Part shown: positions 1 to 43,018 of the stretch, one piece after another
Numbering within the stretch: position 1 is the stretch's first letter
How the letters are laid out: each line of letters begins with the position of its first letter
Assembly: GCA_020532545.1 (NCBI GenBank)
Contig: JAJBAW010000022.1
Coordinates: 1-43,018, forward strand
DNA: 43,018 nucleotides
Direction: 5' to 3'
Source: Candidatus Cloacimonadota bacterium
GTDB taxonomy: Bacteria > Cloacimonadota > Cloacimonadia > Cloacimonadales > Cloacimonadaceae
Program-made: the position numbers and the translations under genes
The notes under the pieces: model-generated
Seen by the model: the letters and a program-made list of their open reading frames with translations, nothing else
Database searches by the model: none
What the model was told of the DNA's origin: nothing

Positions 1-855
1 TGCCTACACAAGGCACAAAATCCAGAATTCTCAAACGATATTGCCCAAGAAACGATCTGCCGCCTGCTAAAATCGCAGAATCGCATCAATGAGATTACAA
101 ACTGGGTGAAAAGCGTGGCGCATAACCTTCTCTGCGAGCACTATGGAACCGAAAAAGATGAACAGGCTCTATATCAAGACTTGCAGATTGAGGGGGAGCT
201 AATCCATCAGCTCTCGAATAATTCCAGCAAGATAGGTCTTGCAGAATGTCTTCATGTAGTTCCAGAATCGATACTCCATAATCAAAACTACAAATCCTAT
301 AGCAAGCTGAAAGAATATGACAGCCTGCAAGCTTACGCCGAAGCCAATAAGCTTGGCTACGAAGCAGCGAAAAGCAGGAGTAAGAAACTTATCAAGAATC
401 TTAAAGCCGAGATTCTGCTTGCTATGGGCTGGCAAGCAAGCCCGGATATACTTGATTACAATCAATATAAAGCGATCCAAAGCTTTATCCGAAAACTCTT
501 GGATTTGAGCACTGCCACCAAGGAAGGAACAAACGAAGCTTTATCCAAGCTGCACCCTGACCTTCCCCAAGTTCTGACTGGCTATACGAGTGTAGAAGAC
601 TGGGGGATTACTATGATTTCAGAGCGGAGGTTCCGGCTCTACCTCTATCATTTAAGTTCTGAGCAGGCTCACCTGATGACCACGATTTTTATTAACATCG
701 GCAAACGAAACCATGTGCAGGTGGAAAACTGCAAAATAAACAAATATGCAGGATCACACAATATTAGTGCTAAAGCTCACATACCAAAGCAGATGGGGGC
801 TGCACTCTGGTCTTACGAAAAAATTATTTCTCTGCTAAACGAAAATAGTCGCTAA
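1..855 (+). CDS. Sigma-70-like regulator, module 1 (5'-truncated by window edge)
   Basis: The reading frame is open from base 1, and its first codons (CLHKAQNPEF) match the internal part of the full copy at 7274-8371, so the first 81 residues lie outside the window. What remains covers the end of a sigma region 2-like segment (DIAQETICRLL, then TNWVKSVAHNLL), a region 4-like helix-turn-helix (QAYAEANKLGYEAAK) and an unknown C-terminal domain (WGITMISERRF to WSYEKIISLL). It differs from the full copy at four residues (G/R, A/D, R/K, F/I). Known: this architecture resembles ECF sigma factors. Inferred: it directs transcription of the peptide and exported proteins that follow. The gene ends 22 bases before a conserved palindromic element. 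The sigma assignment is from motif resemblance only. Confidence 0.72.
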   Translation, partial: CLHKAQNPEFSNDIAQETICRLLKSQNRINEITNWVKSVAHNLLCEHYGTEKDEQALYQDLQIEGELIHQLSNNSSKIGLAECLHVVPESILHNQNYKSYSKLKEYDSLQAYAEANKLGYEAAKSRSKKLIKNLKAEILLAMGWQASPDILDYNQYKAIQSFIRKLLDLSTATKEGTNEALSKLHPDLPQVLTGYTSVEDWGITMISERRFRLYLYHLSSEQAHLMTTIFINIGKRNHVQVENCKINKYAGSHNISAKAHIPKQMGAALWSYEKIISLLNENSR

Positions 856-877
856 TCTACAACCCCCATTTCCTGCA

Positions 878-902
878 TTTTGACACTATATATATAGAGA
901 CT
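878..902 (+). promoter_or_regulatory. Conserved 25-bp element with palindrome CTATATATATAG, module 1
   Basis: The element reads TTTTGACA, then the perfect 12-bp palindrome CTATATATATAG (886-897), then AGACT. It is identical at 8394-8418 and 39814-39838, always between a sigma-like gene and a 69-aa peptide gene, with the palindrome ending 24-26 bases before the peptide start. Identity in the diverged third module, where the surrounding intergenic bases are not conserved, argues for function. It may be the promoter recognised by the sigma-like factor, or an operator. TTGACA at 880-885 has no TATAAT-like hexamer 17 bases downstream, so I do not read it as an ordinary housekeeping promoter. Confidence 0.65.
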
Positions 903-923
903 GAAATTTTAAGGAGTATCAAA

Positions 924-1133
924 ATGAAGAAACTTGCTATTACTGGCTTGCTGTTGCTTGTATTGCTAAATATGCTGTTTGCAGCCATGGATTACACTAT
1001 GCTTGATCCGCTTTCGCTTCCGACTTATACTGGACCGCTGAGTAGTCCAGAAGTAAAAATAGTGTATGAGGACGCTAATGGTGAATACATACTCGTCGAA
1101 ATTGATGGGCAGTTGCATGCCTTCTATTTGTGA
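924..1133 (+). CDS. 69-aa exported peptide, module 1
   Basis: Small protein with a clear signal peptide (MKK, a long leucine-rich core, LFAA around residues 18-21) and a mature part of about 48 residues containing DYT, LPTYTGPLS and VKIVYEDANGEY. I do not recognise the family. It has a good ribosome site (AAGGAG, 910-915) and follows the conserved palindromic element. Compared with the copy at 8440-8649 it has eight nucleotide differences and all are synonymous, which shows selection on the protein. The third copy (39858-40067) has exactly the same length and keeps DYT, YTG, VKIVYED and a final YL. It leads an operon of exported proteins. Possible roles are a sensor or regulator of export, or a surface peptide; nothing in the sequence decides this. 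Confidence 0.85.
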   Translation: MKKLAITGLLLLVLLNMLFAAMDYTMLDPLSLPTYTGPLSSPEVKIVYEDANGEYILVEIDGQLHAFYL

Positions 1134-1180
1134 TTCTGAATTATTTGATTAAGCAATAAAAACGCAAGAAGGTTCAAAAC

Positions 1181-2212
1181 ATGAATACGAAACTTTGTTT
1201 AGCCATATTTATCCTGTCTGTCTTAACTACTCCATATTTCGCTCAAAGAATTGATCGCAATGGTATGGGGATGGTGGCAGATGCTGTAAACTATGACCAA
1301 TCCGTTATCGTTGATACTCTATACTTTGAACGAGAGCTTTTTTCGGTGGCGACAATGTATATCTCACCTTACGGAGACCCGTTTAAAACTTTCATCATTT
1401 ATGGCTCTCCTCTTCCCTATGGAACGTCAAACTACGTTGGTGATGGATGGGACTTTGATTATTCGTGTAATATATCCAGCCGAGCATATTATAGCATCTT
1501 CCTCTCTAATGGTTATATGGGTTATTCCCTTACCTCAGTTGTATTTAAAGTTTATCAGGTTAATTGCTACGCGGGCCATGAATCTCACACTTTCCCGATC
1601 TGGAACGATGGCGACCCTTATTATCTTATGCTGGCTCACGTGCAATATGAGGTTCCGTTTCATGGCAGTTCATATTATCCAGATTTTGTGCAAAACATCG
1701 GAGTTATAAGTAGCGACAATGCTGTTGGTTGGCGTGATTTAGATGTTACAGATGCGTACAACACTACCTTAAACAATAGCAACGGAGACAGAGACTATTT
1801 TCAATTGATGTTATATTTCGAAATTCTTACTGATTGGGACGACATGATAGATAGCGTTTTGCTCAGAAATCCAAATTCTAGCACTGCACCGCATCTGGTT
1901 GTTACATATATGAAGGACGTTTCTGCCGATGATAATGTGAATGTTCCAATGGTAAACAGATTAACTGTCTATCCCAACCCCATCACCACAAACGCTACCA
2001 TCAAATCTGATGAAGGCTTTCCGATTGATGGTATTGAAATGTATAACCTTAGAGGGCAGCGAATTACTACCGTAAACTACTTGAAACAATCCCCAATCGA
2101 ATGGGAGCTGGAGTTGGGGCCTAAACTACCTGCCGGTGTTTACTTGATCAGGTGCAAGGTAATAGATGGCAATGAGAAAAGAATAATAACCCAAAAAATA
2201 TTGTTACACTAA
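1181..2212 (+). CDS. Exported protein with Por/T9SS-type C-terminal sorting domain
   Basis: 343 residues. An N-terminal signal peptide (about 1-21, ending YFAQ) is followed by a roughly 230-residue beta-rich region rich in Tyr, Asp and Ser that I do not recognise. It loosely resembles DNRLRE-type extracellular modules (FKVYQVNC, then DVTDAYN, then HLVVTY). The last 80 residues look like a Por secretion (TIGR04183-type) tail: VYPNPITTNATI, MYNLRGQRI, LPAGVYLIR and a basic end. The gene follows the 69-aa peptide by 47 bases and precedes the subtilase gene by 16 bases, so all three are probably cotranscribed. Export across the outer membrane is inferred from the tail; ligand or enzyme activity is unknown. 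Confidence 0.72.
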   Translation: MNTKLCLAIFILSVLTTPYFAQRIDRNGMGMVADAVNYDQSVIVDTLYFERELFSVATMYISPYGDPFKTFIIYGSPLPYGTSNYVGDGWDFDYSCNISSRAYYSIFLSNGYMGYSLTSVVFKVYQVNCYAGHESHTFPIWNDGDPYYLMLAHVQYEVPFHGSSYYPDFVQNIGVISSDNAVGWRDLDVTDAYNTTLNNSNGDRDYFQLMLYFEILTDWDDMIDSVLLRNPNSSTAPHLVVTYMKDVSADDNVNVPMVNRLTVYPNPITTNATIKSDEGFPIDGIEMYNLRGQRITTVNYLKQSPIEWELELGPKLPAGVYLIRCKVIDGNEKRIITQKILLH

Positions 2213-2228
2213 GCTCATGGAGGAAAAC

Positions 2229-5200
2229 ATGAAAGCTATTGTTTTGTTTTGCCTGATGCTCTGTGCGGTTTTAGGACTATATGCAGAGTATGCACCTCAA
2301 TCTATCTTGTTTAGTTCTTATGACGTTATTGAATCCATCACACAGTATTCCGATTCGCTCTATACTGATTGTGGATGGTTCAATGCTCTATCCGGTAAGC
2401 ATTATATCCACTATCTTGAATCACTCTACGATTATCAAGACAATGGAATTGGCGTTTACTGCTATTATATCAAATACAAAGATGAAGCAAGCGTGGAATC
2501 TATGATTGCGCTCTTTGAATCGGAAAACAAAGTTACCGTGGCAGAACCAAATTGTTATTTTGAGCCATTTAACGACCCACTTATCAATAACCAATGGGCT
2601 TTGCCAACTATCAAGATGGATCAGGTATGGAATCAATACTCGTATTACGGTGATAACATCGTAGTGGGAGTGGTGGACTCAGGAATTGACTTGGGCTTAA
2701 ATGATCCAACTGCACTGTTTTATGGACAAATCCACCCCGATCTGGAGGATAATCTCTATACCGATGCCAACGGCCATCATGGCTATAATGCTTATGCTAT
2801 TGAAGATCCAGACCAATATCTATATAATGTCCAAGATGAATTTGGCCATGGCACCCATGTTGCCGGAATAATCGGAGCCAGAAAGAATAACGGTTACGGT
2901 ATCAGCGGTATAGCTGGAGGCAACGCCGGAACCAATACAGCAGGATGTCAGATCTATTCGGTTAAGGTTGGCGGTACATTTGATAGAAGGAATTATCCGG
3001 CTTCTGCCATTATAAGGGGGATCAGAAATGCACATAGAAATGGCGTCAGGATATTCAATTGCAGTTTTGGTGCATCCAGTAACCAAGTTACACAATTGAG
3101 CACTCAAATTAATCTTTTGAGCGATCCTGCCTCACTTGACCCAGCAATGTTTGTTTGTTCAACAGGTAACGGCTATGTGGAAGCAAGTAACTACCCTGCT
3201 GCATTGCCATATACTATCAGTGTGGCAGCCACAGCCTCAGATGATTCTAAAGCTATGTATTCAACATATCACTCTACAGTGGACATAATTGCTCCTGGTG
3301 GCGGTGGAGGACACGGTGATTCTAGTGGTGTTTTATCTACTATGCCAAGAGATGATTTGTTTTATTATCATACTCATGGAGGTTATAACCCTGAATTTGA
3401 ATACGCCAGTGGAACTTCGATGGCAGCACCGATGGTTACTGCTGCCGTTGTCTTGGTGAAACAAGCACATCCAAATTTGACTCTCCCGGAGATACAACAG
3501 AGAATTATCGGTACTGCCGACGATGTGTCTCAAGCTAATCCCGATCTGAAATATATCGGCAAACTTGGCGCAGGCAGGCTGAACGTGTTGAGAGCTATTG
3601 CAACAGTAAGTCCACATGCCACGCTTCGCTTAAATAGTATTACAGCCAATAACAATGATTTTATCGCGTGCGGCGGACAATCAATGGGATTAAATATTGG
3701 ACTGAAAAATTGGTGGGCTTCCGCTCAAGGCAGTGTCTCCGGGATTCTTCATACTTCAGACCCAAACATCAGCATTTCAAACAACTCTGCGCTCTTTACG
3801 CATCTTGGACAAAACGCCGAAGACCTTTATAGCGCATCCTTCCAAATCAGTGACACTTCAATAATGCCAGGGTATGCCGAATTCAGTCTTGAGCTGACCT
3901 ATGATAACATAACTGAAACACTATATTTTAAAATACCCCGACGCATTGACCTATTAAATACTAAAATCGAAATTGCCAATCGGGCTGCAATCACTGAAAT
4001 GGTGATAAGCGACATGAATGGCAATGGCCAAGATGAAATAGCCTTTATTACTGAAGAAAACAATAACAAATACCTGTGTCTATTAAAAAGCGGAGTAGTT
4101 CATGAAGTGAGTCTTCGCGGAAGCTGTGCTTTAAGGCCAGCCTTGGCTGATATGGACTACGATGGAATTCAGGATATTGTGCTCTTTGATGATTTAGGGC
4201 AATTGATAATATATGATTATGATCTGAACCAGCTTCATGAATCAAGGATATCTGTTCCGGGAGAGATAAAATCATATGTAATCGAAGATCTGAATGACGA
4301 CGGCAGTCTAGATATTGCAGTTGCACATGAAGATGCCGGTGTTTGGAGAGTTAGTATGTTGATATTCAACGATAATGGAATCTATGATTTTGACCTATAT
4401 ACTCATTCTCTTGACCCGGGACGTAGTATCATTTCTCCGTTAGCAGTTGGCGCTGTTGACAATACTCCAAATAACGATATTGTTTGGGTTCAAAGCAATT
4501 ATGTTCCTGGCAGTAGCGTAAACATTGTTACGAGATTAGTTAAGCTGACATATGTAGAGAGTAGAGCAGAAAAGTTTAAAATTGATTCTGGAACTCTGGA
4601 CGAAGTAGTGTGGGGAATCGACTCGATCACAAATTATGGCTGCACTGAATTGATTCTGAGCAGGCCGCATCCTGAAGAATCTCAATTTAGAAGAGCTTAC
4701 ATTTATGTTGGAATAGGATACACACGAATGTTTGGCATTCCCTACATCGAAGGCCAAATTGGTCAATATGCCACTAAATGTATTGACTTCTGCTATGGCT
4801 ATAATGAAGTATGGGTTCATGCGCTTTCTGACAATCCGTCGAACACTTCACAGATAGCCCAGCGAGCATACAAAATTATTGCTGGAGACTTCATAGAATC
4901 AAACCCAGGGGTCGAGATTCTTGTAGGCGCTACGGAAGAAATCTTAGACTCAGAAACTGGTGATTTTATTCAGTATATAAGGAATGATTATCTTCCACTT
5001 ACCTCGCCACCAATCTACCTCAGTAAACATTATCAACCTACTGTAATCACAGATTATAACAATAATGGCATTAAAGATGTGTTTGTTTACAAAGGTGGTG
5101 ATATTCACGGATTTGATGCAAACCATAATAAAATCGACTTGTATAGCTATACTTTGCCACAGAACCAGTTAATCATGTCTTTAGTAGCAGGTAATGCAAG

Positions 5201-6875
5201 AGATTTTCATGTACAAGACCTGTATGCTATGGCAACATACAATGGCGACAGCTATGTCTATTACATTCCGATTTCATCTCATCATGAAAGATTCTATTAT
5301 GATTGGAGACAATTCAGCAATAATGCTCGTAAAACTTGCGAGTATCTACAAGCTCTGCCAGCAGTCGTAAGTATCAATACCTTGCTATGGAATCATTGTG
5401 AAATTGATAAGGATATTCTAATTGATAATAGCCTAATAATTTCCCAAGGCACACGTGTCAAGTTTAGAGGGTCTACCTCATTGATAGGACATGGAGAATT
5501 TGTTGCTGATGGAAATCAAAGTTATCCAATTTCAATTAGTGGTATGTGCCCGAAATATCTTCCTGGATATTGGAATGGAATATCTATGCATAGTTCATCA
5601 ACTATGGGATTACGTTATGCTGAGTTGTCGAATGCTTGCGCAGCAATTGATTTATATAATGCCGGAAGTAACATTATATCATTCAGCAAATTCTTCTCAA
5701 ACCAGTATTCTATAAGATTATACAGTGCACTGCTTGATATGTGGCACACTGAAATAAAGAAATCAGTGACCGGAATAGCAGCTTTCAATAACTCTGATTT
5801 AAACTTAGGATACTCAACGGGATCAAACAATATATCGTTTAACCGAACTGGCATCTATTCGCATGAATCTTCACCTTACTTAGATGAAGGCTGTAATGAT
5901 ATTAATAATCCCGGATTACAAAGTTGGAATATCTTCTCTGTGAATACGCCCGATGGAATAAAGGCTCAGTCAAACTGGTGGGGGAACGATGGCTACGATC
6001 CACCTTACATTGAGAGAACCTTTAATGAACCGGATATCATAACGTATGCTCCATTCCTGTTAACGTCCAATGTCGATGCGAAACAAGGCAAATCTCAGTC
6101 TGACTTTATGATTGCAGAGGCATTAAGATGTGATGAGCAATGGGCTCAAGCTATTCCCTACTACGAAACGGTAAACTCTGATAATACAATGGGGCCAGAA
6201 ACATATATGTCAGTAAATGGGCTCTTCAAATGCCATCAGGAACTTAATAGCCTGAGCAGTCATAAGACGTGGCTGCTTACAAAAATAAGCAATAGCACCG
6301 AAAGCTCTTATAACAAGTATCTTCTAAATAATCTTGCTATGGCGAATCGTGTGTTAGGTGATTTCCAAGAAGCTCTTGATTATTATGAGAGTATTCTTGA
6401 TAATATTCCAAGTTATGCTGATTCTTGCTACGCAATAATCGATATTGGATTTACTTGGTTGGAATCGAATAATCGAATGTACGGCAAATATGCATCCCTG
6501 CGCCCAAGATCAATAAATGATCATCTAACGGCCTCTAATAGACTCTTGAATTCGATATTATTAGATGAGCCAATGGAAAGCTATACTGAAATTCCTAGTC
6601 TTCCTCAAATCAATGCAAACTACCCCAACCCGTTCAATCCCTCGACGACTATCGTATACAGCGTTCCCCAAAAAGCTGGAGTTAGGTTGGATGTTTACAA
6701 TGTTAAAGGCCAGAAGGTTAAAACATTGATTAATTCAGAGCTTGAAAAGGGACAGCATCAAGCAATTTGGAATGGTAGAGATGATAAGAACTGCGGTGTA
6801 GCCTCTGGTGTATATTTTATCCGCCTGGAAACTGCAGGAAAAGCAAGCATGGGAAAAATGCTGTTGATGAAATAG
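2229..6875 (+). CDS. S8 subtilisin-like protease mosaic with FG-GAP, beta-helix, TPR and FlgD-like sorting domain
   Basis: 1548 residues counted from the ATG at 2229. That start is preferred over the in-frame ATG at 2217 because GGAGG at 2219-2223 then sits just upstream. Order of parts: signal peptide (about 1-19), a propeptide-like region, and the S8 catalytic domain with Asp150 (VDSGID), His207 (GHGTHVAG) and Ser397 (GTSMAAP) all intact. Then come a beta-sandwich linker, FG-GAP/VCBS-like repeats (about 590-1000; DMNGNGQDE, DLNDDGSLD), a right-handed beta-helix region (about 1050-1280), TPR-like helices (about 1290-1415) and a FlgD-like sorting tail (NYPNPFNPSTTI to MLLMK). It is probably an active surface or secreted endopeptidase; the substrate is unknown. 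It is the last gene of module 1 and is followed by a strong terminator. Confidence 0.9.
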   Translation: MKAIVLFCLMLCAVLGLYAEYAPQSILFSSYDVIESITQYSDSLYTDCGWFNALSGKHYIHYLESLYDYQDNGIGVYCYYIKYKDEASVESMIALFESENKVTVAEPNCYFEPFNDPLINNQWALPTIKMDQVWNQYSYYGDNIVVGVVDSGIDLGLNDPTALFYGQIHPDLEDNLYTDANGHHGYNAYAIEDPDQYLYNVQDEFGHGTHVAGIIGARKNNGYGISGIAGGNAGTNTAGCQIYSVKVGGTFDRRNYPASAIIRGIRNAHRNGVRIFNCSFGASSNQVTQLSTQINLLSDPASLDPAMFVCSTGNGYVEASNYPAALPYTISVAATASDDSKAMYSTYHSTVDIIAPGGGGGHGDSSGVLSTMPRDDLFYYHTHGGYNPEFEYASGTSMAAPMVTAAVVLVKQAHPNLTLPEIQQRIIGTADDVSQANPDLKYIGKLGAGRLNVLRAIATVSPHATLRLNSITANNNDFIACGGQSMGLNIGLKNWWASAQGSVSGILHTSDPNISISNNSALFTHLGQNAEDLYSASFQISDTSIMPGYAEFSLELTYDNITETLYFKIPRRIDLLNTKIEIANRAAITEMVISDMNGNGQDEIAFITEENNNKYLCLLKSGVVHEVSLRGSCALRPALADMDYDGIQDIVLFDDLGQLIIYDYDLNQLHESRISVPGEIKSYVIEDLNDDGSLDIAVAHEDAGVWRVSMLIFNDNGIYDFDLYTHSLDPGRSIISPLAVGAVDNTPNNDIVWVQSNYVPGSSVNIVTRLVKLTYVESRAEKFKIDSGTLDEVVWGIDSITNYGCTELILSRPHPEESQFRRAYIYVGIGYTRMFGIPYIEGQIGQYATKCIDFCYGYNEVWVHALSDNPSNTSQIAQRAYKIIAGDFIESNPGVEILVGATEEILDSETGDFIQYIRNDYLPLTSPPIYLSKHYQPTVITDYNNNGIKDVFVYKGGDIHGFDANHNKIDLYSYTLPQNQLIMSLVAGNARDFHVQDLYAMATYNGDSYVYYIPISSHHERFYYDWRQFSNNARKTCEYLQALPAVVSINTLLWNHCEIDKDILIDNSLIISQGTRVKFRGSTSLIGHGEFVADGNQSYPISISGMCPKYLPGYWNGISMHSSSTMGLRYAELSNACAAIDLYNAGSNIISFSKFFSNQYSIRLYSALLDMWHTEIKKSVTGIAAFNNSDLNLGYSTGSNNISFNRTGIYSHESSPYLDEGCNDINNPGLQSWNIFSVNTPDGIKAQSNWWGNDGYDPPYIERTFNEPDIITYAPFLLTSNVDAKQGKSQSDFMIAEALRCDEQWAQAIPYYETVNSDNTMGPETYMSVNGLFKCHQELNSLSSHKTWLLTKISNSTESSYNKYLLNNLAMANRVLGDFQEALDYYESILDNIPSYADSCYAIIDIGFTWLESNNRMYGKYASLRPRSINDHLTASNRLLNSILLDEPMESYTEIPSLPQINANYPNPFNPSTTIVYSVPQKAGVRLDVYNVKGQKVKTLINSELEKGQHQAIWNGRDDKNCGVASGVYFIRLETAGKASMGKMLLMK

Positions 6876-6943
6876 TATCATATGGCTACAAGATGCTTGA
6901 ATGCATTTCTGTAAAAAGTGTTTTCAAGGCATCACCAAAATGA

Positions 6944-6985
6944 GAATACGGGCACGGTCATCTGATCGTGCCCGTATTCATTTTG
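6944..6985 (+). terminator. Rho-independent terminator after the subtilase gene
   Basis: A perfect 13-bp GC-rich stem (GAATACGGGCACG at 6944-6956 with its complement at 6967-6979) has a 10-base loop and is followed by ATTTTGTG. The stem can extend into AAAATGA/TCATTTT with a two-base bulge. It closes the module 1 operon. Confidence 0.85.
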
Positions 6986-7100
6986 TGTCTGGCTATTCTT
7001 AACAGCCTGCTTCTTAGGTTAACCATGATTTATATGCCAGTAAACGACTGTCCTGTATGTAAATAAACACAGATAGGCAAGGATGAATAAATATTTGGGA

Positions 7101-7129
7101 TTGACAGAAAGATAATCCATTTGTAAGAT
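7101..7129 (+). promoter_or_regulatory. Sigma-70-type promoter upstream of module 2 regulator
   Basis: TTGACA (7101-7106), a 17-base spacer and TAAGAT (7124-7129) make a near-consensus housekeeping promoter. It lies about 145 bases before the chosen start of the sigma-like gene. The rest of 6986-7273 shows no convincing gene. Confidence 0.6.
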
Positions 7130-7273
7130 GGCATAAGTGAAGTATCTTCAAAAATGATTATGTTTACACTAATGAAGGACACGCACAGCTCGTATTGTCC
7201 TCAGTGTATTCAGCCCTTACATTTGCTCATATTTAAAAGACAAGTGAGTTTGCCTTGCAAATCAGGTGGAATA

Positions 7274-8371
7274 ATGAAACAGGATGCACTGCCAATAAGC
7301 AAAGAAATCTATAATGAAATCGTCGCTTGTGTGATCGATATGGTTCAAAGCAACTTTGAAAATCTGAACATATCAAAAGACGCAGCAAACTGTGTTTTGG
7401 TCAGATTCTTAAATGCTCCACCATCGACAGATGACGCTATAGTCCAGGTTCAGGCTATGTATTCAAAAGTAATTGAAGAACTTTTTGCTTCATACCATAA
7501 GGTAGCATTTCAGTATTGCCTACACAAGGCACAAAATCCAGAATTCTCAAACGATATTGCCCAAGAAACGATCTGCCGCCTGCTAAAATCGCAGAATCGC
7601 ATCAATGAGATTACAAACTGGGTGAAAAGCGTAGCGCATAACCTTCTCTGCGAGCACTATCGCACCGAAAAAGATGAACAGGCTCTATATCAAGACTTAC
7701 AGATTGAGGGGGAGCTAATCCATCAGCTCTCGAATAATTCCAGTAAGATAGGTCTTGCAGAATGTCTTCATGTAGTTCCAGAATCGATACTCCATAATCA
7801 AAACTACAAATCCTATAGCAAGCTGAAAGAATATGACAGCCTGCAAGCTTACGCCGAAGACAATAAGCTTGGCTACGAAGCAGCGAAAAGCAAGAGTAAG
7901 AAACTTATCAAGAATCTTAAAGCAGAGATTCTGCTTGCTATGGGCTGGCAAGCAAGCCCGGATATACTTGATTACAATCAATATAAAGCGATCCAAAGCA
8001 TTATCCGAAAGCTCTTGGATTTGAGCACTGCCACCAAGGAAGGAACAAACGAAGCTTTATCCAAGCTGCACCCTGACCTTCCCCAAGTTCTGACTGGCTA
8101 TACGAGTGTAGAAGACTGGGGGATTACTATGATTTCAGAGCGGAGGTTCCGGCTCTACCTCTATCATTTAAGTTCTGAGCAGGCTCACCTGATGACCACG
8201 ATTTTTATTAACATCGGCAAACGAAACCATGTGCAGGTGGAAAACTGCAAAATAAACAAATATGCAGGATCACACAATATTAGTGCTAAAGCTCACATAC
8301 CAAAGCAGATGGGGGCTGCACTCTGGTCTTACGAAAAAATTATTTCTCTGCTAAACGAAAATAGTCGCTAA
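7274..8371 (+). CDS. Sigma-70-like regulator with unknown C-terminal domain, module 2
   Basis: 365 residues from the ATG at 7274, which has AGGTGG four bases upstream and aligns with the start of the third copy. An in-frame ATG at 7154 would add 40 residues without homology. Residues 77-130 resemble sigma region 2 (DIAQETICRLL, TNWVKSVAHNLLCEHYR) and 178-224 resemble region 4 with a helix-turn-helix (LQAYAEDNKLGYEAAK). Residues 275-360 form an extra domain (DWGITMISERRF, IPKQMG, LWSYEKIISLL) that I do not recognise. That domain is the best conserved part against the third copy. Canonical ECF factors end soon after region 4, so it may serve sensing or self-control. No anti-sigma gene is adjacent; the 69-aa exported peptide follows instead. 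Confidence 0.75.
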   Translation: MKQDALPISKEIYNEIVACVIDMVQSNFENLNISKDAANCVLVRFLNAPPSTDDAIVQVQAMYSKVIEELFASYHKVAFQYCLHKAQNPEFSNDIAQETICRLLKSQNRINEITNWVKSVAHNLLCEHYRTEKDEQALYQDLQIEGELIHQLSNNSSKIGLAECLHVVPESILHNQNYKSYSKLKEYDSLQAYAEDNKLGYEAAKSKSKKLIKNLKAEILLAMGWQASPDILDYNQYKAIQSIIRKLLDLSTATKEGTNEALSKLHPDLPQVLTGYTSVEDWGITMISERRFRLYLYHLSSEQAHLMTTIFINIGKRNHVQVENCKINKYAGSHNISAKAHIPKQMGAALWSYEKIISLLNENSR

Positions 8372-8393
8372 TCTACAACCCCCATTTCCTGCA

Positions 8394-8418
8394 TTTTGAC
8401 ACTATATATATAGAGACT
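8394..8418 (+). promoter_or_regulatory. Conserved 25-bp element with palindrome CTATATATATAG, module 2
   Basis: Same sequence as 878-902 and 39814-39838; the palindrome occupies 8402-8413. It lies 22 bases after the regulator stop and 26 bases (palindrome end) before the peptide start. Confidence 0.65.
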
Positions 8419-8439
8419 GAAATTTTAAGGAGTATCAAA

Positions 8440-8649
8440 ATGAAGAAACTTGCTATTACTGGCTTGCTGTTGCTTGTATTGCTAAACATGCTGTTTGCAG
8501 CTATGGATTACACAATGCTTGATCCGCTTTCGCTTCCGACTTATACTGGGCCGCTGAGCAGTCCAGAAGTAAAAATAGTGTATGAAGACGCTAACGGTGA
8601 ATACATACTCGTCGAAATTGATGGGCAGTTGCATGCATTCTATTTGTGA
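8440..8649 (+). CDS. 69-aa exported peptide, module 2
   Basis: The protein is identical to the one at 924-1133 although the genes differ at eight positions, every one at a third codon position and silent. Signal peptide about 1-20, then a short mature region with VKIVYEDANGEY and an aromatic C-terminus (HAFYL). Ribosome site AAGGAG lies eight bases upstream of the ATG. Unlike module 1, it is followed by a 237-base leader before the next gene. Family and function unknown. Confidence 0.85.
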   Translation: MKKLAITGLLLLVLLNMLFAAMDYTMLDPLSLPTYTGPLSSPEVKIVYEDANGEYILVEIDGQLHAFYL

Positions 8650-8886
8650 GGATGAGATAGGCGTAGTGAGTTATTACTACAACATAGCTCAAATCATAAC
8701 ATTATTGCCTGCATCTTCAACCACAATTGTCTTAGCCATTGGCTTGAGATGCAGCATAAATAGATAGTATGAGGCGTAAACCTTTATTACTGGTTTACAG
8801 AGTAGTTTTATTGAACAAGATGGAATTATGAGCAGTTTTCTGCTCGGAGTTATTCCGCAGATCGTTTTAGCTTTTAAGGAGTTACC
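8650..8886 (+). other. Intergenic leader with two short hairpins before the beta-helix gene
   Basis: No credible gene. Two simple hairpins are visible: GTAAACC (8776-8782) with GGTTTAC (8792-8798), followed by a T-rich stretch, and GAGCAG-TTTT-CTGCTC (8830-8845). A ribosome site (AAGGAG) ends just before the ATG at 8887. The first hairpin could be a weak terminator or attenuator separating the peptide from the large exported protein. This is inference from structure only. Confidence 0.4.
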
Positions 8887-11394
8887 ATGAAAACGACATT
8901 TTTCACACTACTGTTAGTATTGGCAGCGTCATTAATGAACGCAGCAAATTATTTTGTAGAGATCCAGTCACCTGAATCTCATGGCGTTGATTACGATGCA
9001 GGATACATTGAAGTATTTGCAGAATTGGATGAGCCTCTTACTTCAATTCAACGCATTGCGATATCGACTGCTTTCAATAATCCACTTTGGGTTACGGGCG
9101 ACGTCATCACAGATAATCTTTATTCCAGCATGTACAGAGTGCAAATACCATATTTAGAAAACACAAGTTATGAAACCCGGGAAGACTGGGTAAGAATAGA
9201 CTTGCAGTACTACAATCCAAATATGCAACAATGGGATTCGTACAGTGGTTCAGACACTTACTTTCATGAACACATTTGCCAATTTGGAGCAATCGCGGTA
9301 AATCCCTGGCAAGATATGATTGACAACACGTCAGACGGTGAGACATTGATCATTGACGTAGGCGAGCACTTAGGCCATTTAGTGCTTGATGATAGACATA
9401 ACTTAACGATAAGTGGTAAAGGCTTTTCTAATACCGTGATAAAGAGCGCAGGGCATAGATCAGCAATATCCATTAGCAATTGCACAAATATAAAAATAAC
9501 GGACTTAACCATCACCAATGGGTTAGCAGATGACGGAGGAGGCCTCTATTGTGTAGGAAGCTCGGTAACTATTGAAAGATGCTTGATTAAAGACAATAGC
9601 ACTCGCCTGATGTATTCTGGACTATTGGTCCCACCTGAGACAAAAGGTGGTGCGATTTATCTCGGCTCTGGTATTTGCGAAGTAAAATCGACCATTATCC
9701 TCGACAACGATGCTGAATTGGCAAAGACTGTTTATGTCGCAGGCGGCTTGCTGAAATTTGATGCCTGCACACTGCTTGAAAGCACAAATGAATCAAATTA
9801 TGAGACTACGGCAGGAAGATTTGAAATCAAGAACAGCATCATATCATCGGCGAATACATCCAACAGCGATTTTGACTATTGCTGTAGCTTCAATCCTGCC
9901 ATAACTCTTTCGGGAGTGAATAATATTAGCACAAACAATCCGATGTTCGTGAACCCCGCTACAGGCGATTACTCCTTGCAAAAAGGCTCACTCTGCATTG
10001 GGCAAGGTCATAACCCGCTATATGATGATGATCTCCTGAATCCGGGTTACAACCAAAACTTGATTACGATTCTGGACGAAACACAGGATATCGGCGCTAT
10101 CAGTTATGAATTGGATAGATACGCAGAGTATTCATTTACGGATGATCCTCAGGGCAACTGGATGTGTTTCCCCGTTGTTGACGACTATTCTGTGGTCAAT
10201 ATTGGCGGATTTCCGTACGCTGCAAATTCCATGAGAGCTTTCTTTTCCCAATATGAGACATATCAAAATTCCCCTATGGATGCAGTTGGTTTTACAGATT
10301 ACGGTCCCCAAGGCTATGATGTTTACTGGCATACGCCCAACTTTACAAAAACCAATCTTATATTTGGCTATAAAGGCTATAAGGCTTTGTTTAACCAAAA
10401 CAGTACCATGAATGAATTTCACGGATATCAGCTTCCTTACTCTACTCCTGTACCCGTCCCAGAACCTGGTAAAGAAACCTGGATAGGATACTTCATCCCC
10501 GCAACTCAGGCGCCTCAGGTTGCCTTCGGTAGCTTTATGGATGAACTGTATTTCATTCAGCATAAAAATTGGACTTTGGCCAGGCTACGTCCCAAACGTG
10601 GAGATCCATGGATTGCGACTTATCAAGGTGGCATAGGCCGACCGACCCTATCTTATGGAGATATGGTGATAGTAAAGAAGTTTGGTGCAAGTGATGGATA
10701 TCCTGAACTTGATGAGTTTACTTGGACATGGTGGCACAAAGTTCGTGAATATACAAGACCAGAAACTGAATATTTCACCTATCAAAAGGCGACCAGTTAT
10801 GAACCAGTATTTGTAGAACTTGACCCTCTATCTACCACAAAGGAACTTGCCGTTATGATAGATGGTGTATGTTACGGAGCGGCCGTAGTTGATGGTAACA
10901 TTATCATGATCCAAGCCTTTATAGACCATCTACCTGATGGAGCGGATATGCAAATAGTGGCTTGGGATGGAGCGAAATCACAGGGTTCTCCTCTTACTTT
11001 GAAAATATATAATCCTGCAACAGATGAATTCTCTTCCAGTGCATCCTTCATGAAGCAAGATTGTGATTTCTACTATGTAAAGCTTGGAGAGAATAATGAA
11101 ACAGAATCTCCAGAGCTCGTGTCTCTATCTGTATCCAATTACCCCAATCCCTTCAATCCCAGCACTACGATATCGTATAGTGTGCCTGTAAATGGGGACA
11201 TCAGGCTTGAGATCTACAATGCCAAAGGACAATTGGTCAATACCCTGGTTAATGAATACAAAGAGCAGGGCAAGCACCAAATTGTCTGGAGTGGAAAAGA
11301 CAAAAACGGCAATCTGGTTTCGTCTGGAATATATTTCTCCCGCGTTGCGTCAGGTAGAAAATCCTTGACCAACAAGATGCTACTGATGAAGTAG
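8887..11394 (+). CDS. Exported right-handed beta-helix protein with FlgD-like sorting domain
   Basis: 835 residues. Signal peptide about 1-20 (LLLVLAASLMNAA). Residues about 165-335 carry beta-helix rungs of the kind found in pectate-lyase-fold proteins (NLTISGKGF, KITDLTITNG, GGGLYC, GGAIYLGSG). A large region without a family I recognise follows (about 400-740), rich in Trp and Tyr. The last 88 residues are a FlgD-like/Por sorting tail (NYPNPFNPSTTI, YNAKGQLVNTLV, GIYFSRV, MLLMK). The 75 bases around 11279-11353 in the tail are identical to the tails of the next two genes. Probably a cell-surface or secreted adhesin-like or carbohydrate-binding protein; no catalytic residues could be assigned. 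Confidence 0.8.
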   Translation: MKTTFFTLLLVLAASLMNAANYFVEIQSPESHGVDYDAGYIEVFAELDEPLTSIQRIAISTAFNNPLWVTGDVITDNLYSSMYRVQIPYLENTSYETREDWVRIDLQYYNPNMQQWDSYSGSDTYFHEHICQFGAIAVNPWQDMIDNTSDGETLIIDVGEHLGHLVLDDRHNLTISGKGFSNTVIKSAGHRSAISISNCTNIKITDLTITNGLADDGGGLYCVGSSVTIERCLIKDNSTRLMYSGLLVPPETKGGAIYLGSGICEVKSTIILDNDAELAKTVYVAGGLLKFDACTLLESTNESNYETTAGRFEIKNSIISSANTSNSDFDYCCSFNPAITLSGVNNISTNNPMFVNPATGDYSLQKGSLCIGQGHNPLYDDDLLNPGYNQNLITILDETQDIGAISYELDRYAEYSFTDDPQGNWMCFPVVDDYSVVNIGGFPYAANSMRAFFSQYETYQNSPMDAVGFTDYGPQGYDVYWHTPNFTKTNLIFGYKGYKALFNQNSTMNEFHGYQLPYSTPVPVPEPGKETWIGYFIPATQAPQVAFGSFMDELYFIQHKNWTLARLRPKRGDPWIATYQGGIGRPTLSYGDMVIVKKFGASDGYPELDEFTWTWWHKVREYTRPETEYFTYQKATSYEPVFVELDPLSTTKELAVMIDGVCYGAAVVDGNIIMIQAFIDHLPDGADMQIVAWDGAKSQGSPLTLKIYNPATDEFSSSASFMKQDCDFYYVKLGENNETESPELVSLSVSNYPNPFNPSTTISYSVPVNGDIRLEIYNAKGQLVNTLVNEYKEQGKHQIVWSGKDKNGNLVSSGIYFSRVASGRKSLTNKMLLMK

Positions 11395-11406
11395 GAAAAC
11401 TAAATA

Positions 11407-11437
11407 GTATGGAGCGGTGACATATACCGCTCCATAC
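11407..11437 (+). other. Intercistronic hairpin, copy 1
   Basis: A perfect 12-bp stem (GTATGGAGCGGT, 11407-11418, with its complement 11426-11437) is followed by CCCAAAAAG rather than a T run. It lies 20 bases before the next start codon. Lacking a U tract, it is more likely an RNA-stability or attenuation element than a full terminator. Confidence 0.6.
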
Positions 11438-11457
11438 CCAAAAAGAATTGAGGTAAG

Positions 11458-13848
11458 ATGAAGAGATTCTCTATTATAATCATGCTGCTGATGCCCCTTG
11501 CTGTCTTTTGTATAACCAGGAATGTTGCCTTGGATGGAACCCAATCCTATATATCCATTCAGACGGCTATCAATGAAGCCCAAAGCGGGGATATGATCCT
11601 GGTTCATCCCGGAAGATATATGGAGAATATAGATATATCCGGTAAAAGTGATATCACCCTGGCATCGTTTGAATATACCACAGCCGATACCAGCTATATC
11701 AGTAGCACCATCATTGATGGCAGTGCTGGCAATACCTCCACTATCATCTGTTATGAATACACGAACAATTGCACGATCTCAGGCTTTTCGATAACGGGGG
11801 GTCAGGGATACGATTTTCATTCCGGGCAAGTTCCCTATCAGATTACCGGAGGCGGAATCATCATATACAAGAACAATTCGATAACAATCAAAAACTTGAA
11901 TGTTTTTGGCAACCACGCCGCAAGCGGAGGTGGAATTAGTATCGGAGCTCCAAATTCGGTTCTCTTATCTGGAGTAAATATTTACAATAACTATGCCCGC
12001 TATTTGGGGGGAGGCATAGGTATGGGTAGCCATCCCACCAGCGGTGAGCCTAATCTGATCTTCAGTCAAATCAATCGTTGTAGTATCTATAACAATTTCG
12101 CAGAATGGGGAATGGATATTCATTGGCATTACACTCATGGCGGCACCCTGGATATATATCTGAAAAAGTTCACCGTTCCCCAGTGGGAAAAGTATTTTGC
12201 CGACTATTTTGATTACGGCCCCCACCCCAGTCCCTACACTGTATTTGATATTCAGGAAGCCTATCTGGAGCCGCTTGATGCAGATTTTTACGTAAGCCCG
12301 GATGGAGATGATGACAATGATGGCCTTGGTCCAGCCAGTCCGCTGAAAACCCCGGCTTTGGCCATGCAGAGGATCGCCTCCAATCCGCAAAACCCCAGAA
12401 CCGTGCACCTAATGGCCGGTGAGCATCATAATCTCTTTGGGGGAGAATATCTTGCCATAGCCATCAAGGATTACACGAGCTTGCAGGGGGTATCGGAAAG
12501 TCAGAGCAGGATATATGCTGAAAATATGATAAGCGGCACCGCAGTAATCACGATGGGCACGGAACGCTATGGCATGAAGCTAAAGAATCTGTCCATTTCC
12601 ACATCCAATGCTGCGGCTATATACTCTTGGGATGTCTTTGATTGTCTGCTTGAGAATGTTTGCATTGAGAATTGCACCGTAGATCATTATTTGTTTTTTT
12701 TCGGACAGGGCAAGAGCACCTATACCATGAAAAACATTACGATGCGTGGCAATACCAGCACTTACTCAAACTTCGGCCTGGCCCTCTCGGGCCGCATTAT
12801 CACCCTGGACAAGATCACGATGATAGACAATCAGACTCCCAGTCTTCCAGTATCTGAATTCAACCAGAGATGCGGTGGCTTTGACATTGATATTTTTGAT
12901 AAGCTGACTATTCGCAACAGCAAGTTTATCAATAATACCCATTATTCTGTGGATGGGTTGGCCAATTTCCGAGTCTCGGGCTGGAGTAGGCCATTTGTAG
13001 AGAAAGTCTTGCTTGAAAACTGCCTTTTTGCCTTTAACCATACCTATGGCGGAGCAAGAGACATTCGTTTAACTAAGTTAGCAGAGCTAAATATCGTTAA
13101 TTGCACTTTCGTCAATAACGTCGGCACTTATCCTGATTTTCTTTTGACCGATACCTATTCTAACCGAATTGTCAACAGCATCTTCAGCAACAACAATGCT
13201 GCGTATGATATCGCAGCGGTGAATAACACAGTAATCGAAAACTGCCTTTTTTCGAAGACTAACAATATCTACAGAACCTACGATGGGCTGCCTTTGAACT
13301 GGGGCTTGGACAATATCATCGGGACCGATCCACTATTCAGCGGCACCGATCCTGCCCTGGCCAGTTCATACTGCCTTTTTTCGGATGAGATCAATGGTTA
13401 TTCCCCGGCTATTGATGCAGGTACCACGGACCCTGCCATTCTGCCTTATGGCTATACTATACCTCAGTATGATGTCTTCGGTTTTCACCGCTTGTATGGA
13501 AATGGAATCGATATAGGTTGCTGTGAATCTCAAGGCTATACAGGTGTGGAAGAAGAGACAATCCCGGCAGTAGCTGAGCTGCAGCTATCAAATTATCCCA
13601 ATCCCTTCAATCCGAGCACTACGATATCATATAGCGTGCCTGCAAATGCAGACATCCGGCTTGAGATCTACAATGCCAAAGGACAATTGGTCAATGCCCT
13701 GGTTAATGAATACAAAGAGCAGGGCAAGTACCAGATTGTCTGGAGTGGAAAAGACAAAAACGGCAATCTGGTTTCGTCTGGAATATATTTCTCCCGCGTT
13801 GCGTCAGGTGGAAAATCCTTGACCTGCAAGATGCTCTTGATGAAATAG
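11458..13848 (+). CDS. Exported beta-helix (DUF1565-like) protein with FlgD-like sorting domain, tandem copy 1
   Basis: 796 residues. Signal peptide about 1-18 (MKRFSIIIMLLMPLAVFC). The first half opens like nitrous-oxide-accessory NosD/pectate-lyase-fold proteins (IQTAINEAQSGDMILVHPG, DITLASF, GGGISIG). A second helix block starts near residue 279 with FYVSPDGDDDNDGLGPASP, a DUF1565-like signature, and continues with NCTF/NCLF rungs to about 640. The tail from about 708 is the FlgD-like sorting domain (NYPNPFNPSTTI, SSGIYFSRV, KMLLMK). Start fixed by GAGGTAAG just upstream. Surface location is inferred. No enzymatic residues could be assigned; a passive surface or binding role is as likely as a lyase. 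Confidence 0.8.
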   Translation: MKRFSIIIMLLMPLAVFCITRNVALDGTQSYISIQTAINEAQSGDMILVHPGRYMENIDISGKSDITLASFEYTTADTSYISSTIIDGSAGNTSTIICYEYTNNCTISGFSITGGQGYDFHSGQVPYQITGGGIIIYKNNSITIKNLNVFGNHAASGGGISIGAPNSVLLSGVNIYNNYARYLGGGIGMGSHPTSGEPNLIFSQINRCSIYNNFAEWGMDIHWHYTHGGTLDIYLKKFTVPQWEKYFADYFDYGPHPSPYTVFDIQEAYLEPLDADFYVSPDGDDDNDGLGPASPLKTPALAMQRIASNPQNPRTVHLMAGEHHNLFGGEYLAIAIKDYTSLQGVSESQSRIYAENMISGTAVITMGTERYGMKLKNLSISTSNAAAIYSWDVFDCLLENVCIENCTVDHYLFFFGQGKSTYTMKNITMRGNTSTYSNFGLALSGRIITLDKITMIDNQTPSLPVSEFNQRCGGFDIDIFDKLTIRNSKFINNTHYSVDGLANFRVSGWSRPFVEKVLLENCLFAFNHTYGGARDIRLTKLAELNIVNCTFVNNVGTYPDFLLTDTYSNRIVNSIFSNNNAAYDIAAVNNTVIENCLFSKTNNIYRTYDGLPLNWGLDNIIGTDPLFSGTDPALASSYCLFSDEINGYSPAIDAGTTDPAILPYGYTIPQYDVFGFHRLYGNGIDIGCCESQGYTGVEEETIPAVAELQLSNYPNPFNPSTTISYSVPANADIRLEIYNAKGQLVNALVNEYKEQGKYQIVWSGKDKNGNLVSSGIYFSRVASGGKSLTCKMLLMK

Positions 13849-13860
13849 GAAAACTAAATA

Positions 13861-13891
13861 GTATGGAGCGGTGACATATACCGCTCCATAC
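13861..13891 (+). other. Intercistronic hairpin, copy 2
   Basis: Same 12-bp stem as at 11407-11437 (arms 13861-13872 and 13880-13891), duplicated with the unit and again placed about 20 bases before a start codon and without a T run. Confidence 0.6.
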
Positions 13892-13910
13892 CCAAAATAA
13901 TTGAGGTAAG

Positions 13911-16301
13911 ATGAAGAGATTCTCTATTATAATCATGCTGCTGATGCCCCTTGCTGTCTTTTGTATAACCAGGAATGTTGCCTTGGATGGAACCCAATCC
14001 TATATATCCATTCAGACGGCTATCAATGAAGCCCAAAGCGGGGATATGATCCTGGTTCATCCCGGAAGATATATGGAGAATATAGATATATCCGGTAAAA
14101 GTGATATCACCCTGGCATCGTTTGAATATACCACAGCCGATACCAGCTATATCAGTAGCACCATCATTGATGGCAGTGCTGGCAATACCTCCACTATCAT
14201 CTGTTATGAATACACGAACAATTGCACGATCTCAGGCTTTTCGATAACGGGGGGTCAGGGATACGATTTTCATTCCGGGCAAGTTCCCTATCAGATTACC
14301 GGAGGCGGAATCATCATATACAAGAACAATTCGATAACAATCAAAAACTTGAATGTTTTTGGCAACCACGCCGCAAGCGGAGGTGGAATTAGTATCGGAG
14401 CTCCAAATTCGGTTCTCTTATCTGGAGTAAATATTTACAATAACTATGCCCGCTATTTGGGGGGAGGCATAGGTATGGGTAGCCATCCCACCAGCGGTGA
14501 GCCTAATCTGATCTTCAGTCAAATCAATCGTTGTAGTATCTATAACAATTTCGCAGAATGGGGAATGGATATTCATTGGCATTACACTCATGGCGGCACC
14601 CTGGATATATATCTGAAAAAGTTCACCGTTCCCCAGTGGGAAAAGTATTTTGCCGACTATTTTGATTACGGCCCCCACCCCAGTCCCTACACTGTATTTG
14701 ATATTCAGGAAGCCTATCTGGAGCCGCTTGATGCAGATTTTTACGTAAGCCCGGATGGAGATGATGACAATGATGGCCTTGGTCCAGCCAGTCCGCTGAA
14801 AACCCCGGCTTTGGCCATGCAGAGGATCGCCTCCAATCCGCAAAACCCCAGAACCGTGCACCTAATGGCCGGTGAGCATCATAATCTCTTTGGGGGAGAA
14901 TATCTTGCCATAGCCATCAAGGATTACACGAGCTTGCAGGGGGTATCGGAAAGTCAGAGCAGGATATATGCTGAAAATATGATAAGCGGCACCGCAGTAA
15001 TCACGATGGGCACGGAACGCTATGGCATGAAGCTAAAGAATCTGTCCATTTCCACATCCAATGCTGCGGCTATATACTCTTGGGATGTCTTTGATTGTCT
15101 GCTTGAGAATGTTTGCATTGAGAATTGCACCGTAGATCATTATTTGTTTTTTTTCGGACAGGGCAAGAGCACCTATACCATGAAAAACATTACGATGCGT
15201 GGCAATACCAGCACTTACTCAAACTTCGGCCTGGCCCTCTCGGGCCGCATTATCACCCTGGACAAGATCACGATGATAGACAATCAGACTCCCAGTCTTC
15301 CAGTATCTGAATTCAACCAGAGATGCGGTGGCTTTGACATTGATATTTTTGATAAGCTGACTATTCGCAACAGCAAGTTTATCAATAATACCCATTATTC
15401 TGTGGATGGGTTGGCCAATTTCCGAGTCTCGGGCTGGAGTAGGCCATTTGTAGAGAAAGTCTTGCTTGAAAACTGCCTTTTTGCCTTTAACCATACCTAT
15501 GGCGGAGCAAGAGACATTCGTTTAACTAAGTTAGCAGAGCTAAATATCGTTAATTGCACTTTCGTCAATAACGTCGGCACTTATCCTGATTTTCTTTTGA
15601 CCGATACCTATTCTAACCGAATTGTCAACAGCATCTTCAGCAACAACAATGCTGCGTATGATATCGCAGCGGTGAATAACACAGTAATCGAAAACTGCCT
15701 TTTTTCGAAGACTAACAATATCTACAGAACCTACGATGGGCTGCCTTTGAACTGGGGCTTGGACAATATCATCGGGACCGATCCACTATTCAGCGGCACC
15801 GATCCTGCCCTGGCCAGTTCATACTGCCTTTTTTCGGATGAGATCAATGGTTATTCCCCGGCTATTGATGCAGGTACCACGGACCCTGCCATTCTGCCTT
15901 ATGGCTATACTATACCTCAGTATGATGTCTTCGGTTTTCACCGCTTGTATGGAAATGGAATCGATATAGGTTGCTGTGAATCTCAAGGCTATACAGGTGT
16001 GGAAGAAGAGACAATCCCGGCAGTAGCTGAGCTGCAGCTATCAAATTATCCCAATCCCTTCAATCCGAGCACTACGATATCATATAGCGTGCCTGCAAAT
16101 GCAGACATCCGGCTTGAGATCTACAATGCCAAAGGACAATTGGTCAATGCCCTGGTTAATGAATACAAAGAGCAGGGCAAGTACCAGATTGTCTGGAGTG
16201 GAAAAGACAAAAACGGCAATCTGGTTTCGTCTGGAATATATTTCTCCCGCGTTGCGTCAGGTGGAAAATCCTTGACCCGCAAGATGCTGTTGATGAAATA
16301 A
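13911..16301 (+). CDS. Exported beta-helix (DUF1565-like) protein with FlgD-like sorting domain, tandem copy 2
   Basis: 796 residues, identical in protein sequence to the gene at 11458-13848 except Cys to Arg in the last ten residues (LTRKMLLMK instead of LTCKMLLMK). Domain order is the same: signal peptide, two beta-helix blocks, DUF1565-like signature near 279, FlgD-like tail. After the stop codon the flank differs from that of copy 1, marking the end of the duplicated unit. It is the last gene of the module 2 cluster. The 95 bases to the next gene contain only a weak TCTCC/GGAGA dyad. Confidence 0.8.
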   Translation: MKRFSIIIMLLMPLAVFCITRNVALDGTQSYISIQTAINEAQSGDMILVHPGRYMENIDISGKSDITLASFEYTTADTSYISSTIIDGSAGNTSTIICYEYTNNCTISGFSITGGQGYDFHSGQVPYQITGGGIIIYKNNSITIKNLNVFGNHAASGGGISIGAPNSVLLSGVNIYNNYARYLGGGIGMGSHPTSGEPNLIFSQINRCSIYNNFAEWGMDIHWHYTHGGTLDIYLKKFTVPQWEKYFADYFDYGPHPSPYTVFDIQEAYLEPLDADFYVSPDGDDDNDGLGPASPLKTPALAMQRIASNPQNPRTVHLMAGEHHNLFGGEYLAIAIKDYTSLQGVSESQSRIYAENMISGTAVITMGTERYGMKLKNLSISTSNAAAIYSWDVFDCLLENVCIENCTVDHYLFFFGQGKSTYTMKNITMRGNTSTYSNFGLALSGRIITLDKITMIDNQTPSLPVSEFNQRCGGFDIDIFDKLTIRNSKFINNTHYSVDGLANFRVSGWSRPFVEKVLLENCLFAFNHTYGGARDIRLTKLAELNIVNCTFVNNVGTYPDFLLTDTYSNRIVNSIFSNNNAAYDIAAVNNTVIENCLFSKTNNIYRTYDGLPLNWGLDNIIGTDPLFSGTDPALASSYCLFSDEINGYSPAIDAGTTDPAILPYGYTIPQYDVFGFHRLYGNGIDIGCCESQGYTGVEEETIPAVAELQLSNYPNPFNPSTTISYSVPANADIRLEIYNAKGQLVNALVNEYKEQGKYQIVWSGKDKNGNLVSSGIYFSRVASGGKSLTRKMLLMK

Positions 16302-16396
16302 GATGCTCAAGCATAATCTCCAAACAAGCCGGAGACTGGCTCCCTTCTTTTGCACAAAAAACTTGACTCCAAGCAAGTCTTTGATAAAGGTGAGTC

Positions 16397-17746
16397 ATGA
16401 AGAAAATCCTTTTTGCGGCATTAAATAGCAGTTGGAGTCAATCCAATCTGGCCTTTTACTATCTCAGGGAAATGATCCGGGATTTGGACTACGAAAGCAT
16501 CTTGAAATCCTACACCTTAAAAGAGCCCCTGATGCAGGTGATGGATGATATCTATCTGCAGCAGGCGGAGATCATCTGCTTTTCGGCTTATATCTGGAAT
16601 AGGGTCTTTTTGCAGAGTCTGCATCGGGAACTCGGCAAGATCTTACCGGAGGCTATCTTTGTGATCGGCGGGCCGGAAGCCGGGCATTTTAAGAACATCA
16701 AGAATACCATGGTGATCGAAGGTGCGGGAGAAGCGGCTTTTAGAGAGCTGGCACTAAAGGACTTTTCGCTCAAAGATGGCGCTCAGCTCTGTGCAAACCC
16801 ACTGCCTCTGAATAAGGTTCCTTTCCCTTATCGGGAAGAAGACAAAGTCGATCTGGAAGATCATCTGGTCTATTACGAATGCTATCGAGGCTGTCCTTAT
16901 CACTGTGCATATTGCCTTTCGGCCAATGACAATCGGAACGAACCCAGATTTGAGCTGCCCCAGGACAAGGATCTGCTCTATCAGGAACTGGATACAATCT
17001 GTAAACTAAGACCCCGCACCATCAAGTTTATCGACCGCAGTTTCAATGTGCAAAAGGACCTGGCTCAGGCGATCTGGCACTATGCTATCCAGCACGGGGA
17101 GGGACAGGAATTTCACTTTGAGATCTATCCTGATCTCTTGGATGAACAGGATCTCAAGATCATGGAGCAGGCACCAGAAGGCAGAATCCGCTTTGAAGTA
17201 GGGATTCAGAGTATAGATCCCAAGGTGCTGGAGAGCTGTGGCCGGTATTCCGCTTGGGAGAAGAGTAAAGCCGCCTTGATCGCTTTGAAAGCAAGGACCA
17301 GTATCCGCATACATGCAGATCTCATCGCTGGCTTGCCAGGAGAAGATTATGATTCGGTGCTGCGCGGGCTGGATGAGCTCTGCGCTTGCGAGCCAGCCGC
17401 TGTGCAATTGGGCAGTTTGAAAATCCTGCCCAATACGCCGATGCAAGCGATCGCCAAAGCCAAGAATTACCTCTGGCTGGACAATCCACCCTATCAGGTA
17501 CTGGCATCAGATGCGCTGTCTTTCGAGGAAATGGGTAGCTTGGACGATTTTGCCCATCTGCTGAGTTTGTATTGGAATAAGGAAGAATATCCTGAGCTCT
17601 GGCATGAGCTATTGCAGAAATACCCGGCTTCAGAGATTCTCACTGCTTTAAAGGATATACATATCAAGAATGATATGCCTCTGCACAGCATCTCCAAAAA
17701 GCGGCGGGCTGAGGTGATGGAGATTTTGTCAGATCGCTTGCTTTGA
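16397..17746 (+). CDS. B12-binding-type radical SAM protein (DUF4080-like C-terminus)
   Basis: 449 residues. Residues 1-125 look like a cobalamin-binding-type Rossmann domain (ICFSAYIWN, FVIGGPEAGH, VIEGAGEAAFREL). The radical SAM domain follows, with the cluster motif Cys166-x3-Cys170-x2-Cys173 (CPYHCAYC), then IKFIDRSFN, RFEVGIQS and HADLIAGLPGE, which are typical SAM-binding strands. The C-terminal 80 residues resemble the DUF4080 tail of this subfamily. The reaction is unknown; family members include methyltransferases and cyclases. It is a single gene in plus orientation after the exported-protein cluster, with AAAGGTGAG as ribosome site. Its richer GC and absence of a signal peptide suggest it belongs to the housekeeping part. 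Confidence 0.85.
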   Translation: MKKILFAALNSSWSQSNLAFYYLREMIRDLDYESILKSYTLKEPLMQVMDDIYLQQAEIICFSAYIWNRVFLQSLHRELGKILPEAIFVIGGPEAGHFKNIKNTMVIEGAGEAAFRELALKDFSLKDGAQLCANPLPLNKVPFPYREEDKVDLEDHLVYYECYRGCPYHCAYCLSANDNRNEPRFELPQDKDLLYQELDTICKLRPRTIKFIDRSFNVQKDLAQAIWHYAIQHGEGQEFHFEIYPDLLDEQDLKIMEQAPEGRIRFEVGIQSIDPKVLESCGRYSAWEKSKAALIALKARTSIRIHADLIAGLPGEDYDSVLRGLDELCACEPAAVQLGSLKILPNTPMQAIAKAKNYLWLDNPPYQVLASDALSFEEMGSLDDFAHLLSLYWNKEEYPELWHELLQKYPASEILTALKDIHIKNDMPLHSISKKRRAEVMEILSDRLL

Positions 17747-17757
17747 GGGGGGGGGGT

Positions 17758-17963
17758 GCTGGATTGGATACGTCTCGTGTCCAGTGAAACCTACAAGTTA
17801 CAAGTTACAAGTTACAAGTTGCCAGGGCTGGATTGGATACGTCTCGTGTCCAGTGAAAACTACAAGTTACAAGTTGCCAAGGCTGGATTGGATACGTCTC
17901 GTGTCCAGTGAAAACTACAAGTTACAAGTTGCCAGGGCTGGATTGGATACGTCTCGTGTCCAG
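17758..17963. repeat. Nested tandem repeats: four 55-bp-type units with internal 7-bp repeats
   Basis: Four units start at 17758, 17827, 17882 and 17937, each opening GCTGGATTGGATACG then TCTCGTGTCCAGT. Periods are 69, 55 and 55 bases; the first unit is 14 bases longer because the inner 7-mer ACAAGTT occurs four times instead of two. Each unit can fold GGATACG-TCT-CGTGTCC. The array follows a run of ten G (17747-17756) just after the radical SAM stop codon. It is not CRISPR: the pieces between the repeats are themselves repeats. Confidence 0.9.
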
Positions 17964-17980
17964 TAAGACCGGAGGTCTTA
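17964..17980. other. Short hairpin at the end of the tandem repeat array
   Basis: TAAGACC (17964-17970), loop GGA, GGTCTTA (17974-17980): a perfect 7-bp stem directly after the last repeat unit. No T run follows, so it is not a clear terminator. Confidence 0.4.
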
Positions 17981-18073
17981 GAGAAAGTTACTCACAAGCT
18001 CAAAAAGCAGCTCAAAAGTAGCTCCCCAACTCAGTTTGCCGAAAAACCGCCACAAAAAGAGAGCAGGTTCTGG

Positions 18074-18144
18074 CTCTGCAGGCGAGACGACTGCAATCCA
18101 GCGCTGCCAAGCTCCAACTCTGCCGGCGAGACGACTGCAATCCA
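18074..18144. repeat. 27-bp direct repeat, two copies, 44 bases apart
   Basis: Copies at 18074-18100 and 18118-18144 begin CTCTGC(A/C)GGCGAGACGA and end CTGCAATCCA, differing at one base. They lie in the non-coding 17747-18434 stretch. Downstream, 18185-18220 contains the short phrases TCCGTGT and AATCC several times. No gene is credible here. Confidence 0.8.
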
Positions 18145-18329
18145 ATAACTCCCCCATCGAATCTATCGGCGATTACGCTCTTTATCCGTGTCAATCCGCC
18201 CAATCCCTACAATCCGTGTGACTATTCTTTTGTTTACTGCACGCACCAGCCCAAGCTGTTGCTACAGCCGGATAAATCCAGCGTTACGGGCTTTTGTGAA
18301 AAATAGCTGGGGGACTCCCATCATTTGTA

Positions 18330-18358
18330 TTGACGAAAATGATAGCTTGCGATAATTT
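18330..18358 (+). promoter_or_regulatory. Sigma-70-type promoter for the dapA operon
   Basis: TTGACG (18330-18335), a 17-base spacer and TAATTT (18353-18358). Transcription would begin about 70 bases before dapA. A TATAAT also occurs at 18403-18408 but without a good upstream hexamer and too close to the start codon. Confidence 0.5.
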
Positions 18359-18434
18359 GCTTTAATAGTGATTTTCTGCTGATTGTAATCGGAAAGAAAG
18401 GCTATAATAATATCGCATGATCATGGAGGATAAG

Positions 18435-19310
18435 ATGTTACAAGGATCATACGTTGCACTGGTCACGCCTTTTAAAAATGGCGGCATAGATTGGAACGCC
18501 CTGGAAGGCTTGATCCAGTATCATCTGGACGAAGGCACCAATGGCATATTGCTCTTGGGCACCACGGCTGAGACCGCTGCTTTGGCTCAGGATGAAAAAG
18601 ACACCCTGCTCAGATTTGCTATGCAGAAGATTGACGGCAAAGTACCTGTCATGATCGGCACCGGCACGAACAATCTCTCCCAGACCCTGGCCAACACACA
18701 AAAAGCCAAGGATTTGGAAGCAGATTATGCTTTGATAATCACACCTTATTATATCAAGCCCACTCAAAACGGGATGTATGAATACTTTAAACAAATCGCC
18801 GATACGGTGGATATCCCGATCGTAATTTACAACGTCCCCGGACGCACCGGTATAAATATCGCCGCTGAAACTGTGGTCAAACTGGCGCGGGATTGCAAGA
18901 ACATCATTGGCGTCAAAGAAGCCAGTGGGAATGTGGTTCAGGCCACCAAAATCATTCGTGATGCGCCGGCCGGTTTTTCCCTGATGTGCGGAGAAGACGC
19001 ACTCAATCTGCCTTTGATGGCGATCGGTGCCAAAGGCTGCATTTCAGTGACCGCCAATGTGGCACCCCGCCTAATGAGCGAGCATATCGCCAGTTGTCTG
19101 AAAGGGGATTTTGCCACTGCTGCTAAACAGCACGGCCATCTGGCCTTGCTCAATGAACTGATGTTTATCGAGACCAATCCCATCCCAGCCAAAGAGGCTC
19201 TGTGCCTGATGGGCAAGATCGAGGCCGAATTCCGCTCTCCGATCTGCAGGCTGCAAGCCCACAACCTTACGCTGCTCAGTGCAGGTCTCAAGACCTACAA
19301 ATTAATCTGA
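18435..19310 (+). CDS. dapA: 4-hydroxy-tetrahydrodipicolinate synthase
   Basis: 291 residues from the ATG at 18435, which has GGAGGA at 18425-18430; the in-frame ATG at 18417 overlaps that site. The enzyme condenses pyruvate with aspartate semialdehyde, the first committed step of lysine and diaminopimelate synthesis in the cytoplasm. The Schiff-base lysine is Lys161 (GVKEASG), the catalytic tyrosine is Tyr132 (IYNVPGRTG), and GTTAET around residues 43-47 corresponds to the family GTTGE motif. Length is normal for DapA. Related N-acetylneuraminate lyases share the fold, but the opening LQGSYVALVTPF and the overall pattern favour DapA. No other lysine gene is adjacent; the next gene is a protease 26 bases downstream. 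Confidence 0.93.
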   Translation: MLQGSYVALVTPFKNGGIDWNALEGLIQYHLDEGTNGILLLGTTAETAALAQDEKDTLLRFAMQKIDGKVPVMIGTGTNNLSQTLANTQKAKDLEADYALIITPYYIKPTQNGMYEYFKQIADTVDIPIVIYNVPGRTGINIAAETVVKLARDCKNIIGVKEASGNVVQATKIIRDAPAGFSLMCGEDALNLPLMAIGAKGCISVTANVAPRLMSEHIASCLKGDFATAAKQHGHLALLNELMFIETNPIPAKEALCLMGKIEAEFRSPICRLQAHNLTLLSAGLKTYKLI

Positions 19311-19336
19311 TAATAATAGAAAACTAAGGATAGAAC

Positions 19337-22264
19337 ATGACAAAGAAAATCCAGACAAAGCATGGTTTTGAGCTGGTTCAAACCCAGGAAATCAATGAGC
19401 TCAATGCTACTTATCACCGCTATGTACACAAGAAAAGCGGTGCAGAACTGATCCATTTGGCTTGTGAAGACAACAACAAGGCTTTTAATATCGCCTTCAA
19501 AACCATCCCGGAAGACGATACCGGTTGCCCCCATATCATGGAACACTCCGTGCTCAATGGCTCCAAAAACTACCCTGCCAAAGGCACTTTTATGGAGCTG
19601 ATCAAAGGCAGCCTGAATACCTTCATCAATGCTATGACTTCCTCGGATTGGACCTCATATCCGGTGGCCTCCACCAATGACAAAGACTTTATGAACCTGG
19701 TGAAGGTCTATCTGGATGCCGTACTGCGCCCCAGAATCTATGAAGAACCCATGATCATGGATCAGGAAGGCTGGCACTATGAGCTGTTTCAGGCCGATGA
19801 TGAACTGAAATACAAGGGCGTGGTTTACAACGAGATGAAAGGTGCCTTTTCCTCTGTGGATAGCATCGTAAACAGATTCTGCCAACACACCCAATTCCCG
19901 GATACCCCCTATGGCTTTGAAAGCGGGGGCGATCCCGATGCGATCCCGAAGCTCACTCACGAGAAGTTTCTGGCTTTTCATCAGAAATATTACCATCCTT
20001 CCAATAGCAAAATCTGGCTTTATGGAGATATGGACATCGAGGCCTGTCTGAAGCTGATCGATGGCGAATACCTCTCTGAATTTGATGATCCGGGGATTCG
20101 TCTGGAATTTCCAGCCCAAAAGCCCTTCCCCCAGCCCCAAAAGCTGAACCATCAGTATCCTTTGGCAGACGATCAAAGCCCGGAAGGTCAATACTATCTG
20201 GCCTTGAATTATACCTATGGCAAGATCACAGACGACGCTCTGGTCTCACAAGCGCAATTGCTCACAGAGCTCTTGATGCTGACGCCTGCCTCGCCACTCA
20301 AAGCGGCAATCCGGGAATCCGGCTTGTGCAAAGATTCGCAGATTTCCATGGCGAGCGACATCCTGCAGCCCACGATCAGCATCATTTGCAAACAGGTCAA
20401 AAAAGAGGATCTGCAGACTCTCAGTACGCTCATCAAAACAGAGATGAAGCGCATTGTAAAAGAAGGATTTGAACAGAAGCTGATAGAAGCGCTGATCAAT
20501 TCCAAAGAGTTCTTCCTGCGTGAAGCCCAAATGCAAGGCTTCCCCAAGGGGCTGTTTTACAATCTGCACTGCTTTGGACTGTGGAATCATGGCGGCGACC
20601 CCATCGATCTGCTGGCCTTTGAAGGCTACCTCGCGCACTTGCGCAAAGGGCTGAAAGAGCCGGTCTATGAAGAGCTGCTGGATAAGTTTTTCCTCAGCAA
20701 TCCCCACAGCTCTGAGATCCACTTTGAGCCTGTACCCGGCTTGATCGCTGTGCAGGATGCCCAGATCAAGGCGGAGCTTGCCGCATATAAGAAGACTCTG
20801 AGCCCTGAGCAAATTCAAGATTTGATTTCTTACAATGAAAAGCTGAAAATCTGGCAAGAAGAACCGGATAACGAAGAAGACCTACTCAAAATCCCGCTGC
20901 TCAGTCTGGACGATGTCGATCCCCAGACTCCTCCCATGCCTTGTGAAGAGGAAGCCCGCGCAGGATATACCCTGCTCAAGCATCCTCTGCAAACCAATGG
21001 CATCTTGTATCTCAAGGTCTATTTTGATCTGGCGCATGCAAATCAGCTGAATCTGCCCTGGCTGAAGCTCTATACCCAGCTTTTGGGGCAACTAAATACA
21101 GAGCTTTACAGCTATGGTGATCTGGAAAATGAGATCCGTAATTATACCGGGGGAATCAAACTGGGCATCGATGTCATGAATAGCTATCAGACGCCGGATG
21201 AGATCATGCCGAAATTGATCCTCTCAGGTAAAGCAGTGGCCGATAAGATCCCCAAGCTGATGGAACTCTCGGCAGAATATGCCTTGAAACCCATCTTTGA
21301 CAATCCCGCCCGGCTCAAATCCTTAATTCGCGAAATCAAGGCCAGCACCGAGGAATTTGTGATTATGCGCGGGGTAACGGTTGCCATCAATCGCATGTTT
21401 GCCCCCTTCTCACAGCTTCATAGCTGGAAGGACAAGATCACAGGCCTGGATTATCTGCATTTCCTTTACGAGCTGGAAAGCAAAATAGACGAAGATATCG
21501 ATAAGATCATCGGAGAATTGCAATGGGTTCAGGAGCATTTCTTCAGCATCCACAAAGCCATCATCAGCCTCACCGCAGATGAAGAGCTGATGCCAAAGGC
21601 TATATCAGAGCTGAAAATCCTCACCGAACAGATTTCAAAAGAGAGCTTTGAGCCTGTAGCCCACGGCTTTGAAACCAGAGTAATAAACGAAGGTATCTCT
21701 GCCCCTGTCAAGATTCAATATGTGGTAAAAGGCGGCAATTACTTCCGCAAGGGTTACCCTTATTCCGGCAGACTGAGAGTACTCTCCAATATCCTCAGCA
21801 ATGAATATATCTACAAGGAATTACGCGTGAAAGGCGGAGCTTATGGAGGAGGAGCCGGATTTACCCTGGACGGATACCAGTTCTTCTATTCCTACCGCGA
21901 TCCTAACCTTCGGGAAACCCTTGAGGTCTATGATAGCGTGCCAGATTTTATCCGCTCATTCAAATGTTCCAAACGCGAAATGGATAAGTATATCCTCGGT
22001 GATATCTCTCAATTGGACTACCCCAAGACCCCTGAAGCCACAGGCCTGCAGTCTGATATGGATTACCTCACCGGGTTTACCCATGCAGACCGGCAGCAGA
22101 TTCGCGATGAAGTATTGGCTACCAAGCTGGAAGATTTGCGCGTCTATGCCGATATGATCCAGGCTCTTATGGAGCAGAATCAATATGCGATTCTGGGTAA
22201 TGAGGCCAATATCAGAGCTGCGGCAGATCTCTTTGATGAGATCACGCCTGTATTCAAGAAGTGA
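19337..22264 (+). CDS. M16C metalloprotease (presequence-protease-like)
   Basis: 975 residues, the length of the PreP/M16C group, which folds as two similar halves around a chamber and degrades short peptides. The inverted zinc motif HxxEH is His66-Ile-Met-Glu69-His70, and the third zinc ligand is probably Glu166 in VVYNEMKGAF. The second half keeps the GNYFRKGYPYSG and LRVKGGAYGGGAGF segments typical of substrate binding. There is no signal peptide, so it is probably cytoplasmic, where it would clear peptides. Its stop codon overlaps the GTG start of rsgA by four bases (GTGA), suggesting translational coupling. Confidence 0.9.
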   Translation: MTKKIQTKHGFELVQTQEINELNATYHRYVHKKSGAELIHLACEDNNKAFNIAFKTIPEDDTGCPHIMEHSVLNGSKNYPAKGTFMELIKGSLNTFINAMTSSDWTSYPVASTNDKDFMNLVKVYLDAVLRPRIYEEPMIMDQEGWHYELFQADDELKYKGVVYNEMKGAFSSVDSIVNRFCQHTQFPDTPYGFESGGDPDAIPKLTHEKFLAFHQKYYHPSNSKIWLYGDMDIEACLKLIDGEYLSEFDDPGIRLEFPAQKPFPQPQKLNHQYPLADDQSPEGQYYLALNYTYGKITDDALVSQAQLLTELLMLTPASPLKAAIRESGLCKDSQISMASDILQPTISIICKQVKKEDLQTLSTLIKTEMKRIVKEGFEQKLIEALINSKEFFLREAQMQGFPKGLFYNLHCFGLWNHGGDPIDLLAFEGYLAHLRKGLKEPVYEELLDKFFLSNPHSSEIHFEPVPGLIAVQDAQIKAELAAYKKTLSPEQIQDLISYNEKLKIWQEEPDNEEDLLKIPLLSLDDVDPQTPPMPCEEEARAGYTLLKHPLQTNGILYLKVYFDLAHANQLNLPWLKLYTQLLGQLNTELYSYGDLENEIRNYTGGIKLGIDVMNSYQTPDEIMPKLILSGKAVADKIPKLMELSAEYALKPIFDNPARLKSLIREIKASTEEFVIMRGVTVAINRMFAPFSQLHSWKDKITGLDYLHFLYELESKIDEDIDKIIGELQWVQEHFFSIHKAIISLTADEELMPKAISELKILTEQISKESFEPVAHGFETRVINEGISAPVKIQYVVKGGNYFRKGYPYSGRLRVLSNILSNEYIYKELRVKGGAYGGGAGFTLDGYQFFYSYRDPNLRETLEVYDSVPDFIRSFKCSKREMDKYILGDISQLDYPKTPEATGLQSDMDYLTGFTHADRQQIRDEVLATKLEDLRVYADMIQALMEQNQYAILGNEANIRAAADLFDEITPVFKK

Positions 22265-23337
22265 AACAAAAAGACAAGAAACGAAAGGCATCTTATACTG
22301 GCAGGTTGAAAAATGTCGACCTGCCAGACATTGAAGCCTTGGGTGAAATCCTGGATGAAGAGCGCGAGACCACTACCTATAAAACCGCCCGCATAGCCGA
22401 AAAACGAGACAAAAGCTATAAAAGCGGAATGGATCTGCAAAAGGGACGCGTGATGGCTGTGATGAGCAACTACCAATGCCAGGTGCAGCTTCAGGATGAA
22501 GAAATTACAGCCTCTATAGGAGGCCGGCTGAAGCAATTTCTGTATAAAAGCACCACCATGCTCGTGGTGGGAGACTACGTCGAAATCGATATGTCTTTGG
22601 AGCCGGACTATAGAATCGAGAATATCCTGCCCCGTAAAAACAGACTGAGCCGCTACGACTCCGGCAGCTTTCAAAAAGAGATTCTGGTGGCGGCAAATAT
22701 CGACCAATTAGTGATTACCAGCTCTTGGCGGATGCCAATGTATAAGCCGGGACTCATAGATCGCTTTCTGATTTTGGCTGCAATTCACAAGATCAAACCT
22801 CTGATCGTGATCAATAAAATCGACCTTTGCGAGGACACTGAAGAGCTGGCAGAAGGCATTGCCTATTACCAGGAATCAGGCTTTAAGGTGATTTTGACCT
22901 CCACAGTAAGCAAAGCAGGGATTGATGAGCTAAAAGCCGAACTGAAGGACAAGGATTCAGTATTCTCCGGACACTCCGGAGCCGGCAAAAGCTCTCTGAT
23001 CAACTGCCTGCAACCGGGACTGGAGCTTATCACCGCTGAGGTGAGTGACTTCAATGAGAAGGGTAAACACACCACCACTCAGGCCACCATGTTAACCTGG
23101 GATTTTGGCGGACACCTCATCGATACCCCGGGAATTAAAACTGCGTATTTGCACCGCGACGATATCGATCTGATGCCCAAGCTTTTTCCAGGCTTTGACC
23201 GCTTTTATCCGGCTTGCCGCTTTCGGGATTGCAGCCACGTCGAGGAAGAGGGTTGTGCCATTCTGCAGGCCTTGGAATCCGGTGAGATGGACCCGGACCG
23301 CTATGAATCTTACCGCTGGATTATGGAAAATCTATGA
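22261..23337 (+). CDS. rsgA: Ribosome small-subunit-dependent GTPase A
   Basis: 358 residues, GTG start in a GTGA overlap with the protease gene. RsgA (YjeQ) is a late 30S assembly factor with a circularly permuted GTPase. An OB-fold (about 58-125) is followed by G4 NKID (185-188), G1 GHSGAGKS (237-244), a threonine-rich G2 (271-273) and G3 DTPG (288-291). The C-terminal zinc finger is Cys319, Cys324, His326, Cys332. The first 55 or so residues, rich in Lys, Arg and Glu, form an N-terminal extension ahead of the OB fold. It overlaps nadK by ATGA. Confidence 0.95.
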   Translation: MKQKDKKRKASYTGRLKNVDLPDIEALGEILDEERETTTYKTARIAEKRDKSYKSGMDLQKGRVMAVMSNYQCQVQLQDEEITASIGGRLKQFLYKSTTMLVVGDYVEIDMSLEPDYRIENILPRKNRLSRYDSGSFQKEILVAANIDQLVITSSWRMPMYKPGLIDRFLILAAIHKIKPLIVINKIDLCEDTEELAEGIAYYQESGFKVILTSTVSKAGIDELKAELKDKDSVFSGHSGAGKSSLINCLQPGLELITAEVSDFNEKGKHTTTQATMLTWDFGGHLIDTPGIKTAYLHRDDIDLMPKLFPGFDRFYPACRFRDCSHVEEEGCAILQALESGEMDPDRYESYRWIMENL

Positions 23338-24218
23338 GGAATTTTGCCGTCTATATCAATCCTGCTTTTGCAGATAAAACCAGCATCTTCGAGCTCTTGA
23401 TCCGCCTCAGAGCAGAGGACCAAAGCCGCTGCGAAGGCAAACCAGAACTCAGCTTTTATGGCGACATCTCACAGCAGGAGCACTTCCTGGACCCCGTGCA
23501 AGCTGTGGATTTTGACGACCACAGCAAGGTGCCTCCCATAGATTGCATCCTGGTCTTTGGCGGAGATGGCACCATATTGCGGGCCAAGGAATTGGCGCTC
23601 AAGACCGCTGCCCCCATTTTGGGCATCAATCTCGGGTATCTGGGCTTTCTCTCTGAAAGCACCTTGCCTGAAATCAGCGCTTCGATCCGGGATTTGGTGG
23701 ATAGCAGATACAAAATCCTGTCCCGAATGCTGATCATGTGCACCCTGAAACGTGACAAAAAGCAGATACTCCAATATGAGGCTCTCAACGATGCCGTGGT
23801 CTATAAAGGCGAAAATCCGGGCCTCATCAATGTCCGCATCTTCGCTTCCGGGAGCTATGTCTTTGATGCCCGCTGCGATGGCATTGTAGTGAGCACACCT
23901 ACAGGCTCCACGGCTTATTCACTCGCTGCCGGAGGCCCTATCCTGGCTCCGCAGATGAAAGCAATGGTGCTGAGCCCGCTCAACCCCCATCTGCTCACAA
24001 TCCGCCCCCTGGTCTTCCCCGCAGAAGAGAAGCTGATCCTGAAAATCCACAGCCTTTCACAACAGGCCTGGCTGCAGATCGATGGTAACAACGTCTGCCC
24101 CATCCAGGATCAGGATGAGATTCATATCACCGCCTCCAAAAGGCATGTAAACTTTATCAAACTCTCCAAACGCACATTTTACCGCATCCTCCGCAACAAA
24201 ATGCATCTGGGAAAATAA
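23334..24218 (+). CDS. nadK: NAD kinase
   Basis: 294 residues. It phosphorylates NAD to NADP using ATP or polyphosphate in the cytoplasm. The GGDGT motif is at 76-80 with the catalytic Asp78, followed by GINLGYLGFL (97-106), the NDAV motif (152-155) and DGIVVSTPTGSTAYSLAAGG (182-201). Starts in an ATGA overlap with rsgA and shares one base with recN (TAATG). The order nadK-recN is common in bacteria. Confidence 0.96.
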   Translation: MRNFAVYINPAFADKTSIFELLIRLRAEDQSRCEGKPELSFYGDISQQEHFLDPVQAVDFDDHSKVPPIDCILVFGGDGTILRAKELALKTAAPILGINLGYLGFLSESTLPEISASIRDLVDSRYKILSRMLIMCTLKRDKKQILQYEALNDAVVYKGENPGLINVRIFASGSYVFDARCDGIVVSTPTGSTAYSLAAGGPILAPQMKAMVLSPLNPHLLTIRPLVFPAEEKLILKIHSLSQQAWLQIDGNNVCPIQDQDEIHITASKRHVNFIKLSKRTFYRILRNKMHLGK

Positions 24219-25906
24219 TGCTCAGCGAAATCTACATCAAAAACTATATCCTGGTGCCAGAACTGCGCCTGCAAATAGGCGCTGGACTTACCGTGATCTC
24301 TGGAGAAACCGGAGCCGGGAAATCCATCATCGTGGGCTCCATCGGACTGATCTTTGGCGAAAGCGCCGCAGGCCTGGAAGCTTTTGACCTGAGCCAGCCT
24401 ATCTATCTGGAAGCTACTTTCCTGCCCGTTACAGATCCGGAACTAAGGGATTATTTAGAGCAGATCAATACCCCCTCTGAAGAAGAACTGATCCTGGCCC
24501 GTGAGATCTCGGTAGGGGGAAAATCCGCTTATTTTATTGGCGGCAGAAAGGTGAGCGCAGCAGTAATGAAAGGGCTCAAAGCGCTACTGATAGATTTTCA
24601 TCATCAACGCGACCAGCAAAAACTGCTTTCAAACTCCCATCAATTGTATCTGCTGGATCGCTATGCGGACACCATCAAGCTCCGAGAGACTTTTGCCCAG
24701 AGCTTTCGTGAAATCAAAACTCAGCGCCAAGCTTTACAAGACATGATCCGCCAGCAAAATGAGCAGAAGCAAAAACTGGAGCTCTACCGCTATCAGCATG
24801 AAGAGCTGGAAAAAGCTGCCTTGGAAACCGGGGAAGACACCCTTTTAGAACAGGAATACGAGCTTCAAAACAACAGCCTGGAAATCCTGGAGCTCAGCCA
24901 GAGCATGAAGCAAGCAACTTTTGAGAAGGAAGACAGCATCTTCGACCAACTCAGCCTGTACAGCAACAGGCTTCAGGGCTTTAAAACCCTGAACCCCGCT
25001 CTGAACAATGCAGCCCAAGCTTTGGTGGAGGCCATGGAAGCCTTGCGCACTGTAGCTTCCAGTTTATCCGAAATCGGAGACAGCCTGGCCTATGACCCTG
25101 CCCGACTCTCTACCATCGAATCCAGATTGGATGCGATTAACGAGCTTTTACACAAACATAAAGTCAAAACTGTGGAAGAACTTCAACAACTATTTCAGCA
25201 AAGGCGTCAAGAGATCCTGGCTCTGGAAGACTTTGATAAATCGATCGAAGAGCTGGGTGCCAAGGTAGATAGAGGCATCATAGAGCTCATCAAGCTGGCC
25301 GATCTCTTGAGTGATAGAAGGCAGAAAGCTGCCCTAATTCTTGCCCCAGAGCTTGAAAACAGCATCCGCCAATTGGCCATGAAAGATGCAAAGCTACAAA
25401 TTGATATTGACAAAAAACCTCAGCAGGATATCTTACAATCAGATTCCTTGTCTGCCTTTACGGAGAGCGGACAGGATAGGATGGAGATTTTGTTTTCCGC
25501 CAATCCCGGTAGCAGCCTGAAAGCCCTTGCGGCTGTAGCCAGTGGTGGAGAGCTAAGCCGCATCCTCTTGGGAATTAAGGAAGTGCTTGTGGCTCGTGAA
25601 GCTCCCAGACTGCTGATATTAGATGAAATAGATGCCGGAATCGGTGGCAAAGCTGCTGAAAGCGTAGCGGCTTGCATCGGCAAGATTGCCTGCCGTCATC
25701 CTGTTTTGTGCATCACGCATTTGGCGCAGATCGCAGCTCAGGCTGATACTCATATCGCTGTGACGAAAAATAGCGATACCAAAACGACCGTAACCTTGCA
25801 GGTCTTAAGCAAGGCAGAACGCACCAAGGAGTTGGCCAGGATGCTTTCCGGCAAGCTCACTGATGCCGCTTTAAGACATGCTGAAGAACTAAGAAAACTA
25901 TATTAA
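24218..25906 (+). CDS. recN: DNA repair protein RecN
   Basis: 562 residues, standard length. An SMC-like ATPase acting in double-strand break repair. Walker A GETGAGKS is at 29-36. A long coiled coil with Gln/Glu/Leu-rich segments fills about 150-370. The ABC signature region (ASGGELSRILLGIK, near 443-456) and Walker B (LLILDEIDAGIGG, around 464-476) complete the second ATPase half. The family-typical FHHQRDQQKLL follows the first ATPase lobe. Starts on the last base of the nadK stop codon, so it is very probably cotranslated. Confidence 0.95.
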   Translation: MLSEIYIKNYILVPELRLQIGAGLTVISGETGAGKSIIVGSIGLIFGESAAGLEAFDLSQPIYLEATFLPVTDPELRDYLEQINTPSEEELILAREISVGGKSAYFIGGRKVSAAVMKGLKALLIDFHHQRDQQKLLSNSHQLYLLDRYADTIKLRETFAQSFREIKTQRQALQDMIRQQNEQKQKLELYRYQHEELEKAALETGEDTLLEQEYELQNNSLEILELSQSMKQATFEKEDSIFDQLSLYSNRLQGFKTLNPALNNAAQALVEAMEALRTVASSLSEIGDSLAYDPARLSTIESRLDAINELLHKHKVKTVEELQQLFQQRRQEILALEDFDKSIEELGAKVDRGIIELIKLADLLSDRRQKAALILAPELENSIRQLAMKDAKLQIDIDKKPQQDILQSDSLSAFTESGQDRMEILFSANPGSSLKALAAVASGGELSRILLGIKEVLVAREAPRLLILDEIDAGIGGKAAESVAACIGKIACRHPVLCITHLAQIAAQADTHIAVTKNSDTKTTVTLQVLSKAERTKELARMLSGKLTDAALRHAEELRKLY

Positions 25907-25921
25907 AAGAAAGGGGAAGAT

Positions 25922-26833
25922 GTGAGAAAATCTTCAAAAAGCAGAGTAAAAGGTATAGCCATCTTTATCGTGTTTCTGGCAGTAGCAATGACTGCGTATG
26001 AAACCCGTGGCAAAAAGAATAGTGGCCCAAACATGAATTTCAAGCCCAGCGCCAATGAGTTCCATGACCTGCAGTTTATTAACAAAGCTCAGATTGGTTT
26101 TAGCTCGTCCAATATTCCCAAGGCACGGGAAGGCATCAGCAAGATCATTGATAAGTACTCCAAACAGCGCATTCGCAAACAGAATGAAGGCGACTCTGGA
26201 GCTTATGTTTTCTCGATTCCACAAGATAAACTCGATGCTGTGATCGCTGAACTGAAAGCCTACGGCACCGTCGGCCCCCAAACAGAGCAAATTGACATCG
26301 CCTTGGTGAATCTGGATTTTGAAAACGAAAGCAGTAAATCGGCGTCTTACGAAAGCGAGCTCAATGAATTAAACAAGATCCGCCAGCCGTCCAACGTACA
26401 AAACGACCGTAAAGAAGTGTTGCATAGCCTGCTTCAGGAATCCCGCGGTAATTTGGAAAAACTGCGTAACAGCGAAAATGTGCTTTTGTATCTTACCCTC
26501 AGCCCCAAGCAAGTTTCTGGAGGATGGGTTAGCCTGATCAAAGGCATCGCAAAAAGCTTCCTCATATGGCTTGTCACTCTTAGCATCGGCGCTGTCTTGG
26601 TTTTTTATGGCACCAAACTTCTGATGTATTTCCTTGCTGCTCTCGGGATTCGTAGCCCCAGAATGGCGGGAGGAGGCAATTATGGTGGCTATAGCGGCTA
26701 TGGAGGCTACTCAAACTACTCTCGTTACTCTTCCCGATATGGTAATAGCAAACGTAAAATTAAACGTATTTATAAAGACAAAGGCGCCCCTTCAACTCAA
26801 CAAAACGAATCAGAGGACACAAAAAACAAATAA
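25922..26833 (+). CDS. DUF4349-like membrane protein
   Basis: 303 residues, GTG start with GGGGAAG close upstream. A membrane segment lies near 9-24. The extracytoplasmic part (about 40-190) has the DUF4349 pattern: paired comparison of residues (DKYSKQRIRKQNEGDSGAYVFSIP), then VNLDFEN, then a coiled coil (ELNELNKI to NLEKLRNSENVL). A second membrane segment lies near 204-233. The C-terminus is low-complexity, rich in Gly, Tyr and Ser (GGYSGYGGYSNYSRYSSR), then basic. Function of the family is unknown. It sits 15 bases after recN and 15 before an NfeD-like gene, so all are probably in one transcript. Confidence 0.7.
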   Translation: MRKSSKSRVKGIAIFIVFLAVAMTAYETRGKKNSGPNMNFKPSANEFHDLQFINKAQIGFSSSNIPKAREGISKIIDKYSKQRIRKQNEGDSGAYVFSIPQDKLDAVIAELKAYGTVGPQTEQIDIALVNLDFENESSKSASYESELNELNKIRQPSNVQNDRKEVLHSLLQESRGNLEKLRNSENVLLYLTLSPKQVSGGWVSLIKGIAKSFLIWLVTLSIGAVLVFYGTKLLMYFLAALGIRSPRMAGGGNYGGYSGYGGYSNYSRYSSRYGNSKRKIKRIYKDKGAPSTQQNESEDTKNK

Positions 26834-26848
26834 TTTAAGGAGTTTATC

Positions 26849-27295
26849 ATGGCACTGCTTGCCTGGCACATTTGGTTGATACTTGGTATCATCTTTGTAA
26901 TCATCGAGATCTTTGATCCCGCTTTCTTCTTTCTGTCCCTGGGCATCGGTGCCATCGTTACTGGTCTCCTGGCTCTTTTGCCCTTTGTTCAGAGTAATCT
27001 ATGGCTCCAGATCTTCTGTTTTGCCATCATCAGCTTTCTTGGATTCCTTTCTATGCGCCGGCTCGGTAAGAGAGTTTTGGCAAACCCCGGTCCCGAAACC
27101 AATGTTTTTGCCCTCAAGGGACAGCTGGCCTATATAACCCAGGCTATCCCTGCAGATGGCAGAGGCTACGTCAAAGTGGGCGGTGAAGAGTGGGTGGCTA
27201 TTACTGGAGACCACAGCGCTTTAGCGGAAGGGATAAAGGTTGAAATCCTGGATATCGATGGAAATAAGCTCATCGTAAAAGAGACGGACCAATAG
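26849..27295 (+). CDS. NfeD-like membrane protein with C-terminal OB domain
   Basis: 148 residues. Three hydrophobic segments (about 4-24, 29-48, 53-70) precede a soluble OB-fold of about 60 residues (KGQLAYITQAI, GYVKVGGEEWVAI, VEILDIDGNKLIV), the classic short NfeD layout. NfeD proteins usually partner with SPFH/stomatin proteins in membrane quality control; no SPFH gene is present in this window, so the partner is elsewhere or absent. The ribosome site AAGGAG is clear. Confidence 0.85.
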   Translation: MALLAWHIWLILGIIFVIIEIFDPAFFFLSLGIGAIVTGLLALLPFVQSNLWLQIFCFAIISFLGFLSMRRLGKRVLANPGPETNVFALKGQLAYITQAIPADGRGYVKVGGEEWVAITGDHSALAEGIKVEILDIDGNKLIVKETDQ

Positions 27296-27357
27296 ACGAT
27301 TTGCTCCAATATATCCAATAACTAACACAAAGCACTTACTCGTATGGGAGGAACCAC

Positions 27358-28104
27358 ATGAGTTTTAGAATGCGATTCTTTTTGATCATTTTTGTTGTCC
27401 TGATTTTGGCAGCTTGCACCGCCAAAGAAAAGCCTACCTTGAAGATAGGCATGACTATGGGATACCCACCTTTTAGCTCCGAGATCGATGGTGCCTACGT
27501 AGGAATGAGCGTGGATCTCGCGCATAAGATCGCTGAGAAATTAGAGCAGCCCTATGAAATCATCCCTATGGAATTTGATAATCTGATTCCAGGAATTGTC
27601 TCAGGTAAGATAGATTTTGCCATCTCATCCATTTCTATCACAGAAGAACGCTCCCGGCAGATCGAATTCTCACAAGGCTATTTCATGGTAGATCAAGCTG
27701 TGATAGCCAAAAAAGACAGCCCTATTGTCATCAACAACAGCAATGAGATAGGGGATTACAAGATCGGCGTAACCAGTGGAACCACTGCTCATCAATGGAT
27801 ACAGGATAATCTGCTGACGAAAAACCTGCTTCCCGTAGATCGGCTATTCATATACCCAAGTATTAGTGAAGCTTTTGCGGACCTCATTAAAGGCGAGATA
27901 GACCTGGCCATAAACGATGCTGTGATAGTGCAGGGCTATGAAGAAAAGCTGCCCATAACTACCAAATACCTGATCGAAACCGATGAATCATACGGAATCG
28001 CCATGCACATCGACGGCAAGCAAAACCAGAAGATAAAAGCTGCTTTGCAGGATCTTTTGGATAGCGGAGAAATGAAATCCATCATCCAGACCCACATCAA
28101 GTAA
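27358..28104 (+). CDS. Family 3 solute-binding lipoprotein (amino-acid ABC transporter type)
   Basis: 248 residues. The lipoprotein signal ends with LAAC at Cys20. The rest follows the bacterial extracellular solute-binding family 3: LKIGMTMGYPPFSSEIDG, GMSVDLAHKIAEKL, VSGKIDFAISSISITEERS, YKIGVTSGTTAHQWIQ and INDAVIVQGY. It would capture a small solute, most likely an amino acid, at the outer face of the inner membrane. No permease or ATPase gene is adjacent, so it is an orphan here. Strong ribosome site GGGAGG. It converges on rpmA with a shared terminator. Confidence 0.88.
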   Translation: MSFRMRFFLIIFVVLILAACTAKEKPTLKIGMTMGYPPFSSEIDGAYVGMSVDLAHKIAEKLEQPYEIIPMEFDNLIPGIVSGKIDFAISSISITEERSRQIEFSQGYFMVDQAVIAKKDSPIVINNSNEIGDYKIGVTSGTTAHQWIQDNLLTKNLLPVDRLFIYPSISEAFADLIKGEIDLAINDAVIVQGYEEKLPITTKYLIETDESYGIAMHIDGKQNQKIKAALQDLLDSGEMKSIIQTHIK

Positions 28105-28125
28105 AGCTACTATTTATTGAATACG

Positions 28126-28153
28126 AAAAAGCGGAGCAGATGCTCCGCTTTTT
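28126..28153. terminator. Bidirectional terminator between convergent operons
   Basis: AAAAAGCGGAGC, a short AGAT loop and GCTCCGCTTTTT form a GC stem flanked by A and T runs on the two sides, so it can work for the lipoprotein gene on the plus strand and for rpmA on the minus strand. Confidence 0.85.
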
Positions 28154-28173
28154 ACTTTTCTATAATATTTCTG

Positions 28174-28434
28174 CTATTCGCTGATAGCTTCTACACTTAC
28201 ATATTTTCTGCCGGTTTGCTTGGTGGTAAATTTTACCTGTCCATCAATGAGGCTAAAAAGAGTAAAATCACGACCCATGCCCACATTGGGACCGGCGTGA
28301 AACTTGGTGCCTTTTTGGCGTACAATAATATTGCCAGCTACCACAAACTCACTACCGTACTTTTTCACACCACGGTATTTGGGGTTGCTATTACGACCGT
28401 TGCGAGTACTCCCGCCACCTTTCTTGGTTGCCAT
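28174..28434 (-). CDS. rpmA: 50S ribosomal protein L27
   Basis: 86 residues. Recognisable by the family opening [14 protein letters not shown], then [26 protein letters not shown] and [14 protein letters not shown]27 binds 23S rRNA near the peptidyl-transferase centre with its basic N-terminus. The protein starts directly at the standard N-terminus without the cleaved extension seen in Firmicutes. It lies 14 bases after rplU, the usual pairing; obgE, often third in this operon, is not present. Confidence 0.97.
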
Positions 28435-28448
28435 AAATCTATCCTTCC

Positions 28449-28763
28449 TTAAGCCCGAATATCGGTAACTTTAATATCGGTGAATTGCTCACGATAACCC
28501 TTTTTCACCCTATAGCCTTTGCGGCGTTTGTGATGATAGATTATCTTCTTTTTACCTTTACCGTGCTCGATAACTTCTGCTACGATTAAAGCGCCTTCTA
28601 TTACGGGAGTGCCGACTAATACTTCCTCGTCCTTGCGAACCAGAAGTACGCGGTCAAACTCGAGGGTCTGACCAGGCTCTGCCGTATTCAGCAAGGGAAC
28701 GCGAAGCACTGCGTTTTTTTCGGCCCTGAACTGAAATCCTTTGATATCTACGATGGCGTACAT
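28449..28763 (-). CDS. rplU: 50S ribosomal protein L21
   Basis: 104 residues from the second of two adjacent ATG codons; AAGGAG lies five bases before that one but only two before the first (28766). Family features: [52 protein letters not shown]. The usual GGKQ after the first strand is KGFQ here, and the usual GHRQ near the end is GYRE, small departures at otherwise conserved positions. It acts in the large subunit, contacting 23S rRNA. Confidence 0.96.
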
Positions 28764-28792
28764 CATTTCTCCTTGTTATTTATCTTGAAAAT

Positions 28793-28822
28793 GCAGTATT
28801 TTGGAGGGGGCATATTTGTCAA
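28793..28822 (-). promoter_or_regulatory. Possible promoter for rplU-rpmA
   Basis: On the minus strand TTGACA (28822-28817) is followed after 17-18 bases by ATACTG/TACTGC, a poor -10. The -35 is perfect and well placed, about 60 bases before rplU; the -10 match is weak. Confidence 0.35.
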
Positions 28823-28924
28823 GTGGAAAAATAGCTGCCTTTACCCATTATTTTTAAAAATCTGGTTTTGGTTTTTCCAGCCTTCCTATCACGTGAGTTG
28901 TAGTAACCTTCCTGGATAGTATAT

Positions 28925-28983
28925 CGTGGAGATGCCGTGGAGATAAGAGGATTTATTCCTACTATCTCCACGTCATCTCCACG
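28925..28983. repeat. Long inverted repeat made of doubled CGTGGAGAT units
   Basis: Arms 28925-28945 and 28963-28983 are 21 bases, complementary with one mismatch, around a 17-base loop. Each arm contains two copies of (C)GTGGAGAT, so the element is both inverted and internally repeated. It lies between the flippase stop and rplU, in the 280-base gap that otherwise holds only the rplU promoter region. No T run follows on either strand, so a terminator role is uncertain; it may be a small dispersed repeat. Confidence 0.75.
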
Positions 28984-29000
28984 ACAACAAATGGGGGAGG

Positions 29001-29042
29001 CGTTTTAAGGTTTTAGGGTTTTGACGTTTTAGCGTTTTATCG
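29001..29042. repeat. GTTTTA-type short tandem repeat
   Basis: Five imperfect units of GTTTT(A/G) plus two to three bases (GTTTTAAG, GTTTTAGG, GTTTTGAC, GTTTTAGC, GTTTTATC) run right up to the flippase stop codon. No function is apparent. Confidence 0.6.
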
Positions 29043-30341
29043 TTATGGCAGCTTCGTGCCTTTCAGTGCAGACGGCAGAAGCCCCCGGATCAACTGCCAA
29101 TCCTGGAGATTCGGTTTCAGCAGCGCGGCAAAGCCGAATTTCTCACCCAGGGCAAGCTGAATGACATACCAGACTCCATAGACGGCATAGGCGATGGTAG
29201 TGGCCAAGGCAGCGCCGTTGATGCCCATTCTGGGGATCAAAATCAGATTCGCGACCAAGTTCAGGAGGAAGGTGCAAAAGGTGATCCAGAGATGGATCTG
29301 GGGTTTGCCTTGCGCATAGAACCAGGGTGAGGCTATGCGCGGGATGCAGGCAAAAAGAACTCCGGGAAGCAGGATGATAGTGACCCAGGTGGCTCTGGCA
29401 AAGGCGGCTCCATACACGGTCGGGATCAGGAAACTGCCCAAAATCCCGATGAATGAGAGGATGAGGCAGACATAGAAGCTGAGCCGGATGGTGCGCGCTG
29501 TGAGTGCGCTGCCATTGTCCTGCTCTGGCAGATTGTACAGCCGCCCAATCAGAGCGCTGGTAATGGCTGTGGGCAAAAGAAACATCAGCTCTGCGATGAT
29601 TACCGCGATGCTGTAGATGCCCAGTTCACTCACCCCTAAATACTGTTTGATCATGATCTGATCCACCCTCAGCAGCAAATAGGCAAAGAGTGCAGACCAC
29701 CAGCCAAAGGCTCCGTATTTGAATTCCGCTTTCAAGACCGGCAAGCTCAGCATAAACAGATACTTTTCTTTCAGCGCGAGCTGGATGATGATGAACCACA
29801 AGAGCATAGAGGCCACCATGATGTAAAAGAAGCTGAGCGGAGTGAGCAGGCCCCACAGCCAGAAGATCACGATCGCCAAACTGCGCAAAAAGAAGACGAG
29901 CAGCCCGATGTTGTTGTTTTGGATGATCTTTTCATCGCCCACCAGCCAGGCCTGATGATGGCTGGTAAAGATGGTGGAAACCATCAGAAACAGGCCACCC
30001 ATGATATACACCGTGCTGTAAGAATCCAGGAGCCAGCCCCAGCTTCTGGCCAGAGAGACCAAAATCACCAAAAGCACAGAAATCAGGCTCAGGGTATTCA
30101 CATTGGAGCTGTATATTTCTGTGCGGTCAAAGGCGCTTTTCTTTTGAAAATACATCACCGCCGAGCTGAGGCCAAAATGCCCAAATCCACCCAGCAGATT
30201 GAAGATCAAGAGGATATAGGCTACATAGCCCTGTCCGCTGGGGCCCAAAGATCGCGCTACGAGCACCCCTGTAAAGACCCCAAAGATGATCTTCAGGATC
30301 TGGGTGATGAAATTGTGCCCGATATTTTTGCTATAGCCCAT
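29043..30341 (-). CDS. Oligosaccharide flippase / polysaccharide biosynthesis membrane protein (Wzx/MATE-like)
   Basis: 432 residues, about 12 membrane segments. The opening KNIGHNFITQILKIIFGVFTGVLVAR and ARSLGPSGQGYVAYI is typical of Wzx-type flippases, which move lipid-linked sugars across the inner membrane. LRVDQIMIKQYLG and a second-half IASPWFYAQGK are also family-like. It is the downstream gene of a minus-strand group with a GT2 glycosyltransferase and a left-handed beta-helix acyltransferase, which supports a role in surface glycan assembly. ruvB lies between them and is unrelated. There are nine bases between ruvB and this gene. Confidence 0.82.
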   Translation of the reverse strand: MGYSKNIGHNFITQILKIIFGVFTGVLVARSLGPSGQGYVAYILLIFNLLGGFGHFGLSSAVMYFQKKSAFDRTEIYSSNVNTLSLISVLLVILVSLARSWGWLLDSYSTVYIMGGLFLMVSTIFTSHHQAWLVGDEKIIQNNNIGLLVFFLRSLAIVIFWLWGLLTPLSFFYIMVASMLLWFIIIQLALKEKYLFMLSLPVLKAEFKYGAFGWWSALFAYLLLRVDQIMIKQYLGVSELGIYSIAVIIAELMFLLPTAITSALIGRLYNLPEQDNGSALTARTIRLSFYVCLILSFIGILGSFLIPTVYGAAFARATWVTIILLPGVLFACIPRIASPWFYAQGKPQIHLWITFCTFLLNLVANLILIPRMGINGAALATTIAYAVYGVWYVIQLALGEKFGFAALLKPNLQDWQLIRGLLPSALKGTKLP

Positions 30342-30350
30342 CTACTTTAG

Positions 30351-31367
30351 TTAAAAGATTTCACTCTGATTCGGGATCGGACTCAGTCCCAGATGCTTAT
30401 AGGCTTTGAAGGTGACTTTGCGTCCCTGGGTGGTGCGTTCCAAAAACCCCTGTTGCACCAGATAGGGCTCAAAAATCTCCTCTATGGTGCCAGAATCTTC
30501 GCCGATGGCTGTGGCAATGGTTTTTACGCCCACAGGGCCACCGCGGTAATTCTCTATGATGGTAGTAAGTATGCGTTTATCCATCTCATCCAGGCCGGCA
30601 TGATCCACTTGCAACATGGTGAGGGCAGCGAGCGCGATCTTGAGAGTGATGGTGCCTGTGCCCCTGATCTGAGCGTAATCCCGCACTCTGCGTAGCAGGC
30701 GATTCGCAATGCGGGGGGTGCCGCGGCTTCTGCGGGCCAGCTCTTTGATGCCCTCTTCATCGGCGGGCACATTTAGCAATCTGGCAGAGCGCTTGATGAT
30801 CCTTTCTATAGCTTCCTGATCGTAATAATCCAGCCTCAGCACTATGCCAAAACGGTCTCGCAGAGGTGGGGTCAGCAGCCCGGCCCGGGTAGTGGCACCG
30901 ATGAGAGTAAAGGGCTCCAGAGGGATCTTGAGAGTCCGGGAAGAAGGCCCGCTATCCAAAATGATCTCCATCTCAAAGTCTTCCATGGCGGGATAGATAT
31001 ATTCTTCGATCACATGCGATAAACGGTGAATTTCATCGATAAACAGAGTTTCATGGCGCCCCAGATTGGTCAATACTCCGGCCAGATCGGAGGGCTTTTC
31101 GATCACCGGACCGCTGGAGACTGTGATCTCCACCCCCATTTCGCGGGCAATGATGGAGGCCAGAGTGGTCTTGCCCAAGCCCGGAGGGCCATAAAGCAGC
31201 ACATGATCCAGCGGTTCACCGCGCAGCCGGGCAGCCTGGATGCTGATATCCAAGAGTTCCTTGATGTGGTTTTGACCGATAAAGTCTTGCAAGGTTTTGG
31301 GCCTGAGTGCCCGGTCAAACTCTTTATCCTCAGTTTGCAGGGTAGGGTTGTTTATTCTTTCCAGCAT
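30351..31367 (-). CDS. ruvB: Holliday junction branch migration ATPase RuvB
   Basis: 338 residues when started at the ATG at 31367 ([10 protein letters not shown]), which lies 14 bases after the upstream stop and matches the usual N-terminus. The upstream in-frame ATG at 31424 would overlap the previous gene by 43 bases. Walker A GPPGLGKT is at 60-67, Walker B DEIHR at 111-115, and [18 protein letters not shown] covers sensor and arginine-finger residues. The C-terminal winged helix keeps [12 protein letters not shown]. RuvB drives branch migration with RuvA; neither ruvA nor ruvC is in the window. Confidence 0.95.
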
Positions 31368-31381
31368 AGTGCGCCTTGGCT

Positions 31382-32104
31382 TTAGTGGAGCTTGCCCAGG
31401 AGCTTGCGGAATTGCAGAAACCACACCATCCAGACTGCTTCCCAGACGATCTTGTGGCTCATCTTGGATTCCCCTTCGGTGCGTTCGGTAAAGACAATCG
31501 GGATCTCTTTGACGTGAAATCCCTTGGTCCAGGCCTTGAAATTCATCTCAATCTGGAAAGCATAGCCATCAGAGAGAATCTTATCCAGATCAATGGCCTC
31601 AAGAACCTTGCGGCGGAAGCATTTGAAGCCTCCAGTGGGGTCTTTGATGGGCATGCCGGTGATGATGCGTACATATTTTGAGGCAAAGTAGCTGATCATC
31701 AGCCGTTTGAAGGGCCAATTGACGATGTTTACACCGTTTGAATAGCGCGAGCCGATCACCAGGTCATATTTCTGGGCAGCTTCCAAGAGGCGGGGTACGT
31801 CATCCGGGTTGTGCGAGAAATCTGCGTCCATCTCCAGGATGAATTCATAGCCTTGGTCCAGAGCATATTTGAAGCCGGTGACATAGGCAGAGCCCAGTCC
31901 CATCTTGCCTGGTCGCTCGATGATATGGAGACGCGGCTCGGTCTGCATGAGAGCCTTTACGGTATCAGCCGTTCCGTCCGGGCTGTTGTCGTCCATCACC
32001 AATACTTCCAAATCCGCAGCTTTACTCAGGACGGTGCGGATGATACGGTCTATGTTCTTGATCTCGTTGTAAGTAGGTATGATAAGTAGTGCTTTCATGA
32101 TCAT
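31382..32104 (-). CDS. GT2 glycosyltransferase, polyprenol-phosphate mannosyltransferase-like
   Basis: 240 residues from the first ATG, which overlaps the upstream stop as ATGA; the ATG at 32098 has a better distance to GGA and is equally possible. Domain features: [16 protein letters not shown], the metal-binding DAD (93-95, [10 protein letters not shown]), GSRYSNG and [11 protein letters not shown]. This matches the dolichol-phosphate mannose synthase group, which charges a polyprenol phosphate with a hexose at the inner membrane. No C-terminal membrane domain is present. It is coupled to the acyltransferase upstream. Confidence 0.87.
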
Positions 32105-32853
32105 TTATCCATGTTGTTCTTTAATAGTTGAGTATCAGGCACATCGCGCAGAACTTTGGCGGGGCTGCCTACCACGATCTTCGCGCTTGGTACATCACGG
32201 GTCACCACTGCACCTGCGGCCACGGTGCCATCGCTTTCTATCACCTTTCCGGGCAGGATGGTGGCTTGTGCCCCGATGCGGCTGCCGCTTTTCATTGTGA
32301 TGCCTTTGAAGTGTTTGAAGCGTTCCGGGTCCCGCGCCATATAGTTGTCGTTACTGGTTGCCACGCAAGGCGCTACAAAGCAGTAATCTTCCACCACGGA
32401 ATAAGCGGTGATATAGGCATTGGTTTCGAATTTATTGCGGTCGCCGATCTGACAATAGTTTTCGATAGCCACATTGCGTCCGATGATATTGAGGCTACCG
32501 ATTTTGACATTCTCGCGGATCGTGGCCAAATCTGCGATGAGATTGCGCTCACCGATCTCGCACTGGGCGTAGATCACCACGTTTGCCCCGATCTGGCAAT
32601 AGCTGCCCACTTTGGCAGGGGCAAGATTGTCTGCCACTTTGAAGATGCTACGGGGTGAGGACAGCGGCTTTTTCCCGATGATTACGTTATCATCAATCCG
32701 CACATTATCCCCGATGATGCTGCCCTCGTAGATCACCACACTGTGGCCGATCAGGCAGTGATCACCGATAATTACCTTGTCCATAATCACGGCATTATAC
32801 CCGATTTGAACCTCTTTTCCTATTCTGGCGCTGCTATCTATGTGCTGATTCAT
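32101..32853 (-). CDS. Left-handed beta-helix acyltransferase (hexapeptide repeat; WlbB/LpxA-like)
   Basis: 250 residues. Nearly the whole length consists of hexapeptide repeats (IGKEVQIGYNAVIMD, IIGDHCLIGHSVVI, IGDNVRIDDNVIIG, IGSYCQIGANVVIY with slight variation), followed by GTVAAGAVVTRDVPSAKIVVGSPAKVLR, the C-terminal signature of sugar N-acetyltransferases. It probably acetylates an amino sugar nucleotide for surface glycan or lipid A-like synthesis; the exact sugar cannot be read from the sequence. The gene diverges from the recombinase gene across 90 bases that contain an AAGTAAA/TTTACTT hairpin (32903-32923). Confidence 0.83.
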   Translation of the reverse strand: MNQHIDSSARIGKEVQIGYNAVIMDKVIIGDHCLIGHSVVIYEGSIIGDNVRIDDNVIIGKKPLSSPRSIFKVADNLAPAKVGSYCQIGANVVIYAQCEIGERNLIADLATIRENVKIGSLNIIGRNVAIENYCQIGDRNKFETNAYITAYSVVEDYCFVAPCVATSNDNYMARDPERFKHFKGITMKSGSRIGAQATILPGKVIESDGTVAAGAVVTRDVPSAKIVVGSPAKVLRDVPDTQLLKNNMDK

Positions 32854-32943
32854 TTTACCTCCAGCTATCTAAACCAAGTTTTTACTCGACAAGGATTAAG
32901 GCAAGTAAAAAATGACTTTACTTAAGAAAAAGGAAGTGACCTG

Positions 32944-33834
32944 ATGAATATCTGGATACAAAAACACCTTGAGCAGCTCAGTATAGAGGGCAAAAGCCCG
33001 CGCACGATAGAGGGCTACCGCATTGATCTACAGCAGTTTGAGGACTATCTGGAGAATGAACTGGGCAGCTTCCCGATCGCTGAAATCTCCCATATACATA
33101 TTCGTGGCTTTTTGCGCTGGCTTTCTGAGCGGCCGGATGGCAATCGCACGCTTTCCCGAAAACTTTCAGCTTTGTCCACATGGTTCAAATATCTCAAAAT
33201 CCAGGGGCAGATACAGGACAATCCCATGCGCAAAATCCGCCGTCCCAAATTTGAACCGAAACTGCCCAAGTTCTTTTCGGAAGAAGAGATGCAGGCACTG
33301 CTGCGGATACCCGATACCAGCAGCAAGTTTGGCCTGCGCAACCGGGCGATCTTGGAGCTGCTCTATAGCTGCGGTTTGCGTTTGATGGAGCTGGCCGGGC
33401 TCAGGCTGAGCGATATCGACCAGCGCAAAAAGCTGATCCGGGTGATCGGCAAAAGCAATAAACAGCGGCTGATTCCGATAGGTTCTTTTGCCTTGGATAG
33501 CCTGAACAAGTACTTGGCATTGCGCCCCGACTTTGTTACAGAAGAGAGCTCGGACAAGGTCTTCCTCACCCGCAATGGCAAGAATTTTGACTCCAAGCAG
33601 CTCAGGACTATCCTCATGCGCTATATAGCTTTGATCGCCCGCGAAAAAGGCTATTCGCCGCACACCATCCGACATTCCTTTGCCACCCATCTTTTGTCGC
33701 ATGGCGCAGATATTGAGGCTATTCAGGCAATGCTGGGCCACGTAGACCTATCCACCACTCAGATTTACACTCAGCTCAGCCTTGCAGATATCAAAGAAGC
33801 TTATGAAAAAGGGCATCCCAGAAGCGGGGAATAA
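32944..33834 (+). CDS. Tyrosine recombinase, XerC/XerD family
   Basis: 296 residues, the usual Xer length. The N-terminal SAM-like DNA-binding domain is about 1-90 (SPRTIEGYRIDLQQF). The catalytic set is complete: Arg146 (CGLRLMEL), Lys170 (GKSNKQR), His240 and Arg243 (HTIRHSFATHLL), His266 (GHVDLSTTQ) and the nucleophile Tyr275 (IYTQ). Xer proteins resolve chromosome dimers at dif; no partner xer gene or dif-like site was recognised here. There is no phage gene beside it, so a housekeeping role is more likely than a prophage integrase. XerC and XerD cannot be told apart from sequence alone. Confidence 0.9.
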   Translation: MNIWIQKHLEQLSIEGKSPRTIEGYRIDLQQFEDYLENELGSFPIAEISHIHIRGFLRWLSERPDGNRTLSRKLSALSTWFKYLKIQGQIQDNPMRKIRRPKFEPKLPKFFSEEEMQALLRIPDTSSKFGLRNRAILELLYSCGLRLMELAGLRLSDIDQRKKLIRVIGKSNKQRLIPIGSFALDSLNKYLALRPDFVTEESSDKVFLTRNGKNFDSKQLRTILMRYIALIAREKGYSPHTIRHSFATHLLSHGADIEAIQAMLGHVDLSTTQIYTQLSLADIKEAYEKGHPRSGE

Positions 33835-33854
33835 CCGAATAGTTTGGCAAAGCA

Positions 33855-33886
33855 AAGAGGCTGCAGCCTGATAGCCACAGCCTCTT
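33855..33886. terminator. Hairpin between convergent xer and mrp genes
   Basis: AAGAGGCTG (33855-33863) pairs with CAGCCTCTT (33878-33886). A second small dyad, AGTTCA/TGAACT, lies at 33889-33909. There is no strong T run, so termination is plausible from position but not certain. Confidence 0.45.
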
Positions 33887-33915
33887 GGAGTTCAGTATAT
33901 TAGTGAACTGCTTAT

Positions 33916-34761
33916 CTAAGGTTTCGGGGTTTCTTCTTTCTTTTCAGCTTCTTGGGGCCCCTCAACCTTTTCCATGACCTTCAGGACCATTTCCATGAGG
34001 GCCTGGGCGGCTGGAAACTTGTTGTAGAAATAGATGTAGGGCTTTCCTTCATCGCCGGAACGCACGACGTTGGGATCCAGTTCCAGCTCTGCAAGCAGGT
34101 CGATCTGATGATCAAAGATCAGCTTTTCGATGCCTTTACCGCTGAAGATCTGGGTGGCTTCACCACATTTCGGGCAGCGGAAGAACTTCATGTTTTCCAC
34201 AAAGCCCAGAATGGGAACCCCCAGCTGTTGAGCAAAGTTCACCGATTTCTTCACATCCAGAATAGCCAGATCCTGCGGGGTGGTAACTATCACAGCTCCA
34301 TCCACATGGCCCAGAGTCTGAACTATGGAAAGCGGCTCATCGCCGGTTCCGGGAGGAAGATCTACGATGAGATAATCGAGTTCGGGCCATTCAAAATCGC
34401 TGAAAAACTGCTTGATCAGCGCCATTTTGAGGGGGCCTCTCCAGATCAGCGCGCTATCTTCTGAGGAGATCAATGAGGCCACAGAAAGCACACAGAGATT
34501 TGAGAGCGCTTGGATCGGGGCCGGTTTTCCACTCTCTGAGGTGGGAATGCTCATGCCTTCGACTCCGGTAAGTTTGGCTACTGAGGGACCGTGCACATCG
34601 GCATCCAGGATGCCCACACTCTTGCCCTGCATGGCCAATCCGTAAGCCAGATTGACAGCGACGAAGCTTTTTCCTACTCCGCCTTTACCACTCATCACCA
34701 TGATGCGATGTTTGATCTTTTTCAGGTTCTCTTGGACCTGTAAGTCTTTATCGTCTGCCAT
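33916..34761 (-). CDS. Mrp/NBP35-family Fe-S carrier ATPase
   Basis: 281 residues. The deviant Walker A GKGGVGKS (25-32), DADVHGPSV, DYLIVDLPPGTGDEPL and the CPKCG cluster site define the Mrp/ApbC group, which carries [4Fe-4S] clusters to target proteins. The C-terminus is Lys/Glu-rich and low-complexity. It is the last gene of a six-gene minus-strand operon with two MinD-type ferredoxin ATPases and two NifX/ORP-like proteins. This composition is known from the orange-protein (ORP) complex genes of Desulfovibrio and other strict anaerobes, where an Mrp homologue is part of the cluster. Confidence 0.88.
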   Translation of the reverse strand: MADDKDLQVQENLKKIKHRIMVMSGKGGVGKSFVAVNLAYGLAMQGKSVGILDADVHGPSVAKLTGVEGMSIPTSESGKPAPIQALSNLCVLSVASLISSEDSALIWRGPLKMALIKQFFSDFEWPELDYLIVDLPPGTGDEPLSIVQTLGHVDGAVIVTTPQDLAILDVKKSVNFAQQLGVPILGFVENMKFFRCPKCGEATQIFSGKGIEKLIFDHQIDLLAELELDPNVVRSGDEGKPYIYFYNKFPAAQALMEMVLKVMEKVEGPQEAEKKEETPKP

Positions 34762-34776
34762 TACTCTTCCTTTTTA

Positions 34777-35118
34777 TTATGCGCCTGGTTCCAGGGCATT
34801 GTCTTTATAAGCTTCATAGGCCTCGCGGATGCTCATGCCACCAGCTCTGATGAAGATCTTCAGGGGCATCGTATTTAGTATAGTCGCAGCGTTTCCACCG
34901 GGGCCATTTCCGGTAATCAGCACATCAGCTTTGAGCTCATGAATCTTCTGCGCGGTTTTGGGGCCGGCACCATGGGCGACCTCCATGATTTCTCTATTGT
35001 CGTGTGCTTCAAGCTCGTCTTTTTCGGTGTCATAGACCAGGATGAAGTCTGTGCGTCCAAAGCGGGGATCGATCTTAGCGTCCCAGCCTTCGCCTGTGGA
35101 GGTAAAGATGATTCTCAT
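34777..35118 (-). CDS. NifX/NifB-like (ORP-type) cofactor-binding protein
   Basis: 113 residues from the ATG at 35118, which follows AAGGAG and overlaps the upstream stop as ATGA; a farther in-frame ATG at 35166 lies inside the previous gene. It has the dinitrogenase iron-molybdenum cofactor biosynthesis fold: IDPRFGRTDFILVYD near the start, VLITGNGPGGNAA in the middle and a Gly-rich IRAGGMSIREAYEAY. In Desulfovibrio, a small protein of this kind (ORP) binds a Mo-Cu cluster. Here the cofactor is not known. It lies between the MinD-type ATPase and mrp. Confidence 0.82.
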   Translation of the reverse strand: MRIIFTSTGEGWDAKIDPRFGRTDFILVYDTEKDELEAHDNREIMEVAHGAGPKTAQKIHELKADVLITGNGPGGNAATILNTMPLKIFIRAGGMSIREAYEAYKDNALEPGA

Positions 35119-35987
35119 ATTTTCTCCTTGATGTCCTGCCAATAATCTGTAAAGATCGGCAGCCATCTTTCTTTATTTTCTTCTATTAGACAGCGTCCCA
35201 TGGCGATAGCCTTGTGGAAATCGTCCGCATAAGGAATATCTCCCATGTGATGTATCTTGTTCTTAGTTAAATATTTGTGGATATCGCTGGTTACGCCAGG
35301 GTTGATATCCGCTTTGTTTACGATGCAAGCGGAGGGAATCTGGAATTTCGTGACCAATTCCTGCACCCGCTTCAGATCGCTGAGTCCGGACTTGCTGGAC
35401 TCTGTTACTAAGATAACATAATCCGCTCCTGCCAAAGAAGCAATCACGGGACAGCCAATGCCGGGAGAACCATCTGCCAGGATATAAGGCTTATTCTGGG
35501 CCTTGGCGCGGGCTTTGGCTTCGCTTTTGACTTTGGCCACCAGTTTACCGGAATTATCGGCTCCGATTCTCAGATGCGCATGCACCAGGGTGCAGCCATA
35601 GCGGGTGTCTGAGACCAGGAATTTCCCCACATTTTGCTCAACGAGGGTAATCGCATCCTCAGGGCAAATATAATAGCAATAGCCACAGCCTTCGCATTCC
35701 AAATCTATCACGCGATATGCTTTCTCGAAAGGTTCGATGGCATCAAAGCGGCAGATCTGCTGGCAAAGGCCACAGGCACTGCATTTCTTAGGGTCTATTT
35801 CAGCCAAAACTCCGCTGTAGAAATCTTGAACTTCGCTGTTCTTAGGCTCCAGGATCAGATGCAGATCAGCGGCATCCACATCACAATCCGCTACCACCAC
35901 TTCATCTTTGGCTACATAAGCCAGGGCTGCGCAGATCGAGCTCTTGCCGGTGCCGCCTTTTCCGGAGATGATTACTATCTCTTTCAT
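35115..35987 (-). CDS. MinD-superfamily ATPase with inserted ferredoxin domain (second of pair)
   Basis: 290 residues. Walker A GKGGTGKS (9-16). A 2[4Fe-4S] ferredoxin insertion has Cys69/72/75/79 and Cys98/101/104/108 (CSACGLCQQIC and CEGCGYCYYIC). The rest is MinD-like (ILADGSPGIGCPVIASL, VNKADINPG). Proteins of this type pair with NifX/ORP-like partners in anaerobes and are thought to use ATP to handle a metal cluster; the substrate is unknown. It overlaps both neighbours by ATGA and is a diverged paralogue of the next ATPase gene. Confidence 0.88.
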   Translation of the reverse strand: MKEIVIISGKGGTGKSSICAALAYVAKDEVVVADCDVDAADLHLILEPKNSEVQDFYSGVLAEIDPKKCSACGLCQQICRFDAIEPFEKAYRVIDLECEGCGYCYYICPEDAITLVEQNVGKFLVSDTRYGCTLVHAHLRIGADNSGKLVAKVKSEAKARAKAQNKPYILADGSPGIGCPVIASLAGADYVILVTESSKSGLSDLKRVQELVTKFQIPSACIVNKADINPGVTSDIHKYLTKNKIHHMGDIPYADDFHKAIAMGRCLIEENKERWLPIFTDYWQDIKEKI

Positions 35988-36838
35988 GACAAACTCCTTA
36001 TCTTGCTCAAGATCTGCTCTAAGGCCTCATCTACTTCCGGTACTTGCTGGTAAATTATTTCTCCATGCGAGTACATTTCGGCAATCTTGCGTTGATTGGG
36101 GATTCTGGCCAAAAGCTGGATTCCCTCTTTTTCTAAATAGTCATAAATGTCGTTATTGCCGATTCCATCGCGGTTGATCACCACAGAGAAGGGCAGTCCC
36201 AATTGGCGCACTGTTTCCACGGCCAGATTCAGATCAAAAAGACCAAAAGGCGTGGGTTCGCTAATCAGGATGACATAATCCACAGTTTTCACCGCAGAAA
36301 CCATCGCACAGGCAGTGCCGGGAGGGCTATCCAAAATCTGGAGTTCCTTATCGGCAAAACGTTCATCGGCAAAGTGCAGGGTTTTCTCAATCAAGGGTGA
36401 AGACTGTTCCAAGCCTACATCCAGTTTGCTTTCGGTGAAATCCAGCTTGCCCAGTTTAAGGTGCCGGATTTCGCCCAGGGATAGCTGTTCCATCGGCAGA
36501 GCTTGCATGGGGCAGAGTTCACTGCAAGCATAGCAGGAATGGCACAAGGGCTGCATCACCAGAATCATCTCACCCAGCTTAATGAGGGCGTTGAATTTAC
36601 ACCAGGAAATGCACTTGCCACAGAGATTGCAGGCTCCGGCATCCCAAGCTGGGATTGCACGTGTAACCTTATGGATTTCAGCATCATCGCCCTGGATAAA
36701 GATCCCACCATTGGGTTCTTCCACATCCAGGTCCATGAGCAGGGTAGTTTGAGTTTCGGCGGCTTTTAGGGCCAGGTTTACCGCTAAAAAGGTCTTTCCT
36801 GTGCCACCTTTACCACTGGCAATCGCTATCCGCATCAA
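35984..36838 (-). CDS. MinD-superfamily ATPase with inserted ferredoxin domain (first of pair)
   Basis: 284 residues. Walker A GKGGTGKT (9-16), MDLDVEEPNG, and ferredoxin cysteines 70/73/76/80 and 99/102/105/109 (CNLCGKCISWC and CHSCYACSELC). Then LDSPPGTACAMVSAV, typical MinD. Paralogue of the gene at 35115-35987; the pair probably works as a heterodimer, as the two ATPases of the Desulfovibrio ORP cluster are proposed to do. Starts within the NifX-like stop codon (ATGA overlap). Confidence 0.88.
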   Translation of the reverse strand: MMRIAIASGKGGTGKTFLAVNLALKAAETQTTLLMDLDVEEPNGGIFIQGDDAEIHKVTRAIPAWDAGACNLCGKCISWCKFNALIKLGEMILVMQPLCHSCYACSELCPMQALPMEQLSLGEIRHLKLGKLDFTESKLDVGLEQSSPLIEKTLHFADERFADKELQILDSPPGTACAMVSAVKTVDYVILISEPTPFGLFDLNLAVETVRQLGLPFSVVINRDGIGNNDIYDYLEKEGIQLLARIPNQRKIAEMYSHGEIIYQQVPEVDEALEQILSKIRSLS

Positions 36839-37167
36839 TGGTCACAAGGGTTTGCACCGGATTCTAGTTTGTCCTGCAAATATTTCTCTACCAGTTCTTT
36901 AAGAGGAAGCGGGCACATGCCGATGAGGACTTTAATTCCATTTTGTTGCATCAATTCCTGGGCTTTCATGCCCATACCGCCAGAAATAACGACGGTTACG
37001 CCCAGTTCGTGTAAAAACCGGGGGTGTGAACCAGGCTCGTGAGCCGGTGGATTGATCATTTCTTCTTTTACTATCTTGTTATCTTTGATGGTAAAGACTG
37101 CAAAAGCCTCACAATGTCCGAAGTGTTCGCTGAGTTCTCCAGCAGTAGTTGGAATGGCTATTTTCAT
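36835..37167 (-). CDS. NifX/NifB-like cofactor-binding protein, first in ORP-like operon
   Basis: 110 residues. Pattern MKIAIPTTAGELSEHFGHC, AVFTIKDNKIV, VVISGGMGMKAQELM and NGIKVLIGM, the dinitrogenase Fe-Mo cofactor domain. His15 and Cys19 in EHFGHC could bind metal. It ends with a short charged tail (NPCDH). It follows the DUF134 regulator by 30 bases and overlaps the first ATPase by four, so it heads the structural part of the operon. It is distinct from, but related to, the protein at 34777-35118. Confidence 0.84.
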   Translation of the reverse strand: MKIAIPTTAGELSEHFGHCEAFAVFTIKDNKIVKEEMINPPAHEPGSHPRFLHELGVTVVISGGMGMKAQELMQQNGIKVLIGMCPLPLKELVEKYLQDKLESGANPCDH

Positions 37168-37197
37168 TTTATCTCCTAAATTTTTAGTTTTTTATAT

Positions 37198-37644
37198 TTA
37201 ACGGCAACGGCGACAGTGGCGGCAACCGCGTACAAAGCAGTCTGCCAAAGAAAGGATTTTCTCCGAGCCACAAGCGCTGCAAACCGTGGGTTTATCTTCA
37301 TCCAGCAGTAAGCTCATGCGATGCATACAAGCTTCGCATTGAAAAAAATTGCGAGCCATACGCACGTCTCCACCCTCGATCAAAAAGCTGCGACCTTCCA
37401 CCAGTGCGGTACTGATTTTGATGCGCGCGCTATTGTAAATACGAGTCACAGTGGGGCGTGAGACGTTCATCATCTCAGCCACTTCTTCGTGGATTTTCTT
37501 CTCATAATCGATCAACCGCAATACCTCGTATTCTTCGAGCTTGAGGATCACCGCCTGACGGTAATTCGCCCTCATCGAAAGTGGGCGGAAGCCCTTTACT
37601 ACCGGCATATCATGCAGGGTCCGTAAAGTTTTGGCTCTGGGCAT
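37198..37644 (-). CDS. DUF134-family HTH regulator with cysteine-rich tail
   Basis: 148 residues from the ATG at 37644 (MPRAKTLR), preceded by AAGGAG; upstream in-frame ATGs lack a ribosome site. DUF134 signature: VVKGFRPLS, then ILKLEEYEVLRLIDYE and a helix-turn-helix (HEEVAEMMNVSRPTVTRIYNSAR, about 52-74). The last 46 residues hold eight cysteines: 103/106, 122/125, 136, 141/144/147. That is enough for two metal or cluster sites, so the protein may sense Fe-S status. As first gene of the ORP-like operon it is its likely regulator, and a dyad lies just upstream. Confidence 0.85.
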   Translation of the reverse strand: MPRAKTLRTLHDMPVVKGFRPLSMRANYRQAVILKLEEYEVLRLIDYEKKIHEEVAEMMNVSRPTVTRIYNSARIKISTALVEGRSFLIEGGDVRMARNFFQCEACMHRMSLLLDEDKPTVCSACGSEKILSLADCFVRGCRHCRRCR

Positions 37645-37678
37645 ATTGTCTCCTTGTAGTCTAATTTCACTGACGTAT

Positions 37679-37891
37679 TCAAGTGAACTTATGTTCATTA
37701 ACTTGGACCCCCTGTTTTTTGTCAAGCTCGATCTTTGGTCTTTTTATTTTTGAGTACTGTCTCTCCGATGTTTGTACTTGATCACTGAAAACTGCAAATC
37801 TGATCATCCTATAGAATGATTGCCAATAAGCATCACTGATGGCTTGGGTGATTCTGCTACGTTCGGACTGGAACTTCTCAAGTGCGGTCAT
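37679..37891 (-). CDS. Hypothetical small protein in phage-derived remnant
   Basis: 70 residues from an ATG that overlaps the stop of the preceding small gene as ATGA. The longer in-frame start at 37930 would overlap that gene by 43 bases. Sequence begins MTALEKFQSERSR; it is charged and helical, with no recognised family. Its 3' end overlaps the promoter proposed for the DUF134 gene, which makes expression as a real gene less certain. Confidence 0.35.
   Translation of the reverse strand: MTALEKFQSERSRITQAISDAYWQSFYRMIRFAVFSDQVQTSERQYSKIKRPKIELDKKQGVQVNEHKFT
37685..37725 (-). promoter_or_regulatory. Putative promoter and operator of the ORP-like operon
   Basis: On the minus strand TTGACA (37725-37720), 17 bases, then GTTAAT (37702-37697). 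Directly downstream is the dyad TGAAC-n4-GTTCA (37684-37697). This would place a dyad at the transcription start about 40-50 bases before the DUF134 gene, a good site for autoregulation. Confidence 0.45.
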
Positions 37892-38013
37892 AGACTCACT
37901 TCGATGTCGTTCAGTTGCTGGTATATCCACTGCTCAGGGTTAGCAATCAAAGAACCGATCAGGTACAGGCAGCTCTCCAAAGCAGTATATATAGCCCGAT
38001 AGACTTCTCTCAT
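37888..38013 (-). CDS. Hypothetical 41-aa protein in phage-derived remnant
   Basis: ATG at 38013, stop at 37888; begins MREVYRAIYTALESC. It is partly hydrophobic (CLYLIGSLIANPEQW), could have one membrane segment, and lies seven bases after the lysozyme remnant, where a holin-like protein might sit. There is no clear ribosome site and no recognised family. The ATGA overlap with the next small frame is the main support. Confidence 0.3.
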   Translation of the reverse strand: MREVYRAIYTALESCLYLIGSLIANPEQWIYQQLNDIEVSL

Positions 38014-38020
38014 AGTATCG

Positions 38021-38507
38021 TCAACTATGATTCGTGTCCATTCGTGCTTGTATTCGTGTTAATTCGTGGTGAAAGCCCATATCGCCCCCATTCGGATTGA
38101 TCTCTGATAGTTCAATCGCTCTGAACCCCACCTGCTTTGCCCACTTGGAAGCAAGCATACCATTGGCAGCCCTTTCCCAGTCACCAGCAGCAATGAAAGC
38201 GAGGGTGTTGTTAAAGCCAAGGAGTCCTTTCAATCCCAAATTAAAACACATGTTTAGCAGCACAGACTGTCGAACCTCGTCCAAGGCATTGTAGATAAGA
38301 GGAATCTCAGCTAAAAGCTGCTGCTCAGAGTTTCAGATATCATTATCCAGCAGAGCATAAGCTTCCTTCTGGGAAATGCCGCAGTCATCGAGATTGCAAC
38401 CGACTCCAATGGTCAGCTTGCCAGCCGTGCAGCGGTAAGGCTTCAGCCGTAAACCTTCGTGTCTGACAAGCTGGGATTTGATTTGGGTTCATCAATGCAT
38501 CAGTCAT
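38021..38507 (-). pseudogene. Broken GH24 (T4-type) lysozyme
   Basis: Read across two lesions, the minus strand encodes a phage-type lysozyme. The ATG at 38507 (AAGGAG upstream) begins MTDALMN. A one-base shift near 38487, in a C run, moves to the frame QIKSQLVRHEGLRLKPY, then CTAGKLTIGVGCNLDDCG. A TGA at 38333-38335 interrupts it, and the frame continues NALDEVRQSVLLNMCFN, LGLKGLLGFNNTL and ASKWAKQVG to 38021. Catalytic Glu is present in HEGL. The position of T4 Asp20 is Cys here, an exchange known in GH24, and Thr of TIGVG follows. The last 20 or so codons are built from ATTCGTG repeats, so the original end is probably lost. Sequencing error could explain the single shift but not both lesions easily. 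Confidence 0.75.
38030..38068. repeat. Four ATTCGTG repeats, 10-12 bases apart
   Basis: ATTCGTG begins at 38030, 38040, 38052 and 38062. The spacing is about one helical turn. It lies in the 3' end of the lysozyme remnant, whose C-terminal codons it supplies. A similar phrase (TCCGTGT with AATCC) occurs near 18187-18220. Confidence 0.7.
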
Positions 38508-38678
38508 GCTTTCTCCTTGTGCTCTTAATGGGTATCTTGTTATGGAGCAAGGAAAGAACTGCCCTGTATGCTGACAAATACGGATGTATAAGGATGCGAC
38601 TGATTTTGAGGTTGACATACAAGTCAAGTACTAATAGTTTGAAACTGCTGATAATTTAGGAAATCAAGGGAGTATCCC

Positions 38679-39779
38679 GTGCTAAAAAATGATGTGCAAG
38701 ACCTCAGCAGAGCCATGTACGATGAGATCATTAGGTGTATTCAAGATGAAAGCCTACAGAGCTTTAAGTTTTTGAATATATCTGACGATATTGCCAACAC
38801 TATCCTTATTCGATTGTTAAAAGACTCAATATCGGAAAGGCACGTAGGCTTAACGCAAGCGTATGTAAACTCAGCATATCCAAAAGCAATTGAAGATGTA
38901 TTTGATTACTACCAAAAAGTATCCCTTCATTATTCGCTGTCCAAAACACAGGATCCAGAGCTTTCAAAGGCTGTCTCTCAGGAAGCAATCCACCTGTTAC
39001 TTACATCAAGAAACTACATAAAGGATATTTATACGTGGCTAAAGCAACTAACGCAAAACTTGCTCTGCAAGCACTATAGGTCCATCATGCAGCAAAAAGG
39101 ACTCTATGATTCTCTTTGCCGAGAGACTGAGTTAGTCAGGAAATTGATGTGTGCACATAACACAATACAAATAGAAGGTCTTGATCCCATCCTGAAAAAA
39201 GAAATCCTCACCACCAAAGAATATAAAGAATTTGAAGCTATTGCATCCTTCGATAAGATAAGTGATTATGCTACTCATCTGAATGTTAGCCACGCAGTGG
39301 CTCAAAAAAGGAAAGACAGGATTGTAAAGAATCTGAGATCAAGGTTGCTGCTTGCGATGGGCTGGGAAGCTGGAAGGGACATCTTGAACTACAATCAGTA
39401 CAATGCGATCCTCAAATTCATCAGAAGCATCCAGAAGATAGGTAAAAGTAGCGACATTCGAGGCACAAGCTCAAATTCACTGGCTCAGACAGACGAAATC
39501 CTGAAAGTAATGCAGGGAATCACCCGAATCGACGATTGGGGGATCACGATGATCGGTAACAGAAAATTCAGATTTCACATCTTTCATCTGACGCCAGAGA
39601 GAAAACCAATTATCGCTACTTTCATCATAAGCTTGAACGAAAGGAACCATGTTAGCATAAAGAGCTGCAAAAGAGATGAAATAGTTGGAATTCACCCAAT
39701 ACCTGCTAACGTGCAGATACCCAAGGAGATGGGCAGATCACTCTGGTCTTATGAGAAAATTATTTCACTGCTGAAGTAA
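38679..39779 (+). CDS. Sigma-70-like regulator with unknown C-terminal domain, module 3 (diverged)
   Basis: 366 residues, GTG start with AAGGGAG six bases upstream. The ribosome site can pair GGGA-GTA-TCCC, which would half-hide it. It aligns from end to end with the 365-aa copy at 7274-8371 but is clearly diverged. Sigma region 2-like: DPELSKAVSQEAIHLLL, DIYTWLKQLTQNLLC; region 4-like: ISDYATHLNVSHAVAQKRKDR. The strongest matches are LLAMGWEA, ILNYNQYNAI, DWGITMIGNRKFRF, IPKEMG and SLWSYEKIISLL, so the extra C-terminal domain is the most conserved part. The same conserved 25-bp element and 69-aa peptide gene follow. Function as a transcription factor is inferred. Confidence 0.75.
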   Translation: MLKNDVQDLSRAMYDEIIRCIQDESLQSFKFLNISDDIANTILIRLLKDSISERHVGLTQAYVNSAYPKAIEDVFDYYQKVSLHYSLSKTQDPELSKAVSQEAIHLLLTSRNYIKDIYTWLKQLTQNLLCKHYRSIMQQKGLYDSLCRETELVRKLMCAHNTIQIEGLDPILKKEILTTKEYKEFEAIASFDKISDYATHLNVSHAVAQKRKDRIVKNLRSRLLLAMGWEAGRDILNYNQYNAILKFIRSIQKIGKSSDIRGTSSNSLAQTDEILKVMQGITRIDDWGITMIGNRKFRFHIFHLTPERKPIIATFIISLNERNHVSIKSCKRDEIVGIHPIPANVQIPKEMGRSLWSYEKIISLLK

Positions 39780-39813
39780 AATATCTTCGATTCTGGCATC
39801 TTAGTTTCGCCAT

Positions 39814-39838
39814 TTTTGACACTATATATATAGAGACT
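39814..39838 (+). promoter_or_regulatory. Conserved 25-bp element with palindrome CTATATATATAG, module 3
   Basis: Identical over all 25 bases to 878-902 and 8394-8418 although the flanking genes are diverged. Palindrome at 39822-39833, 24 bases before the peptide ATG, and 34 bases after the regulator stop. Confidence 0.65.
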
Positions 39839-39857
39839 AATTTCAAGGAGTGACAAA

Positions 39858-40067
39858 ATGAAAAGAATCATGCTTTACGTAGTGTTGGTTGTAGTGAGTC
39901 TTAACTTGCTTTGTGCAGTTATTGACTATACGGCCATTAATCACCAAACTCTACCCGTCTATACTGGTTCATTGAGCGATCCCATCGTTAAAATTGTGTA
40001 CGAAGACCAGAACGGCCAGTACGTTTTTGTCGAATATGATGGAGTTTTGTATGTTTGCTACCTGTAA
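39858..40067 (+). CDS. 69-aa exported peptide, module 3
   Basis: Same length as the module 1 and 2 peptides and about half identical to them. Signal peptide about 1-20 (MKRIMLYVVLVVVSLNLLCA), then DYT, LPVYTGSLSDPIVKIVYED, NGQY, VE-DG and the closing YL. The conserved set (DYT, LP-YTG-LS, VKIVYED, NG-Y, VE-DG, YL) marks a real family. The Cys near the cleavage site is not in a good lipobox and is absent from the other copies. Ribosome site AAGGAG. Confidence 0.85.
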   Translation: MKRIMLYVVLVVVSLNLLCAVIDYTAINHQTLPVYTGSLSDPIVKIVYEDQNGQYVFVEYDGVLYVCYL

Positions 40068-40113
40068 ACGCATTGACTCCAAGGCTACAACATCACTTCA
40101 TATAGGAGGAATG

Positions 40114-41775
40114 ATGAAGAAACTAATATTGTACATTTCGGCGATCCTGATGATCGTCTTGCTCGGACCGCTTTCGGCCCAAAATAATCACCTTGATGTA
40201 ATGACCTACATGAGTGGTGAATTTGGAGGCTGCGAATTTGGAGAATCCATAGCCAGCCTGGATTGTATTGGCGATGGATATATGGACTTGGTGGTGTCGT
40301 CTGGTGCCTGGAATCCCAATCTGGTTTTTGCCGATCAAAACCGCTGGGGTAAGCTTTATTTCTACTGGGGAGGCCCAAATTTCGATAACATCCCTGATTT
40401 TGTTATCCCCGGGGCTTACAATTGGCAGATGGGGCCTTATGCCAGTGTTTTCAACGGAGGGGACATGAATGGAGATGGAATTGATGATCTCATAATGTTC
40501 CAAAGATCAGCTACTTACGATAACAATGTTGCGTTGTTCTTTGGTAGAGCAAATCCCCATAATTCGCCAGACATCTTACTAACATACTCGTATAATTCAG
40601 GCACAGGAGTGAATAGTGTAGCTATTATACCTATCGGAGATATCAACGGTGACAATCAAGATGACATTTGCCTAGTGTTATATTATGCAGTTGGCTCAAA
40701 AGAAGTGTGTGTCTGGACAGACTATTTAGCCCAACCATGGCTTTTTAGGCAAACAATAAACAGCCAATCAATACCCCGATTATCCGGCATAGGCGATGCA
40801 AACAATGACGGCTTTGATGACACTTTGTTACACATCTCGAATAATCCCTCGGGAGGGACTCATAACAGGCTAGTGCTATACTATGGCAGCCCGACATTCC
40901 CCCAAACTGACAGCCTAACCATCTGTGAGGATTCTAATAGTATTATAAAGAGTTGGGCTTGTCCGCTGGGAGATGTAAATGGAGATGGATATGATGATTT
41001 CTCGGCTGGGAGCCAGGTGTATGATTATTCCCAGCATTTATGGCTGGGTGGTGAGGTGATTACGGAAAACTGGAGCCTTGATCTGTCAGCCGCTTATCCA
41101 CCTCCTCCAAGTTACATCAGCGAACGGGGCAGCGGTTATCCCATGGTGCATGGGGACCTGAATGGAGATGGCTATCAGGATGTGATAGGTTTCGATCATG
41201 AAGCAGGATATTACAGCGGATACTTGTACATCTGGATGGGCAGCTCTGCCATGAACGGATCACTGGATTTTGTAAGTCTGGGAATCACAAACTACGATAA
41301 CAGGAATTATGGCTGGTCAAAGGCGACTGGTGACTTTAATGCCGATGGCTATTGTGACATTGCAGTGGGTGCCCCTTGGTTTGGGCCACTAAGTAATCAC
41401 AATTCCACTGGTAGAGTCTATATCATGGCTGGTAATGCCGATCTGCACGAGACTACTGTCGCTAATTCTGATGAGACTGCTCCTGTTTCTAATGTCGAGG
41501 AATGGCACACTGATATCTATCCCAATCCAGTAACCATTCAGGAACCAGAATTCAGCATCTTATTCAAAGGCTCTGGATACAAAGCCACAGGCAGATATCG
41601 CTTGGAAATGTATAACATAAAAGGGCAGAAATTGTTATCGCAAGCCATCCATATGGAAGACATAAAAGACGGTGGTCTGAGTCTTGAGTCTGGCAAATTG
41701 CCAAAGGGAGTGCTCATCATATCCATTTCAAAAGATGGTATTCCGGTAAGCACAAGAAAATTAACCAATTACTAA
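40114..41775 (+). CDS. Exported FG-GAP beta-propeller protein with Por-type sorting domain
   Basis: 553 residues from the ATG at 40114; AGGAGGA lies only one base before the alternative ATG at 40111. Signal peptide about 1-20 (IVLLGPLSAQ). Seven Ca-binding-type loops with the pattern D-x-N/G-x-D-G-x-x-D are spread over the body (DCIGDGYMD, DMNGDGIDD, DINGDNQDD, DANNDGFDD, DVNGDGYDD, DLNGDGYQD, DFNADGYCD), as expected for a seven-bladed integrin-like propeller. The last 85 residues are a Por-type sorting tail (IYPNPVTIQE, EMYNIKGQKLL, LPKGVLIISI). Probably a surface-exposed binding protein. It stands 46 bases after the 69-aa peptide. Confidence 0.85.
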   Translation: MKKLILYISAILMIVLLGPLSAQNNHLDVMTYMSGEFGGCEFGESIASLDCIGDGYMDLVVSSGAWNPNLVFADQNRWGKLYFYWGGPNFDNIPDFVIPGAYNWQMGPYASVFNGGDMNGDGIDDLIMFQRSATYDNNVALFFGRANPHNSPDILLTYSYNSGTGVNSVAIIPIGDINGDNQDDICLVLYYAVGSKEVCVWTDYLAQPWLFRQTINSQSIPRLSGIGDANNDGFDDTLLHISNNPSGGTHNRLVLYYGSPTFPQTDSLTICEDSNSIIKSWACPLGDVNGDGYDDFSAGSQVYDYSQHLWLGGEVITENWSLDLSAAYPPPPSYISERGSGYPMVHGDLNGDGYQDVIGFDHEAGYYSGYLYIWMGSSAMNGSLDFVSLGITNYDNRNYGWSKATGDFNADGYCDIAVGAPWFGPLSNHNSTGRVYIMAGNADLHETTVANSDETAPVSNVEEWHTDIYPNPVTIQEPEFSILFKGSGYKATGRYRLEMYNIKGQKLLSQAIHMEDIKDGGLSLESGKLPKGVLIISISKDGIPVSTRKLTNY

Positions 41776-41786
41776 AGGAGCTTAAG

Positions 41787-42353
41787 ATGTTTAACACGCA
41801 AATGAAATTCGGTTTATGTGTTGTTTTCGCGTTATTTCTCTCTTTAATCGGAGCGGAAAGTTTTGACCAATATCCCATGGGTTGTTATACGTATATGTCT
41901 AACAGAAATTGGGGGAATAATTATACGGAAGCAGAAAGAGCACAAATCTTAGCATTGATAAGCGATATGGGCTACAATGTAGCTCAAATTGATAATAGAG
42001 ATGGGGATGGAACTTTTGGAGATATGCTAACTATGCTGAGCAATAATGATTTATATGCTATAGTTAGTGATTTGTACTATCCCTACCATTGGATTTCCGG
42101 TTCAGATGTAAACTACAATCGATACAATACTAACGCATTAACAACCAGCAGTTATTTGAAGCTTGAAGCAGAGTATTCGGGTAATAGTGATATCGACGGG
42201 GGCTCGAAAGATATCAATTGGTACTGCTCCCATGCTGAACACGTTGGCAACATGCCGAGAGTGGGTGCAGACTTTCCAGATAATACGCAGAGAACCTGGA
42301 AATGCACTCGCGGTACCACTAATCCCGGATTTGCCTTTACTGATATCCGGTAG
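41787..42353 (+). pseudogene. Exported protein truncated by a rearrangement
   Basis: The frame begins with a good ribosome site (AAGGAG) and a signal peptide (about 1-24, LFLSLIGAES) and continues with MGCYTYMSNRNWGNN, AQILALISDMGYNVAQIDNRDGDG, a pattern that could be the start of a glycoside-hydrolase-like barrel. It stops at residue 188, just past the point near 42342 where the sequence turns into an ABC ATPase in another frame. No sorting tail is present, unlike its neighbours. I therefore read it as the 5' part of a broken gene, the second exported-protein gene of module 3. Confidence 0.7.
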
Positions 42354-42894
42354 CGGGAAAACGACGTTATTGAAATTGATATGTGGTTTATATTCTATAG
42401 ATAAAGGGGGAATTTACCTAAATAATGTATTGATAGATAAAGAGGATATTGGCAATCTAAGGAGGCATACTGCTTATGCTCCTTTCGATCCCATATTGAT
42501 CACTGGTACATTTATAGACCAGGTATTGTTTGGGAATAAACAACTCAGTTTGAATGAGGTAATATACTATGCAACTATAGCAGGTGTTGCGGAATTTGTT
42601 GACTCTAACCAAGGCTATCAGAGAATAATAGAGAGAGGTGGAAGTAACCTCTCATCTGGACAAAAACAAAGATTGATGCTATCCACTGCTTTAGCGAAGC
42701 AATCTGATGTAATAGTTATTGATGAAGCTATGACCAACCTTGACTTAGAAATCAAAACCTATATTCTGGATCAGATACAGCTTTTATCATCAGATAAGGT
42801 TGTCATCATCGTTTCTCATGATCCATTCGTATTGGTGCGTTGCAATAAAGTATATCTTCTTGATAAAGGGGAAATGATTGGTTGTGGGCATTGA
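42342..42894 (+). pseudogene. ABC transporter ATPase, N-terminus missing
   Basis: The frame is recognisable from within the Walker A motif (SGSGKTTLLKLICG) onward: the Q-loop region is degenerate (TAYAPFDPILITGT), then the signature NLSSGQKQRLML, Walker B VIVIDEAMTNLD and the H-loop IIVSHDP. It resembles exporters of the HlyB/bacteriocin type. Everything before Walker A, including the membrane domain expected for such exporters, is absent, and the junction is directly to the truncated exported protein. No start codon or ribosome site belongs to it. It ends with a normal stop just before an IS-end-like repeat array. Confidence 0.8.
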
Positions 42895-42909
42895 ATAATC
42901 TGATGACAT

Positions 42910-42983
42910 AGAGCCATTAGTCCGCTGTTTGAGAGCCACCCCTCCGAAAAATAGAGCCACCTGTTCCGCCCATGAGAGCCACC
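42910..42983. mobile_element. Multiple terminal repeats resembling an IS21-family end
   Basis: AGAGCCA(CC) occurs at 42910 (degenerate, ending TT), 42932, 42953 and 42975, spaced 21-22 bases. The complement GGTGGCTCT is the kind of repeated motif seen at IS21-family ends. The transposase genes would lie beyond the window edge, so the family call is tentative. The remaining bases to 43018 include another GGCTCA (42994-42999) and no gene. Confidence 0.45.
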
Positions 42984-43018
42984 TTGCCAAATTGGCTCAA
43001 AATCAAACCATGGACTCA

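Follow-up and report, generated by a model that had tools for sequence, protein, structure and literature searches.

The window, that is, the whole stretch of DNA that we analysed, comprises positions 1-43,018 of contig JAJBAW010000022.1 from Candidatus Cloacimonadota bacterium (assembly GCA_020532545.1; contig C27 of the 3.04-Mb genome). The ORF listing gives three units, all on the forward strand, and in each of them a regulator gene is followed by a 25-bp element, a gene for a 69-aa exported peptide and genes for exported proteins. The original prediction had described this order for 1-6875, 7274-16301 and 38679-42353, and the ORF coordinates agree with it. The regulator ORFs are located at 1..855 (copy 1, whose 5' end is lost at the contig start), 7274..8371 (copy 2, 365 aa, with a longer ORF opening at 7154) and 38679..39779 (copy 3, 366 aa). 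The peptide ORFs are found at 924..1133, 8440..8649 and 39858..40067, and the first two encode identical proteins. The same genome contains four more regulator loci (on contigs C74, C145, C137 and C15, the last being a decayed fragment).

The genes behind the peptide are what we call the cargo. In copy 1 these are a 343-aa protein with a C-terminal sorting domain (1181..2212; Por_Secre_tail, 2.3e-6) and a 1552-aa subtilase with FG-GAP and sorting domains (2217..6875; Peptidase_S8, 7.2e-46). Copy 2 has an 835-aa protein (8887..11394) and a 796-aa protein (11458..13848), both with a sorting domain according to Pfam, and a further 796-aa protein (13911..16301) which, by block comparison only, is a copy of the preceding one: a 300-nt block is 99% identical to the start of the gene at 11458..13848. 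The end blocks of the three copy 2 genes are 84-94% alike. In copy 3 we see an FG-GAP repeat protein (39994..41775 as listed; FG-GAP, 5.3e-23) with a weak sorting-domain match (E = 0.015), and its real start probably lies downstream of the peptide. The subtilase and the FG-GAP protein named in the original prediction are found in copies 1 and 3. It had also named beta-helix proteins; the two copy 2 genes scanned have FlgD/Por_Secre_tail ends and no Beta_helix match (one gave pectinesterase at 0.015).

Module 1 is closed by a terminator-like stem at 6944..6979, found by a stem scan; such stems are not in excess here (1 found, 1.6 expected in shuffles), yet this one has 16 pairs. The end of module 3 is uncertain, since the 188-aa ORF at 41787-42353 gave no match in a Pfam scan and overlaps an ABC-transporter ORF.

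Judged from its sequence, the regulator is an ECF sigma factor, as had been proposed. A profile of 55 regulators matched SigW (5wuq) with E = 1.7e-10 over positions 61-217, spanning sigma2-sigma4, and among the 55 we found Pfam Sigma70_r2 in 41 and Sigma70_r4_2 in two (E <= 0.01). The claim of an extra domain that ordinary ECF factors lack was also borne out: a C-terminal domain of about 140 residues matched no Pfam family in a search with 44 of these domains. In Foldseek, neither the whole regulator nor this domain gave anything below 0.001; the best E for the domain was 0.028, with several weak NTF2-like matches (query TM 0.3-0.44). A site resembling a sigma-70 promoter precedes copy 2 (7101-7129), but such sites are not commoner than chance predicts (4 sites, 6.3 expected), and none was found upstream of copy 3.

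The peptide had been called a family without known relatives, and our searches point the same way. Pfam gave no family, and Por_Secre_tail is absent from the 28 peptides scanned. A PDB search returned nothing usable; its best match (0.023) spans residues 1-63 of a beta-lactamase and is therefore probably to the signal peptide of that protein.

Next, we asked how regulator and peptide are distributed across genomes. They do not occur mostly apart: a peptide gene lies within 900 nt of 53 of 85 regulators, a set from loci fetched for a regulator match that leaves out regulators whose match fell short of position 280 and 14 regulators from loci fetched for a peptide match (most of these 14 also match the regulator profile, and they account for 12 of the 32 divergent loci). 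Among regulators flanked on either side by 500 nt or more of sequence, the count is 44 of 64. The 53 linked pairs are arranged in tandem (32), divergently (20) or with the peptide between two regulators (1, the second regulator of L102, whose peptide counts as tandem to the upstream regulator in the stem, complementarity and opening counts below). The other 32 regulators have no peptide inside 900 nt, some peptides have no regulator nearby (L145, L147-L150, L153 and L154), and two genomes that are about 80% complete (G002 and G024) have the peptide and no regulator match. Regulator matches not in the fetched set include G006:C393, G035:C11, G075:C155 and G073:C575.

Cargo with sorting domains, also part of the original prediction, is what we see downstream in tandem loci. 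Por_Secre_tail, the T9SS-type sorting domain, was found in 13 of 20 selected cargo proteins (E <= 0.001; several proteins come from single loci, and the L056 cargo is left out). Other Cloacimonadota differ from this: their peptide is divergent, and in 14 of 26 cases the next gene encodes a receiver-domain protein.

Copies 1 and 2 arose by recent duplication (98% identical) and hence are not independent. Their regulators differ at 10 of 852 nt, their peptide genes by 8 synonymous and no non-synonymous codon changes, and the stretch between regulator and peptide is identical. In two pairs, copies 1 and 2 as well as copy 3 and C15, the identity stops at the stop codon of the peptide or within about 6 nt of it, which supports the suggested cassette behaviour.

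All three copies of the 25-bp element (878-902, 8394-8418 and 39814-39838) have the same sequence; the regulators of copies 2 and 3 are 38% identical, yet all 25 bp are in common. Its 18-bp core occurs exactly four times in the 3.04-Mb genome, each time adjoining a regulator gene or regulator remnant. If 3 mismatches are allowed there are 3 further places (one overlaps the copy 3 element), compared to 5 for a reversed control pattern. The element had been described as palindromic. It is not primarily a palindrome and is better explained, as far as can be read from the DNA, as two things joined: a promoter -10 region and the left arm of a hairpin that covers the ribosome-binding site. We rejected the 25-bp palindrome as an operator for two reasons: GACACT within it can pair with AGTGTC at the ribosome-binding site, and TATATA within it lines up with a -10-like block of loci that have no GACACT.

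The candidate promoter emerged from a search upstream of 57 non-redundant peptides with the Shine-Dalgarno region excluded. The resulting two-block motif has a log-likelihood of 156, compared to 35-55 in four mononucleotide-shuffled sets (24 restarts for the real set, 8 for the shuffled sets). A -10-like ATATAT block lies in or beside the hairpin loop, and a -35-like block 13-19 nt upstream. A promoter score of at least 9 is reached by 23 of the 57 peptides, on which the matrix itself was trained, and by 1 of 59 regulators, whose starts are approximate. GTCACA is present in 11 of 30 divergent peptide upstreams (0.24 expected) and in none of the 27 tandem ones.

In copy 1 of the window, the candidate -35 is ACCCCCAT (862..869), a string also found before the peptides of relatives, and the candidate -10 is CTATATATATAG (886..897), the rest of the 25-bp element; both come from the bipartite motif search. 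The elements of copy 2 (8394..8418) and copy 3 (39814..39838) have the same two parts, left arm and candidate -10. The candidate -35 of copy 2 (8378..8385) lies in the stretch identical to copy 1, and copy 3 has a weak, low-scoring candidate by analogy with L052 (GGCATCTT, 39795..39802). In its strict form, the consensus of the divergent loci (GTCACNNT, 13-16 nt, NATATAT) has no match in the window. Since this consensus is absent, GTCACA is not seen in tandem upstreams and the copy 3 -35 is weak, only looser strings support a promoter in the window copies.

The left arm of the hairpin in copy 1 is TTTTGACACT (878..887), the first part of the element, and the right arm (915..924) overlaps the Shine-Dalgarno sequence and the A of the start codon. 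The right arms of copies 2 and 3 are located at 8431..8440 (identical to copy 1) and 39849..39858. Each of the three stems has one mismatch: 9 of 10 positions pair in copy 1 (with C.A) and in copy 3 (with A.A). Given 16 sequences, RNAalifold proposed exactly this stem unprompted, with 3 of 8 pairs changed on both sides and a covariation term of only -0.01 kcal/mol. In this alignment 93.8% of the cells are paired, and single G.U pairs are present. The covariation score was reached by none of 500 shuffles and is higher than that of every slid register; the score for further pair types was reached by 53 of the 500. The alignment shows that the right arm of the predicted hairpin covers the Shine-Dalgarno sequence and start codon and that the pairing is backed by compensatory changes. 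Searched in 124 genomes, a strict hairpin pattern was found 10 times, always beside a regulator gene or remnant (nine directly 3' of the regulator, one 367 nt on, behind a first peptide), and its reversed control 0 times.

Unrelated stems are found at the same place in the remote tandem loci L096, L102, L104, L109 and L110 (each p 0.01-0.02 by shuffling). Of the 31 tandem loci, 11 have a stem at p <= 0.05, compared to 4 of the 32 divergent ones. An upstream arm complementary to the ribosome-binding site distinguishes tandem loci from 104 other genes (p = 6e-7) and from divergent loci (p = 0.013), and divergent loci as a group also exceed the controls (p = 0.005). We then moved the RNA start from -75 to -22 in the folding calculation: the opening of -14..+3 rises by at least 0.3 in 8 of the 34 tandem loci and in 1 of the 32 divergent loci (Mann-Whitney p = 0.0027, including C137, C15 and L057, which were chosen for having the hairpin; the 8 large tandem changes are all among the other 31). 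Copy 3 is predicted to be more open in the read-through RNA (0.55) than in the short RNA (0.38). As the sequences are related, the p-values overstate independence; the stem, complementarity and opening tests count copies 1 and 2 separately although they are identical, and L054, with no usable start codon, is missing from all three. About 9 of the 31 tandem peptides have no convincing stem (L064, L074, L076, L077, L078, L081, L086, L087 and L089). The prediction that hairpins are absent from divergent loci held only partly: they are enriched in tandem loci and not exclusive to them, being present in divergent L152, L155, L157 and L189, loci in which one would not expect transcripts to run on from the sigma gene.

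We propose, with a confidence slightly above even, that the unit is a self-contained sigma-factor expression cassette with a promoter inside a hairpin and a silent read-through mRNA. The extended ECF sigma factor would be made from its own promoter and, when active, send RNA polymerase to the motif between the sigma and peptide genes, with a -35 like GTCACaat or ACCCCCAT and a -10 like CTATATATAG. Sequence and covariation show that the left arm of the inverted repeat is encoded within the spacer and -10 region. Transcripts reading through from the sigma gene would keep both arms and hide the ribosome-binding site, a pairing predicted from the covarying stem and the tandem enrichment, with imperfect stems in the window copies; mRNA that begins at the promoter would lack the left arm and be translated. 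In this way the hairpin could tie the output of peptide and cargo to sigma activity despite the tandem genes, between which we found no terminator in the window copies. The peptide would be made first; as it is kept with the sigma gene in two arrangements, it probably belongs to the same signalling unit or reports to it. Cassettes are copied from locus to locus and followed by other cargo behind the peptide, as the two pairs show.

The same features can be read in other ways. Potentially, the system is an ordinary ECF system, in which the extended sigma drives one adjacent operon, the hairpin is minor and the peptide is the first structural gene of a surface-protein operon. The layout of ECF41, as given in passages of PMC3426412 (a single, neighbouring target in tandem or divergent arrangement, a -35 TGTCACA and no evident anti-sigma gene), and the frequent Por_Secre_tail cargo speak for this; we consider it unlikely, however, as compensatory changes keep the pairing, the pairing is enriched in tandem loci, and the sigma gene keeps its peptide where cargo gives way to a receiver-domain protein (14/26). 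The hairpin could also belong to the normal mRNA, which would start upstream of the left arm, and act as a switch whose ribosome-binding site is opened by temperature, a metabolite, a protein or perhaps the regulator. The covariation of the stem that covers the ribosome-binding site speaks for this, as do the stems seen in a few divergent loci, but such a switch would make the ATATAT block and the -35-like block 13-19 nt upstream superfluous; moreover, stem and loop sequences vary between lineages, so that no common ligand pocket is visible, and we regard this reading as quite unlikely.

Finally, the inverted repeat may be a DNA operator for a dimeric regulator that overlaps the ribosome-binding site incidentally. 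All 16 aligned members of the main group have an unchanged GACAC, and in L089 and L091 there is a GACACT to which no right arm corresponds. On the other hand, the arms lie about 30 nt apart, single G.U pairs occur, and the right arms stay on the Shine-Dalgarno sequence or start codon (an overlap that the scan required) even though their sequence differs from lineage to lineage, which makes an operator improbable.

The cassette with a promoter inside a hairpin, if true, would mean that a phylum on which little work exists has an expression cassette with a private sigma factor that can be recognised by sequence. It would also define a family of exported peptides, linked to sigma factors and without Pfam match, and place the read-through-proof hairpin promoter of phage T4 on a bacterial chromosome. 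The -35/-10 and hairpin rules allow a testable prediction of such cassettes, and the promoter could serve as a low-leak expression part. A bolder version, possible but doubtful, is that sigma factor and exported micropeptide form a new signalling pair: the peptide would act as sensor or feedback for the C-terminal domain (directly or via a CheY-like receiver neighbour), the T4-like foldback promoter would make the output all-or-none, and pair and promoter would be copied as a portable switch before surface-protein operons.

How does this compare to known systems? In IS10 and IS50, transcripts from outside fold and thereby block transposase translation. The same is predicted here for read-through transcripts; in contrast, we saw no transposase directly at those module boundaries that were examined.

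Searches on ECF factors with secreted peptides and on Cloacimonetes ECF sigma factors found nothing, and the regulator-peptide pair is not described in the titles and abstract beginnings of papers on Cloacimonadota sigma factors or type IX secretion. Extended ECF sigma factors without an anti-sigma gene are already known (excerpts of PMC8999054 and PMC3426412). According to the latter, ECF41 of B. licheniformis and R. sphaeroides has a fused C-terminal domain, and in the regulator with its C-terminal domain, the lack of an obvious anti-sigma gene and the adjacent tandem or divergent target it resembles our units; its -35 contains the GTCACA of our divergent loci (11/30, compared to 0/27 tandem). 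The excerpt also shows differences: the WLPEP motif of the sigma2-sigma4 linker is found in none of the 55 regulators, the ECF41 -10 is CGTC whereas ours is ATATAT, and its target is a carboxymuconolactone decarboxylase, oxidoreductase or epimerase instead of an exported peptide. No COE family member was found among the 20 selected downstream proteins (tandem) and 26 neighbours of divergent peptides, a count that leaves out genes on the other side. ECF56, ECF205, ECF294 and ECF295 carry SnoaL-like C-terminal extensions of 120-150 residues, with a regulatory role given as unknown in the excerpt of PMC8999054. Our extension is similar in length, but its partner is an exported peptide. Compared to these extensions and to the SnoaL/NTF2-like C-terminal domain of ECF41, it gave weak NTF2-like fold matches and no Pfam SnoaL match (44 domains, E <= 0.1).

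The closest parallel to the proposed mechanism is the lysozyme gene e of phage T4. As described in passages of PMC3014915, long transcripts hide its ribosome-binding site in a hairpin, and a late promoter (TATAAATA) in the region encoding the 5' strand yields hairpin-free, translated mRNA. A hairpin over the ribosome-binding site and a promoter-like -10 block in or beside its loop are both predicted here. Unlike gene e, the units described here are chromosomal, tied to an ECF sigma gene and known from sequence alone, and they form a copied cassette that recurs before surface proteins.

The order claimed in the original prediction, namely regulator, 25-bp element, 69-aa peptide and exported proteins, was indeed found in three units of the window. 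The window itself, contig C27, belongs to a 3.04-Mb genome of 154 contigs. In copy 1, the contig edge falls inside the regulator gene. Copies 1 and 2 differ in 10 of 852 nt of the regulator, in none of the intergenic stretch and in 8 of 207 nt of the peptide gene, where all eight changes are synonymous; their identity stops about 6 nt past the peptide stop codon. The regulator of copy 3 is 38% identical to that of copy 2. We were not able to find a terminator between regulator and peptide in the window copies; module 1 is closed by a terminator-like stem of 16 pairs (6944-6979).

In the same genome there are seven regulator matches: the three in the window, one each on contigs C74, C145 and C137, and a decayed fragment on contig C15, where element and peptide are intact. 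We see that each of them has GACACT...AGTGTC, or a near variant, downstream and over the ribosome-binding site. The peptide gene on C145 has lost its reading frame, and on C137 the hairpin lies, without a peptide, directly on a cargo gene of 429 aa. The likeness between copy 3 and the C15 copy extends to the end of the peptide gene, and directly past its stop codon the two are unrelated. In both pairs (copies 1 and 2; copy 3 and C15) the peptide is the last shared part, followed by different cargo. Since the copy 3 and C15 peptides show 9 non-synonymous codon differences in addition to 7 synonymous ones, strict conservation of the peptide is limited to copies 1 and 2.

In module 2 (11132-16338), a block of 300 nt at the start of large genes 2 and 3 is 99% identical between them, and all three large genes are 84-94% alike at their ends; judging by these sequences, the cargo would have been amplified locally and recently. 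Elsewhere in the window, a 55-nt unit (TGGATTGGATACGTCTCGTGTCCAGTGAAAAC core) is present in four copies (17737-17970), flanked by a radical-SAM/B12 gene and a DHDPS gene; between modules 2 and 3 there is a gene for a phage-integrase-family recombinase (32944-33834). A DUF134/sigma-70 region 4-like protein (37198-37725) seems to have no connection with the modules; next to it lie MinD/4Fe-4S ATPase genes and a dinitrogenase-cofactor-like gene.

Built from 55 regulators, profile A3 aligns with the ECF sigma factor SigW across sigma2 and sigma4 (E=1.7e-10); further ECF chains are matched too. Pfam Sigma70_r2 is present in 41 of the 55, and NCBIfam ECF models match up to 52 at E≤0.01, with scores below the model cut-offs in the member shown. 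In a confident AlphaFold2 model of the copy 2 regulator (mean pLDDT 91.6), helices are followed by a C-terminal alpha/beta domain. For this domain we found no consistent Pfam family among 44 members, and Foldseek gave at most weak NTF2-like, MlaC-like and VirB8-like similarity (best E 0.028). A 137-aa frame in another genome of the phylum (G013, C144:3498-3875) corresponds to the C-terminal domain alone (positions 241-365), without the sigma part.

A profile of the five own-genome regulators detects 53 of 124 phylum genomes at E≤1e-6, and the 55-row profile at least 95 of 124 at 1e-10; many of the weaker matches listed for the latter are confined to sigma2-sigma4, as expected of ordinary ECF factors. 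In named genomes, a scan with the regulator profile, limited in its reach to close relatives, gave eight loci (9 of 84 candidate stretches), all of them titled as Cloacimonadota or Cloacimonetes MAGs. With the peptide profile, 63 of 124 genomes are hit at E≤0.01; the tail of weak hits resembles general signal peptides.

For 99 regulator ORFs that extend into the C-terminal domain, the nearest peptide was tandem in 32 cases, divergent in 32, between two regulators in one and absent within 900 nt in 34. Without the 14 regulators from peptide-hit loci (n=85) the counts are 32, 20, 1 and 32, and if 500 nt or more of sequence is required on each side (n=64) we count 27 tandem, 17 divergent and 20 without a peptide. 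A tandem-only peptide profile matched 60 of 1256 small ORFs near regulators, compared with 16 of 4141 others; of these 16, the C15 copy is one, and the other 15 come from loci that were retrieved through a peptide match. Where the retrieved stretch shows a peptide but no regulator, the upstream sequences remain similar, in some cases including the hairpin (L148, L156), and some peptide-less regulators (L065-L067) end in a terminator-like stem.

From 57 non-redundant peptide upstreams, with the Shine-Dalgarno region excluded, a two-block motif was obtained (GTCACaat, 13-19 nt, ATATAT; log-likelihood 156, compared with 35-55 for four shuffled sets). Upstream of 23 of the 57 peptides there is a high-scoring site, as against 1 of 59 regulators. 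GTCACA occurs in 11 of 30 divergent upstreams (0.24 expected) and in none of 27 tandem ones, where related strings, for example ACCCCCAT and GTCTCCAT, are the candidates for the -35; in the window, no site matches the strict divergent form. Read in this way, the 25-bp element would consist of the spacer end and the candidate -10. For ECF41 factors, a -35 of TGTCACA and a sole adjacent target, tandem or divergent, have been described (PMC3426412); this parallel supports, but does not prove, that the regulator family uses the candidate promoter.

For 16 sequences of the GACACT group, RNAalifold predicted the stem unprompted, with both-side changes in 3 of 8 pairs and an almost nil covariation energy (-0.01). 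The stem pairs 93.8% of cells, and no slid register comes close; among 500 shuffles, none matched its covariation score, 3 its both-side-change pairs and 53 its 'further pair types'. Its strict pattern occurs 10 times across the 124 genomes, always beside a regulator gene or remnant. Remote tandem loci have unrelated stems at the equivalent position, e.g. AAAAAAGACATCTTTTC/GAAAAGATGTCTTTTTT and ACATAAAAACCTC/GAGGTTTTTATGT; the tandem sequence of G040 C57 has a perfect stem. Upstream complementarity to the ribosome-binding site is strongest in tandem loci, with a mean z of -1.43 (n=31), compared with -0.65 in divergent ones (n=32) and -0.07 in controls (104 genes), with p=6e-7 for tandem versus controls, 0.013 for tandem versus divergent and 0.005 for divergent versus controls. 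If the RNA is cut to start at -22, the site is predicted to open up by at least 0.3 in 8 of 34 tandem and 1 of 32 divergent loci.

The story is made less clean by a mismatch in each window stem, by about nine tandem loci without a stem, all with a regulator-peptide distance of at least 140 nt, and by a few divergent loci that have one. L093, L097, L098 and L104 have the stem despite distances of 196-308 nt. By eye, L098 (2256-2555) and L097 (663-977) each contain two similar promoter-like stretches within one intergenic region; in L098 the left arm AACCTCT is on the stretch before the peptide and absent from the one after the regulator, which is a natural comparison for the hairpin model. In L061, two successive hairpin-peptide starts (1061-1112 and 1389-1440) stand behind a single regulator, the second peptide being a remnant.

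The peptide has a hydrophobic N-terminus and a mature part of about 45-50 aa, in which one branch conserves a stretch LPxYTGxLxDP; towards the C-terminus the pattern Y(I/V)xVExDGxxY recurs. A single column, G62, hardly varies. We found no Pfam family for it and no useful match in a PDB search. Among 20 selected downstream proteins, mostly tandem and several from a single locus, there are 13 with Por_Secre_tail, 11 with FlgD_ig, 5 with Beta_helix and one each with a subtilase, C25 peptidase and C10 peptidase domain. Where the peptide is divergent, the first ORF of 120 aa or more that follows it carries a Pfam response-regulator receiver domain in 14 of 26 cases, which places the regulator-peptide pair in a signalling setting there. 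By reading, a CheY-like single receiver follows in L105, L107, L157, L169, L172-L175, L177, L182, L190 and L191, which suggests phosphorelay control in these lineages; in L159 there is apparently a PAS/kinase/receiver protein.

A transcript from the candidate promoter would start 5-8 nt past CTATATATATAG, not upstream of TTTTGACACT. With the left arm of the hairpin upstream of or on the -10, sigma-initiated RNA would lack this arm. The likely purpose of the hairpin is to prevent cargo expression during transcription of the sigma gene itself. On balance, we lean slightly towards the full model, in which a sigma-dependent promoter and hairpin gating together control peptide and cargo; we are more confident of the promoter and less so of the gating.

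Neither extended ECF factors nor foldback promoters are new in themselves. Among the titles and abstract starts from literature searches on Cloacimonadota sigma factors, ECF factors with a secreted peptide and Cloacimonadota type IX secretion, we did not find a copied cassette of ECF factor, foldback promoter and conserved exported peptide. T4 gene e has this arrangement of left arm and promoter: the long RNAs made early stay silent, and translation occurs from those that start at the late promoter (PMC3014915). With its predicted promoter and folding, the cassette would work like ECF41 and T4 gene e; its regulator is not a member of ECF41.
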